DNA of 34,831 nucleotides from a virus. This document shows positions 1 to 34,831 of this stretch, one piece after another. The translations under genes were made by a program, and so were the position numbers. The notes beneath the pieces were generated by a model. That model was not told the origin of the DNA. It saw only the letters and a program-made list of their open reading frames with translations, and searched no databases. The stretch spans positions 1 through 34,831 of the IMG/VR virus record IMGVR_UViG_3300025128_000011, one strand, 5' to 3'. Numbering within the stretch: position 1 is the first letter of the stretch; every line of letters starts with the position of its first letter.

Positions 1-127
1 CACTTGGATGACATCCAAGACGCGATGCAATGGGCGCAGATTAGCACAAGCCTGGGTCCAGTGGCGCAAAGCACCGTGAAAGCGGATGCGGTTGCTGACT
101 ATGTTGCCGACAAGCTGGGCGTGCCGA
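1..127. repeat. Terminal direct repeat (copy 1), circular contig overlap
   Basis: Bases 1-127 are identical to 34705-34831. The length of 127 equals a usual maximal assembly k-mer, so this is most simply the overlap of a circular assembly rather than a physical terminal repeat. It falls inside the portal coding sequence and keeps the frame. Confidence 0.95.
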
Positions 128-249
128 CAAGTCTGCGGACCAGTGACGAAGAACGGCAAGAAGTGGAACAACAAATGATGCAGATGATGCAGCAAGCCCC
201 AGCGGGACAAGCCCCGCCAGAGCAAGCTGCGCCGGAACAACCTGTTTAA
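1..249 (+). CDS. Portal (head-tail connector) protein, C-terminal part
   Basis: This is the last 82 codons of the portal gene whose 5' part lies at 33388-34831. The frame is open from base 1 and ends at TAA 247-249. The first 127 bases duplicate the window's right end, so joining the ends gives a single protein of about 521 residues, close to the size of T7 gp8. The tail is rich in Gln, Met, Pro and Ala, which is common for podovirus portals. The stop codon lies inside a GTTTAAAC palindrome (244-251). A Shine-Dalgarno AAGGAG for the next gene follows at once. Confidence 0.93.
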   Translation, partial: HLDDIQDAMQWAQISTSLGPVAQSTVKADAVADYVADKLGVPTSLRTSDEERQEVEQQMMQMMQQAPAGQAPPEQAAPEQPV

Positions 250-263
250 ACAAGGAGATTGGT

Positions 264-386
264 ATGCCCCGCGTTGGTGGAAAGAAGTTTAGTTATGGCA
301 AAAAAGGCATGGCGGCTGCGAAGAAAGCCAGCGCCAAGTCAGGCAAGCCAATGAAAATGGCGAAGCCGCGCAAAGGCAAGAAATAG
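264..386 (+). CDS. Small Lys-rich structural-region protein (40 aa)
   Basis: This short ORF begins at ATG 264, 6 bases after a good AAGGAG (252-257), and ends at TAG 384-386. The product begins MPRVGGKKFSYGKKG and is about one third Lys plus Ala, very basic, with no membrane segment. Its stop overlaps the GTG start of the next gene. Short basic proteins of this style sit between portal and scaffold in many T7-like marine podoviruses. Their function is not established. DNA or capsid-interior binding would suit the charge but is inference. Confidence 0.7.
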   Translation: MPRVGGKKFSYGKKGMAAAKKASAKSGKPMKMAKPRKGKK

Positions 387-637
387 TGGCTAGGCCAGCT
401 AAAGGAAAAGCGCGTGTCAAAGTTACAAGCAGCGGCAAGCGTGTTTCCTACGGTCAAGCTGGCAAGGCTAAAGGTGGCGGCCCGCGTGTTCGTCCCGGCA
501 CATCAAAGGGTAATGCCTACTGCGCCCGTAGTGCAGGGCAGATGAAGAAACATCCATCCGCAGCCAAGAACCCAAATAGTCCGCTACGTTTATCGCGCAA
601 GCGATGGAAGTGCAGCGGTAAAACATCAAGGAAATAG
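386..637 (+). CDS. Conserved basic phage protein (83 aa)
   Basis: It starts at GTG 386, overlapping the preceding TAG by one base. The product is strongly basic and carries the run SAGQMKKHPSAAK, then PNSPLRLSRKRWKC near the end. I recognise that C-terminal pattern from small conserved phage proteins encoded next to portal genes, but no function is known. It is part of a chain of three small basic proteins (264-789), probably translated together. There is no SD at the normal distance, so translational coupling to the gene before is likely. Confidence 0.72.
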   Translation: MARPAKGKARVKVTSSGKRVSYGQAGKAKGGGPRVRPGTSKGNAYCARSAGQMKKHPSAAKNPNSPLRLSRKRWKCSGKTSRK

Positions 638-639
638 CT

Positions 640-789
640 ATGGCGAAGCCCGGTTTATATTCCAACATTCACAAAAAGCGGGCCAGAATTAAGGCCGGTT
701 CTGGTGAGCGCATGAGAAAACCCGGCAGTAAAGGAGCGCCAACTGCAAAGGCGTTTAAACGTTCCGCCAAAACTGCAAAGAAAAAGTAA
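640..789 (+). CDS. Conserved Lys-rich phage protein (49 aa)
   Basis: ATG 640 follows AAGGAAATAGCT, two bases after the previous stop, and the ORF ends at TAA 787-789, overlapping the next ATG. The product reads GLYSNIHKKRARIKAGSGE at residues 5-23, then RMRKPGSKGAPTAKAFK. This is a pattern I recognise as a widespread small phage protein of unknown role in structural modules. It is extremely basic. The AFKR codons hold a GTTTAAAC palindrome (753-760). Its position just before scaffold and capsid suggests a virion or assembly role, by inference only. Confidence 0.78.
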   Translation: MAKPGLYSNIHKKRARIKAGSGERMRKPGSKGAPTAKAFKRSAKTAKKK

Positions 790-1076
790 TGGCAGAAATT
801 ATCGACATCAATACGGATGGATGGGAAGGCGTCAACGCGCAAAGCCCGCTGCCAGAGGAAGAAGGCGAAGGGTTCCAGGCAGAGCTTGACCGGTCCATTG
901 CCCGCATTATGGAAAGTGATGATGGACGCATAATGATCGATTGGTTGTGCGGGGCATTCTTGCACCAACCAACATGGGCACCGGGGTACTCCACAGACTT
1001 TGGATTTTTCCGCGAAGGCCAAAACACACTAATTCGTGAAATTTTGTTAAGAAGCGAGAGAGCAAAGAATGGCTGA
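789..1076 (+). CDS. Bbp19-like phage protein (95 aa)
   Basis: It starts at ATG 789, sharing a base with the previous TAA. The second half has the pattern GRIMIDWLCGAFLHQPTW, then FFREGQNTLIREI. This resembles the Bbp19-type small proteins first named in the Bordetella podovirus BPP-1 (a GRRVL-type segment, a short loop, then an F.EGQR helix). Their function is unknown, but they are typically encoded between portal and scaffold, as here. The N-terminus is acidic. It overlaps the scaffold gene by 8 bases, so the two are probably co-translated. Confidence 0.65.
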   Translation: MAEIIDINTDGWEGVNAQSPLPEEEGEGFQAELDRSIARIMESDDGRIMIDWLCGAFLHQPTWAPGYSTDFGFFREGQNTLIREILLRSERAKNG

Positions 1077-1890
1077 AGAAAACGTTGAGGCAACCGAAAC
1101 TGCGGAAGCAGCACCAGAGCCAGAAGCGGGCTTGTTAGACAACGTTGAAGCACCTAATCCCGATGCCGTCGAGGCGGCAGAAGACGATGAGATAGATCAC
1201 CGCGAACCGGGCGGTGATGGAGAAAAGCCGGAATGGTTGCCGGATAGATTTTGGAACGGGGATAGCGGCGAAGCTGATTATGAGGGATTGGCGAAAAGCC
1301 AGAACGAACTTTACAAGATGATGCGAAACGGAAAGCATCAGGTGCCGGAAGGCGGCGAGTATGATCTACGTTTTGTTAATGAGAGAATTGCAGATGACGA
1401 CGAACTTCTGGGTAAGTTCAAAGAAGTCGCTTCTGACAGAGGGTTGTCGCAAGACGATTTTGAAAAAATTGTCGGGCTGGTTATGGAAACGATGCCGGAA
1501 GATGTGGGAGAACCGGAACAAAAGTTTGACCGCGAAGCAGAGTTTGCAAAGCTAGGCCCGAATGGCGAGAACATCGTTAACGGTGTAGTTAAGTGGGCAG
1601 AGGGGCTTGTAAACAACGGAGCTTGGACCGCAGAGGATTTCGACGAGTTTAAGTTTATGGGCGGCACGGCTTCCGGCATTCGTGCGCTAAACAGGTTGCG
1701 CCAATACTACGGCGAGAAAACTATTCCCGTTGATGCAACGCCTGATTCAGAAGCAATGCCAACAGAGGAAGAATTGCAAGCCATGGTTTCTGATCCGCAA
1801 TATAACAAAGACCCATCGTTCCGCCGTAAGGTCGCAGACCAGTTTGTCAGGAAATACGGCTCAGACCCTAACAGCCCGCAGATTATGTAA
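1069..1890 (+). CDS. Scaffolding / capsid assembly protein
   Basis: This 273-aa protein has an acidic, Ala/Glu-rich, low-complexity first 60 residues, a helical middle and a charged C-terminal helix (residues about 245-270, ending DPSFRRKVADQFVRKYG). These are the usual properties of T7 gp9-like scaffolds, which template procapsid assembly and then leave. A motif near residues 55-67 (EWLPDRFWNGDSG) is common in phage capsid assembly proteins of this type. It lies directly before the capsid gene and is followed by a strong terminator. Assignment rests on composition and position as much as on sequence. Confidence 0.85.
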   Translation: MAEENVEATETAEAAPEPEAGLLDNVEAPNPDAVEAAEDDEIDHREPGGDGEKPEWLPDRFWNGDSGEADYEGLAKSQNELYKMMRNGKHQVPEGGEYDLRFVNERIADDDELLGKFKEVASDRGLSQDDFEKIVGLVMETMPEDVGEPEQKFDREAEFAKLGPNGENIVNGVVKWAEGLVNNGAWTAEDFDEFKFMGGTASGIRALNRLRQYYGEKTIPVDATPDSEAMPTEEELQAMVSDPQYNKDPSFRRKVADQFVRKYGSDPNSPQIM

Positions 1891-1921
1891 TTACCTCCCT
1901 AAACGTTAACCTCCTAGACTT

Positions 1922-1946
1922 CCCCCGCTACGGCGGGGGTTTTTTT
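1922..1946 (+). terminator. Rho-independent terminator after scaffold gene
   Basis: A perfect 7-bp GC stem (CCCCCGC 1922-1928 with GCGGGGG 1933-1939) closes a TACG loop, a stable UNCG-type tetraloop, and is followed by seven T. It separates the scaffold transcript from the capsid promoter downstream. Confidence 0.92.
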
Positions 1947-1976
1947 GTCTATAAGCTAAATGATGTGTTAAGAAAC

Positions 1977-2006
1977 TTGACAGATAACATAATATGCGAA
2001 TATACA
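1977..2006 (+). promoter_or_regulatory. Sigma70-type promoter for the major capsid gene
   Basis: A perfect TTGACA (1977-1982) and TATACA (2001-2006) are separated by 18 bases, directly after the scaffold terminator. Transcription would start near 2013 and produce a leader of about 115 nt. A strong host-type promoter here fits a phage without its own RNA polymerase. Confidence 0.7.
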
Positions 2007-2014
2007 CGAAATGA

Positions 2015-2087
2015 CCCTACCCTCTTTTGAGGTCGGTCTGTTCCGGGCGGAAGCCTAGGCACAGCCGGACCAGCCGGTCCCTACCCT
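2015..2087 (+). promoter_or_regulatory. Structured 5' leader of the capsid mRNA
   Basis: Three successive hairpins can be drawn: CCTC-TTTT-GAGG (2021-2032); GGC with a GGAA (GNRA) loop and GCC (2046-2055); and GGACC-AGCC-GGTCC (2067-2080). The segment is bounded by the 9-base direct repeat CCCTACCCT (2015-2023 and 2079-2087). I do not recognise a known RNA family. It could stabilise or regulate the capsid mRNA. Confidence 0.45.
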
Positions 2088-2126
2088 GATGCCGATAGTT
2101 TTTCATCAATGTAAGGGACCAGTAAA

Positions 2127-2966
2127 ATGGCAACTTCTCTATCCACCAACTTTACAAAGCTTTTTGAAGCTGAAGTAAAGCAAGCCTATCAAGGCGAGAG
2201 GAAGCTGGCTGGAACTACGCGCACGCGAACGGGTGTTGTAGGGTCCACTGTCCAATTTCCTAAGATGGCTAAAGCACAAGCGCAACTGCATGTGCCGCAG
2301 TCAGAAGTCACCGCGCTAAATGTCACTCACAGCAACGTAACCGCGACTCTCAGCGATTACGCCGCACCTGAGTACACCAGCATATTCGACCAGCAAAAGG
2401 TCAACTATGACGAGCGCCGTGAACTTGTTGAAACTCTCGGCAAGGCCATAGGACGCCGCGCTGACCAGATCATTCTCGACGCTTTGGCGAACTCAAGCTC
2501 ATCGCTGACGGTTGCCAATTCAATCGGCGGATCGAACACCAACATCAACGTTGCGAAGGTGTTGGAAGCTGCCCGGTTGTTAAACGCCAAGAATGTTCCG
2601 GCAACGGATCGTTACATGGCAATTTCGGCGGACGGCCTTTCGGCCCTTCTGGCGGAAGAAAAAGCCGCATCGCAAGACTACGTTCTCCACAAAGCCATGA
2701 CTGATGGAAAGATCGATAACTTTCTCGGTTTCTCCATGTTGATGATTGGCGATATGGACGAGGGTGGACTTGCCATCGATGGCTCTAGTGACCGCACATG
2801 CTTTGCTTGGCACAAAGATAGTGTCGGCTATGCAGAAGGGATTTCGATGAAAACCGAAATCAACTATGTGCCAGAGCGGGTCAGCTACTTAACCAACGTA
2901 ATTCTTTCTGCCGGGGCTACTGCCGTGGATGCAGAGGGAATCGTGATTATTACGTCCCGCGAGTAA
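2127..2966 (+). CDS. Major capsid protein
   Basis: This 279-aa protein has the features of the phage capsid family found in T7-organised temperate podoviruses: a start MATSLSTNFTKLFEAEV, an early region binding tail or scaffold partners, and a long helix (about residues 95-120, ERRELVETLGKAIGRRADQI) resembling the HK97-fold spine helix. The length is typical. ATG 2127 follows AAGGGA (2113-2118). It is the only late gene seen with a private promoter and leader, which fits the high copy number of capsid subunits. It is followed by a small accessory gene and a hairpin. Confidence 0.93.
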   Translation: MATSLSTNFTKLFEAEVKQAYQGERKLAGTTRTRTGVVGSTVQFPKMAKAQAQLHVPQSEVTALNVTHSNVTATLSDYAAPEYTSIFDQQKVNYDERRELVETLGKAIGRRADQIILDALANSSSSLTVANSIGGSNTNINVAKVLEAARLLNAKNVPATDRYMAISADGLSALLAEEKAASQDYVLHKAMTDGKIDNFLGFSMLMIGDMDEGGLAIDGSSDRTCFAWHKDSVGYAEGISMKTEINYVPERVSYLTNVILSAGATAVDAEGIVIITSRE

Positions 2967-2978
2967 GGAGAAAAACTC

Positions 2979-3254
2979 ATGGCTTATAGTGCAAATGGTC
3001 TTAACCTGATTGGCGGCGGCGGCAAAGCCGGTGCGGCCCCCCAGGTTTGGACCTACACCTCGGCTGATGCCATCGCCACGGTCAACACGGCAGCGTATTT
3101 TAACAATGCGTCTGACTTGTTGAAAGTGCGCGACATCATGTTCATTGTCGATAGCAATACGCCAACCCTGCACATCGTTAGCGTTCTTTCCAACGCTAGT
3201 GGCGTGGTTGACATCAGTGACGGCACCGCCGTTGCAGAAACCGACAGCGACTAA
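2979..3254 (+). CDS. Conserved capsid-adjacent protein, possible head decoration (91 aa)
   Basis: ATG 2979 follows AAGGAG (2975-area). The product is Gly/Ala rich at the start, then WTYTSADAIATVNTAAYF and a mainly beta C-terminal half ending SGVVDISDGTAVAETDSD. I recognise this pattern (a W-Y, DAIATV, YF block followed by ASGVVDI) from small proteins directly after capsid genes in many podoviruses. A decoration or fibre-like role is commonly guessed but not shown. It is co-transcribed with the capsid and ends just before a GC hairpin. Confidence 0.75.
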   Translation: MAYSANGLNLIGGGGKAGAAPQVWTYTSADAIATVNTAAYFNNASDLLKVRDIMFIVDSNTPTLHIVSVLSNASGVVDISDGTAVAETDSD

Positions 3255-3260
3255 TCGAGC

Positions 3261-3278
3261 GGGGGGCTAACGCCCCCC
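3261..3278 (+). terminator. GC hairpin after capsid transcript
   Basis: A perfect 7-bp stem (GGGGGGC with GCCCCCC) closes a TAAC loop. A pyrimidine-rich stretch TCTCCCCTTTCT follows rather than a clean T run, so this may be a partial or processing terminator that raises capsid expression relative to the tail genes. Confidence 0.6.
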
Positions 3279-3307
3279 TCTCCCCTTTCTGCCGTTGGGA
3301 GCTTAAT

Positions 3308-3937
3308 GTGGCAACGAATGACACAGACGTAACGATTTGTTCGCACGCGCTCCAACTGCTTGGTGAAAACACAATCTCATCGTTCTCAGATGGGACGGTC
3401 CAAGCAAACGTTTGTTCAGAACTTTATCCAGATACCCGTGACATGGTGTTGACCATGTACCCCTGGAGTTTCTCGCTTGTTAAGGTGGACCTCCAACAAT
3501 CTTCCACAGCGCCAATCAATGAGTGGACGTATAGTTACCCAATGCCTTCCGACTCATTGGCAAGCATTCCACGCGCTGTATTTAGTTCAAGCGCCGTGGG
3601 AGCCGCGCCGATAACCGGTGGATGGGAAGTCTACGAGCGCAACATTTTTACAGACCAATCCACCATTACCATTGATTACCAGAAGCGGCCTCTTGAAGAA
3701 GAAATGCCGTCATATTTTGTGCAACTGCTAAAATATGTTGTTGCAATGCACATTGCCTATCCTGTCACAGACCAGCTAGACAAAGCCCAGCATTGGGAGC
3801 GTATTTCTTTCGGCAACCCAGCGGAAGGCGGGCGCGGCGGTTACTTTAGACAAGCTGCGGCAACGGATGGCATGGGCGCTGGTACCACCTTTATCGGTGA
3901 TTATCCTCTTGTAGACACACGACTGTCATTGAGTTAA
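3308..3937 (+). CDS. Tail tubular protein A-like (gp11-like) adaptor
   Basis: This 209-aa protein opens with TDVTICSHALQLLGENTISS, then ELYPDTRDMVLTMYPWSFS. This is the classic N-terminal pattern of T7 gp11-type adaptors (a helix, LG, a beta turn, then Y...RD.VL...PW.FA). These form the ring joining the portal to the nozzle. The GTG start at 3308 is set by frame: the ATG two bases earlier is out of frame. A weak GGGAG lies upstream at 3297-3301. The next gene is tail tube protein B, matching T7 order. Confidence 0.9.
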   Translation: MATNDTDVTICSHALQLLGENTISSFSDGTVQANVCSELYPDTRDMVLTMYPWSFSLVKVDLQQSSTAPINEWTYSYPMPSDSLASIPRAVFSSSAVGAAPITGGWEVYERNIFTDQSTITIDYQKRPLEEEMPSYFVQLLKYVVAMHIAYPVTDQLDKAQHWERISFGNPAEGGRGGYFRQAAATDGMGAGTTFIGDYPLVDTRLSLS

Positions 3938-3939
3938 CC

Positions 3940-6555
3940 ATGGGCCGGTTTGTAAAAGTTCAAACCAATTTTGCAGTCGGTGAAATAAACCCGGAGCTAC
4001 GCGGGCGTATTGATCTGCAACAATATGAAAGTGCGCTGGAGCGTGCGCGGAATGTAATCTGCAAGCCGCAGGGCAGTGTCGAGCGTCGGCCTGGGCTGAA
4101 ATACATTTACACCATACCTGACGCGGCTTCACCGTCTGATGGTGTGCGCCTCGCGCCGTTTACATTCAGCACCACACAAACGTATATGCTGGTCTTTTCC
4201 GGCACGCGGATGATGGTGTTTAAACAGGGCGTGCAAGTCGCCAATATAAACGGCACCGGCAACGACTATCTTGATGTGTCGTCTAGCGTGAGCGGCGTTA
4301 CCGATGGCGTTACGTCTGCCCGCCTAACCAATCTATGGTACACGCAAAGTGCGGACACGCTGTTGTTGTTTGAGGAAACAATGACGCCGCTGAAAATTCA
4401 ACGGGGAGCAACGGATGCAACGTGGACTGTTGCAGACATTGCTTTTGATAATGTGCCTTATTACGCGTTCACCCTTACTGCGACAAGCCCCGGTGTTACG
4501 CTAACGCCTTCCGCTGTTACAGGTGAGATCACGTTGACCGCAAGTGCGGCAGCGTTCCATGACGGCAGATCAGACACGGCCCAGGCTGGTGGAAGTGACA
4601 CGATCACGCTCGACAGTGGGGCGTCTAGTACCAACGACATTTTCAACGGCTCTATAATTAGGACGACAGGCGGCACAGGATCAGGCCAAACGCGTGTTAT
4701 TTCCGATTATGACGGCAGTTCAAAAGTTGCCACTGTATCCGTTGCCTGGACAACGCAACCAGCCAGTGACACGACATTCACGATTGAGTCCCTTGTAAAC
4801 CAATACGTTGAGTCGAACGATAACTTTGGCAGGGCTAAGATTACAGGAATAACGAGTAGCACTGTAGTCAAAGCAACCACCGTTGTCGGGTTTTTTAACA
4901 CTGATGCAATCGCGTCTGGCGCGTGGACCCTAGAAGCGGGCTATGAAGATGCGTGGTCTAGCACCAGAGGGTGGCCGCGCTGCGCTGTATTCCACGAAGG
5001 CCGTTTGATTGTTGGTGGTTCGCAATCGTTGCCGTCTACCGTGTGGGGTAGCCGCGTTGGTGACTACTTTGATTACGATGAAGGCCGCGCTCTTGATGAC
5101 GAAGGCATGAGTGCAACCATCGACACGAACCAAGTCAACGCTATCGTTGGTGTGTTTTCCGGGCGTGACCTTCAGATATTCACAACCGGCACAGAGTTCA
5201 TATGCCCGCAAAACGATGGCTCACCGTTGACACCAACCTCGTTCATCTTCAAGCCCATGACAACGCGGGGATCGAAAGGCGGCACTCAACCGGTCAGTAC
5301 AGAAGGCGGCACGCTGTACTTACAGCGCGGCGGCAAAGCTATTCGTGAGTTTTTGTTTAGCGATGTCGAGGGCAGCTATGTGTCCAATGACATTAGTTTG
5401 TTGTCCAGCCACCTTTTGCAGACTCCCACCCGTATGACTATGCGGCGTGGCACGAATGTTGATGAAGGCGATTTGATGTTCGTCACCAATAGCGGTGATG
5501 GGTCTATTGCCGTGTTTTCAATTTTGCGTTCGCAGAATGTCGTAGCGCCAAGTCTGTTCACAACGGATGGATTGTTCAAGGATTGCCAAGTTGAGGATGC
5601 GGATGCGCCGGTCATCTATTCCATAGTCAACCGCACCCTAGCAAACGAAAGCACTTGCACCATCGTGGTTTCCGATTACGCCAACATTGCTGTTGGTTCT
5701 ACTATTATCTTGAAGACTTCTTCCGGTACGTCGGTGACATTTACCAGCGCCGGATCAGCGGGCACCAGCCAATGGCAAAGTACGACGAGCAATAACCAGA
5801 CCGCTACTAATTTAGCCGCTGCGATTAACGGCCATGCGTCCTTTTCGGCGAGTGCGTCAACGGCGACGGTTACAGTGACCCGTGCGGCAATCGGCAGAGA
5901 GAACCTGACGGTTACGTCTTCCGATACAACACGCCTGACGGCAACGGATTTTACCAATACGCAAGTGTACTATTTGGAGTCATTCAGCGCTGATCACACT
6001 ACGGATTGCTCTATCCAATACACGGCAACAGCGGGCAATCTACCGGCCTCCACCACTGTGGGGTCACTGAACTTCCTTGAAGACTACACAGTCAAGGTCA
6101 TTGCTGATGACAATATCTTGTCTGACGTAACAGTTGCGTCGAACCAAGCAGTAGTGGACCGGGTTGCGACAACGTATATGGAGATTGGGTTAGAGTACCC
6201 AAGCTTCACTGACACGCTGGCTGGTGATGCTACGAAGACAACGCCGTTAATCCGCACGATGCCAGTGGAAACGCGTCTGCCCAGCGGGCCGATTACCGGC
6301 AATAAAAAGCGTATCGTTAAGGCCAACCTCATTTTGGACAACACGCAAAACTGCACGGTCAACGGATCAGACATTCCGTTTCGGCAGCTTGGCGCGTCAT
6401 TCTTGGATCAAGGCATTGATAAGTTCACGGGCACCAAGTCTATCGGGCCATTCCTTGGATATGATTTGAAAGGGCAAATCGAAGTGACGCAATCGCAACC
6501 CATGTTTCTGACGCTGTTAAATCTCGACTACCGCGTCAGTGTGGCGACAGACTGA
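3940..6555 (+). CDS. Tail tubular protein B-like (gp12-like) nozzle protein
   Basis: This 871-aa protein has a diagnostic N-terminus: a GRF..VQTNFAVGEINPEL block, then RARNVICKPQGSVERRPGL near residues 34-53. That pattern is common to gp12/TTPB-type nozzle proteins of many podoviruses. The rest is Thr/Ser-rich beta structure, including two repetitive regions (about 190-290 and 560-690) that look like inserted beta domains. It forms the distal tail tube. It starts two bases after the stop of the adaptor gene. A GTTTAAAC site lies at 4218. Confidence 0.9.
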   Translation: MGRFVKVQTNFAVGEINPELRGRIDLQQYESALERARNVICKPQGSVERRPGLKYIYTIPDAASPSDGVRLAPFTFSTTQTYMLVFSGTRMMVFKQGVQVANINGTGNDYLDVSSSVSGVTDGVTSARLTNLWYTQSADTLLLFEETMTPLKIQRGATDATWTVADIAFDNVPYYAFTLTATSPGVTLTPSAVTGEITLTASAAAFHDGRSDTAQAGGSDTITLDSGASSTNDIFNGSIIRTTGGTGSGQTRVISDYDGSSKVATVSVAWTTQPASDTTFTIESLVNQYVESNDNFGRAKITGITSSTVVKATTVVGFFNTDAIASGAWTLEAGYEDAWSSTRGWPRCAVFHEGRLIVGGSQSLPSTVWGSRVGDYFDYDEGRALDDEGMSATIDTNQVNAIVGVFSGRDLQIFTTGTEFICPQNDGSPLTPTSFIFKPMTTRGSKGGTQPVSTEGGTLYLQRGGKAIREFLFSDVEGSYVSNDISLLSSHLLQTPTRMTMRRGTNVDEGDLMFVTNSGDGSIAVFSILRSQNVVAPSLFTTDGLFKDCQVEDADAPVIYSIVNRTLANESTCTIVVSDYANIAVGSTIILKTSSGTSVTFTSAGSAGTSQWQSTTSNNQTATNLAAAINGHASFSASASTATVTVTRAAIGRENLTVTSSDTTRLTATDFTNTQVYYLESFSADHTTDCSIQYTATAGNLPASTTVGSLNFLEDYTVKVIADDNILSDVTVASNQAVVDRVATTYMEIGLEYPSFTDTLAGDATKTTPLIRTMPVETRLPSGPITGNKKRIVKANLILDNTQNCTVNGSDIPFRQLGASFLDQGIDKFTGTKSIGPFLGYDLKGQIEVTQSQPMFLTLLNLDYRVSVATD

Positions 6556-7211
6556 TGAGTGGTATTGGACTCGCATTATCGGCTGCATCAGCGTTCATGC
6601 AGTTTCGCGCTGGGCAAGCCCAGGCTGCGAACTTTAAAAGTCAGGCGCAAGGCTTGGAAGTCCAAGCTGAATTTACGCGCTTTAAGGGCAAACAGGAATC
6701 GCTGAAGCATAAGAAAACCTCAGTCGATCAGCTTGAGTTGATTTTGAACAATTCGGCTACATTGAACGCGGTAGGCGCTGCGGGGAATATGAATATTTTT
6801 ACAGGCAATGTAGACGGGCTGAAACGGCGGGGGCTGGATGTGGGCGGAACAAATTTCGCCATGGCAGCGGGCAATGAATTGATTACACGCTTGACCGGAG
6901 AAGCTCAAGCCAACATGCAACTGTACCAAGCGGCTAATCTACGAAGGGCTGCAGGGCACGCACGAACAAGCGGCATCATGGGGGCGATGCTCACGTTAGC
7001 AGCGGGTTCGTATATGTCCTATGCAACATCAATCCCAAGTACGGCTGGTACAGTGCCGACTACCGGCGCGGGCGCATTTGGCGGTAGCGGGGCGTTCCCG
7101 ACTTCTGCCGTGCCTATGAATCAAGCTGTAACCGGCGCGGCTGGGATTTCGCCATCAATGTCACCATTGTATTACGGGCAGCGTGTCGGCCCAGGCATGT
7201 TAGGGGTTTAA
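6555..7211 (+). CDS. Internal virion protein (gp14-like)
   Basis: This 218-aa protein has a hydrophobic Ala-rich N-terminus (residues 1-30), a helical middle and a second hydrophobic stretch near 140-160 (GAMLTLAAGSYMSYA), followed by a Gly/Pro/Ala tail. This matches gp14-type ejection proteins, which insert in the host outer membrane when DNA is injected. ATG 6555 shares a base with the stop of the previous gene. Position between nozzle and the two larger internal proteins follows T7 order. Sequence similarity alone would be weak evidence. Confidence 0.78.
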   Translation: MSGIGLALSAASAFMQFRAGQAQAANFKSQAQGLEVQAEFTRFKGKQESLKHKKTSVDQLELILNNSATLNAVGAAGNMNIFTGNVDGLKRRGLDVGGTNFAMAAGNELITRLTGEAQANMQLYQAANLRRAAGHARTSGIMGAMLTLAAGSYMSYATSIPSTAGTVPTTGAGAFGGSGAFPTSAVPMNQAVTGAAGISPSMSPLYYGQRVGPGMLGV

Positions 7212-9089
7212 ATGGCTAGGCCCGCACTCCCTCGCGCATCATTTCTTACCAGCGGTGTAACTCCGGCGTCTGGTGGCGGCGTTACTGTGCCATTGAGCAA
7301 CCCAGCGCTGGAAATGGAAGCCCGCAGTTACAACAGTCTGGCGCAACGTTTAAACGCGTTTAGTCAACAGGCGTTTGGAGTCGCAGAGCAAAGAGCAAAG
7401 ACGGCGGGTGAAGTGTATGGGATTGAAAACGCGCCGACATTAGAGCAAGTGGAGTCAGCAAAACAACTAGGCCAGCCCGTAGAAGTGCCGGGCGATGTCA
7501 GTTCCGGGCGCGTGTTCGATCAAGCGGCATATGCCGGTTCGATGGCTGTAGTGGAATCGCGTTATGCGACGGCAGCGCAGAAAGCGATGACTGACATATT
7601 TGTCGCAGCGGACGCAGACGCAACGATTACGCCGCAAGAAGTCCAAGTGCAGATGCAAGCCGCTGTTACGGAATACACCAAGTCGCTGGGCATGGTCGAT
7701 GCAGCCAGTGCGGCAAAGCTGACAAACAAGCTAGGCATCATGGCAAATAGCAAGTATGTCGAGTTCAGCCGCAGCTATGCCAACCGTATGCAAAAACAGA
7801 TGGTCGATGGTGCGCTTGTTGCGGCTGATGACTATTTGGAAAACGTGTTGCCGTCTAGAATCACTGGGTACAACGCAAAGACGGCAAAGGTGTCGCTTGA
7901 CACTTCCATACTTGGAGATCGCGCTAACTTGGACGCCTCGTTAGAAACGCAAGGCGTTGGCGCTATCCAGCGTGATAAGATTTTAGATCGGTATGACAAG
8001 GCGGTCATCGATAACAAAATCAACGCAATCGTTCGTTTGTCTGATGACGCGACAGGGACAGACCCGCAAGCCGATGTGATGGAGATGATCAAGCGGCTAA
8101 AGAAGGGCAATCTGGCGGATCGAAGCAGACAGGAAATCTTTGACTCGCTGACGCCAGAGCAAAAACGCAAATCTTTGGGGGATTTGTTTAGCGCCGGTAC
8201 AGCTATGAAAAAGCAGTTAGGCGATGATGATGATGCTAATAAGGCAGCGCAGATAGGACTCTACAATAAGTTTCAGAATGAGGTGTGGGGTAAAGACCCA
8301 AATTATGAAGATTTAAAGAAACGTATTCTTGCCAGCACGCTCTTACCGAAAGGCGATTATGGCAAAGACTCGTTGTTATCGCGTATCAACCAAATGGAAA
8401 ACGCCAAGAAGACAGACGCCGGATCAACCGGCCCAACCGCAATGCAAATATCGGAGTTTAGAGAATTTACGGACAGAATTTACTTGCCATCGAATAATCC
8501 AAACCGCCTGACGGCAGAAAAAATAGCGCGTTTAAAAATTACAATTTTGCCTGTGGCGGGCAATAACGGAGTAAACCTTACAATTCTTAGGAATTTAGCC
8601 AAAGAAGATCAAACCGCAGATGGAAAAGCGTTGAAGGATTTAAAACAAGTATTGTTACGGCAAGTTAAAGCCGCTGTTGGGTTGAGAGAGTATGGCGATA
8701 AAAATCAGGCGGCGGATATGCTATATGCGGATGCCGTGGCTGATCTTGAAAGGCTTGTCCAGAGCGAAATTGAACTTGGGAATATGGATAAATTGCTTGA
8801 AGACCCGCTGTTTAAAAACGGTAGTGAAAGACAAAGAGCGTTTATTTCTTATTACAAAGGCCAGACCATAGGGTTACAGGAAAGATTGAAAAAAATTGGT
8901 GAAAAACTAGAGGGTTCTCCACCTGTGGCTCCCAACAATGTGCCGTTTAGAGAGTTTGAAATAAATATAAAACTCTACCGGGGCAAATATAAGAAGTTGG
9001 CTAAATACCTCAGTGGGCCAAATGTTCTGGATAGGAAAGTTTCAGAACAACAGGCAAAAGAATTTTATGAAGCGGTATATGGGCCATGA
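7212..9089 (+). CDS. Internal virion protein (gp15-like)
   Basis: This 625-aa, mostly helical, charged protein has no membrane segment or catalytic motif that I can see. The first 60 residues contain LEMEARSYNSLAQRLNAFSQ, typical of gp15-like ejection proteins in BPP-1-type podoviruses. It lies immediately after the gp14-like gene (TAA then ATG) and overlaps the gp16-like gene by 4 bases. The role is building the periplasmic DNA channel, by analogy with T7 gp15. The RLN codons near residue 46 carry a GTTTAAAC site (7348). Confidence 0.78.
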   Translation: MARPALPRASFLTSGVTPASGGGVTVPLSNPALEMEARSYNSLAQRLNAFSQQAFGVAEQRAKTAGEVYGIENAPTLEQVESAKQLGQPVEVPGDVSSGRVFDQAAYAGSMAVVESRYATAAQKAMTDIFVAADADATITPQEVQVQMQAAVTEYTKSLGMVDAASAAKLTNKLGIMANSKYVEFSRSYANRMQKQMVDGALVAADDYLENVLPSRITGYNAKTAKVSLDTSILGDRANLDASLETQGVGAIQRDKILDRYDKAVIDNKINAIVRLSDDATGTDPQADVMEMIKRLKKGNLADRSRQEIFDSLTPEQKRKSLGDLFSAGTAMKKQLGDDDDANKAAQIGLYNKFQNEVWGKDPNYEDLKKRILASTLLPKGDYGKDSLLSRINQMENAKKTDAGSTGPTAMQISEFREFTDRIYLPSNNPNRLTAEKIARLKITILPVAGNNGVNLTILRNLAKEDQTADGKALKDLKQVLLRQVKAAVGLREYGDKNQAADMLYADAVADLERLVQSEIELGNMDKLLEDPLFKNGSERQRAFISYYKGQTIGLQERLKKIGEKLEGSPPVAPNNVPFREFEINIKLYRGKYKKLAKYLSGPNVLDRKVSEQQAKEFYEAVYGP

Positions 9090-12000
9090 GTGAAATACGC
9101 ACACAAGAGGAAGGCGCGTTCGACATTCCGCCGCACATAAGCATGGAGGTTCAACAGCTTCAAGCGGGCGGTGCGACAGAGGAACACATCAAGCGGTTTA
9201 TTCGTGACAATCCGCCGATGGATGAACCGGAGTCAGAGTCGCCACAACCGGCTGAAGCCGCCGATGCACCGCAACCCACAGCGGAGTCGCAAACTACAGC
9301 GGAGCCGGAAGAACCCGGCACCGGTATGGAATTGTTGCGTGGGCTGGCGGAAGGCACGGAACGGGCCATTGATGCCGCCGGGCGCTTAGTGCCGTTGCCC
9401 AGCATGGAAATCAATGAACAACCTGTAGAAAACCTTACCGATTTTATGGACGCCACTGTTGGCGACATAGGCACAGAGTATGAATTGCCGACAACGACAA
9501 CCGGCAAAGTTACATCTGGCATAACGCAAACTATGTGGGGCGCGGTCCCTGCAATGAAGTTAGTTAAAAGGTTGGGCGCTACCAACGTGTTTATTCAAAC
9601 CGTAATAGGTGGTGCAGTTGGTGACTTCGTAGTCGGTGACGAACAGCTTGCAAAAGGAATGCTTAAACTTATCGATGCGTTGCCATCCGGTTACGGTGGT
9701 GACACAGCCGATAAGATCGTGAACGTAATAGATGAGTGGGCGACTGACCCAGAAAATGGCGGGTATGACGATCTGAAAGCGCGGACGGTTACTGCACTTG
9801 GGGGCATCCCACTTTCTGCCGCAGCCGACAGACTGTTGAAGGTTGCTGGCATTGCTTTTGAGTCCGGCAAGGAATCATTAAAAGCCTTTAGAGATACTCT
9901 ATCCACTCGCTTGCGAGGCACAGAAGCGCCCGCAATGGTGCGGAATGCAGACGAACAATCCCTGATGGATGCACATAGCGTTATTGGTGCCCGCGTTTCT
10001 AGGGACGGTGAAGCGCGTAAGGGCACGCCGGTATTCTCAGAGTTGTATCGGTTGTTTGTAGACCGTTTTAATCCTATCAAAAAGTTGCAAGATGAGCTTA
10101 CCGCTGGGCGTGAATTACCTATCAACATGCGTCCTTACGAGCAAACCCGGTTGCAAGTTTCCGCAATGAACAAAGCGAACTTGTTCCTTGAACATGAGGC
10201 TCGCAATTTCCTCACAGGCGAAGTTGTCGGCCCAGGTCTAAAAAAGATTATGGAGCCGCTCGCTGGTGACGGGCAAGGGCTGCGAGAGTTCAGTAATTAT
10301 GCCGTTGCCAAGCGTGCGTTGGAGTTAATGAATCGGCCTAAGCCTATCAAGACCGGGTTTGAAGCAGATCGGGCCGCGCTGGAAAAGGTTGTCAGGGAAA
10401 CCGGCGAGAGGTTTGAGCCGATTTTCCGGGGTGTTGTTGAGTATCAGAACAATATTCTTAAATATTTACAAGACTCAGGCGTTGTTAGCAAAACGATGGT
10501 TAAGGCTATTAAAGCGGCTAACGAGGACTATGTGCCGTTTTTCCGTTTGATGGATCAAGATAGTCCCGGCGGGCTTGCAAAGAAAGTTTATGTGCCATTT
10601 AGAGAAATAAAAGGGTCAGAACGGCAGATTATTGATCCACTAGAAAGCATTATCAAAAACACTTATGCGTTTATTCAAATAGCAGAGCGCAACCAAGTTA
10701 TAAAATCCCTGCACGATCTAGCCAAGTCCAGCCCGCGAGGCGCGGAGCTTGTCAAGGTATTGCCGATTAAATCAAAGCCCATAAAGATCAAAGGTGAAGA
10801 ATTAGAAACCGCCATTAAGAAGGCTGATCCCGAAAGTGATTTGTTGGATGTGCTAAGACAATATTCTGGAGAAGCGGGGGGCAAGTTTTTACCCGATGAG
10901 GTAAGTATATTTCGCGTGATGTCTGCGCCAGAGCGTTCAAATCAAGTATCGTATATGGCGAACGGCAAGCGTGTAACGCTTGAGGTTGACGAGGATGTTG
11001 CAGTTGCGTTGAAGGATATGGACAAAGACTCCGTTAGTCTGTTGACCAAGATATTCTCTGTCCCGGCTAAAACGCTGCGGGCTGGCGCTGTTCTTGATCC
11101 AGAATTTTTTGTCCGAAATGCCATGCGCGATAATGTGACGGCAGCGGTCTACAGCGCTAACGGGTTTAAACCGTTTCTCACTGATTTCGCTAGTGGGTTT
11201 GTTTCGCTGGCAAAGAAAGACAAGCATTACAAAGATTGGCTTAACGGTGGTGGCGCACAGGCAACGTTAGTATCCATGGACCGCCAATATCTGCGCGAGA
11301 ATTTACAAAAGCTGATGGACAGTGCGGATATGTACACGACAGTTAAGAATGTCGTTAGATCGCCACTGGAGATTTTACGCGCCGCGACAGAGTTTGCAGA
11401 AAACGCTACCCGTATAGGCGAGTTTAAACGCGCTATGAAAGACGGGCCACAGACCAAAGAGGCTATGCAAGAAGCCGCGTTCCAATCACGCGAGATTACT
11501 CTGGACTTTGCCCGCCGTGGCGCAGCAACAAAAGGCATGAATATGTTAGCGGCATTCTTGAACGCAAGGGTGCAGGGTTATGACCGCATGGTACGGGCTA
11601 TGGTCAACAATCCTGTGCGGACAAACTCGCGTGCCGCGATGTTCATCACAACGCCATCAATCCTTTTGTGGATGCACAACAATTCCACAGAGGAGCGCAG
11701 AGAGCTATATCGCGCTGTGCCGGAATGGCAGAAGAATTTGTTTTGGGTTGTCATCAACGAAGATGGTGAACATACCCGCATCCCCAAACCGTTCGAGCTT
11801 GGCGTGTTGTATGGCAGTGTTCCAGAGCGGTTACTGGACGCGTGGGCGGGCAACCGTAAGATTGAGGACTTACCGCATGACCTTGTCAAAGCGGTAGGCT
11901 TAGACCCTTCCTCGTTGGCGAGTAGTATTATGCCAACGTTCGCGCAGCCGGGTCTGGAGCAAGCAACAAATTGGTCTTTCTTCAGAAACCGTCCTTTAGA

Positions 12001-12679
12001 GCCGGGCAGTCTGTCAGACCCACGAACAGCACCACGGGCGCAAGATAGGTACACGCTTTACACATCTGAAACAGCGAAAAAGATTAGTGACCTGTTTGGT
12101 GGTGCCGGTATTCCTGTGTTGGAGAACATGAGTCCCATTGAGGTGGAGAACTATATCGGGCAATGGACGGGTGGTTTAGGCCGGAAATTTATTGAGCTAA
12201 TTGTTGAACCAACTGGTAAGGCGCTGGGCGTACTGCCAGAGCAAAACTTGCCCGCAAAAACACTTGCCGACATCCCATTTGTCAAAGGGTTTGTCATTCG
12301 TCACCCAGATCGTAACAACCAGCAAGCTATCGACTTCTACCGTCGCAGTGATGAGGCGATGGAGTGGGTGAACAGTTATAAGAAGCGTGAGCGTGAAGGA
12401 GATTTAGACAGAATTAAAGAGCTTATGAATGCAGAAGGCGGCAAAGCAAAGGTGTTCGCAACCATCGAAGATGATATTCGTGAAGTCCGTGAGAATATGG
12501 CTGAAATGAGCGCCACGATTGGGGAGATTTACAAACACCCGACCATGGATAAGACAGAGAAACGGGTCAACATAGATAACGTTCTTATCATGATGCACCG
12601 ATACGCTATTATGGGTAATGAAATGCTCGACAAGGCAGAGAAAGCACGCAAAGCCTGGGAAAGCACAGTGGGCAAATAA
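9086..12679 (+). CDS. Large internal virion protein (gp16-like) with LPD38-type region
   Basis: At 1197 aa this is the longest gene. The first 110 residues are acidic and Pro-rich. The middle and C-terminal parts are helical. Around residues 800-880 the segment MNMLAAFLNARVQGYDRMV, followed by NNPVRTNSRAAMFITTPSI, fits the 'large polyvalent protein-associated domain 38' found in phage ejection proteins. I see no lysozyme or transglycosylase motif, unlike T7 gp16. It probably forms the inner-membrane part of the ejection channel. Two GTTTAAAC sites (11164, 11422) fall inside it. Confidence 0.82.
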   Translation: MSEIRTQEEGAFDIPPHISMEVQQLQAGGATEEHIKRFIRDNPPMDEPESESPQPAEAADAPQPTAESQTTAEPEEPGTGMELLRGLAEGTERAIDAAGRLVPLPSMEINEQPVENLTDFMDATVGDIGTEYELPTTTTGKVTSGITQTMWGAVPAMKLVKRLGATNVFIQTVIGGAVGDFVVGDEQLAKGMLKLIDALPSGYGGDTADKIVNVIDEWATDPENGGYDDLKARTVTALGGIPLSAAADRLLKVAGIAFESGKESLKAFRDTLSTRLRGTEAPAMVRNADEQSLMDAHSVIGARVSRDGEARKGTPVFSELYRLFVDRFNPIKKLQDELTAGRELPINMRPYEQTRLQVSAMNKANLFLEHEARNFLTGEVVGPGLKKIMEPLAGDGQGLREFSNYAVAKRALELMNRPKPIKTGFEADRAALEKVVRETGERFEPIFRGVVEYQNNILKYLQDSGVVSKTMVKAIKAANEDYVPFFRLMDQDSPGGLAKKVYVPFREIKGSERQIIDPLESIIKNTYAFIQIAERNQVIKSLHDLAKSSPRGAELVKVLPIKSKPIKIKGEELETAIKKADPESDLLDVLRQYSGEAGGKFLPDEVSIFRVMSAPERSNQVSYMANGKRVTLEVDEDVAVALKDMDKDSVSLLTKIFSVPAKTLRAGAVLDPEFFVRNAMRDNVTAAVYSANGFKPFLTDFASGFVSLAKKDKHYKDWLNGGGAQATLVSMDRQYLRENLQKLMDSADMYTTVKNVVRSPLEILRAATEFAENATRIGEFKRAMKDGPQTKEAMQEAAFQSREITLDFARRGAATKGMNMLAAFLNARVQGYDRMVRAMVNNPVRTNSRAAMFITTPSILLWMHNNSTEERRELYRAVPEWQKNLFWVVINEDGEHTRIPKPFELGVLYGSVPERLLDAWAGNRKIEDLPHDLVKAVGLDPSSLASSIMPTFAQPGLEQATNWSFFRNRPLEPGSLSDPRTAPRAQDRYTLYTSETAKKISDLFGGAGIPVLENMSPIEVENYIGQWTGGLGRKFIELIVEPTGKALGVLPEQNLPAKTLADIPFVKGFVIRHPDRNNQQAIDFYRRSDEAMEWVNSYKKREREGDLDRIKELMNAEGGKAKVFATIEDDIREVRENMAEMSATIGEIYKHPTMDKTEKRVNIDNVLIMMHRYAIMGNEMLDKAEKARKAWESTVGK

Positions 12680-12729
12680 TTTTTTGATGAAGGTGTAACA
12701 ACGCTAAAGTTGTGATATAGGATTGAGCC

Positions 12730-13572
12730 ATGGCAATTACAGTAGAAGCAGTTCACAGAAAAGTGCAGTACACCTCGACGGGTAGCTTGGGGCCGTACAG
12801 CTTTTCCTTCAAAGTGTTAGCGGCGACTGACATCAAAGTTTCCGTTGATGACACTTTGAAGACGGTTACGACACACTACACCACATCGTACAGCGCTGAC
12901 GGCACCGGCAGCGTTACGTTCACCAGCGGCAATGCACCGGCTTCCGATACTCTGGTGACAATCGAATCAGATCAAGCCATCGCCAGAACGACTGACTATT
13001 CGACGGGCGGCGACTTTACAGCGGCATCGATCAATGACGCGCTGGATCGGCTCACGATCAATGACCAACAGATCGAAACGGAATTGTCCCGAAATATTCA
13101 ATTAGCATCGACCACCAAGCGAACGACATCAGGCACCGGCACATCTGGACCGCTGGTTTTCCCATATGATGCGACAGTCAGTAACAACGCGAGCAAGCTG
13201 ATTGCGTTTGATTCCAATGGTACAGCGTTGGAAACCACAACCGGCAGGGTAAGCAGCGTTACCGTTTCAGCGGTGGCAACTGGCGGCACTCCTACTGCAA
13301 GTTTTACGCCATCTACAGGTGCCCTTGCCCTGGGGATCGTCACTGGTGCGACAGGAGCGCAAGGTCCGGCGGGCACCGGCGATATGTCGGACTTGGTAGA
13401 TGACACCTCACCACAGTTGGGCGGCGACCTCGACGTTCAGACTAACTCCATTGTTAGTACCAGCAACCGAAACATTGCCATCACGCCAAACGGGACCGGC
13501 GATGTGGTCATTGGAGGCGGTATGAACCCGTCTGTGTCAACCACTGGTAAAGCAGTCGTGTTTGGATTTTAG
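12730..13572 (+). CDS. Tail fibre protein with T7 gp17-like N-terminal anchor
   Basis: This 280-aa protein starts with about 130 residues of the T7 fibre anchor type (VQYTSTGSLGPYSFSFKVL, then DRLTINDQQIETELSRNIQL), which binds the tail. A short collagen-like GATGAQGPAGTG follows at about 210, then a DMSDLVDDTSPQLGGDLDV block and a repeat-like end common in phage fibres. It is short and lacks an obvious receptor-binding domain. Host recognition may therefore lie in the next two genes. The 50-base gap before it holds CAAC-GCTAAA-GTTG, a weak hairpin only. Confidence 0.88.
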   Translation: MAITVEAVHRKVQYTSTGSLGPYSFSFKVLAATDIKVSVDDTLKTVTTHYTTSYSADGTGSVTFTSGNAPASDTLVTIESDQAIARTTDYSTGGDFTAASINDALDRLTINDQQIETELSRNIQLASTTKRTTSGTGTSGPLVFPYDATVSNNASKLIAFDSNGTALETTTGRVSSVTVSAVATGGTPTASFTPSTGALALGIVTGATGAQGPAGTGDMSDLVDDTSPQLGGDLDVQTNSIVSTSNRNIAITPNGTGDVVIGGGMNPSVSTTGKAVVFGF

Positions 13573-13584
13573 AGGAGTAAAAAA

Positions 13585-13914
13585 ATGGCATCGGAAGTAT
13601 TCGGCGTTTCGCTGACAGCGGGCGTTACCAACTCAGAAAGCGTGGTGTTAAACGGAGTCAACGGCCACACCTATGTAATCACCTCTGTAGTTGTCTGCGA
13701 AACGGCGGGTGCTGCGGAAACCTTTAATATGTACATCGATGACGGCGGCGGCGGTACGGATTATGAACTGTTGTCAGATCAGGCAATCGGTGCAAACGAA
13801 ACCTTTGTCTTTAATGATCGCATTGTCTTGGTCGATGAGGACCATTTGTGCATTGCAACGGCTAGTTCTGCAAACGTCGATGTTGTCGTTTCTTACTTGG
13901 ATCAAACGCGATGA
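13585..13914 (+). CDS. Small beta-rich fibre-associated protein (109 aa)
   Basis: ATG 13585 follows GAGGAG (13572-13577). The protein is mainly beta with a Gly run (DDGGGGTDYELL near residue 55) and no membrane segment. Similar short proteins with a HTYVITSVVVCE-type strand are seen in fibre clusters of other phages, usually without a function. It overlaps the next gene by 4 bases (ATGA). A tip or accessory fibre role is inferred from position. Confidence 0.7.
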   Translation: MASEVFGVSLTAGVTNSESVVLNGVNGHTYVITSVVVCETAGAAETFNMYIDDGGGGTDYELLSDQAIGANETFVFNDRIVLVDEDHLCIATASSANVDVVVSYLDQTR

Positions 13915-14531
13915 CCGGGATTATTTCAGACAATGTTGGCCGGGCTGGCGGGGTCATAAAGGCACCATCAAGTGGAGCTTATTCGGTCATAAAATCCGGC
14001 ACGGCAACAAGCGCCTCCGACGTTGAATTTACAGACATGACCCATGATATTCATGTTCTGGATATATGGTGTTTAGACCTTGGTAGTGCCGCAGCAATAG
14101 AGCTACGTTTTAGCGCAGATAATGGCAGCAGCTACTTGACCGCTCAGTACGACAATTATTTCACGCAAATGTATGCCAAAACGAATGGCAATCAAAGCGC
14201 ACAAACTGGCGGTCCAGGCTCCGGTAATGTCGAAATTTCATTAGTTGGAGCTGCTGCGGCTTATACTAGCGGCAATAACGATCCGATGTCTAACAACGGT
14301 ACGGGTAGCATGATGGCCACCATTACTTTTGACCGTAACAAAGGCGGCACCCACATTCCCTATGGTCATGCCATCGTCGCGTGGGAGCCAGCCGGGTGGG
14401 CACCAGCCATTGGTGTTGTCGGATTTAAGGCTAACCTCAGTTCTGGGAACGATATTGACGCAATGAAACTCATTCCGTCTTCGGGAACTTTCGATAAAGT
14501 CAAATACCGTTTAATTGGATACAGCATTTAG
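13911..14531 (+). CDS. Predicted tail fibre / receptor-binding candidate (206 aa)
   Basis: The protein starts MTGIISDNVGRAGGVIKA, a start I have seen in fibre or tail proteins of marine phages. It continues as a beta-rich, Gly/Ser-rich chain with no internal repeats. Length and composition suit a globular receptor-binding module. It lies between the fibre anchor gene and the predicted fibre chaperone, so it is a reasonable candidate for host recognition. There is no direct evidence for that. Confidence 0.65.
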   Translation: MTGIISDNVGRAGGVIKAPSSGAYSVIKSGTATSASDVEFTDMTHDIHVLDIWCLDLGSAAAIELRFSADNGSSYLTAQYDNYFTQMYAKTNGNQSAQTGGPGSGNVEISLVGAAAAYTSGNNDPMSNNGTGSMMATITFDRNKGGTHIPYGHAIVAWEPAGWAPAIGVVGFKANLSSGNDIDAMKLIPSSGTFDKVKYRLIGYSI

Positions 14532-14541
14532 GGAGGTAACA

Positions 14542-14895
14542 ATGGCGGTAAATTATAAAAATAGAGTTGTTGTTAATTGCGCCACACAAACAGCAGAAAT
14601 TATTGAGCTTACTGACGAAGAAATTGCGGCCTTCGTTGCTCGTGACGAGGCATGGGAAGCTGGTGTAACTGACCGCGCCTGGGCATCTATCAGACAGGAA
14701 CGCAATAATCGTTTAGCGGCAACGGATTATTTCGCATTGTCAGATGTCACCATGTCGGACGCGATGACCAGTTATAGGTCCAGCCTTCGGAACCTCCCGG
14801 CGAACACGGCTGATGCTGTTGTATTCCAAACGGCGTGGTATGACTTTATCAATGGCAAGGACGGCGTGTCGGACCCGTGGCCGACCAAGCCATGA
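14542..14895 (+). CDS. Tail fibre assembly chaperone-like protein
   Basis: ATG 14542 is chosen because of a strong GGGAGGTAAC just upstream (14531-14540); an upstream in-frame start at 14515 would overlap the previous gene. The 117-aa product has the C-terminal chaperone pattern: W, then SIRQERNNRLAATDYFALSD, then MTSYRSSLRNLP. This is the RNxxLxxTDxxxLxD...YRxxLRxLP signature of phage tail assembly chaperone domains. Such proteins help fibre folding and often travel with the fibre gene. Confidence 0.82.
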   Translation: MAVNYKNRVVVNCATQTAEIIELTDEEIAAFVARDEAWEAGVTDRAWASIRQERNNRLAATDYFALSDVTMSDAMTSYRSSLRNLPANTADAVVFQTAWYDFINGKDGVSDPWPTKP

Positions 14896-14908
14896 GGGTG
14901 GGTGTGCT

Positions 14909-15445
14909 ATTGATCCCCTGACCATTGCTGCGGCAGTAGCAAGCGTTCGCACCTTAGTTAAATCCGCCCGTGGAGTGCAGGAAATCGTCCACGGTCTTGA
15001 TGGCGTCTTTCACGCTCAAGATGAGCATGAGAAGAACAAAAGCCATAAACCCGGCAGTTCTATAGGGCAGAAGAATAAGAGCATCTTGCAGAAACGCGCC
15101 AAGGATGATGGCGGCGATGAAAGTATCAGCGCAGCCGCCGCTAGTGTAATCGAGAGTAAGCAACTTCAGACCCAACTCGACGATCTAAAGACAGAAATAA
15201 ATTCTAAATGGCCGTCTAAGCCAGGAGAGAAAAGCACCTGGGACCAAATATTAGCTGAACGCGAGAAGCGCATCGCTGAAAAAAAGGAACGCGCCAAGCA
15301 AGAAAAGTTAGATGCAGAAGAACGCGCAGAACGCCGCAAAGCAATCTTGATTGAAGTCGCTAAAGGCTTGGCAGTTGCAGTCGTTGCCGGTGGTATTGCT
15401 TGGTTTCTTTGGTGGGCCGCAACCCATGGCCCGGCAGTGAGGTGA
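14909..15445 (+). CDS. Membrane-anchored phage protein, probable ATT start
   Basis: The reading frame matches a family that begins MDPLTIAAAVASV, and that aspartate codon is preceded here by ATT (14909-14911), not ATG or GTG. GAGGG lies about 10 bases upstream. The only nearby in-frame ATG (14852) would overlap the chaperone gene by 44 bases and has no SD. The 178-aa product has an amphipathic N-terminus (up to about 35), a very charged coiled-coil region (about 85-150) and a C-terminal transmembrane helix (about 153-172). Position beside the holin suggests a lysis or membrane role. Confidence 0.72.
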   Translation: MDPLTIAAAVASVRTLVKSARGVQEIVHGLDGVFHAQDEHEKNKSHKPGSSIGQKNKSILQKRAKDDGGDESISAAAASVIESKQLQTQLDDLKTEINSKWPSKPGEKSTWDQILAEREKRIAEKKERAKQEKLDAEERAERRKAILIEVAKGLAVAVVAGGIAWFLWWAATHGPAVR

Positions 15446-15446
15446 C

Positions 15447-15800
15447 ATGGAACTAACAGCGTCACATGCCATTCAAGGGGTGCTGTTGCTCGCTACTGTC
15501 GCGGGCGGGTACGCGGTTGTGAAAAGCAACTTAGCAAGGGTCATGGAAGACCTCGAAATTTTTCACAAAAACTTTGACAAATTTAAATCAGATTTCGATG
15601 CCAGACTCGATGACGCGGAAAGTCAACGTGCTGTGTTTACCAGCCAGATCGACGTTCTTAAAGAGATCAATAGTGTATCAGCGCTGCGCGACCAGAACCG
15701 CGAAATGGCTACCGTGCAAGCTGAATTAAAAGTGTTGCGCCAGATGACTGATCACCTGATGCACATCCACAACTCAAAGCACCCAAGGCCAGACGCATGA
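15447..15800 (+). CDS. Single-pass membrane protein with coiled coil (117 aa)
   Basis: An N-terminal membrane segment (about residues 8-25, AIQGVLLLATVAGGYAVV) is followed by a long charged helix to residue 110. This layout is that of Rz-like or DUF2730-like proteins encoded beside phage holins. It may be an inner-membrane spanin, but no partner lipoprotein with a lipobox is visible. It overlaps the next gene by 4 bases. Confidence 0.65.
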   Translation: MELTASHAIQGVLLLATVAGGYAVVKSNLARVMEDLEIFHKNFDKFKSDFDARLDDAESQRAVFTSQIDVLKEINSVSALRDQNREMATVQAELKVLRQMTDHLMHIHNSKHPRPDA

Positions 15801-15994
15801 AACTTTTAGTTTTGGTTGTCTTTATCATCACAAACGAGGGCACCCATGACGTTACCTCAATGCCGGTCAGTGCGTGTCCACCGCAGGATGTCACAGAGGA
15901 ATACTATAACCACCATCAAAAACTAGGCGCGTTTAAACACTGGGCAGCGCTGTGTACCACCGTGCATTTTAGCAAGCCGGGAAAGGAGATTTAA
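15797..15994 (+). CDS. Small protein with hydrophobic N-terminus (65 aa)
   Basis: It starts MKLLVLVVFIITNEG, short and signal-like, then a soluble region with two Cys (near residues 27 and 53). There is no lipobox, so it is not a clear outer-membrane spanin. The gene overlaps the membrane protein before it and ends just before the holin RBS. A GTTTAAAC site (15931) encodes its AFKH. Unknown function; secretion is a guess from the N-terminus. Confidence 0.55.
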   Translation: MKLLVLVVFIITNEGTHDVTSMPVSACPPQDVTEEYYNHHQKLGAFKHWAALCTTVHFSKPGKEI

Positions 15995-15995
15995 A

Positions 15996-16442
15996 ATGTT
16001 ATCATTGCTTGGTAGCGTCTTGGGATTCGGGACAAGTTTTCTCCCAAAAATCATGGACTACTTTCAAGATAAGCAAGACAAGGCGCACGAATTGCGGTTG
16101 ATGGATAAGCAAGTCGAGCAACAGAAAGCCCTTGGTGAAATCAAACTTCAACACATGCACGTTGAGGCCGACATCCGCGAGAGCGAGGCGTTGCTGAAAC
16201 ATGATAAAGCAATAATGAAAAACGCATCAACTTGGGTTGTGACTTATGCTGCCAGCGTGAGGCCAAGCATTGGGTATTTGTTGTTTCTTGAGTTTTTTAT
16301 CCTGACCTATCTTCTGGCTTTCGACATGATCACCTTGGAGCTTTACCAAGCTATCTGGAATGAACCCATGCAAGTCGCGTTTTCAACCGTGCTATCATTT
16401 TATTTTGGGAGCCGCTCCTTTAATCGGCGCGGCCACACATGA
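15996..16442 (+). CDS. Holin, GTA 3TM type
   Basis: This 148-aa protein has an amphipathic start, a charged helical region (about 20-75) and two strong hydrophobic helices, ASVRPSIGYLLFLEFFILTY (about 86-105) and a C-terminal one with STVLSFYFGSRSF. The ASVRP..GY and FYFGSRSF.R blocks match the 'holin of 3TMs, for gene-transfer release' family known from Rhodobacter gene transfer agents and alphaproteobacterial phages. It permits endolysin escape. ATG 15996 follows AAAGGAGA. It overlaps the endolysin gene by 4 bases. Confidence 0.88.
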   Translation: MLSLLGSVLGFGTSFLPKIMDYFQDKQDKAHELRLMDKQVEQQKALGEIKLQHMHVEADIRESEALLKHDKAIMKNASTWVVTYAASVRPSIGYLLFLEFFILTYLLAFDMITLELYQAIWNEPMQVAFSTVLSFYFGSRSFNRRGHT

Positions 16443-16924
16443 GCTTCCATGACGCGCTAATCGAAGCGCATTCGTGGGACGGTCACTGCAATCAAGCCGG
16501 TCTGGACATCATCAAGAAGTTCGAGGGATGGCGATCAGAGCCATACCTCTGTGCTGCGGCAAGGCCAACAATCGGATGGGGTAGTTGCTGGGATGATGAG
16601 GGCAATCCTGTCACCCTTCATCACCCTAGCATTACGAAGGAGCAAGGTGAGTATCTCCTCAAGCGAGAAGTGCGCCACGTTGAGAACGCAATTAGACGCG
16701 TTGTCAAAACGCGTTTAAACGAGAACCAGTTTAGCGCCTGTTGCTCACTCGCCTACAATATCGGATCAGGAGCCTTCGCCCGGTCCAGTTTAAAAATGAA
16801 ACTTTCGCGCAATGATCTTGAAGGGGCGGCAGATGAGTTCCCAAAGTGGCGACGGGCTGGTGGCCGCATCCTCAAGGGGCTTGTCATCCGCCGTCAGTAT
16901 GAGCGGGCTTTGTTCCTTCGCTAG
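16439..16924 (+). CDS. Endolysin, glycoside hydrolase 24 lysozyme
   Basis: This 161-aa muramidase has the catalytic Glu in KKFEGWRSEPYLCAAARPTI and a TIGWGS loop, as in T4/RrrD-type lysozymes. The residue usually written Asp in the Y.D position is Cys (YLC), as in the known Cys-type subgroup of these endolysins. A later NQFSACCSLAYNIGSGAF block is also typical. No signal peptide is evident, so release needs the holin. The last 135 bases overlap a convergent gene on the minus strand. RLNE is encoded across a GTTTAAAC site (16713). Confidence 0.93.
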   Translation: MSFHDALIEAHSWDGHCNQAGLDIIKKFEGWRSEPYLCAAARPTIGWGSCWDDEGNPVTLHHPSITKEQGEYLLKREVRHVENAIRRVVKTRLNENQFSACCSLAYNIGSGAFARSSLKMKLSRNDLEGAADEFPKWRRAGGRILKGLVIRRQYERALFLR

Positions 16925-17104
16925 CTCCGCTAACCTTGCCACAATCTTAGGGTTGTCCAATTTCGACTCAGCAAAATAACGAACACTTTTCGCTTTGGTT
17001 TTAGCCGACACATTGTAAGCCCTGCGGTATGCCTGATCAGCGTCTTGAGTTCTGATGTAGGCTCGGCAAAAGGCTTCCTGTTTTTCGGTCAAAGTTTTTT
17101 TCAT
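16790..17104 (-). CDS. Small-terminase-like HTH protein (N-terminal half only)
   Basis: The 104-aa product has residues 4-60 of the small-terminase HTH type: LTEKQEAFCRAYIRTQDADQ, then AYRRAYNVSAKTKAKSVRYF and NPKIVARLAELA. The part after residue 65 does not look like a terminase domain and lies in the region overlapping the endolysin gene. It begins at ATG 17104, overlapping the stop of the LexA-like gene (ATGA), which supports it as a real member of the leftward operon. It lies far from the large terminase. It may be half of a divided TerS or a regulator derived from one; see findings. Confidence 0.72.
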   Translation of the reverse strand: MKKTLTEKQEAFCRAYIRTQDADQAYRRAYNVSAKTKAKSVRYFAESKLDNPKIVARLAELAKEQSPLILTADDKPLEDAATSPSPLWELICRPFKIIARKFHF

Positions 17105-17343
17105 AACTCATGCCCTCTCGTTTCAACAGGTACAACCATGACGCTGCGCGGCTTACCGTGTTCGCGTGTGATGTGGCCGCGATCCACTAAGTCATTCATC
17201 ATCCGCACAATGTTCGATTTGCATGTGCCTTGTATCGAAGCCAACTCTGCAACGCTGGGCGAGTAGCCATGCGCCTGTATGAACTCGTCGATTGCCATGC
17301 GGAGCGACATTTGCTTTGGCGTGATGCCCATTGGTACACTCAT
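17101..17343 (-). CDS. Stand-alone LexA-type winged-helix DNA-binding protein
   Basis: The 80-aa product resembles the LexA N-terminal domain: ITPKQMSLRMAIDEFIQAHG, then YSPSVAELA, a recognition helix, and DLVDRGHITREHGKPRSV. There is no S24 peptidase part, so it cannot self-cleave like LexA or CI. No other classical CI-like repressor was found, so this is the best candidate for a lysogeny regulator. Start ATG 17343 overlaps the ERF gene stop. An internal ATG at 17331 is an alternative start. Confidence 0.8.
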   Translation of the reverse strand: MSVPMGITPKQMSLRMAIDEFIQAHGYSPSVAELASIQGTCKSNIVRMMNDLVDRGHITREHGKPRSVMVVPVETRGHEL

Positions 17344-18146
17344 TTGATTGCTCCCAGTTCATCGTTTAAACGTATGATTTCGTCATGCAAGTTTTGTGCT
17401 GCGGCTTCTGGCAACAGGTCCATGGTCGGCTCATTGTGTTCTGCGAAGCCGTGCATGGCAGACATCCTATCCTCTGGACTTAGCTTCACATCAGCTTTCA
17501 TCCGTTCTAGCTGGCTCATAAACGCCTCAACAAAATCATAGCTGGAACCAAATTCTTTAGTATTCTTGCCATCTGGTGAGATCATAATAAGAACATCGCC
17601 TGTATTGCCCTCAGATGCCCCAAGAGAAGCATCTGCTTTTTCTGGACCCTTCGCCCCAGGCGCATCAGTGTCGGCCTTCTGACCACCGTTTGCGGGAAAG
17701 GCAGCGTCCAAATCCTTACCAGATGGTTTAGCCTTGGGACGCTTTGGGCGCAAAGGTGTTTCATTGAGTGCGTTTCCGTCATCGTCCGTTTGCGCTAGCC
17801 CAACCATAGCACACACTCCGTATCTTCTGGCGTATGTGATTGCGCTGCCCGCTGCTTGCATTTTGTTCTTGGCGTTTTCGATGCCGTCCAACGGCACACC
17901 CTCGTCACAAATCCACTGACCAGATTTGTGGATCAGCGTGGTCCGTAGTTTGTTATCATGCACGCCTTGAATGATGCCAATGTCATGCGCGTTCAGCGCT
18001 TGGTGCGCTTGCTTGTTGCATTCCTCAAGTGAAGCGTACTTTGAGTGATGGAACGTATTACTAGCGTCCTTGTGTGGGTTTGTCATGTTCGCTTGGGCAG
18101 CTACGAACGCCGCGCCAAACTTATCAAGCTGTTCTGATTGGTTCAT
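17340..18146 (-). CDS. ERF-family single-strand annealing protein
   Basis: The first 125 residues match the ERF superfamily: FGAAFVAAQANMTNP.KDASN, then F..SKYASLEECN, LRTTLIHKSGQWI, and the hallmark QAAGSAITYARRYGVCAMVG followed by DDDGN. ERF proteins pair complementary single strands during phage recombination. The remaining 140 residues are low-complexity and acidic, ending in a helix that may bind host SSB or a partner. It is encoded with a YqaJ-type exonuclease three genes upstream, giving a Red-like two-part system. A GTTTAAAC site (17364) lies in its end. Confidence 0.92.
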   Translation of the reverse strand: MNQSEQLDKFGAAFVAAQANMTNPHKDASNTFHHSKYASLEECNKQAHQALNAHDIGIIQGVHDNKLRTTLIHKSGQWICDEGVPLDGIENAKNKMQAAGSAITYARRYGVCAMVGLAQTDDDGNALNETPLRPKRPKAKPSGKDLDAAFPANGGQKADTDAPGAKGPEKADASLGASEGNTGDVLIMISPDGKNTKEFGSSYDFVEAFMSQLERMKADVKLSPEDRMSAMHGFAEHNEPTMDLLPEAAAQNLHDEIIRLNDELGAIK

Positions 18147-18361
18147 GTCGTCACCTTATGGAATGGAATGATGTTGTCTGATACCTCGTATGCTGCACAG
18201 GTGCGTTTAAACGGCGCGGCAGTCAGATAAATGTTTTGCCGCTCTGCCGATTCGACGCACTTGTGGGATAGTTCAACAAGGCTATCGGGGAACAACTCAG
18301 GCCGGGTTAGCACCCGGCCCGCGTTGCGTAGCTCCCGCTTGATTGTTGTGCGATAGTTCAC
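18143..18361 (-). CDS. Unknown small protein in recombination operon (72 aa)
   Basis: It starts at GTG 18361, overlapping the previous stop (GTGA), and ends overlapping the ERF start (ATGA). It has a basic N-terminal half (residues 1-20) and a Cys in each half, with no recognised domain. The APFKR codons carry a GTTTAAAC site (18205). Tight overlap at both ends supports it as a real gene translated with ERF. Confidence 0.62.
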   Translation of the reverse strand: MNYRTTIKRELRNAGRVLTRPELFPDSLVELSHKCVESAERQNIYLTAAPFKRTCAAYEVSDNIIPFHKVTT

Positions 18362-18657
18362 CGCGCCACCATGACGCGCTGGTTTCGACCACTGCGCCCC
18401 TTCCGTTTGCCGTGAACGTTTACCAGCCCCTTGTCGATCAGCGCTTTGAACCGTGCCGTCACGCTGCTATAGGCCAGATCAGGCAACCGGCTTTGCACTT
18501 CATCGCTGATGCAACCGGTGGCCCCGAATGAGCGGATCGTGTCGAACACCATCTTCTCCAGCTTCGTGCTGTCGATACTGTCCGCTGCTTCAAATGACGT
18601 TGGCGGGCTTTCGCGGCGGACTAGTTTGAAAGTTTCCGTTCCGAAAAGGTCGTTCAT
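18358..18657 (-). CDS. Winged-helix DNA-binding protein (99 aa)
   Basis: Residues 30-97 read as a winged helix: LEKMVFDTIRSFGATGCISD, then LPDLAYSSVTARFKALIDKG, a recognition helix, and a basic wing GKRKGRSGRNQRVMV. This style occurs in phage regulators and replication accessory proteins. It lies between the exonuclease and ERF genes, overlapping both neighbours by 4 bases. It could regulate the operon or assist recombination on DNA; the sequence does not decide. Confidence 0.72.
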   Translation of the reverse strand: MNDLFGTETFKLVRRESPPTSFEAADSIDSTKLEKMVFDTIRSFGATGCISDEVQSRLPDLAYSSVTARFKALIDKGLVNVHGKRKGRSGRNQRVMVAR

Positions 18658-19607
18658 GCGCCTTCTCCTTCCGGTTCAATAAGCTGAAACCGTCTGCCTG
18701 TGCGTGCGGGTTCCGCTTTCTTGACGGTGGTGCGTTCCGGCCTCGCCTTGTACTCGACGGTTGAATGGAAGACTTTTATGCCGCCGGGTAGTAGCACCTT
18801 TTCCACGCCACCCATTGCAGCCTTCAACCGCATCTTGCATGACTCTTCCATCGACTTCGTTGCCGCGAGTGTGCGGTTGCACGCAACCATTGTTTCCGCT
18901 GCGTCGATCATGTCTTGGCGGGCGTCATTCATAATCAGTTCAGACGGTCCATCAGTCAGGTCATGGATGCCCGGTTTACGGTTGCCGGGGATCATGGTGG
19001 AATACTCGCTCTGCGTAACAGGCGGGTAATTCGTGCCGTCTTCCATGTGTTGCCAGAAGACATTGACCGCTTCACGACTCGCCATGATAGTTGGTTCGTG
19101 TCGATGGACGATTGCGATTCGCCACTTGCAATCGCTCTGCGCCAGTTCCGCAATCACACCAATGTCAGCATCCGCGCAATCCAGTTGAGCTTGCACTTGA
19201 ATGACACGCTCCAGGCTATCCGTAGGATCACCGGGGAAGCGCGGCAGCTTCAGTTCCCATACCGATCCTTTAGGTATCGGTAGGTTTTCATATTCCCAAT
19301 CGTCCTTGAAAAACCCGTCGAGTGAGGCAACCAAATTGCAATGTTCGTTGCGGTATCCAGTTTTCGGGTGGTCTAACTCAACGCCAAATTCATCTTGGAA
19401 CCACTGCCGCGCTCCACTCTCAAAATAGTTTCCGCGCTTCATTATAGGCGTGGCGCTGTTCGTGTCTTCGCCATCCCGTGCGGCTCTGTGCCGGGCGAGC
19501 ATGTCGTTGGGTGTGAGTTTAAACGGCGTTAGATACTCGCCGTTGATGGGTGTGATGATGGGCGCGTCAGATGCGCCAGACTCTTGACCGGTGATGCTAT
19601 GTTTCAT
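18654..19607 (-). CDS. YqaJ-type (lambda-exonuclease fold) phage recombinase nuclease
   Basis: The product (317 aa from ATG 19607) has the YqaJ/PD-(D/E)XK pattern: RGNYFESGARQWFQDEFGV (Glu of motif I), NLVASLDGFF (catalytic Asp), WELKLP (E-x-K) and a following QVQAQLDCADADIG helix. Such 5'-3' exonucleases make the single strands that ERF/RecT proteins anneal. An in-frame TTG lies 15 bases upstream, but ATG 19607 overlaps the stop of a tiny membrane ORF. A GTTTAAAC site (19517) encodes FKLT. Confidence 0.88.
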   Translation of the reverse strand: MKHSITGQESGASDAPIITPINGEYLTPFKLTPNDMLARHRAARDGEDTNSATPIMKRGNYFESGARQWFQDEFGVELDHPKTGYRNEHCNLVASLDGFFKDDWEYENLPIPKGSVWELKLPRFPGDPTDSLERVIQVQAQLDCADADIGVIAELAQSDCKWRIAIVHRHEPTIMASREAVNVFWQHMEDGTNYPPVTQSEYSTMIPGNRKPGIHDLTDGPSELIMNDARQDMIDAAETMVACNRTLAATKSMEESCKMRLKAAMGGVEKVLLPGGIKVFHSTVEYKARPERTTVKKAEPARTGRRFQLIEPEGEGA

Positions 19608-19699
19608 AGCGCCAGCCCCCAAAGGGAGATAACGTACATAGAGCCAAACATCAGTAGAACCGTGATAAATTCAGCGGCGTAGGTAAGATATTTTTTCAA
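19604..19699 (-). CDS. Tiny hydrophobic membrane peptide (31 aa)
   Basis: This ORF was found by eye. It begins at TTG 19699 with AGGAG (19708-19712) 8 bases upstream, and its TGA overlaps the exonuclease start (ATGA). The product is MKKYLTYAAEFITVLLMFGS followed by MYVISLWGLAL, one basic end and a single membrane helix. The RBS sits in the loop of an 8-bp hairpin. It may be a regulatory leader peptide, a small inhibitor at the membrane, or chance. The stop-start overlap and good SD favour a real gene. Confidence 0.5.
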   Translation of the reverse strand: MKKYLTYAAEFITVLLMFGSMYVISLWGLAL

Positions 19700-19724
19700 C
19701 GTCTTCACTCCTATGTTGAAGACG
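19700..19724 (-). promoter_or_regulatory. Hairpin presenting the RBS of the tiny membrane ORF
   Basis: CGTCTTCA (19700-19707) and TGAAGACG (19717-19724) form a perfect 8-bp stem with a 9-base loop that holds AGGAG on the minus strand. A further AAGAC (minus strand of 19730-19734) can pair with one arm instead, giving two exclusive structures. Confidence 0.5.
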
Positions 19725-19729
19725 CTTCT

Positions 19730-19852
19730 GTCTTGTTTTTGTCCCGCGTATGGTTAAGTTATTGTTTTTGAACCACTAAGCGAGTACGCCCCTGGGCACC
19801 ACTGCCCTCTCAAGGCGTTGTTTTATAAGACTTCAGCGTCTTGGGTTGTCCC
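19730..19852. other. Candidate phage attachment site (attP) region
   Basis: The + strand at 19780-19801 ends CGCCCCTGGGCACCA, which looks like the T-stem and acceptor end of a tRNA whose acceptor would begin GCCCAGG. It is preceded by GCGAGTA, similar to the GTTCGAGTC of a T loop. The segment is flanked by related direct repeats GTCTTG(N)TTGTCCC at 19730-19745 and 19838-19852, suggestive of integrase arm sites. It lies just downstream of the integrase gene. The tRNA identity cannot be fixed; Phe is a possibility. Confidence 0.55.
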
Positions 19853-19882
19853 CCCAGGACAGATAATGTTCGTAAAACCTTC

Positions 19883-20905
19883 TCATTTGATTAACAAGTG
19901 CATATTTTCCATAGCCAAGCGGTCACGCTCTGCCTTCATCGTGTAGCGTTCCGCTTGCTTTGCTGACTCCCAGCCAAACATTGCCATAAGCTGCCGCGTA
20001 GTTGCGCCCGCCATGGCAGCGCGTACCGCACCCGCTTTGCGTAGCCCATGCGCGGAGCATTGCGGCAAGCCCGCTTCCTTGCAGCGGCGTTTGAACCAGT
20101 TGCCGAATCCGTTTGCGGTGTACGCTTGGCCTGTGTGTGTAGTCAGGTAGACAAACGGGCCGGTCTTGGTTGCGGCAATAATTTTCTTTAGCGGTGGCAG
20201 AATTGGAATCATGCGCTCCTTCGGTGCATTAGCGCGGTTCTTCGATTCCGTAAATTCTAAGATGCCATTCGACTCCATTGGCGGACCTAGGCGTACAACG
20301 TCAGATCGGCGCACGCCTGTATAGATAAGCAACCCTTGTGCTAACCGTGCTTTGCTGCCCATGACATGCCGGGCCTCGAATTGCTGGATGTCCGATTCGG
20401 TCCATGTGTAAAACCCGTCCGGGTTGTTAGGCTTTAGGTATGGCACGTTCGCTGCCGGGTTGATCTCCGACAGGTCACACGCTATCGCCCACTTGTAGAC
20501 CTGACGCATGGCCTTGATGCGTGCGTTCGCTGCCTCTGGCTTGTGCGCCATCGAGTCGCGCAGCACACGCATGTCCTTCACGCGGATTTGTTTAAACGGC
20601 TTCGTGCCATGCAAGAGCGTAGCGTGCGCCAGTAATCTTTCGCGCACTTTCTTGGTGCTGTCGCCTAACCGTTGAAACTCTGGAGATCGTAGATAAATCA
20701 TAACCAACCAGTTCAGTGTATGAGCGCTTTGCTTCTTGATGCCCGCGTTCATCAGAACAACGGCTTCGTCATATTCCTTTCGGAAAGTTTCTGTGCCTTC
20801 TTCTGCCCAGAGCCGGATTAGTTTCTTGCCTTGTCGGGTCTGAGCGGCTGTAGGCCGCAGATAGATTTTGCCGTCTTTTGTCCGTTTGAGATTTTTATAG
20901 CTCAT
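19883..20905 (-). CDS. Tyrosine recombinase (phage integrase)
   Basis: A 340-aa protein from ATG 20905 (an upstream ATG at 20983 overlaps the previous gene and has no clear SD). The core-binding region is about 55-150. The catalytic domain shows the first Arg in YTGVRRSDVVRLG, the H-x-x-R box in CSAHGLRKAGAVRAAMAG, a later Trp in FGWESAKQAERYT and the nucleophile Tyr in ERYT. It is expected to integrate at the tRNA-like attP beside its 3' end. A GTTTAAAC site at 20590 encodes PFKQ. Leftward transcription makes it part of the recombination operon. Confidence 0.93.
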   Translation of the reverse strand: MSYKNLKRTKDGKIYLRPTAAQTRQGKKLIRLWAEEGTETFRKEYDEAVVLMNAGIKKQSAHTLNWLVMIYLRSPEFQRLGDSTKKVRERLLAHATLLHGTKPFKQIRVKDMRVLRDSMAHKPEAANARIKAMRQVYKWAIACDLSEINPAANVPYLKPNNPDGFYTWTESDIQQFEARHVMGSKARLAQGLLIYTGVRRSDVVRLGPPMESNGILEFTESKNRANAPKERMIPILPPLKKIIAATKTGPFVYLTTHTGQAYTANGFGNWFKRRCKEAGLPQCSAHGLRKAGAVRAAMAGATTRQLMAMFGWESAKQAERYTMKAERDRLAMENMHLLIK

Positions 20906-20966
20906 GTCATTTGTGACCTTACTGCGTTCGTTTTGCGTGCGCCAAATGGTAAATTCCCATGTTGGA

Positions 20967-21458
20967 TTATGGTTTTTTACCATCTTCTATGTCGGCCATT
21001 TCGATCTCGTCGGCCAGGACGCCCATCATGTTTGAGCCGATCAAACTCCGTGACAGGTGGTGCAGTTTCGGTTCTTTAAGCGCTTCAAAAACACCCTCCC
21101 GAAATTCCGCTTCCAGCGTTGCGCTGGGTTTAAAATTCTTATCAATGAAACCAGCCTTTTTGGCCTCTCTGATCGTCTTCATTGCATTGCTATAATCCAT
21201 GCCTTTCGCTTCGCACTCCGCAGAAAGGGCCAACTTTTTGCCTTGCCAGTGCGCGGCCATGATCGAATAAAGCAATCCCCTTCGCGCCAAACTGGTGCGA
21301 AAAAAATTCAACGTCGGGTATTTTTCAGCGGCGGCAATTCGTTTTTGGAACGAATCGACAAACAACGTGAATTGTAAAATTGCGCCTTGCCTCATCGCGT
21401 CAGAAAACTGACGGGCGCGTGGCTTACTGGATGCTGCGATTGTCGGAAAGTGAAACAT
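20967..21458 (-). CDS. Winged-helix regulator-like protein (163 aa)
   Basis: ATG 21458 is preceded by an excellent AGGAGG (21464-21469), which decides against the upstream in-frame start at 21491. The protein is helical and basic. Residues about 75-120 look like an HTH: YSIMAAHWQGKKLALSAECE, then GMDYSNAMKTIREAKKAGFI. This is the pattern of replication-control or MarR-like winged helices. Two copies of a 13-bp repeat lie just upstream of its RBS, so it may regulate itself. Its 3' end runs directly into the integrase gene. Confidence 0.68.
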   Translation of the reverse strand: MFHFPTIAASSKPRARQFSDAMRQGAILQFTLFVDSFQKRIAAAEKYPTLNFFRTSLARRGLLYSIMAAHWQGKKLALSAECEAKGMDYSNAMKTIREAKKAGFIDKNFKPSATLEAEFREGVFEALKEPKLHHLSRSLIGSNMMGVLADEIEMADIEDGKKP

Positions 21459-21477
21459 TTTGGACCTCCTAAAAAGT

Positions 21478-21512
21478 GGTAAAACCACCACATGGCATCG
21501 GTAAAAACACCA
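21478..21512. promoter_or_regulatory. Candidate operator: two 13-bp direct repeats
   Basis: GGTAAAACCACCA (21478-21490) and GGTAAAAACACCA (21500-21512) differ at one base and are 22 bp apart, about two helical turns. The first also lies within GTGG-TAAAA-CCAC. They sit between the serine recombinase stop and the RBS of the winged-helix gene, an expected place for an autoregulator. Confidence 0.45.
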
Positions 21513-21525
21513 CTTTGGTTGTGGA

Positions 21526-22383
21526 TTACTTTTTCTTTTTCGCCTGTGCGATAATCCGCTTGACCTGTTCTGCGCTCCATTGCGGCAAATCTTCCTCGCG
21601 GATGTCTTCTAGCTTCTGCCGCTGCCGTTGTGCTTGATAGGTCAGCACTGCCCGGCCTTCACCATGAAGACCGTGGCGGTTATTTAGTTCGCGGGCCAAC
21701 GCACGCAATCCCGTGATGCCTTTTTTCTGTAGCTTCTGGATTATCGGGTAGGTCCGCAATGCAAAGGCGCGGGTGTTCCGCTTCATTGCTTCACCGCCTA
21801 GCGGTGACGCCTTCTCCACGTTGGGATTGCCCAATCGTGTAATGCGCCGTGAGGGCTTATCCTTCTTAGGCCGGGTGTCATAATACCCTTTCTCTTGAAG
21901 GTCAGTCTTGGCAACGTTTAAACGGTCTTTGGTGTGCGCTTGAATGCGCTTCACTTCTAGCTCCGCAACCGCTGCCATGATCCGCCAGATGAATTGTGTC
22001 TGGTTAGGGTCCGACATTTCGGGGATGTCACACGCGACTAGCTTAGTGCCGTCGCGTTCAGTTCTCCGCATGATGTATGACATCACATCAAAGTTCCGCG
22101 TCAGGCGTGTCAGAGCGCTGACAATTACAACGCCGGGCGGATCACACTTCGCTGCTCCATCCAAGGCCGCGATAAGCTGCGGCCTTTCTGGCTTGGTTCC
22201 TGATTCGACTTCCTTAAATATTTCGATCAGTTCCAGCCCAAGTTCGTCCGCCTTGGCGCGGATGGTTGCGTTCTGCGCTCGAATGCCCAGGCCATCAATG
22301 CCCTGTTCTTCCGTGCTGACACGCGCAAGACCGAATGCCTTCTCAGGCGGTCCATTGCTGCGGGTTCTTCTGCGTTTAGCCAT
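21526..22383 (-). CDS. Serine recombinase (resolvase/invertase family)
   Basis: This 285-aa protein from ATG 22383 has a G-rich SD and overlaps the previous stop (TGATG). The N-terminal catalytic domain shows FGLARVSTEEQGIDGLGIRA (catalytic Ser about residue 23), VVIVSALTRLTRNFDVM (conserved Arg residues) and a long E helix (AAVAELEVKRIQAHTKDRLN). The rest is a basic DNA-binding region with PIIQKLQKKGITGLRALARE, the usual recombinase end. It is shorter than large serine integrases. A second site-specific recombinase beside the tyrosine integrase is unusual. GTTTAAAC at 21916 encodes RLN. Confidence 0.9.
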   Translation of the reverse strand: MAKRRRTRSNGPPEKAFGLARVSTEEQGIDGLGIRAQNATIRAKADELGLELIEIFKEVESGTKPERPQLIAALDGAAKCDPPGVVIVSALTRLTRNFDVMSYIMRRTERDGTKLVACDIPEMSDPNQTQFIWRIMAAVAELEVKRIQAHTKDRLNVAKTDLQEKGYYDTRPKKDKPSRRITRLGNPNVEKASPLGGEAMKRNTRAFALRTYPIIQKLQKKGITGLRALARELNNRHGLHGEGRAVLTYQAQRQRQKLEDIREEDLPQWSAEQVKRIIAQAKKKK

Positions 22384-22775
22384 CACTCCCCCCCTTGCTT
22401 CGTTGCTTCCGGTAATAGGTTGCACCAAAAGATTATTGCGTCTTTAGATCGGATGAAGTCCGCAATATCTTCTCGCTCATCCTCAGTGAAACGATCCGTT
22501 TCTTTTAGACATTCATTAAGCATTTCCCGGTCATAAGTCGCCAACCCGCAAATGTCGTAAATCATGTCCGTTTTGTTTTCGTTATATGTGAGAAGATCAT
22601 AGATGGTTGTTTTCAGAATTTCGGTCGGAATTTCCATGCCGCTGGGGACAATAGCGGTTAGTTTTCGCGCCGCTTCCAACTCCCTAGCTTCTTCCGGCTC
22701 ATGCCCTTCATGTAGGTTCAGCCATGCGTTTTCAATGACGCCATCAATAATGCTGATCGCTTGTTTGTAATCCAT
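22383..22775 (-). CDS. Unknown acidic protein (130 aa)
   Basis: ATG 22775 follows AAGGGAG. The product is acidic and helical, with a Glu-rich start (about 20-40) and a second helical half (ETDRFTEDEREDIADFIRSK near 90-110). There is no recognised domain. It overlaps the recombinase gene start. The DNA at its 3' end (GGAAGCAACGAAGCAAGGG) resembles the DNA before its own start, as if an initiation region had been duplicated. It may be a small accessory or anti-host protein; function unknown. Confidence 0.65.
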   Translation of the reverse strand: MDYKQAISIIDGVIENAWLNLHEGHEPEEARELEAARKLTAIVPSGMEIPTEILKTTIYDLLTYNENKTDMIYDICGLATYDREMLNECLKETDRFTEDEREDIADFIRSKDAIIFWCNLLPEATKQGGE

Positions 22776-22776
22776 T

Positions 22777-22824
22777 TCAACTCCCTTGCTTCATTGCTTC
22801 CGTTTCGCTAAACAGAGCCATCAT
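22777..22824 (-). CDS. Possible 15-aa leader peptide
   Basis: On the minus strand GGAG (22831-22834) is followed 6 bases later by ATG ATG, and a 15-codon ORF (MMALFSETEAMKQGS) ends one base before the ATG of the next gene. The SD GGAGTCAG matches the one used by several neighbouring genes. Translational coupling is plausible, but an ORF this short could be accidental. Confidence 0.35.
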   Translation of the reverse strand: MMALFSETEAMKQGS

Positions 22825-22856
22825 TGCTGACTCCAATTAGCATGATAAAAACAAGC

Positions 22857-22888
22857 GGCGGACCGGGGCGTGCATTCCCTGGCCCGCC
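22857..22888 (-). terminator. Terminator hairpin after small accessory gene
   Basis: GGCGGACCGGGG and CCCTGGCCCGCC pair over 12 positions with one mismatch and one G-T, closing an 8-base loop. On the minus strand a GCTTGTTTTT tract follows, so this is a likely terminator for the gene at 22896-23111. The + strand side also carries TTTGTTTT. Confidence 0.7.
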
Positions 22889-22895
22889 ATTTGTT

Positions 22896-23111
22896 TTAAT
22901 CTGGAAATTTATACCCATAATCATCGATCAAAATATCACGCACATTTTCGCGGTCTAAACTATCGCCTTCTGGCGCGGCAAAATTACAATTTGGTTTATT
23001 CAAATAGTCTTGTGTCGCTTGTTGAATATCGCGCTTTACAGCGCCCATATCGTAAATGCCGCCGCGCCCATAGAACGAATAAACATAATCAACGAACTTT
23101 GCGCTTATCAT
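22896..23111 (-). CDS. Unknown small acidic protein (71 aa)
   Basis: ATG 23111 is preceded by AAGGAGTCAG at good spacing. The product starts MISAKFVDYVYSFYGRGGIY and ends in an acidic DRENVRDILIDDYGYKFPD. No domain is recognised. It forms its own small cassette: an SD of the GGAGTCAG type in front and a terminator hairpin right behind. This suggests an independently acquired early gene, for instance a host-takeover or counter-defence factor, by inference only. Confidence 0.65.
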   Translation of the reverse strand: MISAKFVDYVYSFYGRGGIYDMGAVKRDIQQATQDYLNKPNCNFAAPEGDSLDRENVRDILIDDYGYKFPD

Positions 23112-23166
23112 CACTGACTCCTTTGCTTCATTTCTACATCTTCACCCAACCGGATAACGGCTGGCG

Positions 23167-23191
23167 AAAAAGCCCGGATGTGACTCCGGGC
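23167..23191 (-). terminator. Terminator hairpin with T run on minus strand
   Basis: GCCCGGA (23172-23178) pairs with TCCGGGC (23185-23191) around a 6-base loop, followed on the minus strand by TTTTT (23167-23171). It terminates the gene at 23206-23520. Confidence 0.85.
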
Positions 23192-23205
23192 CTGATCGTC
23201 AACCG

Positions 23206-23520
23206 TCACGCGGCAGCGGTATCCAAGTTTTCCCACGCCCATGACCAATAAAAGCACCCGTCAAAGCACAGTCCCGGCCCGCTCACGACGGCCCGCTGAT
23301 TATACGTTTCCGCGAAGTCTGCCATGTGCTTGTCCAACCATGCTTGCGCTGCTGCCGCGTGATTCGCGTCAACGTTTAATGCGTAATCCCACTGCGTAAT
23401 TAATCGCCTGGGCGGTTCACCCATAACGCTCGAGTCTGTTACGCTTACGCGCCCGCCGCGATAGTTGGTTGGGCCTAGGTACTTGGTGCGGATACATGCC
23501 CGCGTGTCGATATGTTTCAT
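23206..23520 (-). CDS. Unknown small protein (104 aa)
   Basis: ATG 23520 is chosen over an upstream start at 23547 because GGAGTCAG lies just before it. The product has a basic first third, then ITQWDYALNVDANHAAAAQA and an aromatic end (CFDGCFYWSWAWENL). I do not recognise a family with a known function, though proteins with a similar WDYALN..ENH pattern occur in phage accessory regions. It is a self-contained cassette ending at a strong terminator. Confidence 0.65.
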   Translation of the reverse strand: MKHIDTRACIRTKYLGPTNYRGGRVSVTDSSVMGEPPRRLITQWDYALNVDANHAAAAQAWLDKHMADFAETYNQRAVVSGPGLCFDGCFYWSWAWENLDTAAA

Positions 23521-23556
23521 TGTCTGACTCCAGAGTTCGTTGTGCATTCAGCCGAA

Positions 23557-23581
23557 ATGCCGGGCGGAAATCCCCCGGCAT
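23557..23581 (-). terminator. Hairpin downstream of SprT-like gene
   Basis: ATGCCGGG (23557-23564) pairs with CCCGGCAT (23574-23581), an 8-bp perfect stem with a 9-base loop. On the minus strand TTTCGGC follows, a short T run, so termination may be partial. Confidence 0.6.
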
Positions 23582-23609
23582 CCGGCGCTATGGCGCAATG
23601 GTGTTGCGT

Positions 23610-24191
23610 TTAAACGTTGCCGTACATAAACCCGCCACACCCGCATGTGGGATATCCCGCCTTCTCAATAGCGGCACGCGATGCGCGAGCGATAAACCCG
23701 CAATCGTGGCATGTCATTTTGATCATGCGCGTGGTTTGTTTTTTGCGGTCCTGTAGGTTGATCTTGGCGTGCGGGTACGGCCCTAGCGCTGCCGATATCT
23801 TTTCAAGCTTGGCCGTCAGTTCCGGCCCGCTTGTTGTTGCGGTCATTTTGCCTTGAAGACCGATGGCGAGTGCCATGGTGCGGAACGGCCCGCGATGCCC
23901 ATGCTCGCAATCGTCAATGGCGTGGATCATTTCGTGTGCGACGATGCCTAGCACTTCGAGCGGATCGTCCTCCGCCGGGCTTATAAACATTTCGCGGGTT
24001 GCATCATCGGATGAGCCGGATGGCCAGCATTCGCCAATGCGTTTGCGAGCGCTGCCCCCGCCCGGCCACGAACAAGCGATGCGCCAGGAAGCGTTTAAAC
24101 GCTCAATACCGGCGGGTTCGAATACGTCGGTATTCAGCATGTTGACGGCAGCGGTCAACCATTCATCGCGGGTGTTGTATGTGTAAGCCAT
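23610..24191 (-). CDS. SprT-like zinc metalloprotease
   Basis: A 193-aa protein from ATG 24191 (SD GAGGT). The zinc-protease motif HEMIH is at residues 86-90, with a further His in the CEHGHRGPF that follows, as in SprT/Spartan-type proteases. The C-terminus has a zinc ribbon: CHDCG and a CGCGG pair. In eukaryotes this fold cuts DNA-protein crosslinks; phage members are little studied. Its stop codon lies in a GTTTAAAC palindrome (23608), and a second copy (24093) encodes ERLN. It might remove proteins blocking phage DNA, which is inference. Confidence 0.85.
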   Translation of the reverse strand: MAYTYNTRDEWLTAAVNMLNTDVFEPAGIERLNASWRIACSWPGGGSARKRIGECWPSGSSDDATREMFISPAEDDPLEVLGIVAHEMIHAIDDCEHGHRGPFRTMALAIGLQGKMTATTSGPELTAKLEKISAALGPYPHAKINLQDRKKQTTRMIKMTCHDCGFIARASRAAIEKAGYPTCGCGGFMYGNV

Positions 24192-24192
24192 G

Positions 24193-24414
24193 TCAGACCT
24201 CATTCATCTTCAAAGCATGTTTTAAGACGCGTTCGCGTTGTCCGGGTGTCAGAGTCGCCATGACGGCCAGCACCTTGATTGATTCATTGCGGACGCGATC
24301 AATGGGGAATGTATTAGTGCGTGGCTTGCGGGGTTCTGTGACACCGGCAGCGGCCAGCAATTGTTCGCGGATTTCTGGCAAACAATCTTCGACGTTAATT
24401 TTTGGCACGCCCAT
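24193..24414 (-). CDS. Unknown small protein (73 aa)
   Basis: ATG 24414 overlaps the stop of the membrane-protein gene (TAATG), a strong coupling signal; upstream in-frame starts would lie inside that gene. The product has MGVPKINVEDCLPEIREQLL, a basic middle and a helical end (TPGQRERVLKHALKMNE). No domain is recognised. It lies directly before the SprT-like gene and may be translated with it. Confidence 0.6.
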   Translation of the reverse strand: MGVPKINVEDCLPEIREQLLAAAGVTEPRKPRTNTFPIDRVRNESIKVLAVMATLTPGQRERVLKHALKMNEV

Positions 24415-24695
24415 TAGTCGCACCCGACGCAAAGCATGAACATGAAGAAAAGCATAAACGCGGATGCCGTGAGCCACATGATGGCATGGCTCAATGCGTC
24501 AAAGATGAAACCGCCCATCACAAAAGGTGCGACGGTCAACCCGCAGAATAGCAGTGTGGTGACGATGTATGCCGCAAGGCATAGATCGCGGTCAGCACCT
24601 TGCAAGGCGCGCCGGGCTTGTGGTTGCCATGGTTCGGGCCGCTTGGTGCGGTTGAAAGCGCGTAGACGATCAAGGCTTCGTGTTGTGCAGTCCAT
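24414..24695 (-). CDS. Two-helix membrane protein (93 aa)
   Basis: A basic cytoplasmic-type start (residues 1-35) is followed by two hydrophobic helices (about 40-60 and 68-88) and a short CVGCD end. The ATG at 24695 follows AGGAGTCAG. The size and layout fit a small phage inner-membrane protein, possibly superinfection exclusion, but nothing shows that directly. A 26-bp copy of its leader (24699-24724) is repeated before the next upstream gene at 25093-25118. Confidence 0.65.
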   Translation of the reverse strand: MDCTTRSLDRLRAFNRTKRPEPWQPQARRALQGADRDLCLAAYIVTTLLFCGLTVAPFVMGGFIFDALSHAIMWLTASAFMLFFMFMLCVGCD

Positions 24696-24698
24696 TAT

Positions 24699-24724
24699 AC
24701 TGACTCCTATTAAGTGTGCATTTA
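24699..24724 (-). repeat. 26-bp leader repeat (copy 1)
   Basis: This is identical to 25093-25118. On the minus strand it contains CACACTTAATAGGAGTCAGT, so both copies provide the ribosome binding site of the gene they precede (24414-24695 and 24788-25090). Shorter versions with only GGAGTCAG occur before several other leftward genes. Confidence 0.85.
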
Positions 24725-24731
24725 CTACGCG

Positions 24732-24773
24732 AAAAGGTCCGCGCTAACCCGGACCTCGCGGGGCGTTAAGCCC
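24732..24773 (-). terminator. Double hairpin terminator on minus strand
   Basis: On the minus strand a small GGGC-TTAAC-GCCC hairpin (24761-24773) is followed by GGTCCG/CGGACC (24736-24741 with 24750-24755) and then TTTT (24732-24735). It lies just after the gene at 24788-25090 and before the next RBS. Confidence 0.75.
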
Positions 24774-24787
24774 GATTAAAAAGACTC

Positions 24788-25090
24788 CTATGCTGTGTTG
24801 CGTACATAGTGGTTTGATTCGGTTTTGACCAAATCGCCTAGGCATTCGATCACAACGGCCTCTTGTGCGGATGTGTAGGAAATGGTCCGGCGCTTAATGC
24901 CAGGGTTTCCGCAACCGCAACCGCATATTGCGTTTGAAGCAATATGGTCGTGGGCCTTTTGGATCATCGCCAAGGTGACGATGACGGGCTTGCCCGTAGC
25001 ATTGCGGGAAAGGGTGATGCGTTGGGCGTCAACGGATTCGACGGCCAGTTTATCGCCAAACATCTGTTGGCCGGGCGTTGGTAAATTCAT
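24788..25090 (-). CDS. Unknown protein with Cys-rich loop (100 aa)
   Basis: ATG 25090 follows AGGAGTCAGTTA; upstream in-frame starts would cross the control region. The product has a beta-like first half (PTPGQQMFGDKLAVESVDAQ) and an ICGCGCGNPG loop near residue 60, which could bind a metal. There is no recognised family. It is the first gene leftward from the divergent control region, so it is probably among the earliest expressed. Confidence 0.62.
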   Translation of the reverse strand: MNLPTPGQQMFGDKLAVESVDAQRITLSRNATGKPVIVTLAMIQKAHDHIASNAICGCGCGNPGIKRRTISYTSAQEAVVIECLGDLVKTESNHYVRNTA

Positions 25091-25092
25091 TA

Positions 25093-25118
25093 ACTGACTC
25101 CTATTAAGTGTGCATTTA
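25093..25118 (-). repeat. 26-bp leader repeat (copy 2)
   Basis: Identical to 24699-24724 and carrying the AGGAGTCAG ribosome binding site for the gene at 24788-25090. Duplication of a leader with its RBS suggests genes here were added or copied as cassettes. Confidence 0.85.
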
Positions 25119-25166
25119 GATCGTAAAATGATCTTATGTGCATGTTGTGGCACATGTGATATCACA
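25119..25166. promoter_or_regulatory. Divergent control region with operator-like palindromes
   Basis: Three symmetric elements lie side by side between the leftward and rightward early genes. GATC-N7-GATC spans 25119-25133. ATGTGC (25136-25141) pairs with GCACAT (25150-25155). The perfect 12-bp palindrome TGTGATATCACA spans 25155-25166. On the minus strand TTGACA (25168-25173) stands alone without a clear -10. This is the natural place for lysis-lysogeny control, but I could not place promoters with confidence. Confidence 0.5.
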
Positions 25167-25204
25167 CTGTCAATAGGCTAAATGATTCGGTTGAGTCCGA
25201 TACG

Positions 25205-25924
25205 ATGGCAGATGATGCAAATGAACCCGTGATAGGGGCCGCACAAGGCGGACCACCATCGCTATACACTCGCATTCCAACGCGGGTGATATGGGATAGT
25301 CGCGCCCAACGTGGGAAGGGGAAAGGATTCACGCCGGGTGAATTGCGGCAATTCGCTATGTTGTGTGCGTATGCAAACAATCAGGGATTCGCATATCCAA
25401 ACCAACAGACGATAGCAGATATCGCCGGGACTGATCGTGGCGCGGTTGCGCGTATGCTGATAAAGGCGAAGCGCCTTGGCTATATAGAGAGAGTGTCAGT
25501 CTATAGAGATCACCCGAAATGGCGTCACGTTATGGGCGCGGTTTGGCGGATAATATATGACGCCCGGTTGACGCAAGACGATTTGATTGACGATCTCAAC
25601 AAGAATGATCCGGCCCCTATTATAGAAGATGACCTGCCAGCAGCGGAAACAACGGCGGACAACGGCACGGGTAAGCATGGGATTGAAGGGGACCAGTTGG
25701 GACTAGTTGAGGCTAATGCTTTAGCGCATTGGTTCGTCCATCAAGTGAGTGCCACGACAGGCGAGGTCCGCATAGTAAATGAACGCGCTATTCATGATGC
25801 CACCCAATGCCTGGACATTGAAGGCAGCAAGGCCGCAGCGATAGAAGCACTATCAGAGTGCCGCGACAAGCGACGGTCAGCGCCACCGACAATGGCAGCG
25901 TTTAAACAGGCGTCCCAAGGCTAA
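25205..25924 (+). CDS. Winged-helix (HTH_36-like) early protein
   Basis: This 239-aa protein, the first rightward gene, has an HTH at about 38-95: FTPGELRQFAMLCAYANNQG, then AYPNQQTIADIAGTDRGAVA and IKAKRLGYIERV, as in the HTH_36 domains of phage replication initiators and regulators. The C-terminal 100 residues are acidic and helical, ending with TMAAFKQASQG, where AFKQ is encoded across a GTTTAAAC site (25900). It may open replication or control early genes. It lies directly beside the operator-like palindromes. Confidence 0.75.
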   Translation: MADDANEPVIGAAQGGPPSLYTRIPTRVIWDSRAQRGKGKGFTPGELRQFAMLCAYANNQGFAYPNQQTIADIAGTDRGAVARMLIKAKRLGYIERVSVYRDHPKWRHVMGAVWRIIYDARLTQDDLIDDLNKNDPAPIIEDDLPAAETTADNGTGKHGIEGDQLGLVEANALAHWFVHQVSATTGEVRIVNERAIHDATQCLDIEGSKAAAIEALSECRDKRRSAPPTMAAFKQASQG

Positions 25925-25940
25925 ATGGTCGAATGGAAAT

Positions 25941-26258
25941 GTGACAGATGATAAAAAAGATCAGCAATTACAATGGCTTGACCCACCTTTTGCCCCCCCG
26001 GCCCTGCCGGTCATGTATAGGGGATCTCACAAAAATATTTCGAGGTTTCCCATGCTAACCGCCGCAACCCGCGCAATCGAAGCGCTTCCAGAAAGCCAGC
26101 GTTTACCCGTTGCAATAGCCCTTCTCGTCCACTTTGCAGGCCTTACAGCACGCATGGACAAGCTCATCAGCGCTGGATATGCGCGAAAGCAACCTGATCG
26201 TGGGGAGCTTGACATAGCTGAAGTGATACGAGCCACAGCGGAGGAGTGTAATGACTAG
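25941..26258 (+). CDS. Unknown small protein (105 aa)
   Basis: It starts at GTG 25941, 17 bases after the previous stop, with only a weak SD. The N-terminus is Pro-rich (QWLDPPFAPPALPVMYRG) and the rest is helical (ATRAIEALPESQRLPVAIAL). No domain is recognised. It overlaps the ribbon-helix-helix gene by 8 bases, which suggests co-translation. An internal ATG near 26013 is a possible shorter start. Confidence 0.6.
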   Translation: MTDDKKDQQLQWLDPPFAPPALPVMYRGSHKNISRFPMLTAATRAIEALPESQRLPVAIALLVHFAGLTARMDKLISAGYARKQPDRGELDIAEVIRATAEECND

Positions 26259-26451
26259 CTTTCACCAGACAACGGTGCGTTTACCCGACGATTTACGCGC
26301 AGCATTGAAGGCCCAGGCCGCTTTGGAACGCAGATCGATGGGTAACTTGATTATCGATCTGTGCGTGAACGGGTTGAAGGTCCGCGAGGAATCGAATGAG
26401 GACCGTCTGAACCAGTTCAAGCGGCTTATTCGCGCAACGGGGCAAATATGA
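26251..26451 (+). CDS. Ribbon-helix-helix (Arc/CopG-like) DNA-binding protein
   Basis: The 66-aa product has the compact ribbon-helix-helix order: HQTTVRLPDDLRAALKAQAA (a beta strand with TVRLP, then helix A) and ERRSMGNLIIDLCVNGL (helix B). Such dimers bind operators through the strand. The size and a basic face fit phage Arc-like regulators. ATG 26251 overlaps the previous stop and its own stop overlaps the RusA start. It is a candidate reader of repeated palindromes in this genome. Confidence 0.85.
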   Translation: MTSFHQTTVRLPDDLRAALKAQAALERRSMGNLIIDLCVNGLKVREESNEDRLNQFKRLIRATGQI

Positions 26452-26822
26452 ATGAGCGCGTTTACTTGCTCCGCTATCCGCCGTCCGTCAATCGCCTGTG
26501 GCGCTACACATCGCGTGGTGTTTACCGCACGAAGCAGTACCGGGCGTATCTGGACGAATGTGCAGCGTTGCACAGGACGCTTGAGCCACCTTTCGACATG
26601 CCTGTCCGGTGCGAAATCTTGGCAGCACCGCCCGACAAGCGCGTGCGTGACTTGGATAACCTAGCCAAATGCCTGTTGGACACACTTCAGCATATCAACG
26701 CGATCACGAACGATCACCTAGTCCACGATCTGCACATGAAGTGGGACCGCGAAGCCGTACAGAACGGCGTGATGATCATGGTTACACCATTGACTGCTTT
26801 GAATGCCGAGGTACAGGCATGA
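26448..26822 (+). CDS. RusA-like Holliday junction resolvase
   Basis: This 124-aa protein matches RusA: an N-terminal PPSVNRLWRYTSRGVYRTKQ (substrate-binding PP.N.LWR), then the acidic DKRVRDLDNLAKCLLDTLQH, the metal-binding D-x-D-N box, and a DHLVHDLH segment carrying the third acidic position. RusA nicks Holliday junctions as a dimer. Overlaps with neighbours at both ends (ATGA-type) place it in the early operon, where it would resolve branches before packaging. Confidence 0.93.
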   Translation: MNERVYLLRYPPSVNRLWRYTSRGVYRTKQYRAYLDECAALHRTLEPPFDMPVRCEILAAPPDKRVRDLDNLAKCLLDTLQHINAITNDHLVHDLHMKWDREAVQNGVMIMVTPLTALNAEVQA

Positions 26823-26983
26823 TCTGGCGCGATGAGCGGTGGCAAACCCGTGTTGTGCAGGGGTTTATGAACGAGTTTGGCGTCAGGCAAGAGAAGGTGT
26901 TCGAGGATTTTATTCCTGGCGGCTGGGATATTTGCCCGGTGTGTGTGAAGCGCAGCGAATGGGAATACGGAGCCAGCCGGTGA
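26789..26983 (+). CDS. Small zinc-ribbon-like protein, probable ATT start (64 aa)
   Basis: The frame gives MDCFECRGTGMIWRDERWQT and later GGWDICPVCVKRSEWE. These are two CxxC pairs, as in small zinc ribbons, and the first is followed by GTG as in DnaJ-type knuckles. To include the first pair the gene must start at ATT 26789; the first in-frame ATG (26819) would lose it. It overlaps RusA by 34 bases. Metal binding is inferred, and the role is unknown. The stop overlaps the methyltransferase GTG. Confidence 0.55.
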   Translation: MDCFECRGTGMIWRDERWQTRVVQGFMNEFGVRQEKVFEDFIPGGWDICPVCVKRSEWEYGASR

Positions 26984-27516
26984 GTTACAGCGTGATACTT
27001 GCGGACCCGCCGTGGAGTTGGAAGGCGCGGAGTGCAAAGGGGGAAGGTCGCAGTGCGAAGAACCATTACAACGTCATGGAACAGGATGATCTTCATCGTA
27101 TGTCTGTTAGCCGTGTTGCCGCTGATGACAGTGTTTTATTTCTGTGGGTTCTCAATTCGATGCTTGGTCAAGGCTTGCAGCTTATTGATGCTTGGGGATT
27201 CACGTTTAAGACGGTTGGGTTCTGCTGGGTTAAGACGAATAGTCGATCCGGTTCTTTGTTCATGGGGCTAGGCTATCACACGCGGCAGAATGTCGAGCTT
27301 TGCCTGATTGCAACCAAAGGCAAGCCCAAGCGTGTGAGTGGTGGTGTGCATCAGGTAGTGATGTCACCCAGGCGTGAGCATAGCCGTAAGCCTGACGAAG
27401 TGTATGAACGCATCGAAGCGCTATACCCAGGGCCGTATCTGGAAATGTTCAGCCGCACCAGACGCACGGGCTGGGACGCGATAGGTGATGAAGTAGGAAG
27501 GTGGAAACATGGCTAA
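26980..27516 (+). CDS. MT-A70-family adenine (N6) DNA methyltransferase
   Basis: GTG 26980 overlaps the previous stop and gives the family's usual start, SYSVILADPPWSWKARS. The DPPW catalytic motif is at about residues 9-12. Later blocks VLFLWVLNSMLGQGLQLIDA, GFCWVKTN, GLGYHTRQNVELCLIATKGK and PRREHSRKPDEVYERIE are highly typical of phage MT-A70 proteins. Length is 178 aa. It methylates adenine in short DNA motifs and may protect phage DNA from restriction. It sits next to the predicted guanine-modification genes. Target site unknown. Confidence 0.93.
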   Translation: MSYSVILADPPWSWKARSAKGEGRSAKNHYNVMEQDDLHRMSVSRVAADDSVLFLWVLNSMLGQGLQLIDAWGFTFKTVGFCWVKTNSRSGSLFMGLGYHTRQNVELCLIATKGKPKRVSGGVHQVVMSPRREHSRKPDEVYERIEALYPGPYLEMFSRTRRTGWDAIGDEVGRWKHG

Positions 27517-27988
27517 TGTCAAATATACGGTTGGTTACATTGCGCTCATTGTCCTAGTAAATTGGGGCTTCACAGTAGTCCCGCTGCTAGAACTGCCCGG
27601 CGGCGAAATGTGGCCCCCAATGAGTTTGATTGTTGGCCTAATTTTTGTGGCCCGCGACTACGTCCAGCGCGAAATCGGTCATCGTGTGATCATTGCAATG
27701 CTGGTTGCCGCCGCGTTGTCTTATGTGATGGCCTCGCCGTTTGTTGCGGTGGCAAGCCTAGCCGCCTTTTTGATTTCAGAGTTTGCTGATTGGGCCGTTT
27801 ACAGCTTTACCAAGAAGCCGCTGCATGAGCGGATTTTGTGGTCAAGCGCGATTGCAACGCCTGTTGATTCAGCGGTTTTCTTGGCCGTCATCAACCACCT
27901 TAGTTGGAGTGGTGTGATTGCCATGACGGTCAGCAAGATGATTGCTGCGCTCATTGTCTGGCAGATCGTGAGGCAGAGATGCGCGTAA
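27509..27988 (+). CDS. VUT/YhhQ-type queuosine-precursor transporter
   Basis: This 159-aa membrane protein has five or six helices and the VUT family motifs: MWPPMSLIVGLIFVARDYVQ near the start (the RDYVQ.E turn), FLISEFADWAVYSFTKKPLH, and WSSAIATPVDSAVFLAVINH. These are the diagnostic ISE..D...Y and SS....P.DS segments of YhhQ, which imports preQ0/preQ1-type 7-deazaguanines. ATG 27509 overlaps the methyltransferase end by 8 bases. In this context it would feed a base to the DpdA-like enzyme two genes downstream. Actual substrate is inferred. Confidence 0.92.
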   Translation: MANVKYTVGYIALIVLVNWGFTVVPLLELPGGEMWPPMSLIVGLIFVARDYVQREIGHRVIIAMLVAAALSYVMASPFVAVASLAAFLISEFADWAVYSFTKKPLHERILWSSAIATPVDSAVFLAVINHLSWSGVIAMTVSKMIAALIVWQIVRQRCA

Positions 27989-28218
27989 CGTACACATTTA
28001 CAATCGAAGCCGTCTGTCCAGTTGATAAGAAAAAAGATGTCTATGAGGTCGAGGTTATCTCTGACAGGACAATCCCTGTTGAAGACATTTTGCGATTCAC
28101 TAAGGATCAACCTGAAGCGTTTCAAGAAACATTGACAGAGAACCTTGCAAGACTTCTGGGAGCGAGGGTGATCTCAACAGGCTGGCACTCAGGCGTGAAA
28201 ACGGTCTGCGAGGCCTAA
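27979..28218 (+). CDS. QueF-like minimal T-fold protein, possible 7-deazaguanine tailoring enzyme
   Basis: This 79-aa protein starts at ATG 27979, overlapping the transporter gene by 10 bases, and overlaps the DpdA gene by one base. Residues 13-20 read CPVDKKKD, so Cys13 and Asp20 have the spacing of the catalytic Cys and Asp of QueF (CPxTGxPD). Residues 48-50 are FQE, at the place of QueF's FHE with His replaced by Gln. The NADPH-binding E(S/L)K motif of true QueF is absent (VEDILRF). This recalls QueF-L, the archaeal enzyme that acts on preQ0 without NADPH. It ends TGWHSGVKTVCEA. The call rests on motif spacing, so a search is needed for certainty. Confidence 0.6.
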   Translation: MRVTYTFTIEAVCPVDKKKDVYEVEVISDRTIPVEDILRFTKDQPEAFQETLTENLARLLGARVISTGWHSGVKTVCEA

Positions 28219-28904
28219 TGATCCACTATCACTGCGCTGATATTCATCCCCATCACCGGCTCACAGAGTTAGCGGGGAAACATTTGCTTGTCAGTCATGC
28301 CTACCCAACCGCGGCGATGATTAGCCATCAGATCGGGCAGAGTTGCTTGCTCGACAACGGTGCGTTTTCGGTATGGAAAAGCGGTAAAACAGCGGATTGG
28401 AGTGCCTTTTATGAGTGGGTGGACGTTTATCTGGATTGCCCAACGACATGGGCAATTATTCCTGACGTAATCGATGCGGATGAACAGACCCAGGATTTGT
28501 TAGTCGAGCAATGGCCCTATGGTCATCGGGGATCACCTGTGTGGCACATAGACGAAAGTATGGGCCGGTTGTTTCGTTTGATTGAGGCGTGGCCTCGCGT
28601 CTGCATTGGCTCCGCCGGTGAGTGGCCTGATGTCGGAACAGATAGCTGGCATAGACGTATGACGCACGTTTTTAACGAGGTCAGTAAGCGAGGCCGGTTG
28701 CCGTTTTTGCATGGTTTGCGGATGCAGGGCGTCGGTCATCTGTACCCGTTTGGGTCAGTCGATAGTGCTGACATTGCAAGGAATAATAATCGGAAACAGA
28801 ACACGATCCGGGGAATGGCTGCAAGATGGGATAGCGTGCAACCGCAGATTAGATGGCACCAGCAACCGGAGCAAATTGATTTGATGGAGTTTACTCATGG
28901 CTAG
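28218..28904 (+). CDS. DpdA-like DNA transglycosylase (7-deazaguanine insertion)
   Basis: This 228-aa protein resembles the TGT-related DpdA family of phages: CLLDNGAFSVWKSGK (like the DSGGFQ loop of TGT), TTWAIIPDVIDADEQTQDL, RVCIGSAGEWPDVG, LPFLHGLRMQGVGHLYPFG and SVDSADIARNNNRKQNT, where an Asp can act as the nucleophile. It lacks the C-terminal zinc site of TGT. DpdA exchanges guanine in DNA for a 7-deazaguanine, hiding the DNA from restriction enzymes. The gene overlaps the QueF-like gene before it and the replication gene after it, a strong operon signal. Confidence 0.88.
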   Translation: MIHYHCADIHPHHRLTELAGKHLLVSHAYPTAAMISHQIGQSCLLDNGAFSVWKSGKTADWSAFYEWVDVYLDCPTTWAIIPDVIDADEQTQDLLVEQWPYGHRGSPVWHIDESMGRLFRLIEAWPRVCIGSAGEWPDVGTDSWHRRMTHVFNEVSKRGRLPFLHGLRMQGVGHLYPFGSVDSADIARNNNRKQNTIRGMAARWDSVQPQIRWHQQPEQIDLMEFTHG

Positions 28905-29655
28905 TTACCCAAGTATGCCGCTGTGGACTGATGCGTATCTTGCAGACACAAGGCATCTGTCTACACAGGAGCATGGCGCGTATTTGCTTTTGCTGATGGT
29001 GGCATGGCGCAGACCTGATTGCGATCTGCCTGATGACGATAAATTGCTGGCAAGATTTGCTGGGCTGGGACCGCGACAATGGAAGAATATCAAGGATGCG
29101 GTGCTGGAGTTCTGGACGCTTGAAGACGGTTGCTGGACGCAGAAAAGATTACTTAAAGAGAGGTCGTATGTTGTCAACCGATCCAAGATAAACTCAGCCA
29201 ACGCGCACAAGAGGGACTACACTAAGTCACGGAAAACAAAGAAAACCAAGAATGCAGACGCATCTGTGGAGGAATGCGAAACGGATGCCTCCACACCCAT
29301 ACCCATACCTATAGATAAAGATACTAACGTATCTTTATATAAGCCCCCCGATAAGTTTGAAGAATTTTGGAAGCAATATCCCCGGCGTGTTGCCAAGGGC
29401 GAAGCACGCAAGGCGTACAAGAAAGCAATCAAAAAGGTGGATCACGGAATCATCATGGCTGGGTTGGCCCGATACAACCCGGACCCTGATTTCACATGCC
29501 ACCCAGCGACATGGTTGAACCAAGAGAGGTGGCAAGATGAACCAGATAATCGAGTCAAGGGAGTCACGGCAGAGCGCGTTGAGCCTAGACCGGGACGCGG
29601 TGACATCATTGGAGCGGCACAGCGGTTTCAGGATCGAAGAAAGGTTGTCCAATGA
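28897..29655 (+). CDS. DUF1376 (YdaU-like) replication initiation protein
   Basis: The N-terminal 90 residues match DUF1376: MPLWTDAYLADTRHLSTQEH, then GAYLLLLMVAWRRP, LPDDDKLLARFAG and a W..KR..KER end. A Lys-rich linker with PIPIPIDKD follows (110-140), and then a C-terminal FEEFWKQYPRRVAKGEARKA with HPATWLNQERWQDE, a module repeatedly found in phage O-type replication proteins. It probably loads host replication machinery on the phage origin. No iteron-like origin was noticed inside the gene. It overlaps DpdA by 8 bases. Confidence 0.88.
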   Translation: MASYPSMPLWTDAYLADTRHLSTQEHGAYLLLLMVAWRRPDCDLPDDDKLLARFAGLGPRQWKNIKDAVLEFWTLEDGCWTQKRLLKERSYVVNRSKINSANAHKRDYTKSRKTKKTKNADASVEECETDASTPIPIPIDKDTNVSLYKPPDKFEEFWKQYPRRVAKGEARKAYKKAIKKVDHGIIMAGLARYNPDPDFTCHPATWLNQERWQDEPDNRVKGVTAERVEPRPGRGDIIGAAQRFQDRRKVVQ

Positions 29656-30046
29656 GTTTGATCTGGTTGGCATCCAACTTCCCGCTGACATGACTGTGGC
29701 AGATTTACAACGTGCCAGAGATTACGTCTTGCAGACCACTAAGCCCGCTGATGAGGGGCGGCTGGTGCAGCTATTGGCGCAGATGCAGATGATGATGAAG
29801 CATCGCAATCTGGATGCCGCGCACATGGATTTGATGCTGGCCGGTTATGTAGACAAATTGCGGGAGTACCCGGCAGATGCCGTCGAGGAAGGTTTGAACA
29901 GCCTCTTGGATTCCTGTGAGTGGTTTCCGGCCTGGGCGGAAATGCGCGATGCCATAGCGTGGCGATGCCAGCGGCGGACATTGATGCTGGTGGCAATAGA
30001 CCACGCTATTACCCAGCGGCAGATGCAGAGCATCCGCAGTGCGTGA
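29537..30046 (+). CDS. Helical protein, possible helicase loader partner (169 aa)
   Basis: ATG 29537 has a good SD (GAGG, 7 bases before) although it lies 119 bases inside the replication gene, in another frame. In-frame alternatives are TTG 29644 and ATG 29690. The core is helical: HRNLDAAHMDLMLAGYVDKL, then YPADAVEEGLNSLLDSCEWF and PAWAEMRDAIAWR. The 'L..YP.D.V..AL......FP...E....' pattern is seen in phage proteins encoded next to replication initiators and thought to act as helicase loaders. Function is inferred by position. Confidence 0.65.
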   Translation: MNQIIESRESRQSALSLDRDAVTSLERHSGFRIEERLSNEFDLVGIQLPADMTVADLQRARDYVLQTTKPADEGRLVQLLAQMQMMMKHRNLDAAHMDLMLAGYVDKLREYPADAVEEGLNSLLDSCEWFPAWAEMRDAIAWRCQRRTLMLVAIDHAITQRQMQSIRSA

Positions 30047-30236
30047 AACTCAAGACCCTGTAGTCAACCGCGTGCTGGCAAAGTTTATCCGGCGCAGCGA
30101 CGAAGGAATGCAGCGATTCGGTGTGTCCATGGCCGATGCTGACAAGCCTGTCCTCGAATGGATTGAGGACGCGCAAGAGGAACTAATGGACGCAATCTTG
30201 TACCTAGAAAAACTGAAGGAGCGATTTAATGGCTGA
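30039..30236 (+). CDS. MazG-like small helical phage protein (65 aa)
   Basis: It starts at GTG 30039, overlapping the previous stop by 8 bases. The product has DPVVNRVLAKFIRRSDEGMQ, then RFGVSMADADKPVLEWIEDA and QEELMDAILYLEKLKER. This matches a common short phage protein with the helix pair of MazG-like enzymes (E...E.D). Whether it hydrolyses nucleotides is unknown. It overlaps the next gene by 8 bases. Confidence 0.72.
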   Translation: MRETQDPVVNRVLAKFIRRSDEGMQRFGVSMADADKPVLEWIEDAQEELMDAILYLEKLKERFNG

Positions 30237-30441
30237 ATATTTTGAAGTGAAGACGATGAAGAAAGACCGTGAAGGTAAGGAGCGCGGCCACAAGATAGGC
30301 GCAATGTTCCCGTGGAAGTCAGGCGAGGGGTTCAACATTGTTCTGGATTCTGTGCCGTTGCCAAAGATGAACGATAACGGGGAACTCGAATGCGTCCTGA
30401 TGGTTGCCAAGCCTTATGACAAAAACAAAGCGCCGTTCTGA
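30229..30441 (+). CDS. Unknown small beta-rich protein (70 aa)
   Basis: ATG 30229 follows AAGGAG (30216-30221). The product is basic at the start, then HKIGAMFPWKSGEGFNIVLD and GELECVLMVAKPYDKNK, an all-beta pattern seen in DUF736-like small proteins of phages and plasmids. The fold could bind DNA. Position after the replication genes is consistent with a DNA-related role, without proof. Confidence 0.65.
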   Translation: MAEYFEVKTMKKDREGKERGHKIGAMFPWKSGEGFNIVLDSVPLPKMNDNGELECVLMVAKPYDKNKAPF

Positions 30442-30598
30442 TGACTGTCACGAAGCCAAAAGGGATTGGCAAGAATTGACAGCGCGGTATATTGGATGGC
30501 ATGAGATTGATGCGTATGTCGCGGATGGCTGGCGCATCAACAAAGACATTGGGCATCACGCAGCCCATGCCGTTCTGGCAACAAAGGTGGTGAAGTAG
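30416..30598 (+). CDS. Unknown small protein (60 aa)
   Basis: The chosen start is ATG 30416, inside the end of the previous gene by 26 bases; an earlier in-frame TTG at 30404 is less likely. The product is basic first (TKTKRRSDDCHEAKRDWQEL), then GWHEIDAYVADGWRINKDIG and a His-rich HHAAHAVL. No domain is recognised. Its TAG overlaps the GTG of the TerS-like gene, which supports it as translated. Confidence 0.55.
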   Translation: MTKTKRRSDDCHEAKRDWQELTARYIGWHEIDAYVADGWRINKDIGHHAAHAVLATKVVK

Positions 30599-31035
30599 TG
30601 TCTGGTAGCCCAAGCCCAACAGGTCGATTCGGTGGTGTGCGGAAACTTGAAGACCGGTTGAAAGGCCGGTCCCAAGTTATCGCGCACAACAAGGAAGGTG
30701 TCGCGCAAGCGTTGATCGATATAGCGCGGGCCAACATTACGGATGTGTTGAGTTGGGATTCTGAGGGCAACGTGAAGGTGAAGGCCAGTGCCGACATACC
30801 GGACAACGTAGCCAGTGCCATCAAGAAGATTCGCGTGTCCAAGTCAGAGAATGGTGAGCCATCGCTGGAGTTGGAGATGCACGACAAGATTAGCGTCTTG
30901 CGCGTGCTGGCAAAGAGCGCGGGACTTTTGGAACAACACAAAGCGGATGTGAACACGCCTAGCGTTGTCGGCATCACAATGGTTGGGCCAGAGGTTACGC
31001 AAGTTCAAGAACAACAGGAAAAAGTCGCGGAATGA
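30598..31035 (+). CDS. Small terminase, C-terminal-type protein lacking HTH
   Basis: The 145-aa product starts at GTG 30598. From about residue 35 it matches the second half of Terminase_2-type small subunits: ALIDIARANITDVLSWDSEG, then SADIPDNVASAIKKIRV and a block with LELEMHDKISVLRVLAKSAG. The usual N-terminal HTH (TxKQ..F...Y) is absent; the first 35 residues are basic and Gly/Ser-rich. It lies directly before the large terminase, the normal place for TerS. The missing HTH is present at 16790-17104 on the other strand; see findings. Confidence 0.75.
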   Translation: MSGSPSPTGRFGGVRKLEDRLKGRSQVIAHNKEGVAQALIDIARANITDVLSWDSEGNVKVKASADIPDNVASAIKKIRVSKSENGEPSLELEMHDKISVLRVLAKSAGLLEQHKADVNTPSVVGITMVGPEVTQVQEQQEKVAE

Positions 31036-31046
31036 GCCGCGATAAC

Positions 31047-31099
31047 GGGGATGAGGGGTTTTTATCTAAAGATTAGGTCATTGGGTTGCCCCTCATCCC
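31047..31099. promoter_or_regulatory. Long inverted repeat between TerS-like and TerL genes
   Basis: GGGATGAGGGG (31048-31058) and CCCCTCATCCC (31089-31099) are perfect 11-bp inverted repeats around a 30-base AT-rich loop. The T run follows the first arm rather than the second, so a classic terminator is unlikely. It may be a terminase recognition (pac-like) site or an RNA element controlling TerL. Confidence 0.5.
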
Positions 31100-31112
31100 T
31101 ATGAATTAAAAA

Positions 31113-32639
31113 ATGAGTAATTTTGAAGCTGCAAATCTGAACTTAGATTTCTCGACGGCACCGACTGTCTGGAAGTTTCTACGCGATGACAGTTTCGTGC
31201 GTGGGATCATGGGTCCAGTGGGCAGCGGCAAGAGTTACGCTTGTGCTGCGGAGATTATGCTGCGGGCCGTCAGGCAAAAGCCTAGCCCGCGTGATGGCAT
31301 CCGTTACACGCGATTCGCCGTAGTCCGAAACAGCTACCCCATGCTGAAGACAACGACACTGAAAACGTGGATGGAAATTTTTCCAGAGAATATTTGGGGC
31401 AACGCGCACTGGTCGCCACCCATCACGCATCACATCAAGTTACCGTCCCGTGGTGACGCGCATGGCGTGGATTGCGAAGTCATATTTCTGGCTCTTGACC
31501 AGCCCAAGGATGTACGGAAGTTACTTAGCCTCGAACTAACCGGCGCTTGGATCAACGAGTGCCGAGAGTTACCCAAGGCAATCATCGATGGCTTGTCGCA
31601 CCGTGTCGGCAGATACCCGACACAAGCAGATGGCGGGGCAACATGGCGCGGTATATGGGCCGATACCAACCCCATGGATTCAGATCACTACTGGTATAGG
31701 CTGGCGGAAGGCAAGGAAGCGCCGGGGGGGAAATTTGCGTGGCAGTTTTTCCGGCAACCGTCAGGTGTGTTGGAAACGTCAAGCGAGGACTTGCCTGATC
31801 AACCAGAGTTCAACGGGTTTGTGCAGAGCGCGGGCAAGTGGTGGATGACCAATCCGGTAGCGGAGAACATCCATAATCTACCTGATGGCTACTATGAACA
31901 GCTTGTCGGCGGCAAGAACCTTGATTGGATTCGGTGTTACGCGAAAGGCGAATACACATACGTCCAAGAAGGCAAGAGCATCACGCCGGAATACGACGAT
32001 GACCTGATGACTGTAGACGGGTTGCAGTACGATCCAAGTCTGCCGGTGCAGATAGGTTTGGACTTTGGACTAACGCCCGCCGCGTGTTTTGGGCAGCGCC
32101 ATTCATCCGGGCAATGGCGCATACTGCACGAACTGGTGACGTTCGATATGGGCCTGGAAAGGTTTTGCAATAGCCTCAAAGCTGAGTTGGAAATGATGTT
32201 CCCAAAAGCGGAAGTGATGATATGGGGCGATCCGGCTGGTCAGCAACGTGACCAAATTTATGAAGTAACCGCGTTCGATTTCTTGAAGACAATTGGCATG
32301 TTAGCGCGGCCCGCCGCAACGAACGATTGGAAGACACGGCGCGAAGCCATGGCGGCACCCATGATCAGGTTTATTGACAAGAAACCCGGATTGCTTGTGG
32401 ACAAAAAATGCAACCGGACCCGTAAGGCGTTGGCTGGCGGGTATCACTTTAGCCGCGTCAGTATGGGCAGCGGTCAGGAACGCTTCCGCGATGTGCCGAA
32501 TAAAAACGAACACAGCCATATTGGTGACGCGTATGGCTATCTGGTGCTGGGTGGTGGTGAGCATAAGCGCATGACCAGACGCCCGGCAACGTGGGCCAAG
32601 CTGCCTGTTGCAAGTAGTGATTTTAATGTCTTTGCTTGA
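31113..32639 (+). CDS. Large terminase subunit (TerL)
   Basis: This 508-aa packaging motor has the Walker A GPVGSGKS at residues 34-41, a Walker B-like GAWINE near 145 followed by CRELPKAIIDGL, and an RNase H-type nuclease with Asp in QIGLDFGLT (about 317), GDPAG (about 373) and HIGDAYGY (about 471). It uses ATP to pump DNA into the procapsid and cuts concatemers. The start at ATG 31113 follows only a weak SD. It is followed, with an overlap, by the GNAT-like gene. Confidence 0.95.
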   Translation: MSNFEAANLNLDFSTAPTVWKFLRDDSFVRGIMGPVGSGKSYACAAEIMLRAVRQKPSPRDGIRYTRFAVVRNSYPMLKTTTLKTWMEIFPENIWGNAHWSPPITHHIKLPSRGDAHGVDCEVIFLALDQPKDVRKLLSLELTGAWINECRELPKAIIDGLSHRVGRYPTQADGGATWRGIWADTNPMDSDHYWYRLAEGKEAPGGKFAWQFFRQPSGVLETSSEDLPDQPEFNGFVQSAGKWWMTNPVAENIHNLPDGYYEQLVGGKNLDWIRCYAKGEYTYVQEGKSITPEYDDDLMTVDGLQYDPSLPVQIGLDFGLTPAACFGQRHSSGQWRILHELVTFDMGLERFCNSLKAELEMMFPKAEVMIWGDPAGQQRDQIYEVTAFDFLKTIGMLARPAATNDWKTRREAMAAPMIRFIDKKPGLLVDKKCNRTRKALAGGYHFSRVSMGSGQERFRDVPNKNEHSHIGDAYGYLVLGGGEHKRMTRRPATWAKLPVASSDFNVFA

Positions 32640-33309
32640 AGACATAGAGCGTTTAAACGAACACGTTAAGATCAAGCCGCCGCACAAGATCATAGATTTT
32701 GAACCGGCTCTGTTGCCGATGCTGGAGCCACGCGGCACAGATCGAACGTATTTTGACAATATCCCAAATTTCCATGGCGTGTTAGCCGGGTATGCAGAGA
32801 TCGGGCACGCTCACATGGGCATCACTAATGGCAGACCTGTGTGCATGTTTGGGTGCGTGCCGTTGTGGGCAGGGGTTGCAGAGCTTTGGATGATCACTGA
32901 TGTCAATCTGGCATCATCTGCGCGGACTTTTCACCGATGCACGAAGATGGTGCTAGACATTTATATGTCAGAGTTATCTCTGGTTCGCATACAAATCTGG
33001 ATACATTCGCAAAATGAACGGGCTATCAAGTGGGCAAAGTCCTTGTACTTTGAGCAAGAAGGCACCGCACGGCAGTTTGGGCCGGATGGTGCAGACTTTC
33101 ACTTATTTGCGAGGTTAAAAGATGGGCGGCATATTCTCAGCACCGAAACCTCCGCCACCTCCTCCCGGTCCCGATCCCGAAATGCTCAGAGCGCAGAGGG
33201 AGCAAGAGGAACGGCTAGAGGCACGGGAGCGCGAAAGCCAGCGAGAGTTGGCATCAAGGAAACGCGCAAGGCGGACAGGCGGAAACAGGTTACTTCTGGC
33301 AAACCGTGA
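32626..33309 (+). CDS. GNAT-like phage protein (DUF2833, T7 gp13-like) with overprinted tail
   Basis: ATG 32626 lies in the last codons of TerL. Residues 1-165 resemble the DUF2833/gp13-type GNAT-fold proteins: PLWAGVAELWMITDVNLASS, then ARTFHRCTKMVLDIYM and IWIHSQNERAIKWAKSLYFE with QFGPDGADFHLFARL. Such proteins normally end near here. Instead the frame continues for about 60 Arg/Ser-rich residues (TSATSSRSRSRNAQ...) that overlap the next gene in another frame. That tail is probably an accident of a lost stop. GTTTAAAC (32651) encodes ERLN near the start. Confidence 0.8.
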   Translation: MSLLEDIERLNEHVKIKPPHKIIDFEPALLPMLEPRGTDRTYFDNIPNFHGVLAGYAEIGHAHMGITNGRPVCMFGCVPLWAGVAELWMITDVNLASSARTFHRCTKMVLDIYMSELSLVRIQIWIHSQNERAIKWAKSLYFEQEGTARQFGPDGADFHLFARLKDGRHILSTETSATSSRSRSRNAQSAEGARGTARGTGARKPARVGIKETRKADRRKQVTSGKP

Positions 33310-33388
33310 CAATCCGTTTATGGGTGTGCCCGCGCAACAAACGCTTGGCCCAACCTATAATCGGTCAAGGGCCGGAATAAACGTCTGA
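33122..33388 (+). CDS. Pro-rich conserved phage protein before portal (88 aa)
   Basis: ATG 33122 follows GAGGTTAAAAG. The product starts MGGIFSAPKPPPPPPGPDPE, then a highly charged helix and RKRARRTGGNRLLLANRD. This exact layout (MGG..F..PKPPPPP, charged helix, RR.GG.RLLL) is a small protein I recognise from portal-adjacent positions in many podoviruses. It shares 188 bases with the tail of the GNAT-like gene in another frame. Its stop overlaps the portal ATG. A virion or assembly role is usual but unproven. Confidence 0.85.
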   Translation: MGGIFSAPKPPPPPPGPDPEMLRAQREQEERLEARERESQRELASRKRARRTGGNRLLLANRDNPFMGVPAQQTLGPTYNRSRAGINV

Positions 33389-34831
33389 TGAAAATGTCGG
33401 CGGGCATGTTGACCAAGCGGTATAACGCTGCTTGGTCGCGCAAAGAGAATTGGCGCAATCTCTACGAGCAGTGTTACCAGTATGCTTTGCCGCAACGTAA
33501 TCTTTACGATGGCTATTGGGAAGACGGTCAATCAGGCCGGGTAAAGAACCTACAGGTTTTCGATTCCACTGCCGTTCATGGCGTGCAACGATTCGCCAAC
33601 CGCTTACAGTCCGGCCTTTTCCCGCCTGATAAAAGTTGGATGGAGTTGTTTCCTGGCACTGACATTCCGCCAGAAAGCCAGCCAGAAGTCCGCGAGGGCT
33701 TGCAGATTATCTCAAAGAAGTTTTTTAGCCTACTGCGGCAAACCAATTTCGATCTTGCCATGGGCGAGTTTCTTTTAGACCTGAGTGTTGGCACTGGGGT
33801 CATGTTGGTGCAGCCCGGCGATGATTTGCAACCGATACGGTTTCAGTCGATCCCGCAATACCTCGTAGCGCTTGAGGAAGGCCCGCAAGGCACTGTTGAG
33901 AACGTGTATCGTAAGATGCGTGTTGCAGCGGAAAACATCAAAGTGATCTGGCCTGATGCAAAATTGCCCGCTGTTCTCGAAAGAAAGATCGTGGACGCAC
34001 CGCAAGAAATGGTGAGCTTGCAAGAGTCGACAATCCTCAATGTTCAAGAGGGCGGGTATGGCTATTATGTTTGCTATAAATCCAGCGACAACGAATCGTC
34101 TATGTTGGTATATCGTGAACTAACGACATCACCGTGGATTGTGAGCCGGTTTAGTAAGGTTGCCGGTGAAGTCATGGGCAGAGGCCCGGTTGTTTCCGCG
34201 CTTGGCGACATATTGACGTTGAACAAAGCTGTGGAGTTGTTGCTTAAAAACGCCAGCCTAAACATTAGCGGCGTTTACACAGCCGTAGACGATGGTGTCC
34301 TCAACCCGCAGACGATTCGTATCGTGCCGGGTGCCGTTATCCCTGTGGCGTCAAACGGCGGTGCGCGAGGATCATCCTTGCAACCGTTGCAACGTGCCGG
34401 TGATCTGCAACTGACACAGATCGTCTTGCAAGATTTACGCATGAACATTAAGCGCACGTTGCTTGATGACTCGTTGCCGCCTGACAACATGAGCGCTCGC
34501 AGCGCTACGGAAATCGTAGAACGGATGCGTGAGCTTGCAACGAACTTGGGGTCAGCATTCGGCAGATTGATAACGGAAACCATGGTGCCGTTAGTCCGCC
34601 GGTCTATGTACATTATGAACGAGGCGGGATTGATTGCATTACCGTTGCGGGTGAACGGGCTAGAGGTGCGTGTCGTTCCGGTTAGCCCGTTAGCCAAGGC
34701 ACAGCACTTGGATGACATCCAAGACGCGATGCAATGGGCGCAGATTAGCACAAGCCTGGGTCCAGTGGCGCAAAGCACCGTGAAAGCGGATGCGGTTGCT
34801 GACTATGTTGCCGACAAGCTGGGCGTGCCGA
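33388..34831 (+). CDS. Portal (head-tail connector) protein, N-terminal part
   Basis: It begins at ATG 33388, overlapping the previous TGA, and runs off the right end; it continues at 1-249. The whole protein is about 521 aa. It shows T7 gp8-type features: KRYNAAWSRKENWRNLYEQC at the start, then YALPQRNLYDG, DSTAVHGVQRFANRLQSGLF, PSEPPD.SW-like wing, SARSATEIVERMREL and PLRVNGLEV. These match the 'bacteriophage head to tail connecting protein' family. Twelve copies make the DNA entry ring. Confidence 0.95.
   Translation, partial: MKMSAGMLTKRYNAAWSRKENWRNLYEQCYQYALPQRNLYDGYWEDGQSGRVKNLQVFDSTAVHGVQRFANRLQSGLFPPDKSWMELFPGTDIPPESQPEVREGLQIISKKFFSLLRQTNFDLAMGEFLLDLSVGTGVMLVQPGDDLQPIRFQSIPQYLVALEEGPQGTVENVYRKMRVAAENIKVIWPDAKLPAVLERKIVDAPQEMVSLQESTILNVQEGGYGYYVCYKSSDNESSMLVYRELTTSPWIVSRFSKVAGEVMGRGPVVSALGDILTLNKAVELLLKNASLNISGVYTAVDDGVLNPQTIRIVPGAVIPVASNGGARGSSLQPLQRAGDLQLTQIVLQDLRMNIKRTLLDDSLPPDNMSARSATEIVERMRELATNLGSAFGRLITETMVPLVRRSMYIMNEAGLIALPLRVNGLEVRVVPVSPLAKAQHLDDIQDAMQWAQISTSLGPVAQSTVKADAVADYVADKLGVP
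34705..34831. repeat. Terminal direct repeat (copy 2)
   Basis: Identical to bases 1-127. It marks the overlap of a circular assembly. Confidence 0.95.

Follow-up and report, generated by a model that had tools for sequence, protein, structure and literature searches.

A dispersed phage octamer that co-occurs with a SprT-like zinc-ribbon protein, its proposed reader

Introduction

Why would a phage genome carry the same eight-letter word 17 times, mostly inside its genes? The question was raised by a stretch of viral DNA of 34,831 nucleotides (IMG/VR virus record IMGVR_UViG_3300025128_000011, positions 1 to 34,831; hereafter the window), for which a preliminary description reported 17 copies of the octamer GTTTAAAC. 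That description inferred selection for the DNA site itself, suggested among other things a dispersed repressor site like the stoperators of phage L5 or a modification target, and listed the encoded LexA-like, winged-helix and ribbon-helix-helix (RHH) proteins as candidate readers. We find that the observation is correct. The interpretation is only partly supported, since selection on the word and the comparison with stoperators hold up, but none of the proposed readers tracks the word. What does track it, across many unrelated phages, is a SprT-type protein carrying a C-terminal zinc ribbon, which suggests that this protein binds the word and is a previously unrecognized kind of phage switch, possibly the missing repressor of a known group of temperate phages.

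Enrichment and conservation of the octamer

The 17 copies of GTTTAAAC start at positions 244 to 32651. Shuffled sequences gave a mean of 0.57 copies (maximum of 3), and Markov models of orders 2 and 3 gave 0.65 and 1.0. Nine of the copies are the longer word CGTTTAAACG. The sites occur in all reading frames and lie in genes or at gene ends, with one between genes, and none of them overlaps an evident promoter in the window. Two supply a TAA stop codon, at 244 to 251 and at 23608 to 23615, the latter containing the stop codon of the SprT-like gene. The single intergenic site is at 753 to 760 and is a CGTTTAAACG. The remaining sites are at 4218 to 4225 (in the tail gene at 3940 to 6555), 7348 to 7355, 11164 to 11171, 11422 to 11429, 15931 to 15938, 16713 to 16720 (lysozyme gene), 17364 to 17371 (Erf gene), 18205 to 18212, 19517 to 19524 (exonuclease gene), 20590 to 20597 (integrase gene), 21916 to 21923 (serine recombinase gene), 24093 to 24100 (inside the SprT-like gene, +91 from the ATG at 24191), 25900 to 25907, and 32651 to 32658. 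Ten of the 17 lie at 15.9 to 25.9 kb, but the clustering, tested at 15.4 to 25.2 kb, is only weakly significant (P = 0.03).

An equal enrichment of many unrelated octamers had been named beforehand as grounds for rejecting the observation, and this was not what we found. No other palindromic octamer comes close, the next being CAGCGCTG with 6 copies against 1.1 expected, and CTGACTCC is explained as ribosome-binding sites (GGAGTCAG on the minus strand). The 24 one-mismatch variants of the word are at background levels (0 to 4 each). Other octamers in distant TerL relatives (CCTCGAGG and CGCCGGCG) looked enriched under a second-order model, but with a third-order model the expectation was 0.7 to 3.5, and the idea of lineage-specific octamers from that set was dropped. 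A repeat in one further contig (G028) was a contig-end tandem array.

The sites are kept in relatives far more often than neighboring 8-mers. In the 91%-identical relative G001, 16 of 17 sites are kept, against 54% of all aligned 8-mers, and the relatives G002, G003, and G005 keep 9 of 10 (48%), 8 of 8 (43%), and 4 of 4 (41%), respectively. With the encoded amino acids held fixed, 14/14, 7/7, 7/7, and 4/4 are kept, against 55 to 65%. The site at 244 is kept in G001, G002, G006, and G008; the site at 753 in G001 and G002; and the site in the lysozyme gene in G001, G002, G003, and G005. The sites at 17364, 18205, and 19517 are kept in all five relatives that cover them, for the site in the Erf gene including G004 at 77% identity. 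Conversely, the sequence GTTTGAAC at 29892 to 29899 differs by one base from the word, and this site is GTTTAAAC in G001, G002, G007, and G008.

Candidate readers and a host origin of the word

An exact palindromic octamer in all coding frames without near-variants is comparable to the highly iterated palindromes (HIPs) of host genomes (PMC4390886), and the phage encodes an MT-A70 adenine methyltransferase (26839 to 27516, plus strand), so a host-wide or methylation-driven repeat imprinted on the phage had to be considered. In 385 alphaproteobacterial genomes, however, the word reached at most about 45 copies per Mb, against about 490 per Mb here, and MT-A70 homologues occur in relatives without the word. 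No tRNA gene and no Rfam match above a gathering cutoff was found that would place the host, and the rejection of a host HIP applies to the sampled alphaproteobacteria. The word also occurs in unrelated phages that share only SprT. We consider this explanation very unlikely.

The proteins listed in the preliminary description fared no better. The LexA-like winged-helix protein (17101 to 17343, minus strand) and the winged-helix protein phrog_1123 (18358 to 18657, minus strand) are present in all word-rich close relatives that cover the region. However, the LexA-like protein has homologues in word-free relatives and is absent from most word-rich phages, and the winged-helix protein occurs in about 70 phages without the word. 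The RHH protein (26251 to 26451, plus strand) is likewise found in relatives without the word, and most unrelated word-rich phages lack the listed candidates. The MT-A70 methylase, the integrase, and a DpdA-like protein were also rejected as readers by presence and absence, DpdA and its transporter neighbor being missing from G001 and G002, which still have the word. It is very unlikely that one of the previously listed candidates is the reader.

The SprT-like zinc-ribbon protein and the octamer

The protein that tracks the word is encoded at 23610 to 24203 (minus strand) and was not among the listed candidates. It matches phrog_6361 with an E value of 5e-38 but scores below the Pfam cutoff for PF10263 (12.8 against 25.6 bits), and its homologues are annotated as SprT-like proteases. 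The HEMIH protease motif lies at 23922 to 23936 (minus strand; H86 to H90 counted from the ATG at 24191), with the third ligand, H99, at 23895 to 23897, and H86, E87, H90, and H99 are invariant in 20 homologues. The C-terminal zinc ribbon, KKQTTRMIK...CxxCG...CxC, is encoded at 23613 to 23747 (minus strand) and is the proposed DNA-reading module. The structure model (pLDDT of 91) predicts separate strands at residues 156 to 191, and no PDB match was below an E value of 0.001.

The association was found in both search directions. Starting from the word, a scan for two CGTTTAAACG close together found unrelated word-rich phages, and 14 of 38 whole contigs encode the ribbon; a further one, G444, stops about 5 kb short of where its relatives have the gene. 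SprT is the only gene family common to all 18 word-rich contigs compared, the other large clusters (18 of 18 and 9 contigs) being antisense frames over the SprT gene. In the densest word-rich contigs, L272 and L249 (38 words in 12.6 kb), the ribbon occurs alone as a separate protein of about 55 amino acids. Some word-rich contigs (G439, G452, and L237) lack a detected ribbon, although G452 has a longer palindrome and is probably another system. Starting from the protein and blind to the word, 6 of 10 SprT-selected loci have a palindromic octamer at P < 1e-5, against 1 of 106 TerL- or winged-helix-selected loci without a detected ribbon (Fisher P = 5e-7), and the one exception, L161, encodes SprT elsewhere on its contig. 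The four SprT-selected loci without a strong octamer are only 6.7 to 11.6 kb long.

Named Arthrobacter, Microbacterium, and Streptomyces phages with the protein carry the sister word GTGTAAAC/GTTTACAC, with 27 copies in Powerpuff, 17 in Reedo, 16 in Zeta1847, and 24 in Microdon, against 0.4 to 0.9 expected, and 9 in Floof, against 0.18 expected. No paper was found on GTTTAAAC or GTGTAAAC as a repeated phage word. In Powerpuff, 13 of 27 copies are intergenic against 8% (P = 5e-8), and five lie directly after a TAGACT -10 box, including that of SprT's own promoter. Phages with few copies, or of which only the surroundings of the gene were read (ep3, KA2-1, Arya, Mano, Persinger, and the locus L285), have one copy 24 to 28 bp before the SprT start, in ep3 as TATAAT-N8-GTTTAAAC. 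In contrast, Rollins, Quenya, FP1, and PSA20, whose ribbon is degenerate or lost, have none in the stretches read. The pattern is not without exceptions, since L282 carries none of the tested octamers near the gene and the alternative words in L279 (ATTTAAAT) and L286 (CTTTAAAG) are not seen at the SprT promoter. A match between the K-x-Q-x-T-R segment of the ribbon and the word variants in L279, L284, and L286 is suggestive only, as L279 also has its single GTTTAAAC inside the SprT gene and L286 has no site at the gene.

Discussion

The explanation that we favor, with a probability of roughly 0.6, is that GTTTAAAC, a member of the family GT[T/G]TA[A/C]AC with two 4-bp half-sites, is the recognition site of the phage's own SprT-like protein, read by its C-terminal zinc ribbon (K-x-Q-x-T-R-x-x-K...C-x2-C-G...R...C-P). 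In this view, the protein represses its own promoter from a site at about +1 and in many phages also binds copies at other early promoters and copies scattered through genes, where it would act as a transcription roadblock that silences the prophage and gives superinfection immunity, as stoperators do. The attached protease domain (HExxH...H) would lift repression by cleaving itself or a partner on a DNA damage or DNA-protein cross-link signal. Our data establish the word itself, its conservation, its co-occurrence with the ribbon in both search directions, its absence where the ribbon is lost, and its position at promoters, including that of the SprT gene, whereas binding, repression (including any roadblock to elongation), immunity, and the role of the protease are inferred from sequence without any binding data. 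The prophage role, moreover, rests on one tested cluster: the cluster AZ phage Powerpuff makes lysogens that are homoimmune, although no repressor was identified (PMC8758107).

An alternative that we regard as less likely is that the SprT-like protein reads the octamer but serves genome maintenance, with the ribbon parking a SPRTN-like protease along the phage DNA, where it would remove cross-linked or blocking proteins during replication, and with the promoter copy serving only autoregulation. SPRTN is a DNA-dependent protease that degrades DNA-protein cross-links (PMC12279946), the protease motif is invariant, the sites are spread over the whole genome, and some phages without an annotated integrase in the stretch read (Microdon and ep3) also have the protein. 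On the other hand, the ribbon-only version has no protease but goes with the densest sites, sites are found at several early promoters besides that of SprT, and Rollins and Quenya keep the protease but have lost the ribbon motif and the word. It is also possible, but improbable, that the octamer is a positive control site from which the ribbon protein activates or antiterminates transcription of lytic genes. Sites do lie in lytic genes and next to promoters, and some homologues are annotated as "transcription elongation protein SprT." However, at the Powerpuff, Reedo, and ep3 promoters, the site starts at or just after the -10 box, where a bound protein would block rather than recruit polymerase.

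If the favored reading holds, it would give a first sequence-specific role to a protein family that is common in phages and annotated only as SprT-like protease. The protein is a direct candidate for the missing immunity repressor of cluster AZ and EH phages, a question that was still open for AZ1 phages in 2024 (PMC11600132). Dispersed operator systems would then not be confined to actinobacteriophages with L5-type repressors, repression and protease-based release could sit on one protein, and the octamer itself would become a genome-wide marker for finding such phages in metagenomes. A more far-reaching possibility, which remains tentative, is a widespread and unrecognized class of phage immunity repressor that carries its own release switch, a zinc ribbon reading GT[T/G]TA[A/C]AC fused to a SprT-type protease that lets the repressor destroy itself or a partner when DNA is damaged or cross-linked.

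Among known systems, the stoperators and repressor of cluster A mycobacteriophages (L5 and Bxb1) likewise have many copies of one short word over the whole phage genome, a few at promoters and at the repressor gene and most inside transcribed regions, with related phages using different but similar words (PMC6550527, PMC9283540). A site at the promoter of the proposed repressor gene is seen in relatives of the protein, while in the window itself the sites are inside and at the end of the gene. The L5 sites are asymmetric 13-mers, mostly in one orientation and in short intergenic spaces, and are read by a monomer with HTH and Stoperator domains, whereas GTTTAAAC is an 8-bp palindrome, the near-palindrome GTTTACAC occurs in both orientations, the sites here are largely inside genes, and the proposed reader is predicted to be a zinc ribbon joined to an HExxH protease domain. 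With the SprT/SPRTN family (PF10263), the protein shares the HExxH...H motif and a C-terminal zinc-binding segment, but no sequence-specific DNA recognition or repressor role for that family came up in the papers searched. In ImmR/ImmA (PMC10233336), a metalloprotease is paired with a repressor of a mobile element, and in DdrO/IrrE (PMC7907104) it cleaves a repressor of DNA repair genes. In these systems and CapH/CapP, the repressor and the protease are separate proteins, while here the protease and proposed DNA-reading segments are on one chain, although several HTH genes are also present in the window; CapP was only a weak structural hit (E value of 0.54). Finally, HIP1 of cyanobacteria (GCGATCGC) is also an octamer palindrome at high frequency with alternative words in relatives (PMC4390886), but HIPs are a property of host genomes linked to methyltransferases, whereas the word described here is phage-borne and linked to SprT.

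Results

The octamer is overrepresented and conserved. The observation in the preliminary description that one octamer recurs 17 times across the genome holds. We find 17 exact copies of GTTTAAAC, nine of which are CGTTTAAACG, whereas dinucleotide shuffles give 0.57 on average (maximum, 3) and second- and third-order Markov models give 0.65 and 1.0, respectively. No other palindromic octamer is comparable, and the 24 one-mismatch variants are at background, so whatever reads the word is strict. The sites lie in all reading frames and mostly inside genes. The sequence is a whole IMG/VR record of a temperate-looking phage with tyrosine integrase, serine recombinase, Erf, and exonuclease genes. 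The 20-mer GCACACTTAATAGGAGTCAG precedes two leftward genes (24680-24720 and 25085-25115, minus strand), and the enriched word CTGACTCC is its ribosome-binding core (GGAGTCAG) and recurs before other leftward genes, while CTTGAAGAC occurs at eight places from 5709 to 32635 on the plus strand (0.2 expected), mostly in coding DNA.

Close relatives of the phage carry the octamer as densely, with 18 copies in G001 (35.5 kb), 14 in G002 (24 kb), and 9 in G003 (11.7 kb). At orthologous places, 16 of 17 sites are kept in G001 (compared to 54% of all aligned 8-mers), 9 of 10 in G002 (48%), 8 of 8 in G003 (43%), 4 of 4 in the relative G005 (41%), and 3 of 5 in the 77%-identical relative G004 (17%). The contrast remains among 8-mers whose amino acids are conserved, with 14/14, 7/7, 7/7, and 4/4 kept in G001, G002, G003, and G005 against 55 to 65%. 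Relatives have further copies, including in DNA with no counterpart in the window. The word is therefore held by selection on DNA.

Neither the sampled alphaproteobacterial genomes nor the obvious DNA-binding proteins account for the word. In 385 alphaproteobacterial genomes, the word never exceeds about 45 per Mb, compared to about 490 per Mb here, which is contrary to its being a property of the host genome, although an alphaproteobacterial host is only suggested, by integrase relatives and by a subthreshold match to the sRNA family suhB/mmgR between two head genes (1886-1954, plus strand; 30.6 bits, cutoff 41). A presence table over relatives found by terminase showed that RHH, MT-A70, RusA, and the replication proteins occur in word-free relatives and that the integrase is absent from word-rich G002. 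The DpdA-like gene and its neighbor are absent from both G001 and G002, which are word rich. These two genes (27509-28904, plus strand) encode a YhhQ-like transporter (phrog_4899; its identity as a transporter is our reading of the sequence) followed by a short DpdA-like (queuine tRNA-ribosyltransferase family) protein, suggesting 7-deazaguanine DNA modification. The LexA-like protein is found only in the word-rich clade at high identity, but distant homologues are present in word-free relatives. The winged-helix protein is widespread, and of the phages fetched with it, only the window's own clade and one further locus, L161, are word rich. The interpretation in the preliminary description is thus partly supported: selection for the DNA site itself holds, but the LexA-like, winged-helix, and ribbon-helix-helix proteins that it listed as candidate readers do not track the word. 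One terminase relative (85%) without the SprT-like gene in the stretch examined, L082 (IMGVR_UViG_3300030095_002337), has its own dispersed, mostly one-orientation word, with TTGCAGAC 10 times plus TTGCAGTC 6 times in 17.5 kb (0.6 to 0.7 expected for each), possibly another stoperator-type system. The 19-bp tandem repeats at both ends of contig G028 mimic a dispersed word and are probably an assembly or terminal-repeat feature.

The word co-occurs with a SprT-like protein. The clue came from L161, which belongs to an otherwise unrelated 33.8-kb phage, G426, with 19 copies of GTTTAAAC. A scan of IMG/VR for two CGTTTAAACG 100 to 130 bp apart gave 38 contigs, many of them very rich (38 copies in 12.6 kb in contig L272). 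When the window proteins were compared with these contigs, one recurred, the SprT-like protein encoded at 23610-24203 (minus strand). Among terminase relatives, this protein is confined to the word-rich clade plus L027, a locus that has two GTTTAAAC in 15 kb, where 0.1 is expected.

We tested the association in both directions. When loci were selected by the protein, blind to the word, 6 of 10 had a palindromic octamer at a P value of <1e-5 (GTTTAAAC three times and GTGTACAC, CTTTAAAG, and ATTTAAAT in the others), against 1 of 106 control loci without a detected ribbon (Fisher P value of 5e-7), and this one exception, L161, does encode the protein elsewhere on its contig. When contigs were selected by the word, 14 of 38 whole contigs encoded the ribbon. 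Of the rich contigs lacking it, G444 ends about 5 kb short of the expected place, and G452 has a longer, different palindrome around GTTTAAAC, namely, TTCCGTTTAAACGGAA (25 copies in 18 kb, with no SprT found). Another contig, G462, has GCGTTTAAACGC, also a longer palindrome around GTTTAAAC, and a weak SprT-like hit with a ribbon-like tail, and these two contigs possibly represent separate systems. Among 18 word-rich contigs, the SprT-like protein is the only family shared by all, the other large clusters being antisense frames over the same gene.

The C-terminal zinc ribbon is the proposed reading module. The proteins have an invariant HExxH...H protease motif and a C-terminal zinc ribbon. Contigs L272 and L249 encode only the ribbon, as a protein of ~55 amino acids, and contig L242 has it on another N terminus. 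Rollins and Quenya, whose ribbon motif is degenerate, and FP1 and PSA20, which lack it, have no octamer in the stretches read. The AlphaFold model is confident (pLDDT of 91), with strands predicted at residues 156 to 191 for the ribbon. No PDB entry matches strongly, and the best viral match is SprT of phage FP1.

Named phages carry the protein and a sister word. The protein is annotated as "SprT-like protease" in many Arthrobacter, Microbacterium, and Streptomyces phages, and these carry the sister word GTGTAAAC/GTTTACAC, with 16 copies in Zeta1847, 17 in Reedo, 24 in Microdon, 27 in Powerpuff, and 9 in Floof, all with under 1 expected. In Powerpuff, 13 of 27 copies are intergenic although only 8% of the genome is (P value of 5e-8), and five follow a TAGACT -10 box directly, one of them before the SprT gene itself. 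In Zeta1847, several copies lie between -35-like and -10-like boxes, as we read these boxes from the sequence. At least one copy is found at the SprT gene start even where copies are few: ep3, KA2-1, Arya, Persinger, Mano, and the loci L283 and L285 have GTTTAAAC 24 to 28 bp before the start, in ep3 as TATAATctaaacacGTTTAAAC, that is, at about +1. Another locus, L284, has its own word, GTGTACAC, at -52. This is the pattern of an autoregulated repressor.

Discussion

We propose that the ribbon binds the octamer and that the protein represses its own promoter, while in temperate phages, further copies would act as operators at early promoters and as roadblocks in genes, like stoperators, with the protease providing release. 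What our data establish is the co-occurrence of word and protein, the placement of the sites, and their conservation, whereas binding, repression, immunity, and the role of cleavage are inferred from these. In this phage, no site is at an evident promoter, so here, the roadblock role would dominate.

The proposal bears on a gap in the literature. Powerpuff forms stable homoimmune lysogens but lacks an identifiable repressor, and the authors of that study infer an unidentified one for clusters AZ and EH (PMC8758107); the same was stated for AZ1 phages in 2024 (PMC11600132). Zeta1847, assigned to EH, and Reedo, in the same subfamily (Azeevirinae) as Powerpuff, share the protein and the word. We found no paper that connects SprT, or these octamers, with phage repression.

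The protein is SprT-like by motif and annotation, although it falls below the Pfam cutoff. Among known systems, the one proposed here would work most like the Cluster A stoperators, but it lacks two defining features of that family, the asymmetric 13-mer and the reader with HTH plus Stoperator domains, and we therefore do not count it as a member. We instead regard it as a dispersed phage operator system that differs from those known in having a new type of proposed reader.
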